From Sulfuricystis thermophila (GTDB taxonomy: Bacteria > Pseudomonadota > Gammaproteobacteria > Burkholderiales > Rhodocyclaceae): a DNA stretch of 64,000 nt. The DNA is taken from NCBI RefSeq assembly GCF_004323595.1, contig NZ_AP019373.1, forward strand, positions 1,674,001 to 1,738,000. Reading direction: 5' to 3'. Positions 1-64,000 of the stretch are shown in pieces (positions within the stretch are counted from its first letter, which is position 1; each line of letters opens with the position of its first letter). The translations under genes and the position numbers were made by a program. Below the pieces are notes generated by a model that ran no database searches, had not been told where the DNA came from, and worked only from the letters and a program-made list of their open reading frames with translations.

Positions 1-2
1 TG

Positions 3-182
3 GCACTGGCGCTGACGCTCTGGTTCGGCATGGGCGAAGAAGCCAACTGGCTGACCGCGTCGAGCTGGATGCGTGTCACGCACCTGTCCCTATTGGTCGT
101 TGGCGCAGCCGCGACCTATTTCGGCACGTTGTGGCTGCTGGGGTTTCGCTTGCAGGATTTCCGCCGCCGCGCCGTGCCGTAG
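3..182 (+). CDS. murJ: MurJ/MviN lipid II flippase, C-terminal fragment
   Basis: The last 59 residues of a membrane protein run in from the left edge. They contain two hydrophobic stretches joined by a short polar segment and end in a basic tail (LGFRLQDFRRRA). This matches the last helices of MurJ, which flips lipid II across the cytoplasmic membrane for peptidoglycan synthesis. Only the end is visible, so the family call rests on the pattern of the final helices and the GFRLQDF tail. The gene converges on hppA; the 89-bp gap holds a terminator and a degenerate repeat copy. Confidence 0.6.
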   Translation, partial: ALALTLWFGMGEEANWLTASSWMRVTHLSLLVVGAAATYFGTLWLLGFRLQDFRRRAVP

Positions 183-208
183 TGCCGCTCCACCAGCGCC
201 GCGTTTGC
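182..208 (+). repeat. degenerate half-copy of the dispersed palindromic element
   Basis: GTGCCGCTCCACCAGCGCCG followed by CGTTT begins at the last base of the murJ stop codon. It differs at a few positions from the core seen elsewhere in the window (GTGCCGTCCCGCCAGCGCCG followed by ACTTT). It lies in the murJ-hppA convergent gap. A chance resemblance is possible for this copy. Confidence 0.4.
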
Positions 209-212
209 GTCA

Positions 213-247
213 AAAGAAACGGGCAGTCCCGTCGCCGGAACTGCCCG
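213..247 (-). terminator. rho-independent terminator of the hppA transcript
   Basis: On the minus strand CGGGCAGT (247-240) pairs with ACTGCCCG (227-220), and the stem is followed by TTTCTTTT (219-212). It lies about 25 bp past the hppA stop codon, the expected place for the end of the minus-strand block. Confidence 0.75.
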
Positions 248-271
248 CTCGTCACTGACCTGGAATATCGA

Positions 272-2377
272 TCAGGCGATCAGCGGCACGATCAAGAGTG
301 CCACGATGTTGATGATCTTGATCAGGGGGTTCACCGCCGGGCCGGCCGTATCCTTGTAGGGGTCGCCCACGGTATCGCCGGTCACCGCCGCCTTGTGCGC
401 ATCCGACCCCTTGCCACCATAGTTGCCCTCTTCGATGTACTTCTTGGCGTTGTCCCAGGCACCGCCGCCGGTGGTCATCGAAATCGCGACGAACAGGCCC
501 GTGACGATCGTGCCGAGCAGCACGCCGCCGAGCGCGCGCACGCCGGCACTGACGCCGCCGATCGCCGGCATCAGGAAGTTCATGCCGATCGCCACCGCCA
601 GCGGTACGACCACCGGCAACAGCGAGGGGATCATCATTTCCTTGATCGCCGCCTTGGTCAGCATGTCGACGCAGGTGCCGTATTCCGGCTTGGCCTTGCC
701 TTCCATGATGCCCTTGATTTCGCGGAACTGGCGCCGCACCTCGACGACCACGGAGCCCGCCGCACGACCGACCGCTTCCATGCCCATCGCAGCGAAGAGG
801 TAAGGCACCATGCCGCCGACGAACAGGCCGATGATGACCGCCGGATCGGAGAGGTCGAAGAGGAACTTCACGCCCGGCTTGAAGGCTTCCAGCGCGTGGG
901 TGAAGTCGGCGAACAGCACCAGCGCGGCCAGCCCCGCGGAGCCGATCGCATAGCCCTTGGTCACCGCCTTGGTGGTGTTGCCGACCGCATCGAGCGGGTC
1001 GGTGACGCCACGCACGGAATCCGGCAGTTCGGCCATTTCGGCGATGCCGCCGGCGTTGTCGGTGATCGGGCCGTAGGCGTCGAGGGCGACGATGATGCCG
1101 GCCATCGACAGCATCGAGGTCGCCGCGATGGCGATGCCATACAGACCGCCGAGCGTATAGGCCGCCCAGATCGAGCCGCACACGGCGAGCACTGGCCAGG
1201 CGGTGGCCTTCATCGACACGCCGATGCCGGCGATGACGTTGGTGCCATGGCCCGTGGTCGAAGCTTGCGCGATGTGGCGCACCGGTGCGTATTCGGTCGC
1301 GGTGTAGTACTCGGTGATGTAGACCATCAGGCCGGTCAGCACCAGACCGATCACCGCTGCGCCGTACAAACGCATCTGCGAACCGCCGGAAATGCCCAGC
1401 ACCTGGTCGAGCAGATGGTCATCGACGATCCAGCCGGTCAGCGGATAGAAGGCCACCAAGGCCAACAGACCGGCGACGATCAGGCCCTTGTAGAGCGCAC
1501 TCATGATCTTCTGCCCTGGCGAAGCCTTGACGAAGAAGGCGCCGAGGATCGAAGCGATGATCGCGAAACCGCCGAGCACCAGCGGATAAAGCACCGCGGA
1601 ATTCGCCATCGCCTCACCGCCCGCCTTGAACAGCAGGGCGCCGAGCAGCATCGTCGCGACGGTCGTCACCGCATAGGTCTCGAACAGGTCGGCCGCCATG
1701 CCGGCGCAGTCGCCGACGTTGTCACCGACGTTGTCGGCGATCACCGCCGGGTTACGCGGGTCATCCTCAGGGATACCGGCTTCGACCTTACCGACCAGGT
1801 CGGCGCCGACGTCGGCACCCTTGGTGAAGATGCCACCGCCGAGACGGGCGAAGATCGAGATCAGCGAGGAACCGAAGCCGAGGCCCACCAGCGGATGCAG
1901 GATGTGGTCGAGACTCTGGTCACCCTGGGTGGCTTTGAGATAGGCATAGAAACCGGCCACACCCAACAGGCCCAGGCCGACCACCAACATGCCGGTGATC
2001 GCACCGCCGCGGAAGGCGACGTTGAGCGCCTCGTTCAAGCCCTTGCTGGCTGCTTCGGCCGTGCGCACATTGGCGCGCACCGAGACGTTCATGCCGATGA
2101 AACCGGCCGCGCCGGATAGCACCGCGCCGAGCACGAAGCCGACGGCCGTGGCGATGCCGAGCGAGAAGGCGATCACCACGGCGAGCACCACACCCACCAT
2201 CGCGATCGTCGTGTATTGGCGCTTGAGATAGGCTTGCGCTCCCTCTTGCACCGCCGCGGAGATCGCTCGCATCCGATCGTTGCCGGTCGGTTGGGCGAGA
2301 ATCCATTGCGCCGAAATCCAGCCATACACAATCGCACCGATTGCGCAGGCCAGGGCAAATATCAGACCTGAAGACAT
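272..2377 (-). CDS. hppA: membrane-bound proton-pumping pyrophosphatase (K+-independent type)
   Basis: HppA hydrolyses cytoplasmic PPi and pumps protons across the membrane. The 701 residues form about 15-16 hydrophobic helices. The substrate/Mg site is intact: [13 protein letters not shown] at about 189-201 and [12 protein letters not shown] at about 215-226. Lys468 in [10 protein letters not shown], with Thr three residues later, is the signature of K+-independent H+-PPases; K+-dependent pumps have Ala and Gly there. The ATG has AGGGGGGTGT directly upstream. pfp, encoding a PPi-using phosphofructokinase, lies 95 bp upstream on the same strand, which suggests PPi is used as an energy currency. 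Confidence 0.95.
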
Positions 2378-2416
2378 ACACCCCCCTTGTTGTCAAAACA
2401 CCAGACTGCGATCACG

Positions 2417-2452
2417 AAAGCCGCAGCGCCCAAAAGCTGCATCCGCGGCTTT
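2417..2452 (-). terminator. possible hairpin terminator after pfp
   Basis: AAAGCCGC/GCGGCTTT arms enclose an inner GCAGC/GCTGC pairing in the pfp-hppA gap. The 3' arm ends in only three T residues, so this may be an attenuator or a processing hairpin rather than a full terminator. Confidence 0.35.
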
Positions 2453-2472
2453 CACCGATTCACGCTACACCC

Positions 2473-3741
2473 TCACAGCTTGAACTCCGGTAACTTCTTC
2501 GCCACGGCGACATTCTTCAATGTCACGTACTTGGGCAGACCATCCGGCCCATAAGGCGGGTAGTCCTCTCCCTTCATCAGCGGCGCCAGATACTCGCGGC
2601 ACTTGTCGGTGATGCCAAACCCATCGCTGGTGATGAAGTTCTTCGGCATCATCTTCTCGACGTTGGCCACCTTGGACAGCGGCGCCATGCCGACCTTCCA
2701 GCGGTAGGGCTTGCTCGAGACGCGCTCGACGGTCGGCATCACCGAGTTGTGGCCCTTGAGCGCAAACTCGACGGCCGCCTTGCCCATCGCATAGGCCTGA
2801 TCGACGTCGGCCTTCGAGGCGATGTGCCGCGCGGCACGCTGCAGATAATCGGCCACGCCCCAGTGGAACTTGTAGCCCAGGTTTTCCTTGATCATGTTGG
2901 CGACGACCGGCGCCGCGCCGCCGAGCTGTGCATGGCCGAAGGCATCGCGCGTGCCCTGCTCGGCGAGGAACTTGCCGTCGGGCCAGTGGCAGCCTTCCGA
3001 CACGACCACCGTGCAGTAGCCGAACTTCTTGACCAGGCTGTCGACCTTGGCGAGGAACTTCTTCTGGTCGAACAGCACCTCGGGGAACAATACGACGATC
3101 GGCAGCTCCTGATCCTTGCTCGAAGCCATCGCCCCCGCGGCGGCGATCCAGCCGGCATGCCGCCCCATCACTTCGAGCACGAAGACCTTGGTCGAGGTCG
3201 CGCACATCGAACGCACGTCATAGGTCGCTTCGAGCGTCGAGACGGCGATGTACTTGGCGACCGAGCCGAAGCCGGGGCAGTTGTCGGTGATCGGCAGGTC
3301 GTTGTCGACCGTCTTCGGCACATGGATGGCCTGCACCGGATAACCCATTTTCTCGGACAACTGCGAGACCTTGTAGCAGGTGTCGGCGGAATCGCCGCCG
3401 CCGTTGTAGAAGAAGTAGCCGATGTTGTGCGCCTTGAAGACCTCGATCAGACGCTCGTATTCACGCTGGTTGGCCTCCAGGCTCTTCAGCTTGTAACGGC
3501 AGGAGCCGAAGGCGCCGGAGGGCGTATAGCGCAGCGCGGCGATCGCCGCGGCGGATTCCTTGCTGGTGTCGATCAGGTCCTCGGTCAGGGCGCCGATGAT
3601 GCCATTGCGGCCGGCATAGACCTTGCCGATCTTGTCCTTGTGCTTGCGGGCGGTCTCGATCACGCCGCAGGCCGAGGCGTTGATCACCGCCGTCACGCCG
3701 CCGGACTGTGCATAGAACGCATTCATTTTCTTCGCTGCCAT
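2473..3741 (-). CDS. pfp: pyrophosphate-dependent 6-phosphofructokinase
   Basis: Pfp reversibly phosphorylates fructose-6-phosphate using PPi. In the 422-residue product, NGGGDSADT (about 113-121) forms the phosphate-donor loop. PKTVDND (142-148) carries the Lys that marks PPi-dependent enzymes, where ATP-dependent ones have PGTIDND. The ATG at 3741 is preferred because AGGGAGGTCG lies a suitable distance upstream; an in-frame GTG at 3765 would add eight residues overlapping the adk stop. It sits between adk and hppA. In some methylotrophs a related PPi-PFK is co-transcribed with an H+-PPase and also acts on sedoheptulose phosphates; the same link here is inference. Confidence 0.93.
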   Translation of the reverse strand: MAAKKMNAFYAQSGGVTAVINASACGVIETARKHKDKIGKVYAGRNGIIGALTEDLIDTSKESAAAIAALRYTPSGAFGSCRYKLKSLEANQREYERLIEVFKAHNIGYFFYNGGGDSADTCYKVSQLSEKMGYPVQAIHVPKTVDNDLPITDNCPGFGSVAKYIAVSTLEATYDVRSMCATSTKVFVLEVMGRHAGWIAAAGAMASSKDQELPIVVLFPEVLFDQKKFLAKVDSLVKKFGYCTVVVSEGCHWPDGKFLAEQGTRDAFGHAQLGGAAPVVANMIKENLGYKFHWGVADYLQRAARHIASKADVDQAYAMGKAAVEFALKGHNSVMPTVERVSSKPYRWKVGMAPLSKVANVEKMMPKNFITSDGFGITDKCREYLAPLMKGEDYPPYGPDGLPKYVTLKNVAVAKKLPEFKL

Positions 3742-3757
3742 GGTTGCTCGACCTCCC

Positions 3758-4456
<699 letters not shown>

Positions 4457-4524
4457 CTACGAATGTTCGCACCAACCGTAACGGGCTTGGCTAGATTTTA
4501 TCTATCCCAAGATAGCCGCCATGA

Positions 4525-5289
4525 TTAGTGCAGCGCAACAAACAGTTTGCGCACCCGCTCCAGATCCTCGGCCGTATCGACGCCTGGCGCGGGAGGATGC
4601 GCGCAATCGATGACATGGATGTGAAAGCCGTGCCACAGGGCACGCAGTTGTTCGAGCGCCTCCCATTGTTCGATCGGCGCCGGTGCCAGCTCGCCAAAGC
4701 GGCGCAGGAAGCCTACCCGATAGGCATACAGGCCGACATGGCGTCGCACTTCCAGCTCCGCGGGCAGTACCGTGGGGTGCGCCGCCAGACCGTCGCGATG
4801 CCAGGGAATCGGCGCCCGAGAAAAATACAGCGCGCGGCCGCTGGCGGCGGTAACCACCTTGACGACATGCGGACTCATGAACTCGGCCAGATCGTGGATG
4901 CGGTGCGCCGCCGTGGCGATGCTCGCCTCACGGTCGGTCGTCAGCGCGCCAGCCACGGCATTGATGAGCGCCGGATCGATCAGCGGTTCGTCGCCCTGCA
5001 CGTTGACGACGATCGCCTCATCCGGCCAGCCAAACAAGCGCGCCACTTCGGCGACGCGATCGGTGCCACTGGCATGGTCGGCGCGCGTCATGATGGCAAG
5101 ATGGCCATGGGCCGTGACCGCGGCGATGATGCGTTCGTCATCAGTGGCGATGACCACCTCCTGGGCGCCGCTGCGCTGCGCGGCTTCGGCGACACGCACC
5201 ACCATCGGCTTGCCGGCGAGATCGAGCAGCGGTTTGCCGGGCAGCCGCGTCGAGGCATGACGCGCCGGGATGACGACGCGAAACGCCAC
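4525..5289 (-). CDS. kdsB: 3-deoxy-manno-octulosonate cytidylyltransferase
   Basis: KdsB activates KDO as CMP-KDO for lipopolysaccharide core synthesis. The N-terminus [19 protein letters not shown] is the nucleotide-sugar transferase motif. NVQGDEPLI (about 95-103) and the C-terminal [11 protein letters not shown] also fit. The likely start is GTG 5289, giving 254 residues close to the family length; no ATG is available at that position. It starts 5 bp after the Trm112-like gene, and lpxK lies next, so the block is partly devoted to LPS. Confidence 0.95.
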
Positions 5290-5294
5290 TGCGG

Positions 5295-5471
5295 TTACTC
5301 TTCTTCCGGCGCGAGTTGCCGCGCCTCGTCTTCGAGCATGATCGGGATGTCGTCGCGGATCGGGTAGGTGAGGCGGCAGGCCTTGCAGACCAGTTCGCCA
5401 GCCGCCTTGCGGTAGTCGAGCGGGCCCTTGCACAGCGGGCAGACGAGGATTTCAAGCAGACGCGGGTCCAT
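5295..5471 (-). CDS. Trm112-family small zinc-binding protein (YcaR-like)
   Basis: This 58-residue protein opens with [18 protein letters not shown] and has a second pair, CKAC, giving four cysteines spaced as in Trm112/YcaR zinc ribbons. ATG 5471 follows GGAGAAAACCG; an upstream in-frame ATG at 5498 would overlap lpxK further. It sits between lpxK and kdsB, its usual place in Proteobacteria. Trm112 in archaea and eukaryotes activates methyltransferases; the bacterial role is not settled. Confidence 0.88.
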
Positions 5472-6444
5472 CGGTTTTCTCCAGAATGGCCAGAACATGG
5501 CGGGCGAGATCGGGCTCGACGTGCGCCTCGACCGGCAGCACCCAAACCGGCAGCCGCGCGAGGCCGGCGCATTTTAACGCGTCCTTTTCGGTCATCAGGA
5601 TTGCATCGCCAACGAAGGTCAGATCGGCAGCGCGATAGCGATGATGATCGGGAAACGAATGCGCCTCGAAGACGAGGCCCAGCCGGGTGAGATGATCGAA
5701 GAAGCGCTGCGGCTCACCGATGCCGGCCACGGCATGCAGTTTCAGACCGGCCAGGTCGCGCGCCGCACAGTGGATTTTCGGATCGTCGAGACGGTAAAAC
5801 CGCTCGCCGATGAGGCGCATCGTGAAGCTGGGCACGCCCGGCACGGCGGGCATGACGGCATCGTGCAGCACCAGCGCCGCGACCTCGCGCAGACGGGCCG
5901 GCGGCTCGCGCAGCGGACCGGCCGGCAGCGGCCAGCCGTTCATCAGCCCGCGCCGGTCGATCACCGCGATCTCGACGTCGCGCTGCAGTCGGTAATGCTG
6001 CAGGCCGTCGTCGCACAGCAGCAGATCGCATTCGGGGTGGGCGGCCAGGAGGGCGCGCCCGGCGGCGAGGCGGTCCGCGCCGACCACGACCGGGCAGCCG
6101 GAGCGGCGCGCCAGCAGCAGCGGCTCGTCGCCGACCTCCTGTGCCGTGTCGCCAGCGCCGACTTGGCGTATGTCATCGGTGACGCGGCGGTAGCCGCGGC
6201 TGACGATGCCCGGATGACGCCCCGCGGTGCGCAGCCGTTCTGCCAGCCAGAGCGTCAGCGGGGTCTTGCCGGCGCCGCCGGCGACGATGTTGCCGACGAC
6301 CACCACCGGCACCGGCAAGCGTGCCGATTTCAGCCAGCCTCGCCGGTATGCCTGGCGGCGCAGTCCGGCCAGGGCGAAGAACAACAGTCCGCAGGGCAAC
6401 AACGACCAGGCAAGGAGTCCCCGGCGTCGCCAGACCCGCATCAT
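5452..6444 (-). CDS. lpxK: tetraacyldisaccharide 4'-kinase
   Basis: LpxK phosphorylates the lipid A disaccharide precursor at the inner membrane. The 330 residues begin with a basic/hydrophobic membrane anchor, then [20 protein letters not shown] (about 45-64) with the Walker-A-type GGAGKTP, and [15 protein letters not shown], the family DDGLQ motif. ATG 6444 (or 6441) is used; it overlaps the exbD stop region without overlapping its coding sequence. The 3' end overlaps the Trm112-like start by about 20 bp, so the genes are probably translated together. Confidence 0.95.
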
Positions 6445-6448
6445 CCCA

Positions 6449-6865
6449 TCACGGTTGTTTTTGCTGGGTGGCAAAGGAGATCTGGCTCAAACCGGCAGTG
6501 CGCGCGGCCTGCATCACATCGATGACATTCTGATGGGCGGTCTTGGCGTCCGCGTTGATGACGACGATCGGCGCGGCCGTTCCAGCCGCGGCACGCTGCA
6601 GTGCCTGCGCGAGCGCCTCGATACCGCCGGCCACCGGTTGCTTGTCGATCAGCACGGTGCCGGCAGCCGTCACCACCACGTCGATCTCGTTCGGCTTGTC
6701 GGCTTGCGCCTGGGCATCCGCCGTCGGCAGATTGATCTCCAGACCGGCGAACTTCGAGTAGGTCGTGGTTATCATCAGGAAGATGAGGATCACCAGCAGC
6801 ACGTCGATCATCGGAATCAGATTGATCTCCGGCTCTTCGCGTGTGCGGCCGCGTTGGAAGTTCAT
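6449..6865 (-). CDS. exbD: ExbD/TolR-type biopolymer transport protein
   Basis: This 138-residue protein has one N-terminal transmembrane helix carrying the essential aspartate (INLIPMIDVLLVILIFLM; Asp about 21) and a periplasmic domain ending in a Q/K tail. ExbD pairs with ExbB to convert proton-motive force into work on TonB-type partners. Its ATG directly follows the exbB stop. No tonB gene is visible. Placement upstream of lpxK is common in Betaproteobacteria. Confidence 0.93.
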   Translation of the reverse strand: MNFQRGRTREEPEINLIPMIDVLLVILIFLMITTTYSKFAGLEINLPTADAQAQADKPNEIDVVVTAAGTVLIDKQPVAGGIEALAQALQRAAAGTAAPIVVINADAKTAHQNVIDVMQAARTAGLSQISFATQQKQP

Positions 6866-7471
6866 TCAGCGCCTCTCGCCATGGAGCTGTTCGACCAGCT
6901 TCAGCGCCTGCTGCTCCATCTCGATCACACAGCTATCGACGAAGGCGCGGAAATGCCGGTAGAAGATCATCGCCGGAATCGCGATCATCAGACCGAAGCC
7001 CGTGTTGTAGAGCGCCACCGAAATGCCATGCGCCAGCTGCTGCGGATTGTTGCCGGCGCCGGTGGCCGAACCGAAGATCTCGATCATGCCGACCACCGTA
7101 CCGAACAGGCCCAACAGCGGGCTGATCGAGGCGATCGTGCCCAAGCTGGTGAGGAAGCGTTCCAGCTCATGGGCGACACCGCGGCCGGCTTCTTCGATGG
7201 CTTCCTTCATCACTTCGCGCGAGGCTTTGTCGTTGCGCAATCCGGCCGCAAAAACCCTGCCGAGCGGGGAATGCGCCTCGAGCCGCGCCAGCAGGTCGTC
7301 GGTGACGCCGCTCTTGCGGTATTCGGCGATCGTGCTCTGCAACAGGCCGGGCGGCACGATCCGCCCGCGCCGCAACGTGGCGGCACGTTCGATGATCAGC
7401 GCGACGGCGATCACGGAAGCCGCCAGGAGAAACCAGATCGGCCAGCCGGCCGCCTGAATGATCGAAAACAC
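6866..7471 (-). CDS. exbB: ExbB/TolQ/MotA-type proton channel protein
   Basis: The 201-residue protein has three hydrophobic helices. The conserved core LGTIASISPLLGLFGTVVGM lies around 108-128 and ALYNTGFGLMIAIPAM around 155-170, both typical of ExbB. It forms the stator pore with ExbD. It is the first gene of the minus-strand block and is transcribed divergently from the J-domain gene at 7549, so a promoter probably lies in the 77-bp gap. Confidence 0.93.
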   Translation of the reverse strand: MFSIIQAAGWPIWFLLAASVIAVALIIERAATLRRGRIVPPGLLQSTIAEYRKSGVTDDLLARLEAHSPLGRVFAAGLRNDKASREVMKEAIEEAGRGVAHELERFLTSLGTIASISPLLGLFGTVVGMIEIFGSATGAGNNPQQLAHGISVALYNTGFGLMIAIPAMIFYRHFRAFVDSCVIEMEQQALKLVEQLHGERR

Positions 7472-7548
7472 GCTTTATCCTCCGCAAACATTGACGACAG
7501 ACTGCGCACTTTACTACGAACCGCCGGCAGTCCCGACTAGAATGCCGC

Positions 7549-8967
7549 ATGAATCGCATGTCAGAAATCGCATCGACCCTCGCCGCCTGGCTGAAGCTGC
7601 TTGGACAAGCGGGTGCCGGTGTGCCAGCGCCGAGTTTCGCCAACGCGGCGGCACCCGAGCAGCAGGAAGTCCTCATCGGCGCGCTGGCGGCGCTGGCCGC
7701 CGAAGCGCTGGCCAATGATCGTACGCTGACGATCGTTACCGCCGACGACGGCCTGCTGCCGGAAATTTCGAATGCCCTCGATCTTTCGTTACGCCCGCTC
7801 TGTCTCGTACTGCCTGGGGCCGACCACGCCCGCCCGATCGCACTGCGCGCCACCCTCTCGCTGCTGAAGAGCCGACTCTCACGTGCTGCCGCCGACAGCC
7901 AGGGGCCCATCTGGACGGCACAGCGGGAACGCCTGCGCCATGCGGATGCGCTCTGGCGGAACAGTCTCGCCTGGGCAACGCGCAATCTGCGTGACGAGGC
8001 ACCGCCGGCCGGCATCTTCGCTCTGTTTCCGGTGCGCATCGGCCCTTGGCAGGTCATTCAGCAAACCGCCATGCCCACCGATTGGGCGGTACTGCTGCAG
8101 TGCGGACGATTGCCCGCCCAGCCGGCCAGCCCCTGGCCAGGCGCACGGCACACCCTGCGGCTGTCGTGGGGCGGCGAGAAAACGCAGGGCATCGCGCTGA
8201 CCGACGAGACCGCGCAGCTCGCGGCAGAAATCGAGCTGCTCGGCCAGGAGCTCGCCGAGCTGGAGCTCGAGCTGGCAACGGCACAAGGGGAGCTGGCGGC
8301 GTTCAGTGCCCGCTACCACGCGCTCGTCGCCGGCCGTATCGTCCACCTCGACCGGCTGCAGGCCGAACTTGCCGCAGCGCGCCTCGAACGCACGCCACAG
8401 GATGCAGCCCAGGCGCAGGCGACACAGGAGGCGCGAGCCCGCGCCGACCGATCACAGCGCGAATACGAAGCCGGCAGATGCCTCCCTGAAGAGGAACAGG
8501 CTCAGCCTTTCGCACCGGACATCGATCTCAAGAAGCGCTTTCGTCAGCTGGCGCAGAAAATCCATCCCGACCGCGCCCGCGACGAGGCGGATCGCGCCTG
8601 GCGCACACAGTTGATGAGTGAAGCCAACCGCGCTTACCGCGCCGGCGATGCCGCGGCATTGGAACGCGTGCTGGCCCGCTGGCTCGCGGGGAGCAATGCG
8701 GATGCGCAGAGTGTCGGCGGTGCCGTCCTACCAGCGCCGAGTTTTGCGCGCCGACAGGGACTCATCGCCCAGCGCGATGCGATCCGGCAACGTATCGCCG
8801 CCATCGGCGCCGAGCTCGACCAGCTCTACGGCTCGAAGCTCTACGAGCTCTTCGCCGCCGCGCGGCTCGCCGAACGCCAGGGGCGCGATCTGCTCGCCGA
8901 AATGGCGCAACGCCTCGATCGGCAGATCGCGCAGGCGGAAAGCGAGCTTGCCGCATTCACAGCGTGA
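7549..8967 (+). CDS. J-domain-like protein with long coiled coil
   Basis: The 472-residue protein has an N-terminal alpha/beta-like part of about 210 residues with no family I recognise, then a charged Glu/Ala/Leu-rich coiled coil (about 220-320). Next comes a J-domain-like segment, LKKRFRQLAQKIHPDRA, with HPD around 338-340, and a second coiled coil to the end. HPD is the DnaK-stimulating motif of DnaJ proteins, so a co-chaperone role is possible. Two copies of the palindromic repeat encode the VPAPSF and LPAPSF stretches (about 24-30 and 393-398). An alternative start is ATG 7558. Confidence 0.6.
   Translation: MNRMSEIASTLAAWLKLLGQAGAGVPAPSFANAAAPEQQEVLIGALAALAAEALANDRTLTIVTADDGLLPEISNALDLSLRPLCLVLPGADHARPIALRATLSLLKSRLSRAAADSQGPIWTAQRERLRHADALWRNSLAWATRNLRDEAPPAGIFALFPVRIGPWQVIQQTAMPTDWAVLLQCGRLPAQPASPWPGARHTLRLSWGGEKTQGIALTDETAQLAAEIELLGQELAELELELATAQGELAAFSARYHALVAGRIVHLDRLQAELAAARLERTPQDAAQAQATQEARARADRSQREYEAGRCLPEEEQAQPFAPDIDLKKRFRQLAQKIHPDRARDEADRAWRTQLMSEANRAYRAGDAAALERVLARWLAGSNADAQSVGGAVLPAPSFARRQGLIAQRDAIRQRIAAIGAELDQLYGSKLYELFAAARLAERQGRDLLAEMAQRLDRQIAQAESELAAFTA
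7612..7637 (+). repeat. half-copy of the dispersed palindromic element inside the J-domain gene
   Basis: GGTGCCGGTGTGCCAGCGCC followed by GAGTTT encodes GAGVPAPSF in the gene frame. The 3' half (GCCAGCGCCGAGTTT) matches the core; the 5' half is diverged. Confidence 0.5.
8719..8745 (+). repeat. half-copy of the dispersed palindromic element inside the J-domain gene
   Basis: GGTGCCGTCCTACCAGCGCC followed by GAGTTTT lies in frame between the J-domain-like segment and the last coiled coil. It encodes GAVLPAPSF, a different reading frame of the element from the one used in dsrN and queG. Confidence 0.7.
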
Positions 8968-9838
8968 TCTCCAAACCTTCGTAAGCCAGCATCACCTCGC
9001 AGCCGGCCACAGTCTGGCGGGTGAGCGCTTCGGCGAACACCCGTTCCAGCTCGTCATCGCTGCGGGTCGGTTCGTGATGGGTGCATAGCAGCCGTCGGGC
9101 GCCGGTGCGTCGGGCCAATTCCAGACCGGTATCGAAGGTGCCATGCCCCCAGCCGATTTTTTTCGGGTATTCGGCCGCCGTGTAAGCGCTATCGACGATC
9201 AGCAGATCGACCGGGCCGATCGCCGCTTCGAGCTCGGCCTGGCGCTGTTCGATCATCGCCTGGTATTCGGCCCAACCCGACTCTTCCGGCGCGTAGATGT
9301 TGCGCCAGGGCTCGTGATCGCCGGTGAAGAACAGCGACTTGCCGTTACATTCGATGCGATAGCCGAAATTGATCACCGGATGGTTCATGAGGATCGGCGT
9401 CACGGTCGCATCGCCGACCCGCACCGGCTTCCCCACGGTCAGCGTCAGGTATTCGACGTTCGCCTTGAGTTCGGCTTCGCGAATCGGGAAATAACTGTAT
9501 TGCAACTGCACGTTCATCACGTGCTCGACCCCTTGCTGCGTGATCAGATCGAAGGCGCCGTGAATGCGCACGATGTTGCCGGGAATGTGCAGCGGAACGA
9601 AGAACGGCAAACCCTGGATGTGGTCCCAATGGGTATGGGTGATGAAGATGTTGGCTTCCACCGGCAGTCGGGCGAGCAGGCTCTGCGCCAGCGGAAAGAT
9701 GCCGGTGCCGGCATCGAGGATGATCAGATGATCGGCGTCGCTCCTGACCTCGATGCAGGTGGTATTGCCGCCATAGCGTACCGTGCGCGGACCGGGCGAC
9801 GGGATCGACCCCCGCACACCCCACATCTTCACTTTCAT
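8957..9838 (-). CDS. metallo-beta-lactamase fold hydrolase
   Basis: The 293-residue protein begins MKVKMWGVRGSIPSPGP and carries the metal-binding motif THTHWDHIQGLPFF (about 90-103), then FFTGDHEPW and a late THHEP. This fits the phosphodiesterase-like branch of the metallo-beta-lactamase superfamily; the substrate is unknown. ATG 9838 overlaps the stop of the HDOD gene by 4 bp (ATGA) and has GGGGGAAGGGG just upstream, so the two are translationally coupled. It converges on the J-domain gene with an 11-bp overlap of the 3' ends. Confidence 0.85.
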   Translation of the reverse strand: MKVKMWGVRGSIPSPGPRTVRYGGNTTCIEVRSDADHLIILDAGTGIFPLAQSLLARLPVEANIFITHTHWDHIQGLPFFVPLHIPGNIVRIHGAFDLITQQGVEHVMNVQLQYSYFPIREAELKANVEYLTLTVGKPVRVGDATVTPILMNHPVINFGYRIECNGKSLFFTGDHEPWRNIYAPEESGWAEYQAMIEQRQAELEAAIGPVDLLIVDSAYTAAEYPKKIGWGHGTFDTGLELARRTGARRLLCTHHEPTRSDDELERVFAEALTRQTVAGCEVMLAYEGLEITL

Positions 9839-10710
9839 CCCCCTTCCCCCACGCCGATCTGGGCAAAAGTCTGCGCCTCCGCCAGATGTTTGTTCAAATC
9901 CCCCAAGTCCGCGACGACCGCCTCCGTGGCCGTAGCGAACCGTGCCGGCAATTCTGCCAGCTCTTCCTCCCGCCAGGGGTTGCCTGCCGCCCCAAAGCCT
10001 CGTTGCCGGCAAATCGCATCGGCCATGCGCAGACAATCGAGCATCGCCTGCGGCGCGACATCGGCCGCGTGATGGTCGCGGATGCATGCGACGAGCGCCT
10101 CACTGAACTGCCATTTCTGCGCCAGCAGGGCGCCGACGAAGGCGTGATCGGCACCGATCACCTCCTGCTCGGCGAGGTGCAGCGGTTTTCCCTTCTGTGC
10201 CGCGATACCGAGTGCGAGCGTGAATTCAGCCGCCATGGTATGGGCGAATACCACCTTACCGAAATCGTGCAGCAGCCCGGCCACATAACAGTCGCCGGGA
10301 TCGGCTTCCGAGCGGGCATGCTTCTCGCACAGCAGGCGCGCCAATGACGCGACGGACAACGAATGGAGCAGATATTGCTGGCTGTCGAAGAAGTCGGTAT
10401 GAAAGCGCGGCAGCACCCCGGCGGCGGCACAGGCCAGCGCAAGATTTTTGATCGTGTTGAGGCCGAGATAGACGACCGCCTGGCCGACCGAGCCGATCTT
10501 GTTGGGCAAGGCATAGTAGGCGGAATTGATGACGCGCAGGATACGCAGCGTCATCACCGGGTCTTTCTCGATCACGCCGACCAGCTGCTTGGGCAGGCAG
10601 TTGCTGTCCCGCGTCATCGTGAGGATGGTCTGCACGCTCTTCGGAAACGCCGGCATGCGGTCGACCGCCGCCGTCAGCCTGCGTTCGAGTTCCGGTGACA
10701 ACTGCGGCAT
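9835..10710 (-). CDS. HDOD-domain protein
   Basis: The 291-residue protein has an HDOD domain over roughly residues 15-215: MPAFPKSVQTILTMTRD, then DPVMTLRILRVINSAYYALP and LHDFGKVVFAHTMA. HDOD proteins are degenerate relatives of HD phosphohydrolases that act in bacterial signalling, often linked to c-di-GMP or motility. ATG 10710 follows GGGGGGAGCGGC. It is coupled to the downstream metallo-hydrolase by a 4-bp overlap, which suggests a joint signalling role. Confidence 0.85.
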   Translation of the reverse strand: MPQLSPELERRLTAAVDRMPAFPKSVQTILTMTRDSNCLPKQLVGVIEKDPVMTLRILRVINSAYYALPNKIGSVGQAVVYLGLNTIKNLALACAAAGVLPRFHTDFFDSQQYLLHSLSVASLARLLCEKHARSEADPGDCYVAGLLHDFGKVVFAHTMAAEFTLALGIAAQKGKPLHLAEQEVIGADHAFVGALLAQKWQFSEALVACIRDHHAADVAPQAMLDCLRMADAICRQRGFGAAGNPWREEELAELPARFATATEAVVADLGDLNKHLAEAQTFAQIGVGEGG

Positions 10711-10768
10711 GCCGCTCCCCCCAATGGTGATGAGAAGATTATACGGAGCTCGCCCGCGCCGCCAGGGG

Positions 10769-11647
10769 TCAGTCGATGGCCACGCGTTCGTAATACCGGG
10801 CGCGGTAGAGCAGACGGCGTTTCTCGGCCGTTTCGATGAAGCCACTGCGATCGTGCAACACGTTGTTGCACACCAGCCCCATGCCCGGTTCGAGCCGGCC
10901 GCGCAGGGTCCAAGGCGTCGGTGTAGCGAGGATGCGTTCGAGGGCGGCACGCGCTGCATCAGCGGCGGCATCCCAGACGATGCTCACCGTGCGCGCCGTG
11001 TAACGCATGTGCAACGTGCCATCTTCATTGACGGAAAACACCGGCCCCGGCTGTGCGGCACGCGCGACCCCCTGGTCATCGGTGCGCGGCGGGATGGTCA
11101 TCACCGCCGGCCTTGATAGGGTGCGGATGTAATCGGGATTCTCGTCGCGCAACAGGAGGTAGGCGATCTCGTGATCGAGCAACTGGTTCTCGCCGCCGCT
11201 GGCGGCGCTTTGCACGCAATGGAGCAGCAGGCCGCGGATCGTGTGCTCGGGCCGGTTGTAATAGCCGTCGGTATGCCACTTGATCGGCCGGTCGGTGTAG
11301 GGGATGAAGTCCTTGCGTTCGCCTCGGGCTTCGGCGCCAATCACCGAGAGCGGTGAAATGCCGTCGCTGTCGGTCAGCCAGTGGCCATCGAGCGTCACCA
11401 TGCCGAGCTGGGCACCCAGCCGCCGTGGAATCTCCTTGTCGGGATCCGAGCCGGTCTTGCTGACATAGATCGCCATGTTGCAGCGTCGATTGAGCGCGAC
11501 GAGGCGCTCGCGCTCCTCGGTTTTCAGCTGACGCGGATCGTCCACAGTAACGACGATGTCTTCGATACGCCGTGGCGCGGTATCGAGCTTCTGCGCCCGC
11601 CATTCGGCATAGGCGCGGGTGTCGGCAAGGTCGAAGGGGCCGGGCAT
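10769..11647 (-). CDS. TauD/TfdA-family 2-oxoglutarate-dependent dioxygenase
   Basis: This 292-residue protein carries the iron-binding motif WHTDG (about 122-126) in KWHTDGYYNRPEHT, and a C-terminal NNVLHDRSGF holding the distal His. Spacing and length fit Fe(II)/2-oxoglutarate oxygenases of the TauD/TfdA fold; TauD itself releases sulfite from taurine. The actual substrate is unknown. The gene lies in the arm transcribed away from dsr, 10 bp after the unknown 202-residue gene, so a sulfur-related substrate is plausible but inferred. Confidence 0.8.
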   Translation of the reverse strand: MPGPFDLADTRAYAEWRAQKLDTAPRRIEDIVVTVDDPRQLKTEERERLVALNRRCNMAIYVSKTGSDPDKEIPRRLGAQLGMVTLDGHWLTDSDGISPLSVIGAEARGERKDFIPYTDRPIKWHTDGYYNRPEHTIRGLLLHCVQSAASGGENQLLDHEIAYLLLRDENPDYIRTLSRPAVMTIPPRTDDQGVARAAQPGPVFSVNEDGTLHMRYTARTVSIVWDAAADAARAALERILATPTPWTLRGRLEPGMGLVCNNVLHDRSGFIETAEKRRLLYRARYYERVAID

Positions 11648-11657
11648 GCGCTTCCTT

Positions 11658-12266
11658 TCAGTCGATCGAGCCGCGCAGATCCTGCCTGCGCTGGCTTTTG
11701 GCCTGTTCCGGATTGAACAGCCCGGTGAGGGTCTTTTCGAGCATCTTCAGCGACTCGGGGGCCTCGATGTCCATCGCCTGATCGATGACCCAAAGTTTGT
11801 CCTTTTCTGGCAGGACATCGCGCAAGCAGGCAGCGAAGAAGCGTTTGAAAGCGAAATCCGGCCCCTGTTCCGTGTAGTCGAATTCGGCGTAATCGGCGGC
11901 ACGGCGGTTGAAGAGATCGATGAAGTGTCGCTGCGATTCGCCGGGCACGGCTTCACCGAGCAGCATGATGTTGTTTTCCTCGACGAAGCGGGCGATGTTC
12001 TTCACCAGCGCGCTGGTGAACTCGCTGCGTGCCGCCTCATCGAGGGCCCGGTAGGCGACCCGGTCGGCGGCCACGGCGAGAAACGCCAGATATTCGCAGA
12101 CGAAATCGAAATAGGGTCGGCCGGGATCGATGTCGTAATCGGCCTTGCGCATGCGCTTGATCGACTCGATCGCCAGCTTCCAGGCGAGTACCGCCACCAC
12201 CGAGGCGAGGGTGGCCGGGGAACGCTGCCCCGGCGTGTGGAACTTGGTCTTGAGACGGATGGCCAC
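11658..12266 (-). CDS. conserved-looking protein of unknown function, 202 residues
   Basis: I do not recognise a family. The protein is soluble-looking and mostly helical, with an N-terminal basic segment (MAIRLKTKFHTPGQRSP), a hydrophobic stretch at 20-32 (ATLASVVAVLAWKLAIES) and an aromatic-rich middle. The C-terminus is charged and there is no signal peptide. It lies between the DsrC paralogue and the TauD-type gene on the same strand, suggesting one transcript. Codon use looks like that of its neighbours, so it is probably a real gene. Confidence 0.65.
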   Translation of the reverse strand: MAIRLKTKFHTPGQRSPATLASVVAVLAWKLAIESIKRMRKADYDIDPGRPYFDFVCEYLAFLAVAADRVAYRALDEAARSEFTSALVKNIARFVEENNIMLLGEAVPGESQRHFIDLFNRRAADYAEFDYTEQGPDFAFKRFFAACLRDVLPEKDKLWVIDQAMDIEAPESLKMLEKTLTGLFNPEQAKSQRRQDLRGSID

Positions 12267-12351
12267 TTGTCAGTCAGAAAAAAGGAGTATTGCCGCTGGG
12301 CCGCCCCAAGGCAATGCGTTAAGCGCCAGAGGCGCAAACCGCTCGGCAAAA

Positions 12352-12430
12352 TATCGGACGGACCCCAAGTCGTCGGGCGCAGCGAGCACGAAAGCTCCCC
12401 CTTTCGCGAAAGGGGGATGGGGAGATTTAC
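12352..12430 (-). repeat. hairpin repeat related to the 61.9-kb tandem repeat
   Basis: On the minus strand the stretch reads CTCCCCATCCCCC, TTTCGCGAAA, GGGGGAGCTTTCGTGCTCGC, then TGCGCCCGA. Its CCCCC...GGGGG arms form a strong hairpin 3' of the DsrC paralogue. The order of blocks (CTCCCC, hairpin, CTTTxGTGCTCGCTxCGC) is the same as in the tandem copies at 61.86-62.02 kb. It may act as a terminator or mRNA-stabilising end. Confidence 0.6.
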
Positions 12431-12769
12431 TCAATAGCCCCCCTTGCCATAAGGCTGCGGAAGACCGGCGATACGGCAACCCTGCTTCGCGGCGCCGCCA
12501 TCCGGGAACAGCTCGAACATCAGCTTGTTGTCGGCTTCCGGCATCACGCCCTCATCCTGCAGCCCCTTGATCAGGTTGCGCAGGTTCGGGGTATGGCCGT
12601 CCTCCTGATATTTCTGGCGCAGATAGTTGATCACCTTCCAGTGCTGCTCGGTCAGCGCGATGCCTTCCTTTTCGGCGAAGGCGTGCACCGCCTCCTCGCT
12701 GAAATCGGGCTCGAGCAGATAGCCATAATCATCCACTTCTTTTTCGACGCCATTGATGACGATACCCAT
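12431..12769 (-). CDS. DsrC-family protein lacking the terminal cysteine (RspA-like)
   Basis: The 112-residue protein aligns end to end with the DsrC encoded at 17591: the FSEEAVHAFAEKEGI region, LTEQHWKVINYLR, and the C-terminal arm GCRIAGLPQPYG. It keeps the arm cysteine Cys98 but has Lys at 109 in place of the penultimate cysteine (KGGY instead of GCV). It therefore cannot form the intramolecular disulfide or trisulfide of true DsrC. DsrC-like proteins without the terminal cysteine have been called RspA and proposed to be regulatory. It sits between the Cas6-like gene and the unknown gene, divergent from dsrA. Confidence 0.88.
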   Translation of the reverse strand: MGIVINGVEKEVDDYGYLLEPDFSEEAVHAFAEKEGIALTEQHWKVINYLRQKYQEDGHTPNLRNLIKGLQDEGVMPEADNKLMFELFPDGGAAKQGCRIAGLPQPYGKGGY

Positions 12770-12817
12770 GTTATTTTCCTCCTTGCAGTTGGCTTGTTGA
12801 GTTGATGATTGTCCTGA

Positions 12818-13711
12818 TCAGGCGGTTGCCACGTCCGCTGGGTTCGATTTGTGCGGTACGAAGATGCCACAGCCGCGCTTGCGCTCGATGCCGAGCCCCT
12901 GCTGCATCAATCGCAGCGCTCCTTCGGCATCGAGACCATTCACCATCAGGCTGAAGCCGTGCAGCACCCCGTCCGCCGTACGGGCCGACTGGCGCTTGCC
13001 GCAAACCAGCGAACGGGGCACCAGACGTAGCGCCGCCAGCGCCCGCTGACAGGCGGCATAAAACAGCTCCTCGTCCGGTGCGTCGCTGCCGCCGAAGGTC
13101 ACGAACTTCGAATACAGCACGGGCGCCTCGGGCAGTGACTTTTCGTTGGATTCTCCGACCGCAAGCTGCGAGCCGCCAAGGTCGAGTTGCGCACCGACCA
13201 GCGCCTGTGCATCGGCGACACGGTGACGCGGCAGGCGCAGCGTCAGATGGGAACGACGCGCGAGGTACCAGACGCCTTCACCCGGACTGAGTCCATAAAG
13301 AGGATGGACGCCTGCCAGCGCCTCATCTTCCAGCCAGGGCAGCACCCCGCGGATCGCCTGCCAGAGGGCATCGGCGTGATCGAATGGCACGCTGCCGCCG
13401 CGCAACGCGAACTGCACGTCGACCATTTCCGGTGGGGCGGCGAAGGCGAAGGACGGAGCCTCTGCCGCGGATGCGACGGGAGTCTGACCGGACTCCACTG
13501 CCTGCAGCTGCTGCTTCGACCACTCTGCCATCACCCGCCCCCAGCGGCCGGCCGTGACGGGATCGATATCGAAGATCGTGAAACGCCGATGCTCGCGGAT
13601 GCGCAAGCGCAACACCGGCACGCCACCCGCCGCGAAGCGGATTTGCTGCAATTCGATTTCCTGATTACCGACCGGCACCCGGAATTTGTCTAGACTGGTA
13701 ATCTCATCCAC
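12818..13711 (-). CDS. Cas6/Cmx6-like protein with an extra N-terminal domain, no CRISPR nearby
   Basis: The 297-residue protein has two parts. Residues 1 to about 75 form a compact unrecognised domain (KFRVPVGNQEIELQQI, FTIFDIDP). From about 95 on it resembles the Cas6 subtype Cmx6 of type I-MYXAN: VDVQFALRGGSVPFDHADAL, VHPLYGL, LTLRLP and the glycine-rich end GLGIERKRGCGIFVPHK. Cas6 proteins bind or cut CRISPR repeat RNA, but no array or other cas gene is seen. The start is GTG 13711. It is the first gene of the arm divergent from dsrA, 48 bp before the DsrC paralogue. An RNA-binding role in this setting is inference. Confidence 0.72.
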   Translation of the reverse strand: MDEITSLDKFRVPVGNQEIELQQIRFAAGGVPVLRLRIREHRRFTIFDIDPVTAGRWGRVMAEWSKQQLQAVESGQTPVASAAEAPSFAFAAPPEMVDVQFALRGGSVPFDHADALWQAIRGVLPWLEDEALAGVHPLYGLSPGEGVWYLARRSHLTLRLPRHRVADAQALVGAQLDLGGSQLAVGESNEKSLPEAPVLYSKFVTFGGSDAPDEELFYAACQRALAALRLVPRSLVCGKRQSARTADGVLHGFSLMVNGLDAEGALRLMQQGLGIERKRGCGIFVPHKSNPADVATA

Positions 13712-13986
13712 GATTGCATAGGCCTTGCGGCAAGAGCTGGAACGACATTGGAGATGGGGCCGGACTATCGCACCGCAAGATGGCGAGAACCATCACCAAA
13801 TGGGAGAAAGCCGGATACTCCATCAGGGTAGGTTCCCTTACCCCTTCGAATGCGGTTATTCTACCTGCCGGAGGTATGGTGCAACTGGACGACCAGTCCT
13901 GATAATTCGCTTCAATAAAAACTGGCGCCAGATGTACGAACATCAACGCACAGTTCCCAACAGTCACCTACGAACGAGGAGATAAC
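13712..13986 (+). promoter_or_regulatory. divergent intergenic region driving dsrA and the Cas6-like arm
   Basis: This 275-bp gap lies between the starts of two divergent transcripts and must hold both promoters. It is less GC-rich towards dsrA. Visible items are an inverted repeat GGGTA-N8-TACCC at 13826-13843, an AT-rich stretch TGATAATTCGCTTCAATAAA at 13900-13919 that could contain a -10 element, and the strong dsrA ribosome site GAGGAGATAAC. No sigma-70 pair is clear enough to place. Short ORFs here look spurious. Confidence 0.5.
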
Positions 13987-15288
13987 ATGGCCAAACAGCT
14001 TCACCCAACCCCTATGCTAGACCAACTCGAGTCCGGTCCCTGGCCCAGTTTCGTCACCGGCCTGAAGCGTCTGGCAAAGGATAAGGATTACGTCGTCGAC
14101 CTGCTCGGCCACCTCGAGCATTCCTACGAAACCCGGAAGGGCTACTGGAAGGGTGGCACGGTGGGCGTGTTCGGTTACGGTGGCGGCGTGATTCCCCGCT
14201 TCACCGAAATCAAGGACGAAAAGACCGGTCAGCCGGTCTTCAAAGACGCTGCGGAATTCCATACCCTGCGCATCATGCCCCCGCCCGGCATGCACTACGA
14301 CACCGCCACACTGCGCAAATTCTGCGACATCTGGGAAAAGTATGGTTCCGGTCTGATTGCCCTGCACGGCCAGTCCGGCGACATCATGTTCCAGGGCTGC
14401 ACCACCGAGAACGTCCAACCGGCGTGGGACGAAATCAATGAGATGGGCTTCGACATGGGCGGCGCCGGTCCTGCCGTGCGCACCGCGATGTCCTGCGTCG
14501 GCGCCGCGCGCTGCGAGCAATCCTGCTATGACGAAGCGAAGGCCCATCAGAAGATCGTCAACAACTTCCTCGACGACATCCACCGCCCGGCCCTGCCGTA
14601 CAAGTTCAAGTTCAAGTTCTCCGGCTGCGGCAACGATTGCATGAACGCCATCCAGCGCGCCGACATGGCCGTGATCGGCACCTGGCGTGACAACATGAAG
14701 ACCGACGACGAGCTCGGCAAGAAGTGGTTCGCCAAGCACGGCATGAACGAGTTGATCAACGACGTCGTCAACATGTGCCCGACGCGCGCCCTGCAGGTCA
14801 AGGACACCAAGGACGTGCGCAAGGATGCGCATATCTCCGCCGTCGCCATCAACGACACCCAGTCGCTCGAGATCGACAACAAGGACTGCGTGCGCTGCAT
14901 GCACTGCATCAACGTGATGACCGGCGCGCTCGGCCCGGGCAAGGACAAGGGTGCGACGATCCTCGTCGGCGGCCACGGCCACCTGAAGATCGGCGCGACG
15001 CTGGGCACCGTCGTCGTCCCCTTCATGGATTTGAAGACGGAAGAGGACTACGACAAGCTCGTCGAGCTGGCGCAGAACATCGTCGACTTCTTCGCCGAGA
15101 ACGCGCTCGAGCATGAGCGTACCGGCGAAATGATCGAGCGCATCGGCCTGGTCAACTTCCTCGAAGGCATCGGCCTCGATCCCGACGCCAACATGGTCAA
15201 CTGCCCGCGTTCCAACCCGTACATCCGCACGGATGGCTGGGACGAGGAAGTCGCCCGGATCAACGCCAAGAAGCAGGCTGCGGCTTAA
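13987..15288 (+). CDS. dsrA: dissimilatory sulfite reductase alpha subunit (reverse type)
   Basis: DsrA and DsrB form the cytoplasmic siroheme enzyme that, in sulfur oxidisers, oxidises DsrC-bound sulfur to sulfite. The 433-residue chain shows the siroheme-[4Fe-4S] cysteines C170-x5-C176 and C214-x3-C218 (CVGAARCEQSC, SGCGNDC). An inserted ferredoxin domain has CVRCMHC at 301-307. The ribosome site GAGGAGATAAC precedes the ATG. It is the first gene of a 14-gene co-directional cluster in the order known from Allochromatium vinosum. The oxidative direction is inferred from dsrEFH and dsrL in the same cluster. Confidence 0.98.
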   Translation: MAKQLHPTPMLDQLESGPWPSFVTGLKRLAKDKDYVVDLLGHLEHSYETRKGYWKGGTVGVFGYGGGVIPRFTEIKDEKTGQPVFKDAAEFHTLRIMPPPGMHYDTATLRKFCDIWEKYGSGLIALHGQSGDIMFQGCTTENVQPAWDEINEMGFDMGGAGPAVRTAMSCVGAARCEQSCYDEAKAHQKIVNNFLDDIHRPALPYKFKFKFSGCGNDCMNAIQRADMAVIGTWRDNMKTDDELGKKWFAKHGMNELINDVVNMCPTRALQVKDTKDVRKDAHISAVAINDTQSLEIDNKDCVRCMHCINVMTGALGPGKDKGATILVGGHGHLKIGATLGTVVVPFMDLKTEEDYDKLVELAQNIVDFFAENALEHERTGEMIERIGLVNFLEGIGLDPDANMVNCPRSNPYIRTDGWDEEVARINAKKQAAA

Positions 15289-15304
15289 GCCTTCCCGCGT
15301 CAAG

Positions 15305-15334
15305 GACTGCCGGTTCCGCCCGGAACCGGCAGTC
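15305..15334 (+). promoter_or_regulatory. perfect 13-bp intercistronic hairpin between dsrA and dsrB
   Basis: GACTGCCGGTTCC (15305-15317), loop GCCC, then GGAACCGGCAGTC (15322-15334). No T-run follows, so it is not a standard terminator. A processing, stabilising or attenuating role is possible in the 108-bp spacer of two genes whose products are needed in equal amounts. Confidence 0.7.
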
Positions 15335-15396
15335 GGCCAGGCAGAAAACCCTGTTCAGATAGCAACAATTCACAACGATCATTGCGGAGACGATTC

Positions 15397-16470
15397 ATGG
15401 CTCAACCTCAAATGCGCAAGCCAGTCGAGTACTTCCTCGACAACAAGAAATTCCTCCATCCAAAACTCGCCGCCAACTACGGCAACTGGAAATACCACGA
15501 CCGTCCGCGTCCCGGCGTCCTGCATCACGTCTCCAATACTGGTGACGAGGTCTGGACCGTGCGCGCAGGTACCCAGCGGCAGATGGACGTGCACACGATC
15601 CGTCTGTTGTGCGACATCGCCGACCAATATGCCGAAGGGCGTGTTCGCTTCACGATCCGTTCCAACATCGAATACATCGTCTCCGACGAAGCCAAGGTCG
15701 GCCCGCTGATCGAAGCGCTGGAAAAGAACGGCTTCCCCGTCGGCGGCACCGGCAACTCGGTGTCGATGGTCGCCCACACTCAGGGCTGGTTGCACTGCGA
15801 CATCCCGGGCACCGATGCCTCTGGCGTCGTCAAGTCGATGATGGACGCCCTGTTCGAGGACTTCAAGAAGGAAGAGATGCCCAACCGCGTGCGCCTGTCG
15901 ACTTCCTGCTGCGAAATCAACTGCGGCGGCCAGGCCGACATCGCAGTGATCATCCAGCACACCAAACCGCCGAAGATCAACCATGACCTCGTCGCCAACG
16001 TCTGCGAACGTCCGGCCGTCGTCGCGCGCTGCCCGGTCGCGGCCATCCGTCCGGCGCTGGTCAATGGCAAGCCCTCGCTGGAAGTCGATGAGAAGAAATG
16101 CGTTTGCTGCGGCGCCTGCTACCCCCCCTGCCCGCCGATGCAGATCAACGACCCCGAGCACTCCAAGCTCGCGATCTGGGTGGGCGGCAAGAACTCCAAC
16201 GCGCGCAGCAAGCCCTCCTTCCACAAGCTGGTCGCTGCTGGCCTCCCCAACAACCCGCCGCGTTGGCCGGAAGTCAATGCCATCGTCAAGAAGATCCTCG
16301 ACACCTACAAGGCCGATGCCCGTCCGTGGGAGCGCATGGCCGACTGGATCGAGCGCATCGGCTGGCCGCGTTTCTTCGAAAAGACCGGTCTGCCCTTCAC
16401 CAAGTACATGATCGACGACTGGCGCGGCAGCCGTTACAACCTCAATGCCTCGAACCACGTCCGCTTCTGA
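15397..16470 (+). CDS. dsrB: dissimilatory sulfite reductase beta subunit (reverse type)
   Basis: The 357-residue partner of DsrA holds the catalytic siroheme site. Visible motifs are SCCEINCGG at 170-178, CERPAVVARCPV, and a ferredoxin module with C235, C238, C241 and C245 (CVCCGACYPPCP). ATG 15397 follows GGAGACGATTC; an in-frame TTG five codons upstream lacks a better ribosome site. The 3' end is 13 bp before dsrE. Confidence 0.98.
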   Translation: MAQPQMRKPVEYFLDNKKFLHPKLAANYGNWKYHDRPRPGVLHHVSNTGDEVWTVRAGTQRQMDVHTIRLLCDIADQYAEGRVRFTIRSNIEYIVSDEAKVGPLIEALEKNGFPVGGTGNSVSMVAHTQGWLHCDIPGTDASGVVKSMMDALFEDFKKEEMPNRVRLSTSCCEINCGGQADIAVIIQHTKPPKINHDLVANVCERPAVVARCPVAAIRPALVNGKPSLEVDEKKCVCCGACYPPCPPMQINDPEHSKLAIWVGGKNSNARSKPSFHKLVAAGLPNNPPRWPEVNAIVKKILDTYKADARPWERMADWIERIGWPRFFEKTGLPFTKYMIDDWRGSRYNLNASNHVRF

Positions 16471-16483
16471 GGAATTCGACACG

Positions 16484-16876
16484 ATGAAGTTTTCGATTCT
16501 GGTCAACGAAGGTCCTTACACGCACGAGGCCTCCGACACCGCCTATCAGTTTGCCAAGGCGGTGTTGGCCAAAGGGCACGAGATCTTCCGCATCTTCTTC
16601 TATCACGACGGCGTCAACAATGCCACGCGACTGACCACGCCGCCGCAGGACGACCGCAACATCGTCAACCGCTGGTCGAAACTGGCGCAGGAAAACAATC
16701 TCGACCTCGTCGTCTGCGTCGCCGCGGCCCAGCGTCGCGGCATCGTCGATGAAGGCGAGATGAAGCGTAATGGCAAGGATGCCACCAACCTGGCCCCCGG
16801 ATTCCGTATTTCCGGCCTCGGCCAATTGATCGAGGCCGGCATCCAATCCGATCGGCTGGTCGTGTTCGGCGACTGA
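16484..16876 (+). CDS. dsrE: sulfurtransferase subunit DsrE
   Basis: DsrE belongs to the DsrEFH complex (an alpha2beta2gamma2 hexamer in A. vinosum), which passes sulfur to DsrC. The 130-residue chain keeps the active cysteine at position 78 (LDLVVCVAAAQRRG), the residue used in the A. vinosum protein. An in-frame upstream extension overlaps dsrB; ATG 16484 gives the family N-terminus MKFSILVNEGPY. DsrEFH marks sulfur-oxidising rather than sulfate-reducing Dsr systems. Confidence 0.97.
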   Translation: MKFSILVNEGPYTHEASDTAYQFAKAVLAKGHEIFRIFFYHDGVNNATRLTTPPQDDRNIVNRWSKLAQENNLDLVVCVAAAQRRGIVDEGEMKRNGKDATNLAPGFRISGLGQLIEAGIQSDRLVVFGD

Positions 16877-16888
16877 GGGAGCGGACAA

Positions 16889-17251
16889 ATGACTACCAAG
16901 AAATTCATGATGGTCAATCGCAAGGCGCCCTACGGCACGATCTATGCGTGGGAAGCCCTCGAAGTGGTACTGATCGCCGCCGCCTTCGAGCAGGATGTGT
17001 CGTTGACCTTCCTCGACGATGGTGTCTATCAGCTCAAGAAAGGGCACAACACCAAGGGCATCGAGACCAAGGCCTTCGAAAAGACCTGGGGAGCGCTGGA
17101 AGATTACGACATCACCAAGCTGTATGTCGCCCAGGAATCGCTGGCGGAACGTGGTTTGACCGCCGACGATCTCGCCGTGCCCGTCGAAGTGCTCTCCCGT
17201 GCCGAAATCGGCAAACTGATGGAAGAGCAGGACGTCATCCTGTCGTTCTGA
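16889..17251 (+). CDS. dsrF: DsrF subunit of the DsrEFH sulfurtransferase
   Basis: This 120-residue protein of the DsrE/F-like fold opens with KKFMMVNRKAPYGTIYAWEA. It has no cysteine at all, in line with its structural rather than sulfur-carrying role in the hexamer. It begins 12 bp after dsrE with GAGGGAGCGGACAA as ribosome site, and dsrH follows 10 bp downstream. Confidence 0.96.
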   Translation: MTTKKFMMVNRKAPYGTIYAWEALEVVLIAAAFEQDVSLTFLDDGVYQLKKGHNTKGIETKAFEKTWGALEDYDITKLYVAQESLAERGLTADDLAVPVEVLSRAEIGKLMEEQDVILSF

Positions 17252-17261
17252 GGAAACCACC

Positions 17262-17558
17262 ATGCTGCACATCGTCAACAAATCACCTTACGACCGTCCC
17301 GCGCTGAATTCCGTCCTCGCCACCTGTGATGGCGGCACCATTCTCCTCATCGAGGATGGCGTCTTTGCTGCTGTCAAGGGCGGCGCCGAGGAAGCCAAGG
17401 TCAAGGCAGCAATGAGCAAGTTCAAGTTCTACGCACTTCAAGCCGATCTGGAAGCGCGTGGGATGGCCGATCGTGTGATCGATGGCGTCACGGTCACCGA
17501 TTACGCCGGCTTCGTCGATCTCGTCGCGGATCACAAAACCTGCCAGTCATGGCTGTAA
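17262..17558 (+). CDS. dsrH: DsrH subunit of the DsrEFH sulfurtransferase
   Basis: The 98-residue DsrH/TusB-like protein begins MLHIVNKSPYDRPALNSVL. Its single N-terminal cysteine (Cys22, LATCDGGT) lies where DsrH carries its conserved cysteine; a second cysteine is near the C-terminus (TCQSWL). It completes the EFH trio immediately upstream of dsrC, the acceptor of the complex. Confidence 0.96.
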   Translation: MLHIVNKSPYDRPALNSVLATCDGGTILLIEDGVFAAVKGGAEEAKVKAAMSKFKFYALQADLEARGMADRVIDGVTVTDYAGFVDLVADHKTCQSWL

Positions 17559-17590
17559 CCCATTTTCAATCAATCAACTAGGAGACAACA

Positions 17591-17923
17591 ATGGCATTCG
17601 AACTCAACGGCAAGACCTACGAAACCGACGAAGAAGGCTACCTGGTCAACCTGTCGGACTGGAATGAAGACGTCGCCAAGTATCTGGCCGAGCAAGAAGG
17701 CGTCAACCTGACCGACGCGCACTGGGAAGTCATCAACTTCCTGCGCGACTACTACAACGAGTTCCAGATCGCTCCGGCCGTGCGCGTGCTGACCAAGGCG
17801 ATCGGCAAGAAACTCGGCCCGGAAAAGGGCAACAGCCAGTATCTCTATGAGCTGTTCCCCTACGGCCCCGCCAAGCAGGCCTGCAAGATCGCCGGTCTGC
17901 CGAAGCCGACCGGCTGCGTCTGA
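17591..17923 (+). CDS. dsrC: DsrC sulfur-carrier protein with both arm cysteines
   Basis: DsrC shuttles sulfur as a trisulfide between DsrEFH, DsrAB and the membrane DsrMKJOP complex. The 110-residue chain ends CKIAGLPKPTGCV: Cys98 and the penultimate Cys109 are both present, which defines functional DsrC. TDAHWEVINFLRDYYNEF is the helix-turn region. The ribosome site is AGGAGACAAC. The DsrC paralogue at 12431 lacks Cys109, so this is the catalytic copy. Confidence 0.98.
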   Translation: MAFELNGKTYETDEEGYLVNLSDWNEDVAKYLAEQEGVNLTDAHWEVINFLRDYYNEFQIAPAVRVLTKAIGKKLGPEKGNSQYLYELFPYGPAKQACKIAGLPKPTGCV

Positions 17924-17944
17924 TATTTAAGGCAACACGCAGGT

Positions 17945-17983
17945 GGGCGGCACGGGAGTGCCGTCCCGCCAGCGCCGACTTTC
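17945..17983 (+). repeat. palindromic element copy and hairpin downstream of dsrC
   Basis: A core copy (GAGTGCCGTCCCGCC then AGCGCCGACTTTC, 17956-17983) lies in the 150-bp dsrC-dsrM spacer. Its 5' part also pairs with GGGCGGCAC (17945-17953) to form a nine-pair hairpin with one G-U. The spacer holds no gene. The structure may protect the 3' end of a short dsrC transcript; this is inference. Confidence 0.65.
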
Positions 17984-18073
17984 GCACTAGCGCTGTCCGC
18001 TGATGCGGCGCTGCCTAAAGGGCAAGCGTGATGCTGCGTTCTTGATTGCTGTGTTCGCCGTGGTGCACCGTCC

Positions 18074-18796
18074 ATGACAACGTTTTTCGCGATCCTGTTC
18101 TACCTCGCCTTCGCAATACTTGTCGTCGGCCTGGCCTACAAGATCTACGACTTTGCCCGCACTCCCGCGCCACTGTCGATCCCGACGACACCGGCGCCCA
18201 CCACCACCACCGGAGTGGCGTTCCGCATGGCGCGCGAGGTGGTGCTGTTCGAGAGCCTGTTCAAAGGCAACCTGTGGATCTGGCTGTTCGGCTGGATGTT
18301 CCACATGGGCCTGTTCCTCGTCCTGATCCGTCACTTGCGCTACTTCGTCAGCGACATTCCCGCCTGGCTCGCCTTCATCCAGCCGTTCGGCAAATACGCT
18401 GCCTTCATGATGGTGGCCGGTCTGGCCGGTCTCTGGGCGCGTCGTTTCCTGGTCGAACGCATCCGTTACATCACGACGCCTTCCGACCACCTCTGGCTTG
18501 CCGTACTGATCGGCATTGGCATCACCGGCGCCGGCATGACTTTCGTCAGTCATGTCGATGTCGTCGCCGTGAAAGCCTTCTTCCTCGGTTTGATGCGTTT
18601 CGACATCCAGCCGCTGCCCGAGCATCCTGCTCTGTACATTCACCTGATTCTCGTCGCCTTGCTGATGATCCTGTTCCCGTTCAGCAAGCTGCTGCATGCC
18701 CCGGGCGTGTTCTTCAGCCCCACCCGCAACCAGGCCGATACCCCGCGCGAAAAACGTCATCTCGCGCCATGGGCCGCCCAGATCGAGAAGAGCTGA
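18074..18796 (+). CDS. dsrM: DsrM, membrane cytochrome b subunit of DsrMKJOP
   Basis: The 240-residue integral membrane protein resembles the cytochrome b (NarI-like) subunit. It has about five to six hydrophobic helices and histidines in helices, such as LFGWMFHMGLFLVLIRH (about 75-91) and FVSHVDVVAVKAF. It passes electrons between quinone and DsrK. It begins after the 150-bp spacer behind dsrC and stops just before dsrK. Confidence 0.95.
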   Translation: MTTFFAILFYLAFAILVVGLAYKIYDFARTPAPLSIPTTPAPTTTTGVAFRMAREVVLFESLFKGNLWIWLFGWMFHMGLFLVLIRHLRYFVSDIPAWLAFIQPFGKYAAFMMVAGLAGLWARRFLVERIRYITTPSDHLWLAVLIGIGITGAGMTFVSHVDVVAVKAFFLGLMRFDIQPLPEHPALYIHLILVALLMILFPFSKLLHAPGVFFSPTRNQADTPREKRHLAPWAAQIEKS

Positions 18797-18797
18797 C

Positions 18798-20339
18798 ATG
18801 GCCGATCTTGAATTCCAGATTCCGAAATATCGGGAGTACCCGACGGTTCCAGCGCTGCAGCCGGGTGCAATGGCGCATTCGCACCCGCACGTCGCCAGCG
18901 AAAAAATCCAGGAAGCCATCGGCTTCCAGGGAAAACTTGCCGATGACTGGCAGGTCACCCACGACAAGGCGATCGCCAAGTTCGGCGAGCTGCTCGGCAA
19001 GTACCGTTCGCTCAAGGTGTTCATGGATGCGTGTGTGCACTGCGGTTCCTGCACCGACAAGTGCCACTACTTCATCGGCACCAGCGACCCGAAGAACATG
19101 CCGGTGGCGCGTCAGGAGTTGATGCGTTCGGTCTATCGGCGCTATTTCACCCTCGCCGGCAAGCTGTTCCCCGGCCTGGTGGGCGCCAAGGATCTGACCA
19201 AAGAACTCCTCGATGAGTGGTACAGCTATTTCTGGCAGTGTTCCGAATGCCGCCGCTGCTCGGTGTTCTGCCCCTACGGCATCGATACCGCCGAAGTGAC
19301 GATGGCCGCGCGTCATATCCTCGATACGGTCGGCTACGGCCAGAAGTACTCGAACGAGATCATCGGCAAGGTCTACAAGATCGGCAACAACCTGGGGCTG
19401 CCCGGCCCGGCGCTCGAAGATACGCTGCAGGGTCTTGAGGAAGACGTCAAGGAAGACACCGGCGTCGACGTCAAGTATCCGCTCGATGTCCAGGGCGCCG
19501 AAGTACTGCTGGTCACTCCGTCGGCCGACTTCTTCGCCGAGCCGCACATCGAATCGCTGATCGGCTACGGCAAGGTGTTCCACGCCGCCGGGATTTCCTG
19601 GACACTCTCCTCGCACGCCTCCGAGGCCGGCAATTTCGGTCTGTTCAATGGCAGCTACGAAACGATGCGCAAGGTCGCCATGCGTATTCGCGAGGCTGCG
19701 CTGGAACTGGGTGTCAAGCGCATCGTCGTCGGCGAATGCGGCCATGCCTGGCGTGTCGCCTACGCCTTCTGGAACACATTGAACGGTGTCGGTGCCGGCG
19801 GCAACGATCCTTTCTCGATCGAACTGCAAAAGCAGCTCGATCCGCGCTACCCCCAGCCCTCGCACATTTGCGAATTCACCTGGGACCTGATCCAGCAAGG
19901 GCGTCTCAAGTTCGACAAAGAAGCCAACGACCATCGTGTCATCACCTTCCACGACTCCTGCAACGTTGCCCGCGCTTCGCGCATGGGCGGCTATCCGGGT
20001 GGCCAGTTCGACATACCGCGCAACATCATCAAGGCCGTGGCCAACAAATTCGTCGACATGGCACCGGAAACGATCCGCGAGGTCACCTTCTGTTGCGGCG
20101 GCGGCGGCGGCATCTTGACCGACGAGCTGATCGAAGCGCGCATCAAGGGCGCTTTCCCGCGCATGGAAGCGCTGCAGCAGGTGGTCGAAAAGCACGGTGT
20201 GAACTTCATGGCCACCATCTGTGCGATCTGCAAGGCCCAATTCACCAAGGTCCTGCCCTATTACGGTTTCAACATGCGACTGGTCGGCGGCGTACACCAG
20301 TTGGTCAGCACCGCCATACGCCTCGGCAATGAGCATTGA
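18798..20339 (+). CDS. dsrK: DsrK, HdrD-like iron-sulfur subunit of DsrMKJOP
   Basis: The 513-residue cytoplasmic protein has two [4Fe-4S] motifs: C79VHCGSCTDKC89 and C148SECRRCSVFC158. Two CCG-type regions follow, HDSCNVARASRMGG and FCCGGGGGILTDE, with CAICKAQF near the end. This is the heterodisulfide-reductase-like catalytic module thought to handle the DsrC disulfide or trisulfide. ATG 18798 is 1 bp after the dsrM stop. The family N-terminus MADLEFQIPK supports this start over upstream in-frame codons inside dsrM. Confidence 0.97.
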   Translation: MADLEFQIPKYREYPTVPALQPGAMAHSHPHVASEKIQEAIGFQGKLADDWQVTHDKAIAKFGELLGKYRSLKVFMDACVHCGSCTDKCHYFIGTSDPKNMPVARQELMRSVYRRYFTLAGKLFPGLVGAKDLTKELLDEWYSYFWQCSECRRCSVFCPYGIDTAEVTMAARHILDTVGYGQKYSNEIIGKVYKIGNNLGLPGPALEDTLQGLEEDVKEDTGVDVKYPLDVQGAEVLLVTPSADFFAEPHIESLIGYGKVFHAAGISWTLSSHASEAGNFGLFNGSYETMRKVAMRIREAALELGVKRIVVGECGHAWRVAYAFWNTLNGVGAGGNDPFSIELQKQLDPRYPQPSHICEFTWDLIQQGRLKFDKEANDHRVITFHDSCNVARASRMGGYPGGQFDIPRNIIKAVANKFVDMAPETIREVTFCCGGGGGILTDELIEARIKGAFPRMEALQQVVEKHGVNFMATICAICKAQFTKVLPYYGFNMRLVGGVHQLVSTAIRLGNEH

Positions 20340-20371
20340 TCCAACAACCCGATAACTACACGGAGACGACG

Positions 20372-22339
20372 ATGTCAGCGACCCCCGAAACGACGAACGT
20401 TAAGTTGACCTTCCGCCACTACAAGGACGGCGAAAAGCCCGATAGCTACAAGCGCTGGCAAGAAAAGATCTTCCAGGCGGGCTGGTCCTACAAGTGCCCG
20501 ACCTACATCCAGTCCACTCCCCCGTGTCAGGGTTCCTGCCCGTCGGGTGAGGACATCCGCAGCTACCTGAATATCGTCCGCGGCATCGAAAAGCCGCCGG
20601 TCGGCGCCGACGGCAAGCCGGTCATGCCGTGGCAGGAATATGCCTGGCGGCGCCTGACCGAAGCCAACCCCTTCCCGGCGGTGATGGGTCGTGTCTGTCC
20701 AGCCCCCTGCGAATCCGGCTGCAACCGCAACCAGGTCGAAGACCATGTCGGCATCAACTCGGTCGAGCACTATCTCGGCGAATATGCGATCAAGAACAAT
20801 CTGCAGTTCAAGAAGCCCGAGAAGCTGACCGGCAAGAAAGTCGCCGTGATCGGCGGCGGCCCGGCCGGTCTGTCGGTCGCCTACCAGCTCGCGCTGAAGG
20901 GCCATTCGGTCACCATCTTCGACGATCATGACAAGCTCGGCGGCATGATGCGCTACGGCATCCCGGGCTACCGCACGCCGCGTGAAGTGCTCGATGCCGA
21001 AATCCAGCGCATCCTCAATCTCGGCGTCGAAACCCGCTTGAACTGCAAGGTCGGTGTCGACATCACGATCGACCAGATCCGCAAGGAATTCGATGCCGTC
21101 TTCCTCGGCCTCGGTGCGCAGGGCGGCCGTCAGCTCCCTGCCGAGGGGGCAGAAAACACCCCCAATGTCGTGACTGCGACTGCCTTCCTGAAGGCCTTCA
21201 ACGACGGACGCCTGAAATCGGTCGGCAAGAATGTCGTCGTCGTCGGTGGTGGCGATACCTCGATGGACGTCGCCACGGTGGCACGCCGTCTCGGCCACAT
21301 CGACAAGGTCAACCCGACCGACTGGGAGAAAGCGATCGCCGGCCAGCTCGCCCAGGACGTCGCGGACATCTCCCGCCGGGAAGGCGCCAACGTCGTGCTG
21401 ACCTCGGTGTTCATGACGGCCAGCAAGCATGAAATCGAACACGCCCAGTCCGAAGGCATCGAGATCATGCAGGGCTGGATGCCGGTCAAAGTGATCAAAG
21501 GCGCCGACGGTCGCGCCACCGCCCTGCGCGTCAAGCAGTGCGAGGCCAAGATGGTAGGCGGCAAACTCGACATCAAGCCGATCGAGGGTACCGAAAAGGA
21601 CCTGCCGGCCGACCTGATCGTCTCGGCGATCGGCCAGACCATCGACCTCACCGGCCTGTCGGAGTTCGACAATGGCAAGGGCGGCGTTTCCGCCGATCGG
21701 AACTATCAGGTGCAGGGCAAGCCAGGTGTGTTCTGCGGCGGCGACGTGATCCGGCCGCACCTCCTGACCACTGCGATCGGTCATGGCGCGATCGCCGCCG
21801 ACGGTATCGACCAGTTCCTGCAGGGCCTCGAAGTCGGCAAGCGGCCGAAGATCGACGTGCATTACTTCGACCTGCTGCGCAAGTACCACGAAAAAGGTGT
21901 CGAATTCCACGAAGTGCACGGCCCGATCCGCGGCTCCTCGGAGTCGAAGGACATCGTTCACAACTTCGACAACCGTGCCGATCGCTACATCATCCCGCAC
22001 ACCGAGTTGTTCCTCGGCCATTTCCAATACACGCCGCGCAACAAGCGCAAGATCGTCCATCTGACGAAGGAAGAGGCGCTCGGCAACTTCGAGGAACGCC
22101 TGGAAGCGCTGAACGATCAGCAGGTGGTGGCCGAAGCGAAGCGCTGCATGAGCTGCGGCCTGTGCTTCGAGTGCGACAACTGCGTCGTCTATTGCCCGCA
22201 GACGGCCGTCTATCGCGTCAAGAAGACCGAGGCGACCACCGGCCGCTACGTCGCCACCGACTACGACAAGTGCATCGGTTGCCACATCTGCCACGATGTC
22301 TGCCCGACCGGCTACATCCAGATGGGTCTCGGCGAGTGA
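20372..22339 (+). CDS. dsrL: DsrL, NAD(P)H-linked iron-sulfur flavoprotein
   Basis: The 655-residue protein resembles the small subunit of glutamate synthase fused to a ferredoxin module. It shows N-terminal cysteines (CPTYIQSTPPCQGSCPSGED, CPAPCESGCNR), a FAD site VAVIGGGPAGLSVAY (about 167-181), a second dinucleotide site VVVVGGGDTSMDVA, and C-terminal ferredoxin clusters (CMSCGLCFECDNC, CIGCHICHDVCP). DsrL is essential for sulfur-globule oxidation in A. vinosum and passes electrons from DsrAB to NAD(P). ATG 20372 follows CGGAGACGACG; an upstream in-frame start overlaps dsrK. Confidence 0.96.
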   Translation: MSATPETTNVKLTFRHYKDGEKPDSYKRWQEKIFQAGWSYKCPTYIQSTPPCQGSCPSGEDIRSYLNIVRGIEKPPVGADGKPVMPWQEYAWRRLTEANPFPAVMGRVCPAPCESGCNRNQVEDHVGINSVEHYLGEYAIKNNLQFKKPEKLTGKKVAVIGGGPAGLSVAYQLALKGHSVTIFDDHDKLGGMMRYGIPGYRTPREVLDAEIQRILNLGVETRLNCKVGVDITIDQIRKEFDAVFLGLGAQGGRQLPAEGAENTPNVVTATAFLKAFNDGRLKSVGKNVVVVGGGDTSMDVATVARRLGHIDKVNPTDWEKAIAGQLAQDVADISRREGANVVLTSVFMTASKHEIEHAQSEGIEIMQGWMPVKVIKGADGRATALRVKQCEAKMVGGKLDIKPIEGTEKDLPADLIVSAIGQTIDLTGLSEFDNGKGGVSADRNYQVQGKPGVFCGGDVIRPHLLTTAIGHGAIAADGIDQFLQGLEVGKRPKIDVHYFDLLRKYHEKGVEFHEVHGPIRGSSESKDIVHNFDNRADRYIIPHTELFLGHFQYTPRNKRKIVHLTKEEALGNFEERLEALNDQQVVAEAKRCMSCGLCFECDNCVVYCPQTAVYRVKKTEATTGRYVATDYDKCIGCHICHDVCPTGYIQMGLGE

Positions 22340-22364
22340 CACTCGGGGAGAAGGGGTAAGACGT

Positions 22365-22745
22365 ATGGAGATCATGAAGCGATTACTCGTCGGTTTGGCG
22401 GCGGCCCTGCTGCTTACCCCACTTCTCGCCGCCGCCGGCACACCGATGCCGCAGCTCAAGATCGAGAATCCGGGGTCATGCATCGCACCGGTGCCCGAGA
22501 TGCGCCGCAATCACATGGAAATGCTGAAGCACACCCGTGACCGGACCATGCGCCAGGGCATCCGCGGCGAGAAGGCGAGCCTCAACGAGTGCATCAACTG
22601 TCATGCCAGCAAGACCACCGGCTCGGTGCTCGGCCCGGGCGGCTTCTGCCAGGAATGCCATACCTATGCCGCAGTCAAGCTGGATTGTTGGGACTGTCAT
22701 CAACCCAAGGCCGGCAACCCTCAGGCCGTGGGAGTCAAACCATGA
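22365..22745 (+). CDS. dsrJ: DsrJ, triheme cytochrome c
   Basis: DsrJ is the periplasmic cytochrome of the DsrMKJOP complex. A signal/anchor helix (MKRLLVGLAAALLLTPLLAAA) is followed by three CxxCH heme sites: CINCH, CQECH and CWDCH. The cysteine in NPGSCIAPVPEMRRNHM is at the place of the Cys that ligands one heme in A. vinosum DsrJ. ATG 22365 is taken; ATG 22374 is an alternative. It overlaps dsrO by 4 bp. Confidence 0.94.
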   Translation: MEIMKRLLVGLAAALLLTPLLAAAGTPMPQLKIENPGSCIAPVPEMRRNHMEMLKHTRDRTMRQGIRGEKASLNECINCHASKTTGSVLGPGGFCQECHTYAAVKLDCWDCHQPKAGNPQAVGVKP

Positions 22746-23497
22746 GCGAAGACCGCATCGAGAACAAATCGCGCCGTAGCTTCGTCGGCGCGGCAGCCGT
22801 TGCCGGCGCCGGCGTCGGCGTCGCCGCGCTGGCGCCTGGTCTCAAACTGATCGAAGTCGCCGGTGCCGCCCCGCGTGCGCCGGGCGAGCCCGCATCCTCC
22901 GCCGTGCGCTGGGGAATGCTGATCGACACCACCAAGTGCGCGAGCGGTTGCGATGCCTGCGTCAAGGCCTGCGCGACCGAGAACGGCATCAACGAAACCG
23001 TCAAGGACGCACGCCAGGGTTCGCAGTGGATCCGCAAGATCGATCTCAAAGATCCCAAGACGGGGCAGGAGCATTCGTTGCCGATGCTCTGTCAGCATTG
23101 CGAACATCCGCCCTGTGTCGATGTCTGTCCCACCGGCGCTTCCATGAAGCGTGCCGATGGCATCGTGCTGGTCGACCGCCACATCTGCATCGGCTGCCGT
23201 TACTGCATGATGGCCTGCCCCTACAAGGCGCGCTCGCTGGTGCATATGCCGCTCACCGAACAAAATCCGCTGGTACCGCGCGGCCAGGGGTGCGTGGAAG
23301 CCTGCACCTTCTGCGTGCATCGGGTCGATCGCGGCCAAGAGCCGGCCTGTGTCGAGGCCTGTCCGGAAAAAGCCATGCTGTTCGGCAATCTCAACGATCC
23401 GGCGAGCGAGATCGCCCAGCGCGTTGCGAAAGAAAAGACCACGCAGGTGCGCGCTGATCTGAAACTGAATCTTGGCGTGCGTTACCAGGGAATCTGA
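22742..23497 (+). CDS. dsrO: DsrO, Tat-exported ferredoxin-like iron-sulfur subunit
   Basis: The 251-residue periplasmic protein starts with a twin-arginine signal (SRRSFVGAAAVAG at 10-22) and contains four cysteine clusters typical of DmsB/HybA-type proteins: CASGCDACVKAC, CQHCEHPPCVDVCP, CIGCRYCMMACP and CTFCVHRVDRG...CVEACP. It links DsrJ and the membrane protein DsrP. The ATG overlaps the dsrJ stop (ATGA), indicating coupling. Confidence 0.96.
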   Translation: MSEDRIENKSRRSFVGAAAVAGAGVGVAALAPGLKLIEVAGAAPRAPGEPASSAVRWGMLIDTTKCASGCDACVKACATENGINETVKDARQGSQWIRKIDLKDPKTGQEHSLPMLCQHCEHPPCVDVCPTGASMKRADGIVLVDRHICIGCRYCMMACPYKARSLVHMPLTEQNPLVPRGQGCVEACTFCVHRVDRGQEPACVEACPEKAMLFGNLNDPASEIAQRVAKEKTTQVRADLKLNLGVRYQGI

Positions 23498-23502
23498 CCA
23501 CC

Positions 23503-24708
23503 ATGCAATCCGCCCTCACCCAAAGTCTGCGCATACCGAACTTCTACCTCTTGGCAGCCATTGGCGCCATCCTGACCGTGGCTGGCACGCTTGCCGCTTT
23601 CTACATGGAGCATCATGGCCACCAGGTGACCGGCATGAACAACCAGGTCTTCTGGGGCTTGCCACACGTGTTCGCGATCTTTCTGATCGTCGGCGCCTCG
23701 GGCGTGCTCAACGTCGCCTCGATCGGCACCGTCTTCGGCAAGAAGGTCTATAAACCCCGCGGGCCGCTTTCGGGATTGCTGGCGATCACCATGCTGGCTG
23801 CCGGTCTGTTCGTGATCATGCTCGACCTGGGGCGCGCCGATCGCCTCATCGTCGCGATGACCCATGTCAACTGGACCTCGGTGTTCGGCTGGAACATGGT
23901 GCTCTATCCCGTGTTTTTTGGCTTGGTGGGCCTCTACGTCTGGCTGCTGCTCGACCGCAAGATGTACGCCTACTCCAAGGCAGCCGGCACGGCGGCCTTC
24001 ATCTGGCGGCTGGTGATGACCACCGGTACCGGCTCGATCTTCGGCTTCGTCGTCGCACGCCAGGCCTACCATTCCGCGATCATCGCCCCGATGTTCATCA
24101 TCATGTCGTTCGCCTGGGGACTGGCGATGTTCCTGCTTTTCCAAACAGCCATGTACAAATGGCAGGGTGGCCAGCTCGATGAGCAAATCCGCCAGCGGCT
24201 CAACAATGTGCTGGGAACCTTCGTCGCGGCGGTCGCCTATTTCGTCGTCGTCTATCATCTGACCAACATCTACTACGCGAAGCAGACGGCCTTCGAACAC
24301 TTCATCCTCGTCTCCGGCGGCATTTATCCGCAACTGTTCTGGGGCGGCTTCGTCGTCGTCGGCACGATCCTCCCGCTGCTGTTCGTCTTCGTCCCCGCAC
24401 TGCGCAGCATGCCTTCGTCCAGCGTGCTGGCCTCGATTTGCACCATCCTCGGTGGCTTGGCCTTCCTGTATGTTTTCATCATCGGCGGGCAAGCCTATCC
24501 GCTCGAAATGTTCCCGGGCATGGAGGTGAAGAGCAGCTTCTTCGATGGTGTGGTCGATCCCTACACGCCCAGCCTGCCCGAGATCCTCCTCAGCATTGGC
24601 GGATTCGGCCTGTATTTCCTGCTCAGTCTGATCGCCGTGCAGGTGTTGCCTTTCATGCCGCAGGACGACATGGCCCAGCTGCAGGCATCGGGCGCGTTAC
24701 ACGACTAA
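23503..24708 (+). CDS. dsrP: DsrP, NrfD-like membrane subunit
   Basis: The 401-residue protein has about ten hydrophobic helices and belongs to the NrfD/PsrC family of quinone-interacting membrane subunits. Examples are FYLLAAIGAILTVAGTLAAFY near the start and a conserved polar loop LDLGRADRLIVAMTHVNW. With DsrO and DsrJ it forms the second electron path of DsrMKJOP. It begins 5 bp after dsrO. Confidence 0.96.
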   Translation: MQSALTQSLRIPNFYLLAAIGAILTVAGTLAAFYMEHHGHQVTGMNNQVFWGLPHVFAIFLIVGASGVLNVASIGTVFGKKVYKPRGPLSGLLAITMLAAGLFVIMLDLGRADRLIVAMTHVNWTSVFGWNMVLYPVFFGLVGLYVWLLLDRKMYAYSKAAGTAAFIWRLVMTTGTGSIFGFVVARQAYHSAIIAPMFIIMSFAWGLAMFLLFQTAMYKWQGGQLDEQIRQRLNNVLGTFVAAVAYFVVVYHLTNIYYAKQTAFEHFILVSGGIYPQLFWGGFVVVGTILPLLFVFVPALRSMPSSSVLASICTILGGLAFLYVFIIGGQAYPLEMFPGMEVKSSFFDGVVDPYTPSLPEILLSIGGFGLYFLLSLIAVQVLPFMPQDDMAQLQASGALHD

Positions 24709-24762
24709 AAGCTCCTGCGCGGCTGAATCCCTGTGGGGGTTCGCCGGGCAACGGTTTCCGCC

Positions 24763-26280
24763 ATGCACCGTTTCCTGATCTCCGCCGCGCACAAGTCCTC
24801 GGGCAAGACCACGCTATCCATCGGACTGTGTGCGGCGCTGCGCGCACGCGGTCTCACCGTCCAGCCTTTCAAGAAAGGGCCGGACTACATCGATCCGCTC
24901 TGGCTCTCCACAGCCGCCGGCCGTGGCTGCCGCAATCTCGACTTCTTCCTGTCGCCGCACGATGAAATCCTGCGGCAATTCAGTTACGGCCACGATGCCG
25001 ACGTCTGCCTGGTCGAGGGCAACAAGGGACTCTACGACGGCCTCGCCCTCGATGGCAGCAACAGCAATGCCGCGCTGGCCCGACTCCTCGACCTGCCGGT
25101 GATCCTCGTCCTCGACGCGCGCGGCCAGACGCGCGGCATCGCCCCGCTGATCCTCGGCTACCAGGCCTTCGATCCGGCGATCCGCATCGCCGGCGTGATC
25201 CTCAACCGTCTCGGCGGCAGCCGTCACGAAGCCAAACTGCGCGCCGTCGTCGAGCATTACACCCATGTGCCGGTGCTCGGTGCGGTCCACGAAGACCCCC
25301 GACTGGCCGTGGTCGAGCGCCATCTCGGCCTGATGCCGGCGAACGAAGCCGCACAGGCCGAGCAGACCATCGCCGCGATCGCCGAGCGTGTCGCCCAGCA
25401 GGTCGATCTCGAACGGCTGCTGGCCATCACCAAGACCGATGCCGTCCTCCCCCCTCCTCCGCCCCGCCCGGTCCCGCCCAGCCCAAAAATCCGCGTGGCC
25501 ATCGCCCGCGATGCCGCCTTCGGCTTCTACTACACCGACGATCTCGAAGCGCTCGAGGATGCCGGCGCTGAGCTGGTGCCCTTCGATACCCTTCGCGATG
25601 CGCACCTGCCGCCCTGTGACGCGCTGCTGATCGGCGGCGGCTTTCCGGAATCCTTTCTCGACGAGTTATCAGCCAACAGCAGCCTGCGCGAGGAGATCCG
25701 TTCCGCCATCGCCGCGGGCATGCCCGCCTATGCCGAGTGCGGCGGATTGATGTACCTCGCCCGTTCGATCACCTGGCAAGGCAAATCCCGGCCGATGGTC
25801 GGCATAATTCCAGGCGACATTCTGATGCACGACAAACCGGTCGGCCGCGGTTATGTGCTGATCGAGCCCACCCCCGACCATCCCTGGTGGTCGGGAGAGT
25901 GCCGTCCCGCCAGCGCCGACTCTTCGAAAAAAGGCGGCGCCCGGCGGGACGCTCCCATTTCCGCCAGCGCCGACTCTTCGAAAAAAGGCGGCGCCCGGCG
26001 GGACGCTCCCATTTCCGCCGGCGCCGACTTTCCGATCATCCATGCCCACGAATTCCATTATTCGGAGATTCGCGGGCTGCCGGCCGACCAGCGCTATGCC
26101 TATCGGGTCAAACGCGGCCATGGCACCGATGGCCAGCACGACGGCATTCTTTGCCACAATCTGCTGGCCTCTTACACCCATCTGCGCGGCACGGCCGGTT
26201 GCGACTGGCCGGAACGCTTCATCCGCTTCGTCAGACAATGTACCATTCCGACCCCGGAGACCATCCCATGTTCACCCTGA
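24763..26280 (+). CDS. dsrN: DsrN, cobyrinate a,c-diamide synthase-like siroheme amidase
   Basis: The 505-residue CbiA/CobB-type glutamine amidotransferase amidates siroheme for DsrAB in A. vinosum. The N-terminal synthase has the P-loop SAAHKSSGKTTLSIGLC and KKGPDYIDP. The C-terminal glutaminase has the nucleophile in AECGGLMYLA and a late His in YTHLRG. ATG 24763 gives the family N-terminus; an in-frame GTG at 24733 is less likely. Between TPDHPWW and HAHEFHYSE lies a low-complexity insert of about 45 residues (379-423) made by tandem palindromic repeats. The insert is in frame, so the enzyme is probably functional. Confidence 0.93.
   Translation: MHRFLISAAHKSSGKTTLSIGLCAALRARGLTVQPFKKGPDYIDPLWLSTAAGRGCRNLDFFLSPHDEILRQFSYGHDADVCLVEGNKGLYDGLALDGSNSNAALARLLDLPVILVLDARGQTRGIAPLILGYQAFDPAIRIAGVILNRLGGSRHEAKLRAVVEHYTHVPVLGAVHEDPRLAVVERHLGLMPANEAAQAEQTIAAIAERVAQQVDLERLLAITKTDAVLPPPPPRPVPPSPKIRVAIARDAAFGFYYTDDLEALEDAGAELVPFDTLRDAHLPPCDALLIGGGFPESFLDELSANSSLREEIRSAIAAGMPAYAECGGLMYLARSITWQGKSRPMVGIIPGDILMHDKPVGRGYVLIEPTPDHPWWSGECRPASADSSKKGGARRDAPISASADSSKKGGARRDAPISAGADFPIIHAHEFHYSEIRGLPADQRYAYRVKRGHGTDGQHDGILCHNLLASYTHLRGTAGCDWPERFIRFVRQCTIPTPETIPCSP
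25897..26031 (+). repeat. in-frame tandem array of the palindromic element in dsrN
   Basis: The core (GAGTGCCGTCCCGCC then AGCGCCGAC) recurs at exact 54-bp steps: CAGCGCCGAC at 25911 and 25965, and CGGCGCCGAC at 26019. Between cores lies TCTTCGAAAAAAGG, then CGGCGCCCGGCGGGACG, whose sequence is the imperfect reverse complement of the core; each unit can fold into a stem of about 16 bp. 54 bp is 18 codons, so copy number can change without a frameshift. The encoded repeat is ASADSSKKGGARRDAPIS. Confidence 0.9.
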
Positions 26281-26642
26281 CCCCCGCCGCCGCCCAGGAG
26301 ATCCTCTCTGCCGCTGCGGCCTATCAGCACGACGACGATGAAATCCCCTGCCTGCGCGTCGCGGCCAAGCTCGAAGACGGCGAGATCGTCTATGGCATGG
26401 GCTTCGACGAGCAGCGCGAGCAGGACACCGTCGTCGAATCCTGCGGGGTGACCGTGCTGATCTCCCCATTGAGCCGCGATCTGCTTGCCGACGCGACGCT
26501 CGATTTCGTCGAACTGCGGCCCGGTGAGTTCCAGTTCGTCTTCCTGCACCCCGAAACGGCTCCAGGCGCAGGGGGCGGCTGTGCCAGCCGCAGCAGCGGG
26601 TGCGGCAGTTGTGGTGGCGGTTCGACGGGAGGTTGCAGCTGA
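26268..26642 (+). CDS. dsrR: DsrR, A-type iron-sulfur-scaffold-like protein
   Basis: The first 100 residues of this 124-residue protein have the IscA-like fold signature ([49 protein letters not shown]). It lacks the regular IscA cysteine triad in the domain, as A. vinosum DsrR does; DsrR acts in dsr expression after transcription. Unusually, a Gly/Ser/Cys-rich tail follows ([17 protein letters not shown]...GGC). ATG 26268 follows CGGAGACCATCCC and overlaps the dsrN end by 13 bp. Confidence 0.85.
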
Positions 26643-26644
26643 AG

Positions 26645-27439
26645 ATGACGCAGCCCCTGCTTCCCGAAGTGCCCAGCCGCGGTGCAGCCGTCCCCGGCAC
26701 GGTCTATCTGGTCGGCGCCGGTCCGGGCGATCCGGAGCTCTTGACGCTGCGCGCGTTGCGGCTGATCCGCGAGGCCGACGTGCTGGTCTATGACCAGCTC
26801 GTCTCCGAGGCGATCCTCGGCCTCGTCAATCCGGCAGCCGAGCGCATCTATGCCGGCAAGCAGCGCGGCAACCACGCGGTGCCTCAGGAAGACCTGAATC
26901 TACTGCTGGTGCAGCTCGCCAAGCAGGACAAACGAGTCGTGCGCCTCAAGGGGGGCGATCCCTACACCTTCGGGCGTGGCGGTGAGGAAGTCGAAACACT
27001 GCGCGAAAACGGCGTGCCCTTCGAGGTCGTGCCGGGCATCACCGCCGCGGCCGGCGTCGCCGCCTATGCCGGCATTCCACTGACGCACCGCAACTACGCG
27101 CAGGCGTGCGTCTTCGTCACCGGCCATCTCAAGGATGGCAGCATGAACCTCGACTGGCCGGGGCTCGCGCGCCGCCGCCAGACGGTGATCATCTACATGG
27201 GGCTGCACGGCCTGTCCTATCTGTGCGAGCAGTTGATCGCGCACGGCCTGCCCCCTGACTGGCCGGCGGCGATCGTCCAGCAGGGCACCACGCCGAACCA
27301 GCGCACGATCACCGGCACGCTGGCGACCTTGCCCGAACGGGCCACCCAGGCCGGGCTCAAACCGCCGACGTTGATCATCGTCGGCGAAGTCGTCCGGCTG
27401 CGGGACAAACTGGCCTGGTTCGAGAAAACGCCCCTGTAG
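26645..27439 (+). CDS. cobA: uroporphyrinogen-III C-methyltransferase (SUMT)
   Basis: SUMT makes precorrin-2, the first step from uroporphyrinogen III to siroheme. The 264-residue chain has [18 protein letters not shown] (SAM-binding P1 loop), [18 protein letters not shown] and [22 protein letters not shown], all diagnostic. It starts 2 bp after dsrR and ends the dsr cluster, so it is likely to supply siroheme for DsrAB. Only the methyltransferase is present here, not the dehydrogenase/chelatase parts of CysG. Confidence 0.95.
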
Positions 27440-27447
27440 CGAGTATG

Positions 27448-27478
27448 GGAAAGCTTCCTGCGAAAGCAGGGGTTTTCC
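27448..27478 (+). terminator. hairpin behind the dsr cluster
   Basis: GGAAA and CCTGC pair with GCAGG and TTTTCC around a GAAA tetraloop, with internal bulges, 8 bp after the cobA stop. There is no T-tract, so it is a weak terminator candidate or a transcript-end stabiliser. Confidence 0.4.
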
Positions 27479-27530
27479 ACGAGTTCTCTCAAGACCGGCG
27501 CCAGCGCAGTCGTTATATCGTGGTAAAGCC

Positions 27531-28946
27531 ATGACCAACCACGACAGCGAAGCCCAATTCATCGACATCGCCGATCTGCGCATCGGCATGTACGTCTATG
27601 TCGATCTGGGCTGGATCAAGCATCCCTTCGCGCTCAACAGCTTCAAGATCAGCTCGCAGGAGCAGATCGACACGCTGATCGAACTGGGTGTCAAGCGCAT
27701 CCGCTGGTCGCCGGAAAAGAGCGATCTCGAACCACCCGCCGGGAATGTCCAGCATGCAGCGACCGGGCATGAGGACGCCCCGGCGGACGATAGCCAACAA
27801 AAAGTCGGCGCTGACGGGACGGCACCCCCCGCTGCCACCGACGCAAAAGCCGCCGATGAAGCGATCCATTCCGGCACAGCGAACCGCCAAGCGATCACCG
27901 AGCGCATCGTCGCCGAGGCCGCTGCCCTTGCCGAGGAACGCCGCCGGCGGCAGGAGATGCTCGCCGTCCAGCAGAGCAGCCTGGAAATCTGCGAACGCGA
28001 ATTCACCACCGCGGCGAAGAGCTACCGCCAGCTCGCCGAGCTGGTCACCAGTCAGCCGGAAACCGCCCGCGAACGCGCCGCCGCGATCGTCGGCAGGATG
28101 CTCGAGGACATGCTCTGCCAGGAAGAAACGGCGATCCGTCTGCTCTCCGAAACCGCAGGCGATCGCACCTCGCAGCATTCCATCAACGTCACCGTCATCG
28201 CCCTGCTGCTGGGAAAGGCGCTCGGCCTTGACAGCGCACGGCTCGAAACGCTCGCCCATGGCGCACTGCTACACGACATCGGCTTGATCGAGCTGCCGGA
28301 ACGGCTGCGCTGGATCGACAGCCAATTCACCACCGCCGAGCGGCGACTCTATCAGGAGCACGTCGCCCATGGTGTCAAGCTTGGCGAGCGCATGAAGCTG
28401 CCCCCCGAACAGCGGGTCATCATCGCGCAACACCACGAGCTGGCCGATGGACGGGGTTTTCCCGCCAGGCTGCGCGGCGAAGAAATCGACCCTCTGGCGC
28501 GCATCGTCGCCCTGGTCAATCTCTACGACAACCTCTGCAACCCCGCCCATCCGGCCCAGGCGCTCACGCCGCACGAAGCCCAACGGCTGATCTTCGCGCA
28601 GATGCGCAACCAGTTCGACCCGAAGGTGTTGATGCCCTTCATCCGCATGATGGGCGTCTATCCGCCCGGCTCGGTGGTCGAGCTCACCGATGGACGCTTC
28701 GCCCTCGTCGTCTCCGTCAATGCGGCACGCCCCCTCAAACCGAACGTGATCATTTTCGATCCGCGCATCCCACGCGAAGAGGCGCTCATCGAAGACCTCG
28801 AACAGGCAGGAGACCTCGGCATCCGCCGCAGCCTGAAACCGCTGCAGTTGCCGAAAGCCGCCTTCGATTATCTGTCGCCGCGCCAGCGCATCTGTTACTT
28901 TTTCGAGCGGGCGATGCCCGTTCATGAGCACGGGCCCAGCCGATGA
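27531..28946 (+). CDS. HD-GYP domain protein (putative c-di-GMP phosphodiesterase)
   Basis: The 471-residue protein has an N-terminal DUF3391-like segment (FIDIADLRIGMYVYVDLGW), a linker containing an inverted repeat copy (KVGADGTAPP), and an HD-GYP domain from about 200. Metal-ligand positions look intact: HSINVTVIALLLG, HDIG (249-252), HVAHGVKLGERM, QHHELADGRGFP and LVNLYDNL. The usual Lys of HDIGK is Leu here (HDIGLIELP), and GYP is GFP. Activity on c-di-GMP is likely but not certain. Its stop overlaps the start of the GGDEF-EAL gene by 4 bp. Confidence 0.88.
   Translation: MTNHDSEAQFIDIADLRIGMYVYVDLGWIKHPFALNSFKISSQEQIDTLIELGVKRIRWSPEKSDLEPPAGNVQHAATGHEDAPADDSQQKVGADGTAPPAATDAKAADEAIHSGTANRQAITERIVAEAAALAEERRRRQEMLAVQQSSLEICEREFTTAAKSYRQLAELVTSQPETARERAAAIVGRMLEDMLCQEETAIRLLSETAGDRTSQHSINVTVIALLLGKALGLDSARLETLAHGALLHDIGLIELPERLRWIDSQFTTAERRLYQEHVAHGVKLGERMKLPPEQRVIIAQHHELADGRGFPARLRGEEIDPLARIVALVNLYDNLCNPAHPAQALTPHEAQRLIFAQMRNQFDPKVLMPFIRMMGVYPPGSVVELTDGRFALVVSVNAARPLKPNVIIFDPRIPREEALIEDLEQAGDLGIRRSLKPLQLPKAAFDYLSPRQRICYFFERAMPVHEHGPSR
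27799..27827 (-). repeat. half-copy of the dispersed palindromic element in the HD-GYP gene
   Basis: Read on the minus strand: GTGCCGTCCCGTCAGCGCCG followed by ACTTTTT, one base different from the core. It lies in the interdomain linker, in frame, and encodes KVGADGTAPP on the plus strand. Confidence 0.75.
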
Positions 28947-31378
28947 AAGACCGCACCTGGCAACCGTTGATCGAAGGCATGCTCGAAGCGGTCTGGATCG
29001 TCGACGCCCTCGAGCTACGCGTCCTCGCCGTCAACCGCGCTGCCAGCGAAATGCTCGGCATCCCGGCGGCGAATCTGGTCGGCAAGCCGGTCGTCGAACT
29101 CGCCGCCACCCCCGAAGACGTTTATTTCTGGGAAGACGTCGCCGCGGGACTCGCCGACCAGATCCATTCCGAAACGCTGTTGCGCCGAGCCGACGGCACG
29201 ACGCTGCCGGTCGAGCGCCGTGTCAGCCGTATCACGCTCAGCGATGCGGCGAGCATCTTCCTGGTCGGCATCCGCGATCAATCCGAAGAACGGCGCATCG
29301 AGGACGAGCTGGAAAAACTCGTCGCCGAGCTGCGCGCTACCCTCGAATCGACCGCCGACGGCATCCTCGTCACCGACCCGAACGGCGTGATCCGCGGCTA
29401 CAACCACCGCTTCGCGGAACTCTGGGACCTGCCGCAGGAACTGACGACGCAACGCAACGACGCGGCGATCCACGGCTGGATGGCACAAAACGTCGTCGAT
29501 GCCACGACCTACTCGGCGCGCCTGACGATGATCGCGCGCTCGCCGCTCATCGAAGCCACCGACACGCTGGTGCTGAAGAGCGGCAAGATCCTCGAGCGCG
29601 TCACCCTGCCGCAGTATGCGCGCGGCCGACCGATCGGACGCGTCTATTCCTTCCGCGACATCACCCGGCGCGTCACCGACGAATCCCGCCTCCAGCTCGC
29701 CGCCAAGGTTTTTTCCGCCAGCCTCGATGCGATCTTCGTCACCGATCCCGAGATGACGCTGATCGACGCCAACCCGGCCTGCGAGCGGCTCACCGGACTT
29801 TCCCGCGAGGAATTGATCGGCAAGCACACTTACGACATCCTCAGCGACATGGTCTCGCGCGAGCATTTCGCCGCGCAGGTGGACACGGCCTTGCAGACAC
29901 ACGGCTATTGGGATGGCGAGGCCTGGCACCGCAACCGCGCCGGCAATACCCTGCCCTGCCAGGCATCACTGGTGCGCGTGCTCGACAACCAGGGCGTACT
30001 ACTCCACACCATCGGCTTCTTCAAGGACCTCTCCGAAACGGTCAATGCCAAGAAGCGCATCGAAGAGCTGGCCTACACCGACGCGCTGACCGGTCTGCCG
30101 AACCGGCTGTTGCTCAACGAACGCATCGAATTCGCGCTCGGCCTCGCCCACCGCGAGAAGATCGGTTTCGCACTGCTGTTCCTCGATCTCGACCGCTTCA
30201 AACAGATCAACGACTCGCTCGGCCACATGTTCGGTGACCGCGTGCTCGTCTGCGTCGCCGAACGCATCAAGGATTGTTTGCGCCAGGTCGATACCGCCGC
30301 CCGCCTTGGTGGCGACGAGTTCCTCATCCTGCTGCACAAGACCGATGCCCGCGGCGCGGAAATCATCGCCCGGCGCATCCTCAACAGCCTCTCGCAGCCC
30401 TTCGTCCTCGACGACTTTTCCTTCACCATCACCTGCAGCATCGGCATCGCGCTCTATCCCGACGACGGCGAGACGATGGACGACCTGATCAAGAACGCCG
30501 ACGCAGCGATGTACCACGTCAAGGAACGCGGCCGCGCCGGTTTCCGCTTCTATCAGCGGCAGATGAACGTCGGCCTGCTCTCGCGCATGAAGATCGACCA
30601 TGCGATGCGCCAGGCACTGGCCAATCCCACCGCCGAGAGCCACTTCCAGCTCTACTTTCAGCCACAGGTACGCTTCAGCGACAACGTAATCACCGGCGCC
30701 GAAGCCCTGCTGCGCTGGCGCGATGCCGAGCTGGGCGAAATCCCGCCGGCGCAGTTCATCCAGATCGCCGAGGAATCCGGCGTGATCGTCAGCATCGGCA
30801 ACTGGGTGCTCGATGCGGCGGTCGCCCAATGCGCCGCCTGGCAAGCGAAAGGCATCGATCTGACGATGGCCATCAACGTCTCGCCGCTGCAGTTCCAGCA
30901 AGCCGATTTCGTCGAGCGTGTCGGCCAGACGCTGAAAAAATACGCCCTGCCCCCCCGGCTGCTCGAACTCGAACTCACCGAGTCGATCCTGATCCAGGAC
31001 GTCGAAGATGCCATGCGCCGCCTCGCAGCGCTCGCCGCCCTCGGCGTGCAGCTGGCGATCGACGACTTCGGCACCGGCTATTCGAGTCTTTCCTATCTGA
31101 AACGCTTCCCGATCCACCGGCTGAAAATCGACCGCTCCTTCATCCAGGACCTGCCGGACGAAGAAAGCGACACGGCGATCGTCAATGCCATCATCCAGCT
31201 CGCCAACGCTCTGCGCCTCGCCGTCATCGCCGAAGGCGTCGAAACCACCGCGCAGCAGGATTTCCTCATCGCCGCCGGCTGCCAGGAATATCAGGGCTAC
31301 CTGTGCACTGCCGCTCTGCCAGCGCCGGATTTCGAAGCCTTCCTCGCGCGCCATCGACAGGCAAACGCCTCGCAATGA
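28943..31378 (+). CDS. PAS-PAS-PAS-GGDEF-EAL c-di-GMP turnover protein
   Basis: The 811-residue protein has three PAS-like sensor segments (about 5-110, 130-240, 250-370), a GGDEF domain (GGDEF at about 456-460) and an EAL domain (GAEALLRW at about 585-592). The inhibitory site RxxD is exactly five residues before GGDEF (RQVDTAARLGGDEF). EAL catalytic motifs are complete: INVSPLQF, LELTESIL, IDDFGTGYSSL, LKIDRSF, AEGVET and QGYL. Both domains may therefore be active. It is coupled to the HD-GYP gene by ATGA, giving a two-gene c-di-GMP unit. Confidence 0.93.
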   Translation: MKDRTWQPLIEGMLEAVWIVDALELRVLAVNRAASEMLGIPAANLVGKPVVELAATPEDVYFWEDVAAGLADQIHSETLLRRADGTTLPVERRVSRITLSDAASIFLVGIRDQSEERRIEDELEKLVAELRATLESTADGILVTDPNGVIRGYNHRFAELWDLPQELTTQRNDAAIHGWMAQNVVDATTYSARLTMIARSPLIEATDTLVLKSGKILERVTLPQYARGRPIGRVYSFRDITRRVTDESRLQLAAKVFSASLDAIFVTDPEMTLIDANPACERLTGLSREELIGKHTYDILSDMVSREHFAAQVDTALQTHGYWDGEAWHRNRAGNTLPCQASLVRVLDNQGVLLHTIGFFKDLSETVNAKKRIEELAYTDALTGLPNRLLLNERIEFALGLAHREKIGFALLFLDLDRFKQINDSLGHMFGDRVLVCVAERIKDCLRQVDTAARLGGDEFLILLHKTDARGAEIIARRILNSLSQPFVLDDFSFTITCSIGIALYPDDGETMDDLIKNADAAMYHVKERGRAGFRFYQRQMNVGLLSRMKIDHAMRQALANPTAESHFQLYFQPQVRFSDNVITGAEALLRWRDAELGEIPPAQFIQIAEESGVIVSIGNWVLDAAVAQCAAWQAKGIDLTMAINVSPLQFQQADFVERVGQTLKKYALPPRLLELELTESILIQDVEDAMRRLAALAALGVQLAIDDFGTGYSSLSYLKRFPIHRLKIDRSFIQDLPDEESDTAIVNAIIQLANALRLAVIAEGVETTAQQDFLIAAGCQEYQGYLCTAALPAPDFEAFLARHRQANASQ

Positions 31379-31384
31379 GCCAGC

Positions 31385-31417
31385 AAAAAGCCCCCGCAGG
31401 CAAAACCTGCGGGGGCT
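31385..31417 (-). terminator. rho-independent terminator of tRNA-Thr
   Basis: A perfect 12-bp stem (AGCCCCCGCAGG with CCTGCGGGGGCT) around a 5-base loop is followed on the minus strand by TTTTT, directly 3' of the tRNA. The same hairpin lies 10 bp past the GGDEF-EAL stop on the plus strand but has no T-run in that direction. Confidence 0.9.
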
Positions 31418-31423
31418 GGGGTC

Positions 31424-31499
<76 letters not shown>

Positions 31500-31537
31500 G
31501 ACGGGCACGCATTATAGCGCGCCTTGTCGCATCCGGT

Positions 31538-34500
31538 TCATTTGGTTCGTTCTTGCCATCCACCTATCGGTTTAAATTTATCCAGAAACGGCGGTGGAAC
31601 CTCACCGGGCGGCTGCCCACCACCACCTGTTGTTGATACATAATATTTTGCTTTTCCACTTGGAAGGGTAAATACTCTGGGGGGTGTTACGTATCCGGCA
31701 TACGTGGTCGCCATGTTGGTATTGGGTCCTCCTGGCACGAAAGCCACATGCCCTGAACGGTAGTCTATTGTATAAACCCAGCTTGTGAACCCGGTCGTGT
31801 TACATGGGTCCGGGGTATCTGGCTTGGTTGTCGAGAAAACCAAAGTTGTAAATGCCAGAACAGGATCAGTCACACCACGCTCCCCGGCGTCTGGGAAGTC
31901 GAGTTGCCAACCAAGGTTGTTGTCGTCATCAAACACGCTATCTGGCCTTCCATCACCATTGATGTCGTAAATCGTACCAGTTCGACCAGCACCACCAGCG
32001 CTGACCGGCACATTGACGAGCCCGTTTGCGGGCGTGGTGCCACCCAGCCAGTCCCAGATGCCATAAAAACTCTGTGACTGGGTGTTGGCCAGGTCGGAAT
32101 TGCCCAGCAGACGTCCGGTCGGGAAGAACACGACACGTTTCTTGACGCTGGTATTGGTTTTCGTCACTTCGCCGAGTTCCGGCCGCGCGGTGATCGGCTG
32201 GTTCGGCCCGGCATCGAACAACAGGCTGACGACGGGCGCCCCGCCACCCGTAAAATCGAACTTCCACAGCTTGCCGAGCAAGTCACCGCCATAGACATAT
32301 TTCGTCGTATTGTCCTTGAGCGGATTGTCCGCCCAGGCGGCGATGCGTGCGAGGCCGCTGGGCGTCGTCGTGTTGCCCTCACCGGTGCTCACTTTGTAGA
32401 TGACCGCGCCGGTCATTGCATCGAGCACATAGAGGTATCCTTTACCATCGCCGTTGACATGGTTGTTATACCCCGAGGTGACCATCACCACCCATTGCCC
32501 GTTCGGTAGCTTGGTGATCACCGGGTTGCCAAAGCTGTAGCCGAGATCGCAATCCTCGATCATGCGCGCGATGCCCGAGGAGGCATAGCGTGCCGCACCG
32601 GCCGGCGTCGACGCCGTGCAGCCCGGCTTCTGGCGAAACTCCCACAGCACTTGGGGCGCCGTCTGGTTCGTGATGTCGAGCGCATAATAACCCGGTCCGC
32701 CAGCGGCCAGCCCACCGACCAGGATGGTCTTCCAAGTCCCTCCATCCTTGACGTCCATCACTGCCGGCGAGCCATCGACGAAGTAGCGATGCTTGGTGTC
32801 GTAATCCTTGTCGGCGAGACGGTACAGATCGCGGATGACCATCGAGGGGATATATGCCCAGCGCTCCTGACCACCACCACTTGCTGCATCTTTGGCATTA
32901 AACGCATGAAGCATGCCGTCATTAGCAGCGACGTAGACTGTTGGGTCGGTCCGTGGAGTTCCACGAACAGGGTAGCCAGTGCTGGTACCATAATCTTTTG
33001 TATATCTACCGACATAAATGGCCTCTGAGCTGACAATGTCTCCGAGCCTTCCATCCCGTTTACGATAGTAGCCCGTCGTGTTGACGGTATCCTCGTTGCT
33101 TTTGTCACCCCGCAGATAATCGACCAGCGGCACTCCAGCTGCCGCAGTCTGGTCCGAAGATGTAAGACAGAGCGGTCCGATGGAACAGTATTGAGCCAGT
33201 CCGCCAGCGATCCAGGACTGATCGAAACATCCCTGTTCGCTCACGGGCGGATTACAGGTCCCTGGATTGAGAGATGCGTAAGAGAAGACTCGTGGGGTGC
33301 CGCCTCCAGCCTTGAATGTGTAGATCGAACGGCCGCTCCAGCTAGCAGCATCCAACAAAGTATGCGCTTGCCAATCTCCTGCACTACTATAAGGCATACC
33401 CGATAACGTATCGATCGACATTCGCACTAACTCTCCAGTCCATTTCTGTGTCCAGTATTTTGAAATAAATATCATGTTGTCACTGGAAGAAACATTGGGA
33501 TTACTGGTAGTCGCTGCAGCATTACTCCCATCATCAATCCATATGTCATTAATAATATCTCGAAGACCACGGCTCAGCGTCAGGGGGTCCTTGGCCAGCA
33601 GATAACTTCCATGGCCATTGACACTGGCATGCCAAAGATCATCGATATTGGCCTGGCTATCGGCTGAAGGTTGCGGCCAATTGCAGGCGCCTGAAGTCTG
33701 CCAAGGACAGATACCGTTGGCGGCATTCGTGGCACTGGCGGTCACCGCGTTACTCACGGCATCGTAGTCATCGGTCGGATCACCACTCGGCGTCTTATAG
33801 TCGGCGCGGTACTGCATCAGGCCGTCTACGCCCAGGCTGACGCCATAAGTCACCATGTGTTGAACAGTGTTCATGTCGACGCCACTTCTGGTCAGCACGT
33901 TGTCAGTACAAACTGATCCACCAGCCACACCCAGCACGCCGGTGCAGTTGCCGAGTGCGGGCGTGCGCAAGTCGGTTTTGTAGTAATACGCGGCGACATC
34001 GGCGAGTGTGCCAGTCCAGCCATCCGAGAAAGGCCCCGTCACGCCGCCGATGACCATGCCGCTGCTGTCTTCATTGCCGATCGCACTGTTATCGAGACGC
34101 ACACCACCAGCGCCATTCCAATAACCGTCGGTCGTGACGATGCTGAAGTTCCTCTGGCAGGAATATTGCACTGGATCAGTCGCACCGGTAAGGCCGGAAG
34201 ATTTCGCGTAATAGCGTCCCACGCGCGACAGCGCCTCGCGCAAAGGTGTCCCACCGGACGGGCTGATCGAGAACAGACGGGAGTACCAATCCTGCTTTTG
34301 GCCACTCGGACCAGGCACGAAATTGAAGTCGGCGATGTTGATCAGATCGCGGTTTCCGGTCGTGTTGCCATTGATGGTCATGAAACCGACACGAAAACGG
34401 TCATCGACACCCTGGAAAGCGATCGATATGGCAGTTTTCGTAGACTGGATGCGAGAACGATACCAGGCGAACCAGTTGGCGAAATTGCCCAGCTCCTGCG

Positions 34501-35710
34501 CGTATGAGCACGAACTTGCGGAACAATCATTACGACCGGAGCGATCGAGGGCGGTGAACTCGCTGGAATTGCATGCCCCGAAGCGTTCGGTGACCGTGCC
34601 GGTAGCAGACACGCACAGGTTGCCATAATTCGCCTTGCCCGGCACGATGTCGATGCGCATGAAGCGGCCGGGGGCATACGTCGGGCCGGTCGTGCTGACA
34701 CGCAACGTCGGGTAGCGAGGATATTGATAAGCCGAATTTTTCAATGCCTGGCAGCGATCGGTCGCGGCCGCCACAGCCCCATCGACCAGCCGGTCGCGAC
34801 CGCGAGTGTTGTTGCACCAGCGCAAGGCAGCGGGATAGTTATAAGCCACGCCCCCGACCGTCGTCGGGACCCAGGAGGCAACACAGTTGGTCAGTTTGCG
34901 GTTGGTACAGAACTCGCCCGGGATCATCACATAGTAATGTGGCCCGGCATCGCGATTGGTATCGACCGTCGGCGCCTGCGGAGTGCCGGTAACGAATTTT
35001 CCGCTACCGGTGGCGCGCACTGCATGCATCGTTGTGTAATTTTTACCGGCGACTGTGCCCGGAACGAGATAGTTGTCAGCGCGCAGGCAATCGGTATAAC
35101 TCGTGTTGGTACACCATTCGGTATCCGGAAATTCGCTGCGCAGATCGATGCCCTGTGCTCCGTACATTACCCCATAGGCATCCCAGGGCGTCGTCCCGGT
35201 ACCGCTGTAACTCGTGCGGCTGCTACCATCGGCATTGACCGGAGGCAGGTAACGGATGGTCGGGTTGTAGTAGGTCGAATTGAAGCCACCATTGACGAGC
35301 TCTGTTTTACTGCCGATCTTGATGGTCCAGGTGGTATGCGTCAGGAAAGGCGGCATGCCGCGCTGGTTGGTCCCGCCTGAATAGACGGTATCGATGTTAT
35401 TGCCGGCAGCATTCTGCGGCAGGCAGACCCAAGCGCTGCTATTGCTGCCGGGTTGTCGGCAGCATTTCGTGCCCGTTTCACCATTGTTGTTCTTACAGTA
35501 GTTAGCGTCACTGAATCCCAGCCAATCTGGTAAATAATCGAAACGCATCGAGCCCGAATCGTCGAGCAGGAACATCAGATTCGGTTTGACCGGTGAGGAG
35601 CTTGGAGTAATTAATGGCCCGTTTGCAATATCGGTAGGAGCAGCGAACGCAATCGAACCAATAAAAGCTATTCCAATTACAGTTGCAATGTATCTAGCGT
35701 TGAGCTTCAT
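31538..35710 (-). CDS. pilY1: PilY1-type pilus tip/assembly protein
   Basis: The 1390-residue exported protein has a signal peptide (MKLNARYIATVIGIAFIGSIAFA), an early von Willebrand A-like metal site LLDDSGSM (about 48-55) and a C-terminal PilY1 beta-propeller from about 900. A calcium-loop-like DINGDGRPDSVFDDD lies near the end. PilY1 works with minor pilins in type IV pilus assembly, adhesion and mechanosensing. The gene is somewhat less GC-rich than the window, especially in its 5' and 3' thirds. It is last in the minor-pilin operon, 30 bp after pilX. Confidence 0.92.
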   Translation of the reverse strand: MKLNARYIATVIGIAFIGSIAFAAPTDIANGPLITPSSSPVKPNLMFLLDDSGSMRFDYLPDWLGFSDANYCKNNNGETGTKCCRQPGSNSSAWVCLPQNAAGNNIDTVYSGGTNQRGMPPFLTHTTWTIKIGSKTELVNGGFNSTYYNPTIRYLPPVNADGSSRTSYSGTGTTPWDAYGVMYGAQGIDLRSEFPDTEWCTNTSYTDCLRADNYLVPGTVAGKNYTTMHAVRATGSGKFVTGTPQAPTVDTNRDAGPHYYVMIPGEFCTNRKLTNCVASWVPTTVGGVAYNYPAALRWCNNTRGRDRLVDGAVAAATDRCQALKNSAYQYPRYPTLRVSTTGPTYAPGRFMRIDIVPGKANYGNLCVSATGTVTERFGACNSSEFTALDRSGRNDCSASSCSYAQELGNFANWFAWYRSRIQSTKTAISIAFQGVDDRFRVGFMTINGNTTGNRDLINIADFNFVPGPSGQKQDWYSRLFSISPSGGTPLREALSRVGRYYAKSSGLTGATDPVQYSCQRNFSIVTTDGYWNGAGGVRLDNSAIGNEDSSGMVIGGVTGPFSDGWTGTLADVAAYYYKTDLRTPALGNCTGVLGVAGGSVCTDNVLTRSGVDMNTVQHMVTYGVSLGVDGLMQYRADYKTPSGDPTDDYDAVSNAVTASATNAANGICPWQTSGACNWPQPSADSQANIDDLWHASVNGHGSYLLAKDPLTLSRGLRDIINDIWIDDGSNAAATTSNPNVSSSDNMIFISKYWTQKWTGELVRMSIDTLSGMPYSSAGDWQAHTLLDAASWSGRSIYTFKAGGGTPRVFSYASLNPGTCNPPVSEQGCFDQSWIAGGLAQYCSIGPLCLTSSDQTAAAGVPLVDYLRGDKSNEDTVNTTGYYRKRDGRLGDIVSSEAIYVGRYTKDYGTSTGYPVRGTPRTDPTVYVAANDGMLHAFNAKDAASGGGQERWAYIPSMVIRDLYRLADKDYDTKHRYFVDGSPAVMDVKDGGTWKTILVGGLAAGGPGYYALDITNQTAPQVLWEFRQKPGCTASTPAGAARYASSGIARMIEDCDLGYSFGNPVITKLPNGQWVVMVTSGYNNHVNGDGKGYLYVLDAMTGAVIYKVSTGEGNTTTPSGLARIAAWADNPLKDNTTKYVYGGDLLGKLWKFDFTGGGAPVVSLLFDAGPNQPITARPELGEVTKTNTSVKKRVVFFPTGRLLGNSDLANTQSQSFYGIWDWLGGTTPANGLVNVPVSAGGAGRTGTIYDINGDGRPDSVFDDDNNLGWQLDFPDAGERGVTDPVLAFTTLVFSTTKPDTPDPCNTTGFTSWVYTIDYRSGHVAFVPGGPNTNMATTYAGYVTPPRVFTLPSGKAKYYVSTTGGGGQPPGEVPPPFLDKFKPIGGWQERTK

Positions 35711-35740
35711 GATCGCTCCCGTGCTCGTTAATCAGAACTT

Positions 35741-36352
35741 TCAATTGGTTGGTATAACAAAAGTCTGCATAAATGCTACTGTATTACGAGGGCCATTGAC
35801 ACGAACAATGATGCGGTAATACGTTGAAAGTCTAAGATAAAAAGGTCCATCTCCGTCGTGGTCATCAGATGGTATCTCTTCCGGTGATCTTGCACATATC
35901 TGTCCAACAGCATCCTCGGTACCATTTGCAGAACACATTCGTTGGATCAGGTAAGACACGACATGACCGGTATTCGGGTCGGGCGGCAAAACCTGAGGTG
36001 CATGAGATGTCACATAACCACTCCACCAACTCTGCCAACTTTGGCCTGATAGCGGATGATCATTGAGCGCATTCGCAACGTAGAAGGGGGTATCTGTATA
36101 ACCTGGCAGATTTGGATCTTCGAGTAACAATCCGGTACCTGCAGCATTTGTGAGCCAATCAATTGCAGTCTGGAAACCACGATCAGCCTGATTGATCGCA
36201 CTTTTGTGCAACGAAAGATTGCCAGCCGTCAGGATGCCGCTGTCCGCGGTGCGAAACAAGGCAATCCCGGAGAGAAGCATGGCTACGAGGACGATGAGGG
36301 CGAGAAAGAGGATCACGCCGCGTTGCCGGGAGGGAATCTGTCGTTTGTTCAT
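35741..36352 (-). CDS. pilX: PilX-type minor pilin assembly protein
   Basis: The 203-residue protein has a short basic leader (MNKRQIPSRQRG) followed by VILFLALIVLVAMLLSGIALF, typical of PilX N-termini, and a soluble domain of moderate complexity. The start ATG 36352 sits 1 bp after the pilW stop. Much of its 3' part is clearly AT-richer than flanking housekeeping genes, consistent with the variability of surface-exposed pilus genes or with acquisition. Confidence 0.85.
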   Translation of the reverse strand: MNKRQIPSRQRGVILFLALIVLVAMLLSGIALFRTADSGILTAGNLSLHKSAINQADRGFQTAIDWLTNAAGTGLLLEDPNLPGYTDTPFYVANALNDHPLSGQSWQSWWSGYVTSHAPQVLPPDPNTGHVVSYLIQRMCSANGTEDAVGQICARSPEEIPSDDHDGDGPFYLRLSTYYRIIVRVNGPRNTVAFMQTFVIPTN

Positions 36353-36353
36353 G

Positions 36354-37541
36354 CTACACCCCGCGCCAGATGACATTTCGCAGCGCCACCGTGGTGTAAG
36401 CAACCCGATAGCGATAGTGCTGATCCGGGACGTTCCAGACCGGTCCCTGGGTCAGAGGACCGTCGGCGGCGCTCGCATTGTCGGGCCACAGTTTGAGGGT
36501 GGCAGGACTGACCGGGTCCTTCTCTGCCTGACCGCTGCGGGACACCACGGCGATGCGCACTGCCAAGATGCGCGACCAGTCTTCTGCCCGGTCCGCTTGG
36601 TTGGCAGCCGAACCCGGTGTATCGCTCAGACCGGTATCGTTGACGGGACAGGCGCCGCCAGGCGGCACACGGGTCTTACAGAACACATCGATGACCCCAT
36701 CCCGGTTCGAGGCATTTGTATCGACGCCGTATTGCGCCACGAGGGCGACCACGTCGTTGGCGACTGGCATCCAGACCATTGGGTTATTCGTTGCGGTGGG
36801 ATCGGCGCAGTTGGAATCAAGGAAGTTGCAACGCGTCAACATCCCATTACGAATGGCATAGACGGCAAAAACAGGAGTCTTTCCCACATGCATAATGCGT
36901 GTTCCTTCATTGCCTCTTTTAAAGGTGTACGCGGAGGCAAGCGGATGATCGATATCAACATCACCGCTCACGTCGACCCTTGTAGCTCGCGTCAAAGTGC
37001 AGTCTTTGTTTTTTTCTCCAACAAGCAGAAAATCGCCAGCTTCAATGCCACTTGGATCTTCAAGTGGAATCTGAACAGCACCTGCGGCTACGTCTGTATC
37101 TCTTAATCGACTACCCCCAATCAGCGTCGCGGCATCAGCCAGCGAGAAAACGAGCATATCTGAACCAGGGTCGCCAGGTGGAATTCCCCACAAGTTAGCT
37201 TGATGAGTAGAGTTTGCACCATCTGGCACAATACTCACTGTCAGAAGGGTAAGATTGTTTAGCCTGTTTAAGTTAGTTGCTGAGCCTGAATTGATCCTGC
37301 ACCCTAATACTGCATCGCTTATAAAACCGATGCCGGCACTTTGTATGTCGCGCTCGATCTGATAAAGAGCAATGAGCGCACCAGACTGTGCCTCGCCCAG
37401 GCTGCCAAGAGCGCGTTTGCCACTTTCGCCACGCATATAGACCTGCATGATCGCGATGGTGCCAATCATCGCGATGACCATGGCAACCAGGAGCTCGATT
37501 AGGCTGAAGCCTCGAGGTGTGGTGAGGGATTTGTTGGCCAT
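36354..37541 (-). CDS. pilW: PilW-type minor pilin
   Basis: The 395-residue protein has a prepilin peptidase site, TPRGFSLIELLVAMVIAMIG (cleavage after Gly, Glu at +5), and a large C-terminal domain. PilW is one of the minor pilins that prime type IV pilus assembly with PilV, PilX and PilY1. It starts 3 bp after pilV. Confidence 0.88.
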   Translation of the reverse strand: MANKSLTTPRGFSLIELLVAMVIAMIGTIAIMQVYMRGESGKRALGSLGEAQSGALIALYQIERDIQSAGIGFISDAVLGCRINSGSATNLNRLNNLTLLTVSIVPDGANSTHQANLWGIPPGDPGSDMLVFSLADAATLIGGSRLRDTDVAAGAVQIPLEDPSGIEAGDFLLVGEKNKDCTLTRATRVDVSGDVDIDHPLASAYTFKRGNEGTRIMHVGKTPVFAVYAIRNGMLTRCNFLDSNCADPTATNNPMVWMPVANDVVALVAQYGVDTNASNRDGVIDVFCKTRVPPGGACPVNDTGLSDTPGSAANQADRAEDWSRILAVRIAVVSRSGQAEKDPVSPATLKLWPDNASAADGPLTQGPVWNVPDQHYRYRVAYTTVALRNVIWRGV

Positions 37542-37544
37542 AAA

Positions 37545-37958
37545 TTATTTCCTGATCTGACTCACAACAGCGTAGCGGTGGGGCGCAACATCGGTTGGCG
37601 CCTGCCATGAGATCGTGATCGTGACGACATTGTCAGCACCCACCGTAACGGTCGGCGCATTGACACCGGTCGCCCCCGGCAGCCCCGTCCCGGCGGCCTG
37701 AATCAGATTACGCCAGGCAACAAATTTAGCCCCACCCATATTGGAGTCGTATTGAGTGGCTAGAGTGGCCGGATCATCCGTCCACATCTGGCTGAGCAAC
37801 TGGTCGGCGTACATCGCCGCCTCGGCGCGGTATTTGGCCTCGCCGGTCATTTGCGAGGCTACGGCCTGCATGCCGAGCAGCCCGAGGATGCCGAAAGCGA
37901 ACAACAGCAGTGCGACGAGCACTTCGAGCAGTGTGGCGCCTTTTTGAATCTTTTCCAT
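37545..37958 (-). CDS. pilV: PilV-type minor pilin
   Basis: The 137-residue prepilin-like protein begins MEKIQKGATLLEVLVALLLF. The processing site has Ala-Thr-Leu-Leu-Glu after Gly, with Glu at +5. LLGMQAVASQMTGEAKYRAEAAMYADQLLSQMW matches the PilV helix region. ATG 37958 is chosen over the upstream in-frame codon, which lies in fimT. The order fimT-pilV-pilW-pilX is the classical minor-pilin operon. Confidence 0.87.
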   Translation of the reverse strand: MEKIQKGATLLEVLVALLLFAFGILGLLGMQAVASQMTGEAKYRAEAAMYADQLLSQMWTDDPATLATQYDSNMGGAKFVAWRNLIQAAGTGLPGATGVNAPTVTVGADNVVTITISWQAPTDVAPHRYAVVSQIRK

Positions 37959-37969
37959 GCTGGTCACCC

Positions 37970-38506
37970 TCAACACGCCTGGGGATCGCCCGCTGGTCGG
38001 CGCGGATCGCACAAACGCACCTCGCCCCCCACGGCCACGGTGATACGCAGACAGCGTATCGAGCCGCCTGCTCCTTCGCAGTTGTCCACGCCAGGATTCG
38101 TGATGTCGATATCCACCACGGCAGGCGGTGAGGCGGGCAGAATGCGCCGACCCAGATTGTCGAAGACGATATCGACGTTGCCGCCGGCAACCATCGCTTC
38201 GACCGTGCCGCCATCGGCGGCGGATTTCTGCTGGATCACCGTCAAGTCCGGCAGCAACACCTGCCAGCCTCCGCCAACGCCGCTGGCTGGATCGAAACGG
38301 AAGGTGATCTCCATGTTGCGCTTGAGTGCCTCGGTCCGGGCATATTGCAGGCCAGACAAAACCCCATCGGCAACGGCGCGCACGCGGAGATTGGCGAGCA
38401 TCGTCACGAAGCCCGGATAGGCGATCAGCAACAAGAAAGCCAGCAGCGCAATGGCCACCATCATCTCGATGAGGGTGAAACCTCGTGCCGAGCCAGATTT
38501 CAGCAT
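37970..38506 (-). CDS. fimT: FimT/GspH-type pseudopilin
   Basis: The 178-residue protein has the type III signal [21 protein letters not shown] and a GspH-like domain ([21 protein letters not shown]). Its cysteines near the C-terminus may pair. Its start overlaps the pilE stop by 7 bp. FimT has been linked to DNA uptake and pilus assembly. Confidence 0.87.
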
Positions 38507-38931
38507 GAGCCGCCTCGCCTGATCACCCAGCAGGTGGCATTGGCCGTCCAACCGGCGGGAACGGCAGTCGTCGCCCGATTGTTGTTCTGATCGATCGTGT
38601 AAGTGAAGCCAGCCGTCCGTTCGCCGGCTCTGCCTTGCGCCTGAATCGTGTAAGTCGTTGCAGACAGATTTAAACAGGAATAATTGAAAAACCGCCCTGT
38701 CGGCAGCGGAGCGACGGTGTTCGCCGCACAGGCGCCCACATAGGTGCGGTTGTCGAGGAAATAGGTTTCCATTTTCGCGCGCATTGCGGCAAGCTCGCCA
38801 TGCGCTTCGGACAGTGCTCCCCGCAACAGATAATCGTTATACGCCGGCAGGGCTATGGCAGCCAGGATGGCGATGATGGCGACCGTCACCATCATCTCGA
38901 TCAGGGTGAAACCGCGCTGCGCCTGTTTCAT
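38500..38931 (-). CDS. pilE: PilE-type IV pilin-like protein
   Basis: The 143-residue protein starts [29 protein letters not shown], the prepilin peptidase site and pilin helix, followed by [31 protein letters not shown]-terminal cysteine pair ([10 protein letters not shown]) could close the disulfide loop. It is first in the minor-pilin operon, and in this context it is a minor pilin rather than clearly the major subunit. Confidence 0.88.
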
Positions 38932-39053
38932 GACATCGCTCCTCTTTTTCTCTGTCTGGAATTTATGCCGCTGGATTTGAGGGGACCAGCACTTGCCGAC
39001 GAACGGCAGCCGACGGGCGGCGAACGGCAGCCGCGCCGGCAGTCATGTCCCCG

Positions 39054-39983
39054 TCAGTCGAGCCCTTTCGGCAACGGAAAGCGCACGCCCTCGTCTTCCT
39101 GCGCGATTTCCGGCTGCGGGGCGCCGGTGAGTTTGGCGACGGCCGCGACGACTTCGGCGACCAGCGCCTCAGGCGCCGAGGCGCCGGCCGTGACGCCGAC
39201 CGCGTTCGCGGCCGCGAACCATTCGGGACGAATCTCCGCGGCGCGGTCGATCAGCCAGGCTTTCACGCCCTGCTGCTCGGCCACTTCGCGCAGGCGGTTG
39301 GAGTTCGAGCTGTTGGGCGAGCCGACGACGAGGATCACATCGCACTGCTGGGCGAGCCGGCGCACGGCATCCTGGCGGTTTTGCGTCGCGTAGCAGATGT
39401 CGTCCTTCTTCGGGCCGACGATGTCGGGAAAGCGGGCCTTCAGCGCCGCGACGATCGCCGCGGCATCATCCACCGAGAGGGTGGTCTGGGTGACGTAGGC
39501 CAAAGGAGGTGCCGTCCCGCCAGCGCCGAGTTTCAGCGTGGCCACGTCGGCAACGTTCTCGACCAGATACATGCCATCCGGCCATTGCCCCATCGTGCCT
39601 TCGACTTCGGGGTGCCCTCTGTGGCCGATCATGATCACCTCGCGGCCGGCCTTGCGATGGCGTTCGACTTCGAGATGCACCTTGGTCACCAGCGGGCAGG
39701 TGGCATCGAACACTTTCAGGTCGCGCCGCTCGGCCTCGGCGCGCACGCTCTTGGGCACGCCGTGGGCGGAGAAGATCACCGTCGCGCCATCGGGCACTTC
39801 GTCGAGCTCATGGACGAAGACGGCGCCCTTGGCTTTCAGGTCATCGACGACGAAGCGGTTATGCACGACCTCGTGGCGCACATAGATCGGCGCACCGAAC
39901 TTTTCCAGCGCGCGCTCGACGATACTGATCGCGCGTTCGACGCCGGCGCAGAAACCGCGGGGGTTGGCGAGCAGGATTTGCAT
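39054..39983 (-). CDS. ispH: 4-hydroxy-3-methylbut-2-enyl diphosphate reductase
   Basis: IspH performs the last step of the MEP isoprenoid pathway using a [4Fe-4S] cluster. The 309-residue chain shows the three ligands in PRGFCAGV (Cys12), [12 protein letters not shown] and [10 protein letters not shown], and [10 protein letters not shown] short loop before LAYVTQTT is replaced by [10 protein letters not shown], encoded by a repeat copy. The window also holds ispA and dxs, parts of the same isoprenoid supply. It starts just after fkpB. Confidence 0.96.
39505..39533 (+). repeat. half-copy of the dispersed palindromic element in ispH
   Basis: GGAGGTGCCGTCCCGCC followed by AGCGCCGAGTTT, an exact core, lies antisense within ispH. 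In the gene frame it encodes [10 protein letters not shown] in a loop where IspH proteins vary in length. Confidence 0.8.
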
Positions 39984-40417
39984 CAGAGCACTCCGATCAC
40001 TTCGACCTCGAAACGGATCGACTTGCCGGCGAGGGGATGATTGAAGTCGATGAGCGCCGTCTCGGCATCCATTTCACGCACCAGCCCGGCGAATTTCTGG
40101 CCGTTCGGCGCTGCGAATTCGACGAGCGTCAAGACGCCGATGTCGGCACCACCGTTGGGCAGCTCATCGAGCGGCAGGCGCTTCATCAGCTCCGGGTTGT
40201 GCGGCCCGAAGGCCTGATGCGGCTCGAGCAGGAAGACATGGCGCTCGCCGACCGGCAGGTCTTCGAGACAGGCTTCGAGGGTGGGCGCGAGTTCGCCGCT
40301 GCCCAGCTGCAGGGTGGCGGGCGTGCTACCGAAGGTCGAGACGATCTCGGTGTCGTCGGCGGTGGCGACGCGGTAGTGGAGGGTCACGAGGTTGTCGAGT
40401 TTGACGCGTTCAGTCAT
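39983..40417 (-). CDS. fkpB: FKBP-type peptidyl-prolyl isomerase, SlpA-like
   Basis: The 144-residue protein shows the SlpA subtype pattern: [54 protein letters not shown] and [17 protein letters not shown]. It is a cytoplasmic prolyl isomerase/chaperone. The ATG overlaps the lspA end by 8 bp, and ispH begins at its stop, the usual lspA-fkpB-ispH order. Confidence 0.94.
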
Positions 40418-40883
40418 GGGACGTGTGCCTGAGTTGCTGCCAGAGCAGCAGTATGACACCGACGGTGATGGCCGAGTCGGCGACGTTGAAGGCCGGCCAG
40501 TGCCAGCCGGCAACGTGAAAGTCGAGGAAATCGACCACCGCGCCAAAGCGCAGCCGGTCGATGACGTTGCCCAAAGCGCCACCGAGGATCAGCGCGAAGG
40601 CTCCCGGTTGCAGGCGCTCGCCCGCATGCCGGCGGATCATGACGACCAGCCAGGCCGAGACCGCCAGCGCCAGCGCCATAAAGAACCATTTCTGCCAGCC
40701 GCCGGCATCGGCCAAGAAACTGAACGAGGCGCCCGGGTTCATCACCAGCACGAGATTGAAGAACGGCGTGATGGTGATGCTCTCGTGCAGATGAAAGGCT
40801 GCCAGCACCCAGACCTTGGTGATCTGGTCGAGCAGGATCACGAGACCGGCCAGAGCGTACCAGCGCAACGCCGGAGGGCTCAC
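40410..40883 (-). CDS. lspA: lipoprotein signal peptidase II
   Basis: The 157-residue inner-membrane aspartyl protease has four helices. The catalytic aspartates are in GNVIDRLRFGAVVDFLDF and FNVADSAITVG. It removes signal peptides from prolipoproteins, such as the lipoprotein at the right edge. It normally follows ileS directly; here the vapC-vapB pair is inserted between them. Confidence 0.95.
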   Translation of the reverse strand: MSPPALRWYALAGLVILLDQITKVWVLAAFHLHESITITPFFNLVLVMNPGASFSFLADAGGWQKWFFMALALAVSAWLVVMIRRHAGERLQPGAFALILGGALGNVIDRLRFGAVVDFLDFHVAGWHWPAFNVADSAITVGVILLLWQQLRHTSHD

Positions 40884-40890
40884 GATTTGC

Positions 40891-41280
40891 TCATGAGATC
40901 AAGCGATGACGCAGTTCCGGATATTGCGGAAATACGCTATCGCGACTTGCCAAGCGAGCGTCTTGCAGCACCGCCGTGGCGATGATGATGCGGTCGGCCG
41001 GATCTTTATGGATCGGCGACAACTCGACGGCCAATGCAGCAATTTCGCAACTCGCCGAAATGCAACGCACGCCAGAGGGCGCCAGTGCCTGTTGCAACCA
41101 GTCTGCGACAGGCATTTCAAGCTCGATGATTTTGCGCCGGGCAAGCATCGCCACTTCGAAGCACGATATGGCGGATACCGCCAGCTCATCTTCTGCCATG
41201 GCGTTTTGCACCGCCGTGGGCAGGTACTGCGGCCCGCGGATGATCCAGTCGAGCCAGATATGCGTATCGAGGAGGATCAC
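40891..41280 (-). CDS. vapC: PIN-domain toxin (VapC type)
   Basis: The 129-residue protein begins MILLDTHIWLDW (first PIN aspartate). It has a mid-chain Glu in ISCFEVAMLAR, and DPADRIIIATA followed by LASRDSVF gives the further acidic residues, so the ribonuclease site is intact. It starts in a 4-bp overlap with the antitoxin gene. VapC toxins cut tRNA or rRNA; the target here is unknown. It lies 7 bp before lspA. Confidence 0.9.
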   Translation of the reverse strand: MILLDTHIWLDWIIRGPQYLPTAVQNAMAEDELAVSAISCFEVAMLARRKIIELEMPVADWLQQALAPSGVRCISASCEIAALAVELSPIHKDPADRIIIATAVLQDARLASRDSVFPQYPELRHRLIS

Positions 41281-41537
41281 CGCGTCGTCTCGTGCGTGCT
41301 TTCCCAGTCCTCGGCTGGCACGGCTGGCCCAAGGATATCGCCGAGAATGCGCCCCTTGCCCGCGATCGCCGGGGAAGGCCGACGCAATGCAGCGTGTGCC
41401 GGACTGTTGGCGGAAAGATTCATGTTGGCTTCGACTGGCAGGACGATGACCTCGACGCGCCGAGAAGGAAAGGTGGTCGGCAAGACGACGGTCACCTTGC
41501 TGTCCTCGACTTGCACGATTTGCCTGATGGCTTCCAT
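41277..41537 (-). CDS. vapB: VapB-like antitoxin
   Basis: The 86-residue partner has an N-terminal beta-rich segment (KVTVVLPTTFPSRRVEVIVLP). A Pro/Gly-rich C-terminal part (RILGDILGPAVPAEDWE) probably binds the PIN toxin. ATG 41537 follows AAGGAGACCGTC and starts 17 bp after the ileS stop, so it can be read from the ileS transcript. I recognise the type from its pairing with the PIN gene rather than from a named DNA-binding fold. Confidence 0.8.
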   Translation of the reverse strand: MEAIRQIVQVEDSKVTVVLPTTFPSRRVEVIVLPVEANMNLSANSPAHAALRRPSPAIAGKGRILGDILGPAVPAEDWESTHETTR

Positions 41538-41554
41538 GACGGTCTCCTTTTCAT

Positions 41555-44338
41555 TCACGCAAACGTGCGCGCCTCGCCCGCGCCGAAGAGGTTGCGGGTG
41601 CAGCGGCCGCAGAGTTCCGGATGCGCCGGATCATGGCCGACGTCCTCGCGCCAGTGCCAGCAGCGCGCGCATTTCTTGTGCGGGCTGGGCGTGACGATGA
41701 TTTCGCTCGTCGGCGCAGGGACGACGGTGGCCTTGGAGCAGATCAGCACGAACTTCAAGTCTTCGCCGAGCGCAGCGAGCAGGTCGTGGGTTTCGCCCGC
41801 CGCGCGAATTTCGACCTCGGCCTGCAGCGAGGAACCGATCCTGCCCTGGCTGCGCACTTCCTCGATCGCTTTCATCACCTCGGCGCGCACCTGGCGGATC
41901 GTTCGCCAGCGTGCCAGTAGCGCCTCCCTGCCGGCGATCTCGGGCAAGACATGCCAGGTTTCCAGCATCACGCTGTCGCGACCCGTCACCGCGCGGATTT
42001 CCTCGGCAGTGAAAGCGAGGATCGGCGCCATCAGCCTGGTCAGGCTTTCGGTGACGTGCCATAGCGCGGACTGCGCCGAACGGCGTGCGCGCGAGGCGGC
42101 GCTGCTGGTGTAAAGACGGTCCTTGAGGATGTCGAGGTAGAAAGCACCCAAGTCCTCGGCACAGAAGTTCATCAACGCCTGCACGACTCTATGGAACTCA
42201 TAGCGTTCATAGGCCTTGGTGCAAACGTCATGCAGCTCATGCGCAAGCGCCAGCGCAAAGCGGTCGATCTCCAGCCACTCCCCGACGGGCAGCATGTCTT
42301 TGCCCGCATCGAAATCCGCGGTGTTGGCAAGCAAAAACTTCAACGTGTTGCGCAGGCGGCGATAGACCTCGACGACGCGGTCGAGGATTTCCTGCGAGAT
42401 CGATAGTTCGCCCGAATAGTCGGTCGCGGCGACCCACAGGCGCAGGATTTCGGCGCCCAGCTTGTCGGCGACCTGCTGCGGGGCGACGACGTTGCCCTTC
42501 GACTTGGACATCTTCATGCCCTTGCCATCGACGACGAAGCCGTGGGTCAAGAGACCCTTGTAGGGCGCGCGGCCATCGATCGCACAGCCGGTGAGCAAGC
42601 TGGAGTGGAACCAGCCGCGATGCTGATCCGAACCTTCGAGATAGAGATCGGCGGGATAGGTGCAATCGTCCTGGTGCGAGCCGCGCATCACGGTCCAGTG
42701 CGTGGTGCCGGAATCGAACCAGACGTCGAGCGTATCGCTCATCTTGTCGTAGTGCGCCGCCTCCTCGCCGAGCAGTTCTTTGGCATCGAGCGCGAACCAG
42801 GCTTCGATGCCACCGGCTTCGACACGCCTGGCCACCTCTTCGAGGAGCTCCAGCGTGCGCGGATGCGGCTCGCCGGTTTCCTTGTGCAGGAAGAACGGGA
42901 TCGGCACACCCCAGTTGCGTTGGCGCGAGACGCACCAGTCGGGACGGTTGGCGATCATCGCGGACAGCCGTGCCTTGCCCCACGGCGGGAAGAACTCGGT
43001 CGCTTCGATGGCTTGCAATGCGGCGTCGCGCAGGGTGCCGCCCTCGGGCGTGGCGCGATCCATCGCGACGAACCACTGCGTGGTGGCACGATAGATGATC
43101 GGCGTCTTGTGCCGCCAGCAGTGCATGTAGCTATGCGTGATCTCGGCGCGGTTCAACAGGCAGCCGACTTCGGCGAGCTTGTCGATGATGGCCGGATTGG
43201 CCTGCCAGACGTTCATGCCGCCGAAGAAAGGCAGACTCTCCGCAAAGCGGCCATCGCCCTGCACCGGGGTGAGGATGTCCTCGTTCCTCATCCCGGCGCG
43301 CTTGCAGGATTCATAGTCCTCGACGCCATAGGCCGGCGCGGAATGCACGATGCCGGTGCCTGCATCGAGCGTCACATAATCGCCGAGGAAAACCGGGGAG
43401 GCGCGGTCATAGAACGGATGGCGGAATTGCATCCGGTCGAGCGCCAAGCCCTGACAGGCGCCCAGCACGCGGCCGTGGAGTCCAAAACGCTCGAGTGCGG
43501 CGGCACGCAGCTCGGCGGCGAGGATCAACAGCCCCTTTTCGGTGTCGACCAACTCATAGACGAAATCGGGATGGACGTTCAAGGCCTGGTTAGCGGGAAT
43601 GGTCCACGGCGTGGTGGTCCAGATCACCGCATAGACGGGCTTTTCCGGCAGAGCGGCCAAACCGAAGGCGCCGGCAAGACGAACGCGCTCGGCAGGATCG
43701 AGCGGGAAGGCGACGTCGATCGCCGGGCTCTTCTTGTCGGCATACTCGACCTCGGCCTCGGCGAGCGCCGAGCCGCAGTCGAAGCACCAGTTGACGGGTT
43801 TCAGCCCCTTGAAGAGATAACCTTTGCGATACAGCTCGCCGAGGGCGCGGATCTCGGCCGCCTCGGTCTTGAATTCCATCGTCTTGTAGGGATGCTCCCA
43901 GTCGCCCAGGACGCCGAGACGGATGAAATCCTTCATCTGCCGTTCGATCTGCTCCTGCGCATAGGCGCGGCACAGCGCGCGCGCCCGATTGCCTTCGAGG
44001 TGCTTGCCGTGCGTCTTTTCGATCTGATGCTCGATCGGCAGGCCGTGACAGTCCCAGCCCGGCACATAAGGCGCATCGAAACCGGCGAGCGTTTTCGAGC
44101 GGACGATGATGTCCTTGAGGATTTTGTTCACCGCATGACCGATGTGGATGTCGCCATTGGCATAGGGGGGACCGTCGTGCAGCGTAAAGCGCGGACGGCC
44201 GCGGCATGCTTCGCGGATCCTGCGATAGAGCTGCTTGTCGTGCCACGCCTTGACCCAGCCCGGCTCGCGGCGGGCCAGATCGCCGCGCATCGGAAAGGGC
44301 GTGTCGGGCATGTTGAGGGTTTTCTTGTAGTCGGCCAT
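41555..44338 (-). CDS. ileS: isoleucyl-tRNA synthetase
   Basis: The 927-residue class I synthetase has HIGH at 65-68 ([11 protein letters not shown]), KMSKSKGN at about 609 and the C-terminal zinc ribbon [12 protein letters not shown]...CGRCTRNL of the bacterial type. It charges tRNA-Ile and has an editing domain in the middle. It stands between ribF and the toxin-antitoxin pair. Confidence 0.98.
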
Positions 44339-44354
44339 CTTGCTTACCCTGGGC

Positions 44355-45290
44355 TCAAACTGTCAGCCTTGCGGAAAAATATTTCTGCGCCACCGCCACG
44401 TCGCAGGCGATCTGCGCGGCCAGCGCATCGAACGAATCGAACTTCATCTCTTCGCGCAGCTTGTGCAGGAAATGCACGGTGACATGCGCGCCATAAATCT
44501 CCTGATCGAAATCGAACAGATGGACTTCCAGCACGGGTCGCAGGCCCAGCCCCAGCGTCGGCCGCACGCCCAGGCTCGCCGCGCCCGGCAGGTGGCGCTT
44601 GTCCAGGCCCGACACCGTCGCGGCGAAGACACCGGTGAGCGCCACGCGCTTTCTCTTCAACTGGATGTTCGCCGTCGGCCAGCCAATCTTGCGACCGATC
44701 TTGTCGCCATGCACGACACGACCGGAAATGCAGTAAGGCCGGCCCAGGAGCCGCGCCGCATGTTCGAGATCGCCCGCGCCGAGCGCCTCGCGCACCGCGG
44801 AGCTGGAAACGCGCTCGCCGTCGATCTCGATGGTGTGCATCGCCTCGACGGAAAAGCCGAGGCGCTTGCCAGCCATCTGCAGCATCGTGAAGTCGCCGGC
44901 GCGCCCCTTGCCGAAACGGAAATCGTCACCGATGATCAGATGCCGCACACCCAAGCCGCGCACCAGCAGGCGCTCGACGAACTCCTCGGCGGTGAGGCTG
45001 GCGAGCTTGCGGGAGAAATGCAGCAGATACACCTCGTCGATGCCACAAGCATCGAGCAGGCCGAGCTTCTCGCGCAGGCTGGTGAGCCGCGCCGGCGCCT
45101 GCTCAGGCGCGAACAGTTCGCGCGGATGCGGCTCGAAGGTCATCACCGCGGCCGGCAGGCCGAACCCGCGTGCCGTGGTGGTGAGGCGTTCGAGCAAGGC
45201 GCGGTGCCCGAGATGCACGCCGTCGAAATTGCCGATGGCGAGCACGCGGGAGGACGCCGCTTGCGCTGGAATGGTGCGGAAAAACTGCAT
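44355..45290 (-). CDS. ribF: bifunctional riboflavin kinase/FAD synthetase
   Basis: The 311-residue protein makes FMN and FAD. The N-terminal nucleotidyltransferase has [14 protein letters not shown] and [12 protein letters not shown]. The C-terminal kinase has [20 protein letters not shown]. It is directly upstream of ileS, as in many Proteobacteria. Confidence 0.97.
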
Positions 45291-45322
45291 CTCTTGAGGC
45301 GCGTGGAAAACGCCTGATTGTA

Positions 45323-46588
45323 TCAGTAGAGCCTTGCCAGCTTCGATTTCGCCGCGGGCGGATTCTGCGCGAAGTAGCGCTTCATGCCGGAGAGCAGCGC
45401 CTCGGCCATCTGGTTCTGGTACGCCTCGTCGGTGAGACGTTTCTCTTCCTCGGGATTGGAAATGAAGGCAGTCTCGACGAGGATCGAGGGAATGTCCGGG
45501 GCCTTGAGCACGGCAAAGCCTGCCTGCTCGACATGCCCCTTGTGCAAGTCATTGATGCCGCCGATCTCGTTGAGCACGGCGCGGCCGAGCTTGAGGCTGT
45601 CGTTGATCGTCGCCGTCTGCGAGAGATCCAGCAGCGTGCGCGCGAGATGCGGATCCTTGTTGCCGAGATTCACGCCACCGATCAGATCGGCGGCATTCTC
45701 CCGGTCGGCGAGCCAGCGCGCGGCCGACGAGGAGGCGCCATTTTCCGACAGCACGAACACCGACGAACCCCGTGCGGTCGGCTTCATGAAGGCGTCGGCA
45801 TGCACCGAGACGAACAGGTCGGCCTTGACGCGCCGCGCCTTGGCGACGCGTTGCTGGAGCGGAATGAAGTAGTCGCCATCGCGCGTCAAGAGCGCGCGCA
45901 TGTTCGGCGTCGCGTCGATCTTTGCCTTGAGGCGGCGCGCGATCGCCAGCGTGACATCCTTCTCGCGGCTGCCGCCGGCGCCGATCGCGCCCGGATCTTC
46001 GCCACCGTGACCGGGGTCGATGACCACGGTGATTAGGCGCGTGATATCGGGCTCCTCGGCACGAGGCTTGCGATCGGCCGCCGGGTCGGCCAGGGCGAAT
46101 GGATCGTCCTGAGCGCGTTTTTCCAATAGCGCCAACAGCGGATCGGGGGGCACTGCCGGGTAGAGATCGATCACCAGCCGATGGCCATAGCTGCCGATCG
46201 GCTTGAGGGCAAAGAGCTGCGGCTTCACCTCGCCCTTCAGCTCGATGACGATGCGCACCACGCCGGGTTTGAAACGGCCGGCGCGGATCAGCTTGATTTG
46301 CGGATCCTCGTCGAGAATCTTGCCCGGCAGGCTGGCGAGCACCGAATTGAATTCGACCCCTTCGAGATCGAGCACCAGCCGCTCCGGGTCTTTCAGCAGC
46401 ATCTGCCGGAACTCGATCGGCTGATCGTGTTCGATGGTCACCCGCGTGTAATCGGGCGCCGGCCAAACACGCACGCCGATGAGCGTCGGCGCCGCCGCCC
46501 GGCCCAGTGGCGTGACCAGCAGGGTCAGGACGGCCGGGCCGGCGCGGAGGAAGTCGCGGCGGGTAAAGCCGGAGAGCTTGCTAGCCAT
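45323..46588 (-). CDS. amiC: N-acetylmuramoyl-L-alanine amidase with AMIN domain
   Basis: The 421-residue periplasmic enzyme has a twin-arginine-type leader (TRRDFLRAGPAVLTLLV), an AMIN domain (about 35-140) that localises it to septal peptidoglycan, and an Amidase_3 domain with zinc ligands in VIDPGHGGEDPGA, SREKDVTLAIARRL and SVHADAF, plus a catalytic Glu in LVETAFISN. ATG 46588 is used. It overlaps the end of tsaE by 64 bp, the usual tsaE-amiC pairing. Confidence 0.95.
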   Translation of the reverse strand: MASKLSGFTRRDFLRAGPAVLTLLVTPLGRAAAPTLIGVRVWPAPDYTRVTIEHDQPIEFRQMLLKDPERLVLDLEGVEFNSVLASLPGKILDEDPQIKLIRAGRFKPGVVRIVIELKGEVKPQLFALKPIGSYGHRLVIDLYPAVPPDPLLALLEKRAQDDPFALADPAADRKPRAEEPDITRLITVVIDPGHGGEDPGAIGAGGSREKDVTLAIARRLKAKIDATPNMRALLTRDGDYFIPLQQRVAKARRVKADLFVSVHADAFMKPTARGSSVFVLSENGASSSAARWLADRENAADLIGGVNLGNKDPHLARTLLDLSQTATINDSLKLGRAVLNEIGGINDLHKGHVEQAGFAVLKAPDIPSILVETAFISNPEEEKRLTDEAYQNQMAEALLSGMKRYFAQNPPAAKSKLARLY

Positions 46589-47052
46589 CGCCGCCCCCGT
46601 TCGCTGACCGCTTCGATGCAGGCATGACGGCCATCGCCGGCATGCAGGAGCCGGATGGAGATGTCCGGCGGCGGCAGATAAGGTGCCGCCCGATTTGGCC
46701 ACTCGACCAGACAAAGCCCTTCATTGGCGAAGTATTCGTCCACTCCGGCATCGAGAAATTCTTCCGGAAAATTGAACCTATAAAAATCAAAGTGATATAA
46801 GTGTAATCCAGAAATTACATAAGGTTCAACCAGGGTGAAGGTCGGGCTCTTGACCGGTCCGCGAAAGTCGAGTTTTTGCAACAGTCCGCGCACCAGCGTG
46901 GTCTTGCCGGCGCCGAGATCGCCTTCGAGATAAATGACGGCCGCAGGGCTCACATCTTTAGGCAATAGGCCGGCAAGCCAAGCCCCCAACGCCAGCGTGG
47001 CCGTCTCGTCGGGTAATTGAAATTCACGGCGGTTATCATCGGTGGCATGCAC
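46525..47052 (-). CDS. tsaE: tRNA t6A biosynthesis ATPase TsaE
   Basis: The 175-residue protein has the P-loop GDLGAGKTTLVRGLL, SPTFTLVEPY and HFDFYRFNFPEEF typical of TsaE, which helps the TsaBD complex form t6A37. No ATG fits; GTG 47052 gives an N-terminus that aligns with FQLPDETATLALG. Its start overlaps by 6 bp the start of the divergent queG, and its end runs into amiC. Confidence 0.9.
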   Translation of the reverse strand: MHATDDNRREFQLPDETATLALGAWLAGLLPKDVSPAAVIYLEGDLGAGKTTLVRGLLQKLDFRGPVKSPTFTLVEPYVISGLHLYHFDFYRFNFPEEFLDAGVDEYFANEGLCLVEWPNRAAPYLPPPDISIRLLHAGDGRHACIEAVSERGRRWLASSPALPAATSSAPARPS

Positions 47053-48213
47053 GACTGGACTGCCCTCAAGGAAAAGATCCGCGGCTGGGGACGGGAGCTG
47101 GGTTTTACCGCGGTCGGCTTTGCCGGCATCGATCTCGGCAGCGCAGAACAGGGACTGCTCGACTGGCTCGCCGCCGGCTGTCACGGCACGATGGATTATA
47201 TGGCCCGTCACGGCGCGAAACGGGCACGGCCGGCCGAACTGGTACCGGGCACGCGCTGCGTGATTTCCTGCCGGATGGACTATCTGCCCGCCCACCCTTT
47301 TCCGGAGTGCCGTCCCGCCAGCGCCGACTCTCCGAGACAAGGCGGCGCCCGGCGGGACGCCCCATTTCCCGCCAGCGCCGACTCTCCGAGACAAGGCGGC
47401 GCCCGGCGGGACGCCCCATTTCCCGCCAGCGCCGACTTCCGCGATGCGCCGCAGGCCGTCATCTCGCGTTACGCGCTCGGCCGCGACTACCACAAGGTCG
47501 TGCGCAGCCGCTTGCAAAGGCTCGCCGAGCGGATCGAGGCCGAAACGGGCCCCATCAACCATCGCGCCTTCACCGATTCCGCGCCGGTGATGGAAGTGGA
47601 GCTTGCCAAAAACGCCGGCCTCGGCTGGCGCGGCAAACATACGCTGCTCCTGTCGCGCAGCGGTTCGTGGTTTTTCCTCGGCGAGCTGTTCGTCGATCTA
47701 CCGCTGCCGCCGGATGGACCGATCGCCGATCATTGCGGCCGCTGCACTGCTTGTCTCACGGCCTGTCCGACCGGCGCCTTTCTCGGCCCCTACCGGCTCG
47801 ACGCCCGCCGCTGCATTTCCTACCTGACCATCGAGCATGCCGGCAGCATTGCAGCGGAACTGCGTCCGCTGCTCGGCAACCGCATCTATGGCTGCGACGA
47901 CTGCCAGCTCGTCTGTCCCTGGAACCGCCATGCACCGACGACCCGCGAAGCCGATTTCCTGCCGCGCCACGGTCTGGACCGAGCGACATTGGTAGAGCTA
48001 TTCGCCTGGAGCGAGAGTGAATTCAACGAGCGGCTGGCGGGCTCGCCGATCCGGCGCATCGGTTACGAGCGCTGGCTGAGGAACATCGCCATAGCACTCG
48101 GCAATGCCGCACCAGACCCTGCAGCGAAAGCGGCTTTGCTCGCGCGAGCGGAGCATCCGTCGGCGCTGGTGCGCGAGCATGTGGCCTGGGCCTTGTCGCG
48201 TTATCCGGGCTGA
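47047..48213 (+). CDS. queG: epoxyqueuosine reductase QueG
   Basis: QueG reduces epoxyqueuosine to queuosine in tRNA using cobalamin and two [4Fe-4S] clusters. The 388-residue chain shows ISRYALGRDYHKVVRSRL, CGRCTACLTACPTGAF and GCDDCQLVCPWNRHAP. ATG 47047 gives the standard N-terminus; an in-frame TTG at 47017 is weaker. Residues 87-131 are a repeat-derived insert between DYLPAHPFPE and FRDAPQAVISR, a place where family members have only a short loop. The reading frame is kept. Confidence 0.94.
   Translation: MHDWTALKEKIRGWGRELGFTAVGFAGIDLGSAEQGLLDWLAAGCHGTMDYMARHGAKRARPAELVPGTRCVISCRMDYLPAHPFPECRPASADSPRQGGARRDAPFPASADSPRQGGARRDAPFPASADFRDAPQAVISRYALGRDYHKVVRSRLQRLAERIEAETGPINHRAFTDSAPVMEVELAKNAGLGWRGKHTLLLSRSGSWFFLGELFVDLPLPPDGPIADHCGRCTACLTACPTGAFLGPYRLDARRCISYLTIEHAGSIAAELRPLLGNRIYGCDDCQLVCPWNRHAPTTREADFLPRHGLDRATLVELFAWSESEFNERLAGSPIRRIGYERWLRNIAIALGNAAPDPAAKAALLARAEHPSALVREHVAWALSRYPG
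47305..47438 (+). repeat. in-frame tandem array of the palindromic element in queG
   Basis: CAGCGCCGAC recurs at 47319, 47373 and 47427, exactly 54 bp apart, preceded by GAGTGCCGTCCCGC. Each unit holds TCTCCGAGACAAGG and CGGCGCCCGGCGGGACG, an imperfect inverse of the core. The array has the same period, register and reading frame as that in dsrN but a different spacer (TCTCCGAGACAAGG versus TCTTCGAAAAAAGG). It encodes ASADSPRQGGARRDAPFP repeats. Confidence 0.9.
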
Positions 48214-49058
48214 TCCCCAGTGACATAGGGCCGCGCGGGATCGGCGCACCACTCGCTCCACGAGCCCGGATAGAGCTTCGAGCCGGACAGTCCCGCGATC
48301 TCCATTCCGAGCACATTGACGCAAGCCGTCACCCCCGAGCCGCATACATGCACGACGCTGCGCGGGTCGCGATCGCCGATCAGGTCGATGAATTCCGCCC
48401 GCAATTCATCGGCGGGCTTGAAGTAGATCGCCGCGTCGTCGAGACAGTCGTAGTAGAAGCGGTTGAGCGCGCCCGGAATGTGGCCGGCCACCGGATCGAG
48501 CCGCTCGTTTTCGCCGGCGTAGCGATCCTCACTGCGCGCGTCGATGAGCAGCATGTCCGGCTGATGCAGATGGCGTTCGACATAGGCGGCATCGACGAGC
48601 ATCTCGGGACGCGGCTGTGGCACGAACTGCGCCGGCGTCACGGTTTTCACCGTGGTGTCGAGCGGCAGCTTGGCGCGCCGCCAGCCGGGTAGCCCCCCGT
48701 CGAGCACCGCCACCTTGTCGTGGCCCAGCCATTTGAGCAGCCACCACAGGCGCGATGCAAAGGCGCTCGCCTCGTTGTCGTAGGCCACCACCTGGGTGTC
48801 GGGCGTGATGCCGCATTCCCCCATCCGTCGCGCGAAGGTCTCGATGGCCGGCAGTGGATGGCGACCGTTCTTTCCGGTCATCGGCCCGGAGAGGTCGCGG
48901 TCGCAATGCAGGAACAACGCGCCAGGAATGTGCGCCTTCGCCCAGGCTTGCGCGCCATATTCGGTGTTCGCCAGGTCATGGCGACAGTCGAACACCACCC
49001 AGCGAGGATCGTCCAGATGGGCGGCGAGTTCGTCGACGCTGACCAGGGTCGTCGCCAT
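48201..49058 (-). CDS. sseA: 3-mercaptopyruvate/thiosulfate sulfurtransferase
   Basis: The 285-residue protein has two rhodanese domains. The second carries the active loop CGSGVTAC (Cys about 235), the CGxGVT form of mercaptopyruvate sulfurtransferases. It transfers sulfane sulfur to thiols. The ATG overlaps the stop of the STAS-like gene (ATGA). A link to the dsr sulfur pathway is possible but rests only on biochemistry, not on position. Confidence 0.92.
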   Translation of the reverse strand: MATTLVSVDELAAHLDDPRWVVFDCRHDLANTEYGAQAWAKAHIPGALFLHCDRDLSGPMTGKNGRHPLPAIETFARRMGECGITPDTQVVAYDNEASAFASRLWWLLKWLGHDKVAVLDGGLPGWRRAKLPLDTTVKTVTPAQFVPQPRPEMLVDAAYVERHLHQPDMLLIDARSEDRYAGENERLDPVAGHIPGALNRFYYDCLDDAAIYFKPADELRAEFIDLIGDRDPRSVVHVCGSGVTACVNVLGMEIAGLSGSKLYPGSWSEWCADPARPYVTGDQPG

Positions 49059-49408
49059 CACGCTTCCTCGGCAAGCCAGGCGCGCGCCTCTGCCACATCG
49101 TCGAAGACGCGCAGTTCGGCCGCGATGAAAGCTTTTTCCAGCCAGGCGCTCCACGCCAGCCACTGGCTGTCGGTGACGATGGCGATCTTCTTGAAATCGC
49201 CACCATGCAGGCGCGTGAATTTGATTTCCTCCACCGCGACATCGACCGTGAATCCCGCCATTTCGGTGAGATCGAAGAGCAGGCTGTGAGAGCCATCGAA
49301 CAAATCGTTGGCGATCAGATACTCCTCGAACTCGGTGAAGTCCGCAAGGGTGAACTCGCCGATCACGGCCAGGCTGACATACTGCGGGTTGTGGTCGATG
49401 GTAATCAT
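49058..49408 (-). CDS. STAS/SpoIIAA-like domain protein
   Basis: The 116-residue protein has alternating beta/alpha elements (MITIDHNPQYVSLAVIGEF, HSLLFDLTEMAGF, KKIAIVTDSQWLAW) resembling SpoIIAA-like STAS domains. These are often regulatory or lipid-binding; no catalytic motif is visible. It overlaps the Rieske gene and sseA by 4 bp each, so the three are co-translated. Confidence 0.7.
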   Translation of the reverse strand: MITIDHNPQYVSLAVIGEFTLADFTEFEEYLIANDLFDGSHSLLFDLTEMAGFTVDVAVEEIKFTRLHGGDFKKIAIVTDSQWLAWSAWLEKAFIAAELRVFDDVAEARAWLAEEA

Positions 49409-50517
49409 TTTCCGGCCAGCGCCTCGGACATCAGACGGCGATAGAACTCATGGAAGTGCTGCATGCCATCCTCCATCGGCGATTGATAGGGCCCGACCTC
49501 GTTCTTGCCCTGCTTGAGCAAGGCATAACGGCCACGATCCATGCGCTCGCCGATGTCGTCGTCCTCGATCGCGGTTTCCATGTAGGCGGCCTGCTCGGCC
49601 TTGATGAACTCGGGCTCGAACAGCGCGATGTCCTCGGGATAGTAGAACTCGACGACGTTGAGGGTCTTCTGCACGTCCTGCGGGATCAGGGTGGAAACGA
49701 CGAGCACGTGCGGATACCACTCGACCATGATGTTCGGATAGTAGGTGAGCCACACCGCGCCCTGCTTGGGCAGCTCGCCGTTGTAGTAGTCGAGCACCGC
49801 CTTGTGCCACTGCGCGTAGGTCTTGGAGCCGGGCTTGGCGAGCGAGGTGATGCCGACCTTCTGCACCGAATACCACTCGGCGAACTGCCAGGTCAGGTCG
49901 TCGCAGGTGACGAAGTTGCCCAGGCCCGGATGGTAGGGCACGACGTGGTAGTCCTCGAGATAGACCTCGATGAAGGTCTTCCAGTTGTAGTTGCACTGGT
50001 GCAGCTCGACGTGGTCGAGCTTGTAGCCGGTGAAATCGAACTCGCCGGCCACCTTCATGCCGGCGAGATCGGCATTCGCCGAACGCGGCCCCTTGAAGAG
50101 CAGGCCGTTCCAGCGCTCCAGCTTGACCTTGTCGAGATTGAGACAAGGATTGGCGGGGAAATGCGGTGCGCCGATCAGCTGGCCTTCCGTGTCGTAGGTC
50201 CAGCGGTGGATCGGGCAGACGATGGTCTTGTCGGCTTTGCCCGAACCTTGCAGCATGATCGCCTGGCGATGACGGCAGACGTTCGACATCAAATAGAAAC
50301 CGTCCGGCTGATGGGTCAGCAGATGCGAGTGGTCGGTCCATTCGGTGGAGCGATAGTCGTAGAGTTCCGGCACCATCAGTTCATGGCCGACATAGCCTGG
50401 CCCGGCATCGAAGAGGAGTTTTTTCTCCAGTTCGAAGAGTTTTTCGTCGAAATACCATTCGACGGGAAACTGGGAAACCCCCGGGGCCAGCCGCGCCCGC
50501 GTTGCGATGTCGGACAT
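49405..50517 (-). CDS. Rieske-type aromatic-ring-hydroxylating oxygenase, alpha-subunit-like
   Basis: The 370-residue protein has a Rieske cluster, CRHRQAIM and then CPIHRWTYD (Cys-x-His, about 17 residues, Cys-x2-His), and a catalytic domain with EVYLEDYHVVPYHPGL holding the iron-binding His pair. The substrate is unknown. ATG 50517 is preferred because GGAGG is spaced 9 nt upstream; ATG 50523 and TTG 50526 are too close to it. It is divergent from xseB and coupled to the STAS-like and sulfurtransferase genes. Confidence 0.85.
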   Translation of the reverse strand: MSDIATRARLAPGVSQFPVEWYFDEKLFELEKKLLFDAGPGYVGHELMVPELYDYRSTEWTDHSHLLTHQPDGFYLMSNVCRHRQAIMLQGSGKADKTIVCPIHRWTYDTEGQLIGAPHFPANPCLNLDKVKLERWNGLLFKGPRSANADLAGMKVAGEFDFTGYKLDHVELHQCNYNWKTFIEVYLEDYHVVPYHPGLGNFVTCDDLTWQFAEWYSVQKVGITSLAKPGSKTYAQWHKAVLDYYNGELPKQGAVWLTYYPNIMVEWYPHVLVVSTLIPQDVQKTLNVVEFYYPEDIALFEPEFIKAEQAAYMETAIEDDDIGERMDRGRYALLKQGKNEVGPYQSPMEDGMQHFHEFYRRLMSEALAGK

Positions 50518-50658
50518 ATCCATCAACCTCCAGGAAAATGCGCCAAATCGGCACCTTACCGTGCCGGGACGTGGTCAAGAAAAGAGTCGGAAAGTATAGT
50601 GCATTTGACCTCGGGGGGCAGCATCGGCTATTTTGCGGGGTTCGCGAAATTGCCCCCG

Positions 50659-50904
50659 ATGATGAAATCGATCGCAACCGAATCACCCATCTCCTTCGAG
50701 GCCGCGCTGCAGGAACTGGAACGCCTCGTCCAGACGCTGGAAACGGGCAATCTGCCGCTCGAAGAATCGCTCGCCGCCTACGAGCGCGGCATGGCGCTGC
50801 TCAAGTTCTGTCAGGAAACCCTGGCCTGCGCCGAGCAACGAATCCGCATCCTCAGCGGCGAGGAGCTCACGCCGCTCGCATCCAAGGAGGCCGACGCACC
50901 ATGA
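50659..50904 (+). CDS. xseB: exodeoxyribonuclease VII small subunit
   Basis: The 81-residue protein shows the XseB core SFEAALQELERLVQTLETGN, LPLEESLAAYERGMALL and CQETLACAEQRI. The start is ATG 50659 (or 50662). It overlaps ispA by 4 bp. The xseB-ispA-dxs order is classical in Proteobacteria. Confidence 0.95.
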   Translation: MMKSIATESPISFEAALQELERLVQTLETGNLPLEESLAAYERGMALLKFCQETLACAEQRIRILSGEELTPLASKEADAP

Positions 50905-51788
50905 ACGACGCTTTCCTGCACTGGATGGGGGAGATTCAGCGGCGCACCGAGGCGGCCCTCGACCACTGGCTGCCACCGGCGGCCACCGCACCCGCGCGGC
51001 TGCACACCGCGATGCGCTACAGCGTGCTCGGCGGTGGCAAGCGCATGCGCCCGCTGCTGTGTCATGCCGCCGGCGAGGCGCTCGGTGCCGACGCGCAGGC
51101 GCTCGATGCCGCCGCCTGCGCGGTCGAGCTGATCCACGCCTATTCTCTGGTGCATGACGACCTGCCCTGCATGGACGACGACGTGCTGCGGCGCGGTCGC
51201 CCGACCTGCCATGTCGAATACGACGAGGCCACCGCGCTGCTGGTCGGCGATGCATTGCAAACCCTGGCTTTCCAGGTGCTGGCCGAATCGCCCGTGCCGT
51301 CCTGCCAGCGCCGACTGGCGATGATCGCCCTGCTCGCCCAGGCGGCCGGTTCGCGCGGCATGGCCGGCGGCCAGGCGCTCGATCTCGCCGCCGTCGGCGC
51401 GACGCTCGCGCTGGAAGAGCTCGAGTTCATGCACATCCGCAAGACCGGCGCCTTGATCCGCGCCGCCGTCCTGCTTGGCGCCCATTGCGGTGAAGCGGAT
51501 GACGCCACACTCGCCGCGCTTGGTCACTTCGCCAACCGCGCCGGCCTGTTGTTCCAGGTGATCGACGACATCCTCGACGCCGAAGGCAGCACCGTGACGC
51601 TCGGCAAGACCGCCGGCAAGGATGCCGCGCAGGACAAGCCGACCTATGTCAGCATGCTGGGTCTGCCGCGCGCCAAGGCGCTCGCCGCGCAGTTGCGCGC
51701 AGAGGCGCAGGCCGCCCTGGCCGGCTGCCCGCTCGACACCGCGCGTCTGGCTCAACTCACCCGCTTCATCGCCGAGCGCAGCTTCTGA
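50901..51788 (+). CDS. ispA: farnesyl diphosphate synthase
   Basis: The 295-residue polyprenyl synthase has the first aspartate motif [10 protein letters not shown] and the second VIDDILD, with [10 protein letters not shown] near the N-terminus. It condenses IPP with DMAPP/GPP to FPP. A stretch VPSCQRRL at about 133-140 is encoded by a sequence similar to the palindromic core. The stop overlaps the dxs ATG by one base. Confidence 0.95.
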
Positions 51789-53647
51789 TGACGGCTTATC
51801 CCCTGCTCGAAACCATCGACGACCCGGCCGCGCTGCGCGCCCTGCCGCGCGAGCGGCTGCCCGAGCTCGCCGCCGAGCTGCGCGCTTTCCTGCTCGAGAC
51901 GGTTTCGAAAACCGGCGGCCACCTGTCGTCGAATCTGGGCACCGTCGAGCTGACGATCGCTCTGCACGCGGTGTTCGACACACCACACGATCTGCTGGTC
52001 TGGGACGTCGGCCATCAGACCTACGCGCACAAGATCCTCACCGGCCGTCGGGCGGCGATGGCGCGCTTGAGGATGAAGGATGGCATTTCCGGTTTCCCGC
52101 GCCGTGAGGAATCGCCTTACGACACGTTCGGCGTCGGCCATTCCTCGACCTCGATCTCGGCAGCGCTGGGGATGGCGATCGCCGCGCGCGACCGCGGCGA
52201 AGACAGACACGTCGTCGCCATCATCGGCGACGGCGCGATGTCGGCCGGCCAGGCCTTCGAAGCGCTCAACAACGCCGGCGTGGCGGACGCCAACCTGCTC
52301 GTCATCCTCAACGACAACGACATGTCGATCTCGCCGCCGGTCGGCGCGCTCAACAAGTATCTGGCGCGGCTGTTTTCCGGCCGCACCTTCAACGCCGCGC
52401 GCCGGGCCGGCGAGCGTGTGCTCTCCGTCGCCCCGCCGTTGCTGGAACTTGCCAGGCGCGCCGAAGAACACGTCAAAGGCATGTTCGTGCCTGGCACGCT
52501 GTTCGAGGAGTTCGGCTTCAACTACATCGGCCCGATCGACGGTCACGATCTCGAATCGCTGATCCCGACGCTGGAAAACCTGCGTGAGCTCAAGGGACCG
52601 CAGTTCCTGCACATCATCACCAAGAAGGGACAAGGCTACAAGCTCGCCGAAGCCGATCCGGTGCTCTACCATGGCGTGTCGAAGTTCGATGCCGCCAACG
52701 GCATCCAGAGCGCCAAGGGCGCCGGCAAACTCACCTTCACGCAGGTGTTCGGCGACTGGCTGTGCGACATGGCAACCGCCGATGACCGTCTCGTCGCCAT
52801 CACGCCGGCGATGTGCGAAGGCTCTGGCATGACGCGCTTTGCCGAGTGCTTTCCGAGGCGATTCCACGATGTCGGCATCGCCGAACAGCACGCGGTGACC
52901 TTCGCTGCGGGCTTGGCCTGCGGCGGCATGAAACCGGTGGTGGCGATCTACTCGACTTTCCTGCAGCGTGCCTACGACCAACTGATCCACGACGTCGCGC
53001 TACAGAATCTCGACGTCACCTTTGCGATCGACCGCGGCGGCATCGTCGGTGCCGATGGCGCGACGCACCAAGGGGCTTTCGACCTCTCGTATCTCACCTG
53101 CATTCCCAACATGGTCGTGATGGCGCCGGCCGACGAGGCCGAATGCCGGCGCATGCTGACCACGGCCTACCACTATCCGGGCCCCGCGGCGGTCCGCTAT
53201 CCGCGCGGCACCGGCCCTGCCGTGCCGCCAGCGCCGACTTTGGACGCCATCGACATCGGCAAGGGTGAGCTCAGACGCCAGGGCAAGCAGGTGGCGATCC
53301 TCGCCTTCGGCACCCTGGTGGCGGCCGCGCTGGAAGCCGGCGAGGCGCTCGATGCGACCGTTGCCAACATGCGCTTCGTCAAGCCGCTCGATACCGATCT
53401 GGTGCGGCGACTCGCCGACAGCCATGACGCGCTGGTCACCGTCGAGGAAAATGCCATCATTGGCGGCGCCGGCGCAGAAGTGGCCCGGGCGCTCGAAAAT
53501 ACAGGGCAGACCAAGCCCCTGCTGCGCCTCGGGCTGCCGGATCGATTCATCGAACATGGCGAGCAAGGCCAGATGCTCGCCGAGCTGAGCCTGAGCGGTG
53601 CAGGCATCATCGATCGCATCAGGCATTTTCTTTCCACCCTTACTTGA
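51788..53647 (+). CDS. dxs: 1-deoxy-D-xylulose-5-phosphate synthase
   Basis: The 619-residue TPP enzyme is the first step of the MEP pathway. It shows [15 protein letters not shown], the TPP site [18 protein letters not shown], the catalytic-Glu region [17 protein letters not shown] and [16 protein letters not shown]. The linker before the C-terminal domain ([17 protein letters not shown]) is encoded partly by a repeat copy. It is coupled to ispA; ispH lies in the same window. Confidence 0.97.
53216..53241 (+). repeat. half-copy of the dispersed palindromic element in dxs
   Basis: CCTGCCGTGCCGCCAGCGCC followed by GACTTT is the core with three bases (TCC) missing. It lies in frame and encodes AVPPAPT in the linker between the pyrimidine-binding and C-terminal domains of Dxs. 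Confidence 0.6.
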
Positions 53648-53735
53648 GAAATCTAGTCGGGAATGTTATATAGGGTTCCAGAACGACGGACGGTCAGCGA
53701 GCCGGCCGCATCCCCAACCCCACGGAGACATTCCC

Positions 53736-54548
53736 ATGAACCTGAAAGACATCACCATGGCCATTCCTGACGTCCAATCGAGCTTTGATGCCCGCCAGCT
53801 GCCGATCAACAAGGTGGGCATCAAATCGATCCGCCATCCCGTCAAGGTGCTCGACAAGAGCGGCGGCGTGCAGCACACGATCGCCACCTTCAACATGTAC
53901 GTCGGCCTGCCGCACAACTTCAAGGGCACGCACATGTCGCGCTTCGTCGAGATCCTCAACGCCCACGAGCGCGAAATCTCGGTCGAGAATTACGAACCGA
54001 TGCTGCGCGAGATGGTGAAGAAGCTCGAAGCCAAGACCGGCCATCTGGAGATGAGCTTTCCCTACTTCATCAACAAGGAAGCGCCGATCTCGAAGGTGAA
54101 GAGCCTGCTCGATTACGACGTCACCTTCATCGGCGAGATCATCGAAAACGACGGCTATCGGCAGACCACGCGCGTCGTCGTGCCGGCCACCAGCCTGTGT
54201 CCCTGCTCGAAGAAGATTTCCGAGCGCGGCGCCCACAACCAACGCTCGCACATCACGATCACCGCCACCACCAACAGCTTCGTCTGGATCGAAGAACTCG
54301 TGCAGATGGCGGAGAGCCAAGCCTCTTGCGAGCTCTACGGTCTCTTGAAGCGCCCGGACGAGAAATACGTCACCGAGCGCGCCTACGACAATCCGAAGTT
54401 CGTCGAGGACATCGTGCGCGACGTCGCCGGCCTGCTCAATGCCGATCCGCGCATTGACGCCTACGTGGTCGAATCGGAAAATTTCGAGTCCATCCACAAC
54501 CACTCGGCCTACGCGCTGATCGAACGCGATAAAACCCGCCGCGAATAA
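53736..54548 (+). CDS. folE2: GTP cyclohydrolase, FolE2 (type IB)
   Basis: FolE2 makes dihydroneopterin triphosphate for folate and queuosine synthesis. The 270-residue chain shows [28 protein letters not shown] (active cysteines), [13 protein letters not shown] and [17 protein letters not shown] 53736 follows CACGGAGACATTCCC. FolE2 can use metals other than zinc. A strong terminator lies 11 bp after the stop. Confidence 0.96.
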
Positions 54549-54559
54549 CGGTTGCCAAC

Positions 54560-54587
54560 AAAAAAGGACGCCTTGGCGTCCTTTTTT
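54560..54587. terminator. bidirectional rho-independent terminator
   Basis: AAAAAA, GGACGCC, TT, GGCGTCC, TTTTTT: a perfect palindrome between the convergent folE2 and rplS genes. It can end transcription from both sides. Confidence 0.95.
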
Positions 54588-54604
54588 GTCATCGGTCGCG
54601 AGTC

Positions 54605-54982
54605 TTATTCCTTGGACTCGCCACCCTTCTTGGTGAGCTTCTCCTTGATCCGCGCCGACTTGCCGGAACGGTCGCGCAAGTAGTAGAGCTTGGCGCGGCG
54701 CACATCGCCCTTCCTCTTCACCTCGATGCTCGCGATCAGCGGCGAATAGGTCTGGAAGGTACGTTCGACGCCTTCGCCGGAAGAAATCTTGCGCACGGTG
54801 AAGCTGGAATTCAGGCCGCGGTTGCGCTTGGCGATCACCACGCCTTCATAGGCCTGGACGCGCTTTCTTTCGCCTTCCACCACATTCACGTTCACCACCA
54901 CCGTGTCACCCGGGGCAAACTCGGGGATGGTTTTGCCGAGGCGTTCGATTTCCTCTTTTTCCAGTTGCTGAATCAGGTTCAT
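54605..54982 (-). CDS. rplS: 50S ribosomal protein L19
   Basis: The 125-residue protein shows [24 protein letters not shown]-like [21 protein letters not shown] and [13 protein letters not shown], as in L19, with a charged C-terminal tail. It is last in the rpsP-rimM-trmD-rplS operon. Confidence 0.98.
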
Positions 54983-55008
54983 GTCGCGTTTTCCTTGTCA
55001 AATATGAT

Positions 55009-55797
55009 TTATGACGACCGCAGAGCTGCTGCGTTCGATTCGGCTTCGATCTCCCGCAGCAGTTGCGCTTCTTCCTCGCTCAAACCGCGAGCAGCTTTTT
55101 GCGCCAGCCATTTGGCAAACAACTCCGGGCGGCGCTCCCGGGTCCGCGCCAGCGACTGCTTCAGTCGCCAGCGGCGGATGTTCTCGTGGTGACCGGAGAG
55201 CAACACCTCCGGCACCGGCATGCCTTCATACACCTCCGGCCGTGTGTAGTGCGGGCAATCCAACAACCCGTCCACGAAAGAATCCTCTACCGCCGAAGCC
55301 TCGTCGTTCAAGGCGCCCGGCAGCTGCCGCACCGTCGCATCGATCAGCGCCAGCGCGGCGATCTCGCCGCCGGACAACACGAAGTCACCCAGCGACACTT
55401 CCTCATCGACGCAGCGCGCGATGACGCGCTCGTCGATCCCTTCATAGCGGCCGCAGAGCAGGATCGCGCCGTCGCTCGCCGCCAGGCGCTTCACCCGGTC
55501 ATGCGTCAGCGGCTGCCCCTGCGGCGAGAGATAGATCACCCTGCCCTCACCGCCACGCGCGGCCTTGGCGGCGCCGATCGCCTTCTCCAGCGGCTCGGCG
55601 CGCATCACCATGCCGGGACCGCCGCCGAAGGGTCGGTCATCGACCGAGCCATAGGCATTGCCGGCCCACTGACGCGGATTCCAGCACATGATCTGCCACA
55701 AGCCGCGCTCCAACGCCCGCCGCGTGATGCCGGACTCCGTCACCGCCGCGAACATCTCCGGGAACAGCGTCACGACATCGAAGCGCAGCACTCGCAC
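55009..55797 (-). CDS. trmD: tRNA (guanine-N1)-methyltransferase
   Basis: TrmD methylates G37 of tRNA. The 262-residue SPOUT protein has [11 protein letters not shown] at the start, the trefoil-knot segments [12 protein letters not shown] and [11 protein letters not shown], and [21 protein letters not shown]. The start is GTG 55797 (no ATG near). It sits between rimM and rplS. Confidence 0.97.
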
Positions 55798-55806
55798 ACC
55801 CCCCGC

Positions 55807-56322
55807 TTACCAGTCCCGTTCCCAGGCAACATGGATCATGCCGGCCGGCACATCCACGGTCTTCACCACCTGACCGACGAAGGGCAACAGACGCTCACGC
55901 GCCGTTTCGCCTTCGCCTTCCGTCACCACCAGCACGGCATGGGCGCCGGACTCGATCAACGTCTTCACGCGTCCGAGCGTTTCCTGCCGCTCATTCACCA
56001 CCTGCAGGCCGACCAGATCGGCCCAGTAAAACTCGTCTTCCTCCGTCGCCGGCAGCGCCTCGCGGGGCGCGCCGAAGAATTGTCCAACCAGCTGCTCGGC
56101 CGCGGTGCGGTCGTCGATACCTGCCAGTTTGACCAGCCAGCCCTTGCCATGAATGCGCATGTCCTGCACGGCGAAGGCGCGCCAACCGGAAAACGCCGTC
56201 TCATCCTTGCCCAGCCACCAGCGCGGCATTTCGCGCCAGCGCCCGGGGTCATCACCGAAGGGGTGCAGCCGCAGCCAGCCTTTCACCCCGTATGGGGCAG
56301 TGATCCGCCCCAGAACGATCAT
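55807..56322 (-). CDS. rimM: ribosome maturation factor RimM
   Basis: The 171-residue protein shows VLGRITAPYGVKGWLRLHPF at the N-terminus and a PRC-barrel domain (EFYWADLVGLQVVNE, LLPFVGQVVKTVDVPAGMI). It assists 30S assembly around S19. It stands 14 bp after rpsP. Confidence 0.96.
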   Translation of the reverse strand: MIVLGRITAPYGVKGWLRLHPFGDDPGRWREMPRWWLGKDETAFSGWRAFAVQDMRIHGKGWLVKLAGIDDRTAAEQLVGQFFGAPREALPATEEDEFYWADLVGLQVVNERQETLGRVKTLIESGAHAVLVVTEGEGETARERLLPFVGQVVKTVDVPAGMIHVAWERDW

Positions 56323-56336
56323 TTTTTCCGCGGTGA

Positions 56337-56591
56337 TTACGCAGCCTGCGCGGCGGCGGATTGCTTGACGAGACGTGCGGCGGTGGGCGAGAGCTGGGCG
56401 CCTTTGCCCTGCCAGTAGGCCAGGCGTTCGGTATCGATCGACAGCGCCTTCTCGTTTTCGGCGGCCTTGGGGTTGTAGTAACCGATACGCTCGACGAAAC
56501 GGCCGTCGCGGCGGTTGCGCGAATCGGTGACGACCATGTTGTAGAACGGGCGCTTCTTGGCGCCGCTGCGGGCAAGACGAATCACGACCAT
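56337..56591 (-). CDS. rpsP: 30S ribosomal protein S16
   Basis: The 84-residue protein begins [20 protein letters not shown], the S16 signature, followed by [12 protein letters not shown]. It is first in the operon. Confidence 0.98.
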
Positions 56592-56634
56592 GGAGGTTCC
56601 TCGAAAAAATCCGGCTATGGAAAAGAGCGTGATT

Positions 56635-57501
56635 TTATTGGTTATTCATTCCCGGCACAAGGGGAGCCGCTGCCGGCTTGCGGCCGCCGCTCGCGCGCAC
56701 GATGCCGGCGAGATCGCGCCGCTGCTCGATGGCTTCGAAACCGGCCGCAGATAACAGCTCCCGCGCGGCATCGCCCTGATCCCAGCCATGCTCGAAAAAC
56801 AGCCAGCCACCCTCGGCAAGCCAGCGCGGTGCCTCAGCGACGATGCGGCGGATCGCCGTCAGGCCGTCGGCATGATCCGTCAGCGCCGCTGCGGGTTCGA
56901 AACGCAGGTCGCCCTGCGCCAGATGCGGGTCGTCGGCCGCGACATAGGGCGGATTGGCGACGATCAGCTCGAAGCTTTGCGGCGGCAGCGCGGCGAACCA
57001 GTCGCTTTCGAAAAATGCGACTTCCGCGCCGAGCCGCGCAGCGTTCCTGCGCGCAATGGTCAGCGCCGCCGGCGAGACATCGACCGCCGTCACTTGCATC
57101 CCTGGTAGTTCCAGCGCCAGCGTGATCGCCAGACAGCCGCTGCCGGTGCCCAGATCGAGGAGGCGTGCCGTCCCACCAGAGCCGACTTTGTCACCCAGCT
57201 TTTCCAAGGCGAGCTCGACCAGCAATTCGGTCTCCGGCCGCGGGATCAGCACCTCGGGCGTGACGGCGAAGTCGCGGCCATAGAACTCGCGCCGGCCGAC
57301 GAGGTAAGCGACCGGCTCGCCGGCCCCGCGCCGTTGCACCAGCGCCGCGAATCGCGCGGCCGTCGCCGGGTCGAGCACTTCTTCGCGATGGGCTTCGAGC
57401 CAGGCCGTATTGCGGCCGAGCACGTGAGCGAGCAGCAGCCGCGCATCAGCAGCGGGCAGGACATTACGCGCCGCGGCGAGCGCGGCGGCGATCGTCGTCA
57501 T
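56635..57501 (-). CDS. prmC: release factor glutamine methyltransferase
   Basis: PrmC methylates the GGQ glutamine of release factors. The 288-residue chain has [12 protein letters not shown], the SAM site [13 protein letters not shown] and the catalytic NPPY ([12 protein letters not shown]). A repeat copy encodes KVGSGGTAR just before the SAM site. ATG 57501 overlaps the prfA stop by 4 bp. Confidence 0.95.
57163..57190 (+). repeat. half-copy of the dispersed palindromic element in prmC
   Basis: GTGCCGTCCCACCAGAGCCG followed by ACTTTG differs from the core at two positions. It lies antisense in prmC and encodes KVGSGGTAR in frame, in the variable stretch between helix and SAM loop. Confidence 0.75.
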
Positions 57502-58580
57502 GTGCCGCCGGCCAGCGCCGCGAGCTGCTCGGCCTGATGCGCCGCCGTCAGCGCGCCGATCAGCTCGTCGAGCTCGCCATCCATGATCGCGTCGATCTTG
57601 TAGAGCGTCAGGTTGATGCGATGATCCGTCACCCGCCCCTGCGGGAAGTTGTAGGTGCGGATGCGCTCGGAGCGATCGCCGCTGCCCACCAGCGACTTGC
57701 GGGTGCTGGCGATCCGCTGCTGTTGCTCGCGCTGCCGCATGTCCTTGAGACGCGCGGCGAGCACGGCCAGCGCCTGCGCCTTGTTGCGGTGCTGCGAGCG
57801 ATCGTCCTGGCATTCGACGACCAGCCCCGTCGGCAGATGGGTGATGCGCACCGCCGAGTCGGTCTTGTTGATGTGCTGCCCGCCAGCGCCGGAAGCACGG
57901 AAGGTATCGATGCGCAGCTCGGTCGGATTGATCTCGACCTCGCCGACGGCATCCGCCTCCGGCAGCACGGCGACGGTGCATGCCGAAGTGTGGATGCGCC
58001 CCTGCGCTTCGGTCGCCGGCACGCGCTGCACGCGATGGCCGCCCGATTCGTACTTGAGCCTGGCATACACGCCGCTACCGACGACGCGCGCGATGATCTC
58101 GCGATAGCCGCCGAGGTCGGATTCGTTTTTCGACACCACCTCGACGCGCCAACCCTGCCGCTCGGCATAGCGGGCATACATGCGGAACAAGTCGGCGGCG
58201 AACAGCGCCGACTCCTCGCCGCCGGTGCCGGCGCGGATTTCCAGGAAGACATTCTTGTCGTCATCCGGGTCGCGCGGCAGCAGCGCGCGTTGCAGCTCGT
58301 CTTCCAACCGTGCGCGTTCCGCTGCGGCGGCTTCCGCCTCGGTCTGGGCGAACTCGCGCAGTTCCGGATCGTTTTGCATCGCCCGCGCCGTCTCCAGATC
58401 GGCCTCGGCACGCCGCCATGCGGCGAACAGCTCCACGATCTCGGCGATTTCGGCCCGTTCGCATTGCAGGCGCCGGTAGGCTTCCATGTCACGCGTCGCC
58501 TCTTCCTGGCCGAGGAGCCCATCGAGTTCCGCAAGACGTTCGGCCAGCCGCTCGAGGCGCTGGCGTAGGTTGGCTTTCAT
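57498..58580 (-). CDS. prfA: peptide chain release factor 1
   Basis: The 360-residue RF1 has the GGQ loop [20 protein letters not shown] at about 225-244 and the PAT tripeptide region ([15 protein letters not shown]) that reads UAA/UAG. It is coupled to prmC by ATGA overlap and follows hemA by 4 bp. Confidence 0.97.
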
Positions 58581-58584
58581 GGCG

Positions 58585-59838
58585 CTACTGCTCGGGGTGC
58601 AGACGCCAGATGCGCGAGATCAGCTGCGCGACCTCGCCGCGCTCCGCACCCTCGGCGAGATTGAGCGCCTCGGTCGGCGGATGGAGCAGCTTGTTGGTCA
58701 GCCCCTTGGACATCGCCTCGAGCACCTGGGCCGGGTCATCGCCGCGCTGCAGGCGTTTCAGGGCATGTTCGAGCTCGTGACGCCGCATGCGTTCACCGGT
58801 ATCGCGCAGCGCGCGGATCAATGGCACCGTCTCGCGCGCTTCCAGCCAGTGCAGGAAATCGTCGACGCGCCGGGTGATGATTTGCTCGGCCTCGACGATC
58901 GCGGCCTGACGCGATTCCTGACCGGATTCGACGATCTCGGCGAGATCGTCGAGGGTATAAAGGAAGACGTCGTCGAGCCGGGCAACCTCGGCCTCGATGT
59001 CGCGCGGCACGGCCAGATCGACCATCACCATCGGTCGGTGACGCCGCGCCTTGACCGCGCGTTCGACCATGCCCAGACCGATGATCGGCAGCGTGCTCGC
59101 GGTGCAGGAGACGACGATGTCGTATTCGGGAAGCCGTTCGCTCAATTCGTCGAGGCGCATCACGTCGCCTTCGAAGCGCTCGGCGATCGCCCGGGCGCGC
59201 TCCGGCGTGCGGTTGGCGATCGTCAGACGCTTGGGGCGCGCGCCGGCGAAGTGGGCCGCGCATAGCTCGATCATCTCGCCGGCGCCGACGAACAGTACGC
59301 GCTGTTCACTGAGGCGCTCGAAGATGCGCTCGGACAGATGCACCGCGGCAGCGGCCATCGAAACGATGTTGGCGCCGATCGCCGTCGTCGAACGCACCTC
59401 CTTGGCCACCGCGAAAGTGCGCTGGAACAGCTTGTTGAGCAGAGTGCCGAGGGTGCCCGCCTGTTCGGCCACCCGCGCCGCCTGTTTCATCTGGCCGAGG
59501 ATCTGCGGCTCGCCGAGCACCATCGAATCCAGCCCCGAAGCCACCCGGAACATGTGACGCACCGCCTCGCGCTGCGGATGACGGTACAGATAGGGCTCGA
59601 TGCGCCGCGGCGGCAGCGCGTGGTATTCGGCCAGCCAGTCGATCGCGGCTTCCGGCGCGTCCGTCGCGCAATACAGCTCGGTACGGTTGCAGGTGGACAA
59701 AATCGCCGCCTCGCGCACCGGGCGGCCGCGCAACAGATCGTGCAGCGCCTGCGTCAGGCGTGTCGGCGCAAACGCCACCTGCTCGCGGATGTCGAGCGGG
59801 GCGGTATGATGGTTGATGCCGAGGGCGTATACCTGCAC
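58585..59838 (-). CDS. hemA: glutamyl-tRNA reductase
   Basis: HemA is the first step of C5 tetrapyrrole synthesis, which ultimately feeds siroheme and heme c for Dsr. The 417-residue chain has [13 protein letters not shown], the catalytic Cys50 in [19 protein letters not shown] and the NADPH site [12 protein letters not shown]. The start is GTG 59838; upstream in-frame extension is not family-like. hemA-prfA-prmC is a common proteobacterial order. Confidence 0.97.
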
Positions 59839-60012
59839 GGTGCCTGTCTGCGTGTGTGCCAACCCGTCATTAAAGACGAAAAGCCCTTTTCCGGCAACCG
59901 GCGGGCGGAATCCCCCTTCGCAACGATCCCCAAGGGTGCGACAATCGGTCGCATTCCCCTGCCGACGGCAAGGGCGTAGATTTCTCGTAAAGCTTTTTCG
60001 AGGAATCTCGCC

Positions 60013-60195
60013 ATGAGCAACGCACCTCAGCAGAAATCCGCCGACCAACCCGAAATGGCCTCGTTGCTGCTGGGCGCCGGCTTCGCCCTTGCCTCGCTGA
60101 TCCTCTTGCCGGCGGTCGCGCAGCGGATCGGTCTGGGATCGAGCCTGACGATCGCCCTGCGCGGGGCGCTGATGCGCGCGGCCAATCATCTCTGA
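60013..60195 (+). CDS. small membrane protein of unknown function, 60 residues
   Basis: It begins [15 protein letters not shown] and has one hydrophobic helix ([21 protein letters not shown]) and a short polar end ([10 protein letters not shown]-like). The ribosome site CGAGGAATCTCGCC precedes the ATG. Its TGA stop is formed by one flanking base and the first two bases of the MITE-like repeat, so the natural 3' end may have been changed by the insertion. No family is recognised. Confidence 0.5.
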
Positions 60196-60338
60196 GCTTG
60201 TGAAAAATTCTGCTGCGCGGCCTGCTGGCTGCGTTGCGCGGTGCTCGCTCCCTCGCCTAACTCCATGTTATGTCTCGGTCGCTGCGCTCCGGGCGCCTTG
60301 CCATCAGCCCGCTCGCGACGAATTTTTTTCACAAGCTC
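60194..60338 (+). mobile_element. MITE-like element, copy 1 (145 bp)
   Basis: The terminal inverted repeats are GAGCTTGTGAAAAATTC (left) and the inverse GAATTTTTTTCACAAGCTC (right). The interior reads CTGCGCGGCCTGCTGGCTGC and further on TAACTCCATGTTATGTCTCG. It carries no transposase gene. A 3-bp TCT flanks both ends and could be a target duplication. A second copy, inverted and almost identical, is at 62731. Confidence 0.85.
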
Positions 60339-60434
60339 TCTGACGCCCGTTCTCGCTGTTCTGCGATAATCGGCGGCGGTGCGGCGCCCAGCGTTCGCCT
60401 GGCTTTCCGCCGCCCGTTTCCTTCTCTGTCGCCG

Positions 60435-60764
60435 ATGCGTCCTGCCCATATCGCCCTATCTGTCATCACCGCCCTGCTCGGCGCATTCGTACTCACTTTC
60501 GCCGATGCCGCACGCCTGCGCACCGCAGACGAGAAAACCCGCGTCGCGACCGCCGCGCTGGTCGAGCGCTTGGGCCTGACCGACCCGGTACTGTTTACCG
60601 AGGCGCGCTATACGCGCCATCCGACCCAGGCCGATCTGCAGTCGGCCTTCCAGGATCATCCGGTCGCCTTCGAACACTTCCCCAGCGGCTCGCTGATCCC
60701 GCCGCCGGCCGGTATCCTCGCCGCCTATGAATCCCTGGATCGAAAAACAACGCCATCTGATTGA
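60435..60764 (+). CDS. exported small protein of unknown function at the head of an ABC locus
   Basis: The 109-residue protein has a signal-like N-terminus (MRPAHIALSVITALLGAFVLTFADAA), then a charged domain (RYTRHPTQADLQSAFQDHP, FEHFPSGSLIPPPAGI). No cysteine lipobox or heme motif is seen. It overlaps the permease start by 38 bp, so the two are translated together, suggesting a periplasmic partner of the transporter. Confidence 0.65.
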   Translation: MRPAHIALSVITALLGAFVLTFADAARLRTADEKTRVATAALVERLGLTDPVLFTEARYTRHPTQADLQSAFQDHPVAFEHFPSGSLIPPPAGILAAYESLDRKTTPSD

Positions 60765-61872
60765 CTTCACGCTCGCTTCGCTATCCAGGCGCAAGGCGAA
60801 GAATCTTGGGCTGCTGTTCATCTACACGCTGCTCGTCTTCGTGCTCGCCTCGGTGGCGCTCTACACCCATGCGCTGCGCACCGAGGCGCAGAAGGTGCTC
60901 GCCGGCAGCCCGGAGATCGTGCTGCAACGGCTGATCGCCGGCCGCCATGATCTGATCCCGCCCGGCTATCTGGAAAAGATCGGCCGCATCCGCGGCGTGC
61001 AGAAGATGGAAGGCCGGCTGTGGGGCTACTACTACGACAGCGTGGTGAAGGCCAACTACACCTTCATGGTGCCCCCGGCAGGAAGCGGCATGAAGATCGA
61101 GCGCGGCGAGATCGTCGTCGGCCCGGCGCTGGAGCGCTCGCGGGGGCTGGCGGCCGGCAACGGCATCTCGTTCCGTGCCTATACCGGTGAGTTGCACACC
61201 TTCATCGTCGGCGATGTGCTGCCCGAGACTTCCGAGCTGGTGAGCGCCGATCTGGTGCTGATGAACGAGGAGGATTTCCGCGCCTTCTTCAAGATCCCCG
61301 CCGGCCATTACAACGACATCGTGTTGTCGGTCGCCAATCCGCAGGAGGTCAGGAACGTCGCGATCAAGCTCCTGACGACCCTGCCCGACAGCCGGCCGAT
61401 CCTGCGCGACGAGGTGCTGCGCACCTATGCCTCGATCTTCGACTGGCGCGAAGGGCTGATGCTCGCGCTGCTTGCCGCAGCGATCCTCGCCTTCGGCATC
61501 TTCGCCTGGGAAAAGGCCGCGGGGCTCTCCGCCGAAGAACGCCGCGAGATCGGCATCCTCAAGGCGATCGGCTGGGAGACCGGCGATGTGATCAAGATGA
61601 AGTTCTGGGAGGGACTGCTCATTTCGCTCACCGCCTTCCTCGCCGGCTACATCGCCGCCTACGCGCACGTCTTTTACTTCGGCGCCAGCCTGTTCGCGCC
61701 GGTGCTGAAGGGCTGGGCGGTGCTCTATCCGCAGTTCCGCTTGCCGCCGCACATCGACGGTTTGCAGATCGCCACGCTGTTCTTCTTCACCGTCGTGCCC
61801 TATACCGCGGCGGTGCTGGTGCCGATCTGGCGCGCGGCCACCACCGATCCAGATACGGTGATGAGGACATGA
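60727..61872 (+). CDS. FtsX/MacB-type ABC transporter permease
   Basis: The 381-residue protein has one N-terminal helix (LGLLFIYTLLVFVLASVALY), a periplasmic domain of about 200 residues and three C-terminal helices (LMLALLAAAILAFGIFAW, LLISLTAFLAGYIAAYA, IATLFFFTVVPYTAAVLV). The cytoplasmic loop EERREIGILKAIGW is the FtsX-family coupling element. Such mechanotransmission permeases work with LolD-like ATPases and periplasmic or lipoprotein partners rather than as classical pores. Confidence 0.88.
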   Translation: MNPWIEKQRHLIDFTLASLSRRKAKNLGLLFIYTLLVFVLASVALYTHALRTEAQKVLAGSPEIVLQRLIAGRHDLIPPGYLEKIGRIRGVQKMEGRLWGYYYDSVVKANYTFMVPPAGSGMKIERGEIVVGPALERSRGLAAGNGISFRAYTGELHTFIVGDVLPETSELVSADLVLMNEEDFRAFFKIPAGHYNDIVLSVANPQEVRNVAIKLLTTLPDSRPILRDEVLRTYASIFDWREGLMLALLAAAILAFGIFAWEKAAGLSAEERREIGILKAIGWETGDVIKMKFWEGLLISLTAFLAGYIAAYAHVFYFGASLFAPVLKGWAVLYPQFRLPPHIDGLQIATLFFFTVVPYTAAVLVPIWRAATTDPDTVMRT

Positions 61873-62020
61873 ACCCGACCTCCCCCAGCCCCTCCTTCGC
61901 AGGAGGGGAGACTTTGTGCTCGCTACGCTCGGATTACAGTGATGAGAGCATGAGCCCGACCTCCCCCAGCCCCTCCTTCGCAGGAGGGAAGACTTTGTGC
62001 TCGCTACGCTCGGATACTTG
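61860..62020 (+). repeat. 81-bp tandem duplication with hairpin, between permease and ATPase
   Basis: GATGAG...CATGA...CCCGACCTCCCCCAGCCCC recurs at 61860 and 61941. Each copy holds the hairpin CCCTCCTTCGCAGGAGGG and ends GTGCTCGCTACGCTCGGAT. The first unit includes the permease stop. It fills most of the 153-bp spacer. A diverged third copy is at 12352-12430, so this is a dispersed family, here locally duplicated. Confidence 0.85.
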
Positions 62021-62025
62021 ATTTC

Positions 62026-62703
62026 ATGATCGAACTTACCGGCATCCGCAAGGCCTTCAACCAAGGCCAGCACAACGAATATTGGGCGCTTTCCGGCATC
62101 GACCTGACGATTCCGGCAAAAAAGGTCACCGCGCTCAAAGGGCCGTCGGGTTCCGGCAAGACGACGCTGCTCACCATCCTCGGTTGCCTCGCGCGTCCCA
62201 CCGAAGGGCGGGTGAAACTCAAGGGCGAAGACATTTCCGGCCTGCCCGAGCGCTTCCTGACCGAGATCCGCCGCAAGACCTTCGGCTTCATCTTCCAGCA
62301 GTTCAACCTGATCCGCGGCTTGTCGGCGATCGAAAACGTCATCCTGCCCGCCTACCCGCTCGGCCAGCCGCGCAAGGAATTGCTGGAAAAGGCCGAGTCG
62401 CTATTGGCCGACGTCGCGCTCGGTCACCGCCGCGATGCGAGAGTGGAATGGCTCTCCGGGGGTGAGCAGCAGCGCGTCGCGATCTGCCGCGCCTTGATCA
62501 ACGACCCGGAGATCCTGATCGCCGACGAGCCGACCGCGAACCTCGACACGAAGCTGTCGAAAGAATTCCTCGGCATCCTCGAAAAACTGGCCGGCCAGGG
62601 CCGCACGATCATCCTCACCAGCCATGACCCGCTGGTGGTGGAATCGAGCGTGGTCGATCGGGTCGTCACCCTGCGCGACGGCCGCATCGTCGACGCGCAC
62701 TGA
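62026..62703 (+). CDS. LolD/MacB-type ABC transporter ATPase
   Basis: The 225-residue ATPase has Walker A GPSGSGKTTLL, the Q-loop FQQFNLIRGL, signature WLSGGEQQRVAICRAL and Walker B ILIADEPTANLD, and ends with the H-loop SHDPLVV. It pairs with the upstream permease. The start ATG lies past the tandem repeat with little Shine-Dalgarno sequence. Confidence 0.92.
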   Translation: MIELTGIRKAFNQGQHNEYWALSGIDLTIPAKKVTALKGPSGSGKTTLLTILGCLARPTEGRVKLKGEDISGLPERFLTEIRRKTFGFIFQQFNLIRGLSAIENVILPAYPLGQPRKELLEKAESLLADVALGHRRDARVEWLSGGEQQRVAICRALINDPEILIADEPTANLDTKLSKEFLGILEKLAGQGRTIILTSHDPLVVESSVVDRVVTLRDGRIVDAH

Positions 62704-62730
62704 GTAACCGTGTTGAAAGTCAAGTGGTCA

Positions 62731-62874
62731 GAGCTTGTGAAAAAATTCGTCGCGAGCGGGCTGATGGCAAGGCGCACGGAGCGCAGCGACCGAGACATAA
62801 CATGGAGTTAGGCGAGGGAGCGAGCACCGCGCAACGCAGCCAGCAGGCCGCGCAGCAGAATTTTTCACAAGCCC
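62731..62874 (-). mobile_element. MITE-like element, copy 2 (144 bp, inverted)
   Basis: The reverse complement of this segment matches copy 1 at 60194-60338 with only a few differences (GGG for GAG at one end, one changed base in the GGGCGCC stretch, and a shorter T-run). It sits between the ATPase and the membrane-protein gene. The two copies bracket 2.4 kb carrying three transporter genes. Confidence 0.85.
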
Positions 62875-62884
62875 TGAAGCCGTT

Positions 62885-62903
62885 TCGCCAGCGCCGAGTT
62901 TCT
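62885..62903 (+). repeat. partial core of the palindromic element
   Basis: TTCGCCAGCGCCGAGTTTC directly upstream of the membrane-protein ATG retains the 3' half of the core. It contributes to the leader of that gene; no ribosome site is obvious there. Confidence 0.5.
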
Positions 62904-62908
62904 ACCCC

Positions 62909-63913
62909 ATGATCTTCCAGCCCGCCATCATCGCCCTGCTGCTCGCCGCAAGCCTGAGCCTGCTGATGCTGCTTGCCGCATCACCGTTCGCGGTGCAGGT
63001 GATCCGCCATTGGGACATTTCGAGCGGCAGCGAAAGGCAACTCAAGCTCGAACGGCTCACCTATCTGTTTTCGACGCTGGTCGCCTTCGTCTGCGTGATG
63101 CAGATCGCCGCCGCGCTGCTGTTCGTCTTCAATGCCGACAAGCTCTCCGTGATGTTCGTCGGCGCGATGTGCGCGGTGGGGGCGCTCAACGTCAATGATT
63201 ACGGCTTTCCTGCGCTCTATGCCCAGCTTTCGTTGTTCTTCCTCGCCAGCCTGTGGCTCACGATCAACCATGCCGACAGCCATGCGCGCGATTACCCGCT
63301 GGTGAAACTCAAGTACGCCTTCCTGCTCGCCGCTCTGCCGCTCTTTGCCTTGAGCCTGTGGCTGCAATGGCGTTACTTCGCTGGTCTCAAGGCCGACGTG
63401 ATCACCTCGTGCTGCGGCAGCATGTTCTCGGAGGGCTCGAGCAACATCGCCAGCGAAGTGAGCGCGCTGGCTCCTAAGCCGGCGATGCTGCTGTTTTATG
63501 GTTCGCTGATCATCGCCATCGCGGTTTCGTTGTGGCACCGGCAGCGGCGCGACGATTTGAGCGGCTTTCTGACGGGACTGGCGGCGCTGGGCGCCTTCCT
63601 CGCCAGCATCAGCGGCATCCTCGCCTTCGTTTCGCTCTATGTCTATGAGCATCCGCACCATCATTGCCCGTTCTGCCTGCTCAAGCCAGAATACGACTAC
63701 CAGGGCTACTGGCTCTACATCCCGCTGTTCGCCGCCACGGCCGCCGGCATGGGCGCCGGGAGCTTGCGCTTCTTCTCGCGCCGGCCGAGCCTCGCCCAGG
63801 TGATCCCCAACTTGACCGCGCGGCTGGCGACCGTCGCGGCCTTCGGCTACGCGCTATTCCTGCTCGTCGCCAGTTTCATGATCTGGCGCTCCAACCTGGT
63901 GCTGCTCGGATGA
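62909..63913 (+). CDS. polytopic membrane protein with CC and HHHCPFC motifs
   Basis: The 334-residue protein has about eight hydrophobic helices. Two conserved-looking polar sites face membrane boundaries: VITSCCGSMF (Cys pair at about 168-169) and HPHHHCPFCLLKPEYDYQGY (about 248-267) with a CxxC next to four histidines. This suggests metal binding or thiol redox. I do not recognise a named family. It follows the ABC ATPase and overlaps the lipoprotein start (ATGA). Confidence 0.75.
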   Translation: MIFQPAIIALLLAASLSLLMLLAASPFAVQVIRHWDISSGSERQLKLERLTYLFSTLVAFVCVMQIAAALLFVFNADKLSVMFVGAMCAVGALNVNDYGFPALYAQLSLFFLASLWLTINHADSHARDYPLVKLKYAFLLAALPLFALSLWLQWRYFAGLKADVITSCCGSMFSEGSSNIASEVSALAPKPAMLLFYGSLIIAIAVSLWHRQRRDDLSGFLTGLAALGAFLASISGILAFVSLYVYEHPHHHCPFCLLKPEYDYQGYWLYIPLFAATAAGMGAGSLRFFSRRPSLAQVIPNLTARLATVAAFGYALFLLVASFMIWRSNLVLLG

Positions 63914-64000
63914 AGACCCTGACCTCTCTTTTGTTGGTTTTGCTGCTCGCCGCCTGCGGTGGCGGCGAGCCGCCGAAGAACGTCAACGTCGGCGATCTGG
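63910..64000 (+). CDS. lipoprotein, N-terminal fragment
   Basis: The 30 visible residues are a lipoprotein signal, MKTLTSLLLVLLLAAC, with lipobox LLAAC, followed by GGGEPPKNVNVGDL. The gene runs off the right edge. It is translationally coupled to the membrane protein; its position suggests a partner of the ABC locus, perhaps of the NosL type seen with similar transporters, but too little is visible to say. Confidence 0.75.
   Translation, partial: MKTLTSLLLVLLLAACGGGEPPKNVNVGDL

What the first reader, a model, noticed from the sequence alone, without database searches (positions are those of the whole stretch)
25897..47438. A dispersed palindromic element that inserts in frame into genes in several reading frames
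The core GTGCCGTCCCGCCAGCGCCG followed by ACTTT (or GAGTTT) is seen at about ten sites (182, 7612, 8719, 17956, 25897, 27799, 39505, 47305, 53216, 57163; partial at 62885). Most lie inside coding genes (J-domain gene, dsrN, HD-GYP, ispH, queG, dxs, prmC), always in frame and at loops or linkers. It is read in different frames: CRPASAD in dsrN/queG, PAPSF in the J-domain gene, and GAGGTAP when reversed in ispH. The element has no stop codon in the frames used. This resembles the Rickettsia palindromic elements in principle but has a different sequence. Essential enzymes tolerate it, so it seems to spread while being filtered for loop positions.
Basis: partly seen in the sequence, partly recalled or inferred. 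Interest (0 to 1): 0.85.

Follow-up and report, generated by a model that had tools for sequence, protein, structure and literature searches.

The report
Possible DNA-uptake tags in Rhodocyclaceae
This bacterium and related genera carry hundreds of copies of one 23-letter DNA tag that arises and is kept in place largely by small mutations, with genus-specific spellings, as expected of the self-recognition tags that some bacteria use to choose which DNA to take up; such tags have been known from only two other bacterial families.

Summary
The repeat is real, but it is not mainly a mobile palindrome. The unit is a sharply bounded, asymmetric 23-nt motif, GCCGTCCCGCCAGCGCCGACTTT: 365 copies of the 26-mer (3 or fewer mismatches) in the 2.74-Mb genome, 184/181 by strand, control 0. 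Same-genus comparisons show it gained, lost and even shifted to the opposite strand by substitution without indels at many sites, while flanks diverge. Some positions vary freely, others almost never; copies avoid each other (0 gaps under 500 bp, 13.6 expected). The frame GCCGT-N12-GACTTT is enriched in 22 of 150 family genomes (10 of 68 genera) with a genus-specific middle, and outside the family stands out in 1 of 386 genomes of the order. On a 60-row ComEC tree the 19 motif-bearing rows fall inside one 34-row clade. Best reading: a DNA-uptake-sequence system with dialects, like Neisseriaceae DUS and Pasteurellaceae USS, in a third family. Uptake function and receptor are inferred, not shown. 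The palindrome is a secondary hairpin expansion in 54-nt steps at about 11 of 83 sampled sites, two in the window.

The parts
182..207 (+). weak copy between genes (6 mismatches to the 26-mer)
   Evidence: copy also in G019 and G126 at the same place, absent and shorter in G163
6141..6166 (+). copy inside the LpxK gene (gene on the minus strand)
   Evidence: G126 has it, G019 has 7 mismatches, no indel
7613..7638 (+). copy in the DnaJ-like gene, near its start
   Evidence: no indel against G019 and G126; DnaJ match is below Pfam's cut-off
8720..8745 (+). copy in the same DnaJ-like gene
   Evidence: 9-nt indel upstream in G019, none in G126
17958..17983 (+). perfect copy between genes
   Evidence: core recognisable in six species while flanks differ
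25899..26030 (+). long form in the CbiA/CobB-type (DsrN) gene: motif plus two 54-nt hairpin units
   Evidence: eight relatives have a single core at this place (G156 with 5 mismatches)
27800..27825 (-). copy in the HD-domain (HD-GYP-like) gene
31308..31333 (+). weak copy at the end of the GGDEF/EAL gene, perhaps only a near match
   Evidence: 6 mismatches; G126 lacks it without indel
39509..39534 (+). copy in the LytB/IspH gene (gene on the minus strand)
   Evidence: G019 has a 63-nt longer form here
47307..47438 (+). long form in the QueG gene: motif plus two 54-nt hairpin units
   Evidence: G126 and G019 have a single core here
51294..51319 (+). copy in the polyprenyl synthetase gene
   Evidence: no indel against G019 and G126
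53217..53242 (+). copy in the Dxs gene
   Evidence: no indel against G019 and G126
57165..57190 (+). copy in the PrmC gene (gene on the minus strand)
   Evidence: no indel against G019, the only relative aligned
62877..62902 (+). weak copy just upstream of the gene at 62909
   Evidence: 5 mismatches; no relative aligned
38500..38931 (-). type IV minor pilin with a ComP_DUS match; candidate DNA receptor, not shown
   Evidence: 42.8 bits, cut-off 27.3; the same family is also found in motif-free genomes

Best explanation
The motif is a self-recognition tag of the DNA-uptake-sequence type. Shown here: a 23-nt asymmetric DNA motif, hundreds of copies per genome, no strand bias, sharply bounded, position-specific tolerance, gained and lost in place by point mutation at many sites (at others together with variable segments), kept at orthologous places while flanks change, read mostly in three of six frames, copies that avoid each other in this genome, found in one clade of the family, with a different middle in different genera. 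Inferred: a surface DNA receptor, probably a type IV minor pilin, prefers DNA carrying the local spelling; natural transformation brings in tagged DNA of relatives; homologous recombination replaces untagged alleles, so tags build up wherever protein or spacer tolerates them; drift of the receptor makes dialects. The long form is a secondary hairpin expansion at existing tags.
For: 365 copies, 184/181 by strand. Turnover by substitution, with a strand switch of about 30 nt in one gene without length change. Orthologous copies 0.89 identical against 0.67-0.70 for their flanks. Position-specific tolerance, chi-square 574 on 22 df; 98/98 strand balance over 0-1.4 Mb; 0 gaps under 500 bp against 13.6 expected. 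Frame choice and peptides that follow the DNA. Frame enriched in 22 of 150 family genomes in 10 of 68 genera, genus-specific middles, at background in 385 of 386 genomes of other families of the order. All 19 motif-bearing rows in one clade of a ComEC tree. ComEC/Rec2 in 21 of 22 motif-bearing genomes. The one of 21 stretches without a copy (5 or fewer mismatches) is a DISARM-like island. These traits match what is described for uptake sequences (PMC1939737 and PMC2397512 passages; PMC2346458 and PMC3630211 abstracts).
Against: No uptake, binding or transformation data; I found no report of competence in these genera. ComEC and the ComP_DUS pilin are as common in motif-free genomes (118 of 128 for ComP_DUS; 20 of 22 motif-bearing) and G045 and G138 have copies of the motif but no ComP_DUS hit. 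The motif is about twice as long as DUS and rarer (about one per 7 kb at 3 or fewer mismatches). In 20 of 36 motif-free comparisons a segment of more than 9 nt is missing too, so not all turnover is by substitution. One-strand positions in G010 are not evenly spaced. Depletion in acquired DNA rests on one stretch.
Confidence: 0.62

Rival explanations
1. The motif is the binding site of a chromosome-organising, segregation or repair protein inside the cell, and the dialects reflect co-evolution with that protein.
For: Copies avoid each other; long, informative, position-specific site; patchy genera would be those that have the protein.
Against: No strand bias along 0-1.4 Mb (98/98), so no polar role such as Chi or KOPS; spacing not even in G010 on one strand; no such system with hundreds of 23-nt sites and genus dialects is known to me (recall).
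Confidence: 0.22
2. The copies are decayed remains of a mobile palindromic mini-element (Rickettsia palindromic element, REP or MITE like) that inserts and then decays; the long form is the parent.
For: The long form is palindromic, dispersed and shares loops and spacers between loci; it adds 54-nt units, or 63 nt in G019; 20 of 36 motif-free comparisons lack a longer segment as well.
Against: Substitution-only gain and loss at many sites; uneven tolerance across positions; relatives have a single motif where the window has the long form, so the long form came second there; arms found at about 11 of 83 sites; other genera keep the 23-nt frame with another middle; no Y1 transposase in six same-genus genomes.
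Confidence: 0.08
3. The motif is a self mark read by another system, such as defence against foreign DNA or an orphan DNA methyltransferase.
For: Genus-specific spelling and absence from one defence island would fit a self mark.
Against: No matching enzyme was sought; a site of over 20 informative positions is longer than usual methyltransferase sites (recall).
Confidence: 0.05
4. The motif acts as RNA or as a transcription terminator.
For: The long form folds strongly and 30 of 83 sites are between called genes.
Against: Two single-motif sites fold no better than shuffles (z about -0.8); 52 of 83 sites are inside genes, in both orientations.
Confidence: 0.02
5. Ordinary protein homology or codon bias produces the repeated words.
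For: None found.
Against: 12 hits against 0.04 in shuffles; unrelated genes, several frames, both strands and spacers; relatives without the motif have other letters at the same place.
Confidence: 0.01

Closest known systems
DNA uptake sequence (DUS) of Neisseriaceae and its dialects (PMC3630211, abstract and outline read)
   Same: Many dispersed copies in genes and spacers, both strands, genus or species dialects with a constant part, tied to a phylogeny; also Betaproteobacteria in the older sense.
   Different: DUS is about 12 nt with over a thousand copies and a known receptor, ComP; this motif is 23 nt with constant ends and a variable middle, hundreds of copies, no receptor known and no function tested.
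Uptake signal sequence (USS) of Pasteurellaceae (PMC1939737 and PMC12616744, passages read)
   Different: Unrelated sequence (9-nt core); another class of bacteria; uptake bias is proven there.
Rickettsia palindromic elements (recalled; one search gave only a listing)
   Same: Repeats inside protein genes, read in frame.
   Different: They are longer, palindromic insertions; here most within-genus gene-site comparisons in the window show substitutions without indel.
REP/BIME elements with RAYT (recalled)
   Same: The long form is a dispersed hairpin in tandem units.
   Different: The short motif is not palindromic; no Y1 transposase in six same-genus genomes.
Chi, KOPS, HIP1 (recalled; HIP1 seen only as a listing)
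   Same: Over-represented genomic words.
   Different: Chi and KOPS are short and strand-polar, HIP1 is an 8-bp palindrome; this motif is long, asymmetric and strand-neutral.

Membership tests
DNA uptake sequence system (DUS/USS kind) | Hundreds or more dispersed copies far above chance | tested here: met
   365 copies, control 0
DNA uptake sequence system (DUS/USS kind) | No orientation bias along the chromosome | tested here: met
   184/181 genome-wide; 98/98 in 0-1.4 Mb
DNA uptake sequence system (DUS/USS kind) | Evolves in place, largely by point mutations, in genes and spacers | tested here: met
   but 20 of 36 motif-free comparisons also lack a longer segment
DNA uptake sequence system (DUS/USS kind) | Related dialects along the phylogeny | tested here: met
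   ends fixed by the search
DNA uptake sequence system (DUS/USS kind) | Competence machinery present | tested here: inconclusive
   ComEC/Rec2 in 148 of 150 family genomes, so not specific
DNA uptake sequence system (DUS/USS kind) | Rare in acquired DNA | tested here: inconclusive
   one motif-free DISARM-like stretch of 21
DNA uptake sequence system (DUS/USS kind) | Specific receptor such as ComP | tested here: inconclusive
   ComP_DUS family in 20 of 22 motif-bearing and 118 of 128 other family genomes
DNA uptake sequence system (DUS/USS kind) | Motif increases DNA uptake or transformation | not testable with these tools
   needs an experiment
Rickettsia palindromic element | Unit is a palindrome | tested here: not met
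   two single-motif sites fold like shuffles; only the long form folds
Rickettsia palindromic element | Present as an insertion relative to orthologues | tested here: not met
   no indel at six window sites against G019 and/or G126; the long form does meet it at two sites
REP element with RAYT | Y1 transposase in the genome | tested here: not met
   0 in G000, G019, G126, G080, G163, G155; present in 5 of 6 motif-bearing genomes of other genera

The most novel reading that the evidence does not exclude
Rhodocyclaceae are a third bacterial family with sequence-specific DNA uptake: one clade carries a 23-bp uptake tag with constant ends and a genus-specific 12-bp middle (seven spellings seen), which acts as a mating barrier between genera, and a hairpin repeat has colonised the tags.
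Probability: 0.55. Interest if true: 0.92.

Novelty: new variant of a known kind. Interest (0 to 1): 0.85.

Why it matters
[quoted passage not shown] A third, apparently free-living family with many dialects would show that such tags are not tied to host-associated bacteria, would give a third case for testing molecular drive against selection for recombination, and would offer a natural series of tag spellings for finding a receptor and its recognition code. It would also explain odd linker peptides in essential enzymes of these bacteria and give a tag to add to DNA when trying to transform them.

Tried and rejected
Mobile palindrome, codon bias, strand-polar words and REP/RAYT were tested and set aside. 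ComP_DUS as the discriminating receptor was not supported; ComEC presence does not discriminate. The window's GspH/FimT-like pilin ends in GGEVR rather than the GRxR described for FimT (PMC8897410 passage), so it was not pressed as receptor. A codon-choice count is circular because sites were chosen as near matches; the peptide test is used instead, though its patterns were written from the observed peptides. K-mer counts in ten genomes, 40 kb each, gave one new dialect, G010; G042 gave a terminator-like hairpin repeat and G023 a repeat around GGAAATAGGGGAC. Four motif-free genomes from three genera of the motif-bearing clade gave no dialect in 80 kb each; the top G083 word is a REP-like repeat. 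The first ComEC tree used a wrong reading frame for seven rows and was dropped; one search replaces it (quick method only). Exact 23-mers occur in 40 IMG/VR contigs, one copy each in 38; host flanks are likely, so this was not used.

Literature: (Rhodocyclaceae with 'DNA uptake sequence') 0 papers; (motif letters) 0 papers; searches listed nothing whose title or shown abstract reports uptake sequences in this family; only listings were seen unless an abstract or passage is named. Subscription papers and preprints are not held.

Rows dropped: 1 of 70 sites for short flanks and comparisons with unalignable flanks; 85 of 200 g1 copies without exact ends, and 50 of 100 listed G148 copies, were not used for the dialect table.
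Full report
What is there. The repeat is real: 12 core hits with up to 3 mismatches in the window against 0.04 expected. The window lies in a single-contig 2,737,315-bp genome with 365 copies of GTGCCGTCCCGCCAGCGCCGACTTTC at 3 or fewer mismatches, 184 on one strand and 181 on the other, reversed-pattern control 0. In 464 kb (the window plus 20 stretches) 98 sites have 5 or fewer mismatches to the 23-mer, against 2, 2 and 3 for three control words; conservation starts abruptly at GT-GCCGT and ends at CTTT-C, with no conserved flank.

The organism. A few titles differ (Proteobacteria, Sulfuritalea, Oxalobacteraceae, Deltaproteobacteria, Bacteroidia, Betaproteobacteria) and may in part be binning or naming errors.

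Mostly not an insertion. I aligned 14 window sites with stretches of nine same-genus genomes; one site (62877) found no relative. At 6141, 7613, 31308, 51294, 53217 and 57165 there is no indel against G019 and/or G126, only substitutions (at 7613 the more distant G080 does differ in length). At 17958 and 25899 the core is recognisable in six and nine species while neighbouring sequence differs in length and letters. Over 182 non-independent comparisons from 69 sites, 120 have the motif (38 without indel), 26 are partial (9 without indel) and 36 lack it: 11 without indel, 3 with a small one, 2 with an insertion and 20 with more than 9 nt missing as well, of varied length. So substitution is common but not the only route. 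The clearest case is one stretch in four species: all have one copy (that of G150 weak, 5 mismatches), two species on one strand and two about 30 nt away on the other, with no length change; a second site nearby has the motif in two of the four, again without indel. In the 120 motif-to-motif comparisons the motif is 0.89 identical and the 30-nt flanks 0.67 and 0.70; unrelated copies are 0.87 identical and random flanks 0.52. Each copy is thus held to a consensus rather than passively inherited.

Constraint and layout. Among 200 listed copies (the first 100 returned for each strand), positions 0 and 15 never vary and positions 5, 6, 7 and 19 vary in 46, 52, 28 and 58; chi-square 574 on 22 df. 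Strands are balanced 98/98 over 0-1.4 Mb, roughly one replichore by the GC skew of the stretches (inference). No two of 199 copies lie closer than 500 bp (13.6 expected), 7 closer than 1 kb (25.9 expected); gap CV 0.79 against 0.99 at random, 4 in 5000 shuffles as low. Against this, one-strand positions in G010 are not evenly spaced (CV 1.13), and each strand of G000 taken alone is only weakly so.

Inside genes. With a simple codon-score gene finder (366 genes; it misses some, for instance most of 31.5-38 kb), 52 of 83 sites with 4 or fewer mismatches are inside genes, 30 between genes, 1 over a gene end. Frames are far from equal: 28 antisense frame 0 (KVGAGGTA), 11 sense frame 0 (AVPPAPTF), 8 sense frame 1 (CRPASADF), 5 in the other three. 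Of 41 occurrences of these peptide patterns, 40 are coded by a copy with 4 or fewer mismatches and 1 by one with 5, so the DNA makes the peptide.

Dialects. K-mer counts in ten family genomes gave one new word, in genus g11. Three of its four copies with 1 or no mismatch in 40 kb read GCCGTG-CTGGCG(G/C)GACT-GACTTT, the same 23 positions with the same ends; the 17-mer has 54, 44 and 42 copies in the three g11 genomes and 1-2 in five others of 150. The frame GCCGT-N12-GACTTT was then counted in 150 family genomes: 22 genomes in 10 of 68 genera have 26 to 677 copies with controls of 0-7; the other 128 have 0-16, with small excesses in a few (G056 16 against 7, G066 12 against 3, G041 10 against 0). 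In an order sample of 399 genomes, 386 of them outside the family, only G245 stands out (18 against 2). Consensus middles from the listed copies: g1 CCCGCCAGCGCC (115), g9 CCCGCCAGCACC (26), g64 ATCACCAGCGCC (50), g46 ACCGCTAGCGCC (50), g45 loosely nnnnCCAGCGTC (26), g66 ACCGCCACGGCT (50), g11 roughly SYYGCGGSGACT (100). Because the search fixed the ends, dialects with other ends would be missed. On a ComEC tree of 60 chosen genomes all 19 motif-bearing rows lie in one 34-row clade (SH-aLRT 98) and need 7 changes; one origin with losses would fit but is not proven (quick method). Four motif-free genomes from three genera of that clade showed no dialect in 80 kb each, while two positive controls did.

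Long form. At 25899-26030 and 47307-47438 the motif is followed by an inverted copy and a half motif in 54-nt units that fold strongly as single strands (z -4.9 and -4.3); two plain sites do not (z about -0.8). Relatives aligned there have a single motif, and G019 has a 63-nt longer form where the window has a plain copy at 39509. Inverted arms sit at 11 motif sites in 464 kb (13 of 16 arm hits; 3 are chance); 20 other loci of G000 and G019 share loops and spacers, with compensatory changes visible by eye in some. This is a secondary repeat at motif sites. No Y1 transposase was found in six same-genus genomes; 5 of 6 motif-bearing genomes of other genera have one. Its mover, if any, is unknown.

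How it probably works. Point-mutation evolution and no orientation bias (PMC1939737, passages), a preferred orientation in reading frames (PMC2346458, abstract), concentration in permissive core regions, rarity in accessory DNA and gain by recombination too (PMC2397512, passages), and dialects as barriers (PMC3630211, abstract) are described for known uptake sequences. The only one of 21 stretches of this genome without a copy is a DISARM-like island, one case. ComEC/Rec2 is found in 148 of 150 family genomes, missing in one motif-bearing draft, G149; a minor pilin cluster with a ComP_DUS match lies in the window, but that family is as common in motif-free genomes and not found in motif-bearing G045 and G138. 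Receptor and uptake are therefore inferred. The main rival is an intracellular DNA-binding protein with a genus-specific site.

Novelty. A 2025 paper names Neisseriaceae and Pasteurellaceae as the only families known to do this (PMC12616744, passage). My searches listed nothing on uptake sequences in Rhodocyclaceae; subscription papers and preprints were not covered.

Noticed in passing
L173 (G000:C1:1801001-1821000): The only one of 21 stretches without a motif copy (5 or fewer mismatches) encodes a DISARM-like defence island: PLD, MZB, helicases, a UvrD-like protein, an MmeI-type methylase and an SNF2 helicase by Pfam; the DISARM name is recalled.
   Followed up: partly
window 31538-38931: Type IV minor pilin cluster on the minus strand: PilY1, PilW, a GspH/FimT-like pilin and a ComP_DUS pilin.
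   Followed up: partly
window 60191-60328 and 62740-62877: 138-nt inverted repeat, 98% complementary, 2.4 kb apart; the right arm ends where the weak motif copy at 62877 begins.
   Followed up: no
window 61854-62015: Two tandem 81-nt repeats, 94% identical, with a CTCC...GGAGG hairpin-like core.
   Followed up: no
G245 (another family of the order): 18 copies of GCCGT-N12-GACTTT against control 2, at least two with a Rhodocyclaceae-like middle; transfer, contamination or an outlying member.
   Followed up: no
L251 (G042) and L416, L418, L419 (G083): Other dispersed repeats: an AAAACGGCGAGGC hairpin and a REP-like GGTTGCGGCTTCGCCGCGTGCCGCTTT repeat.
   Followed up: partly
L432-L435 (G148): Besides the motif, the words TAGGGGTTTAG and AGACCCCGGTT are strongly over-represented in 80 kb.
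   Followed up: no
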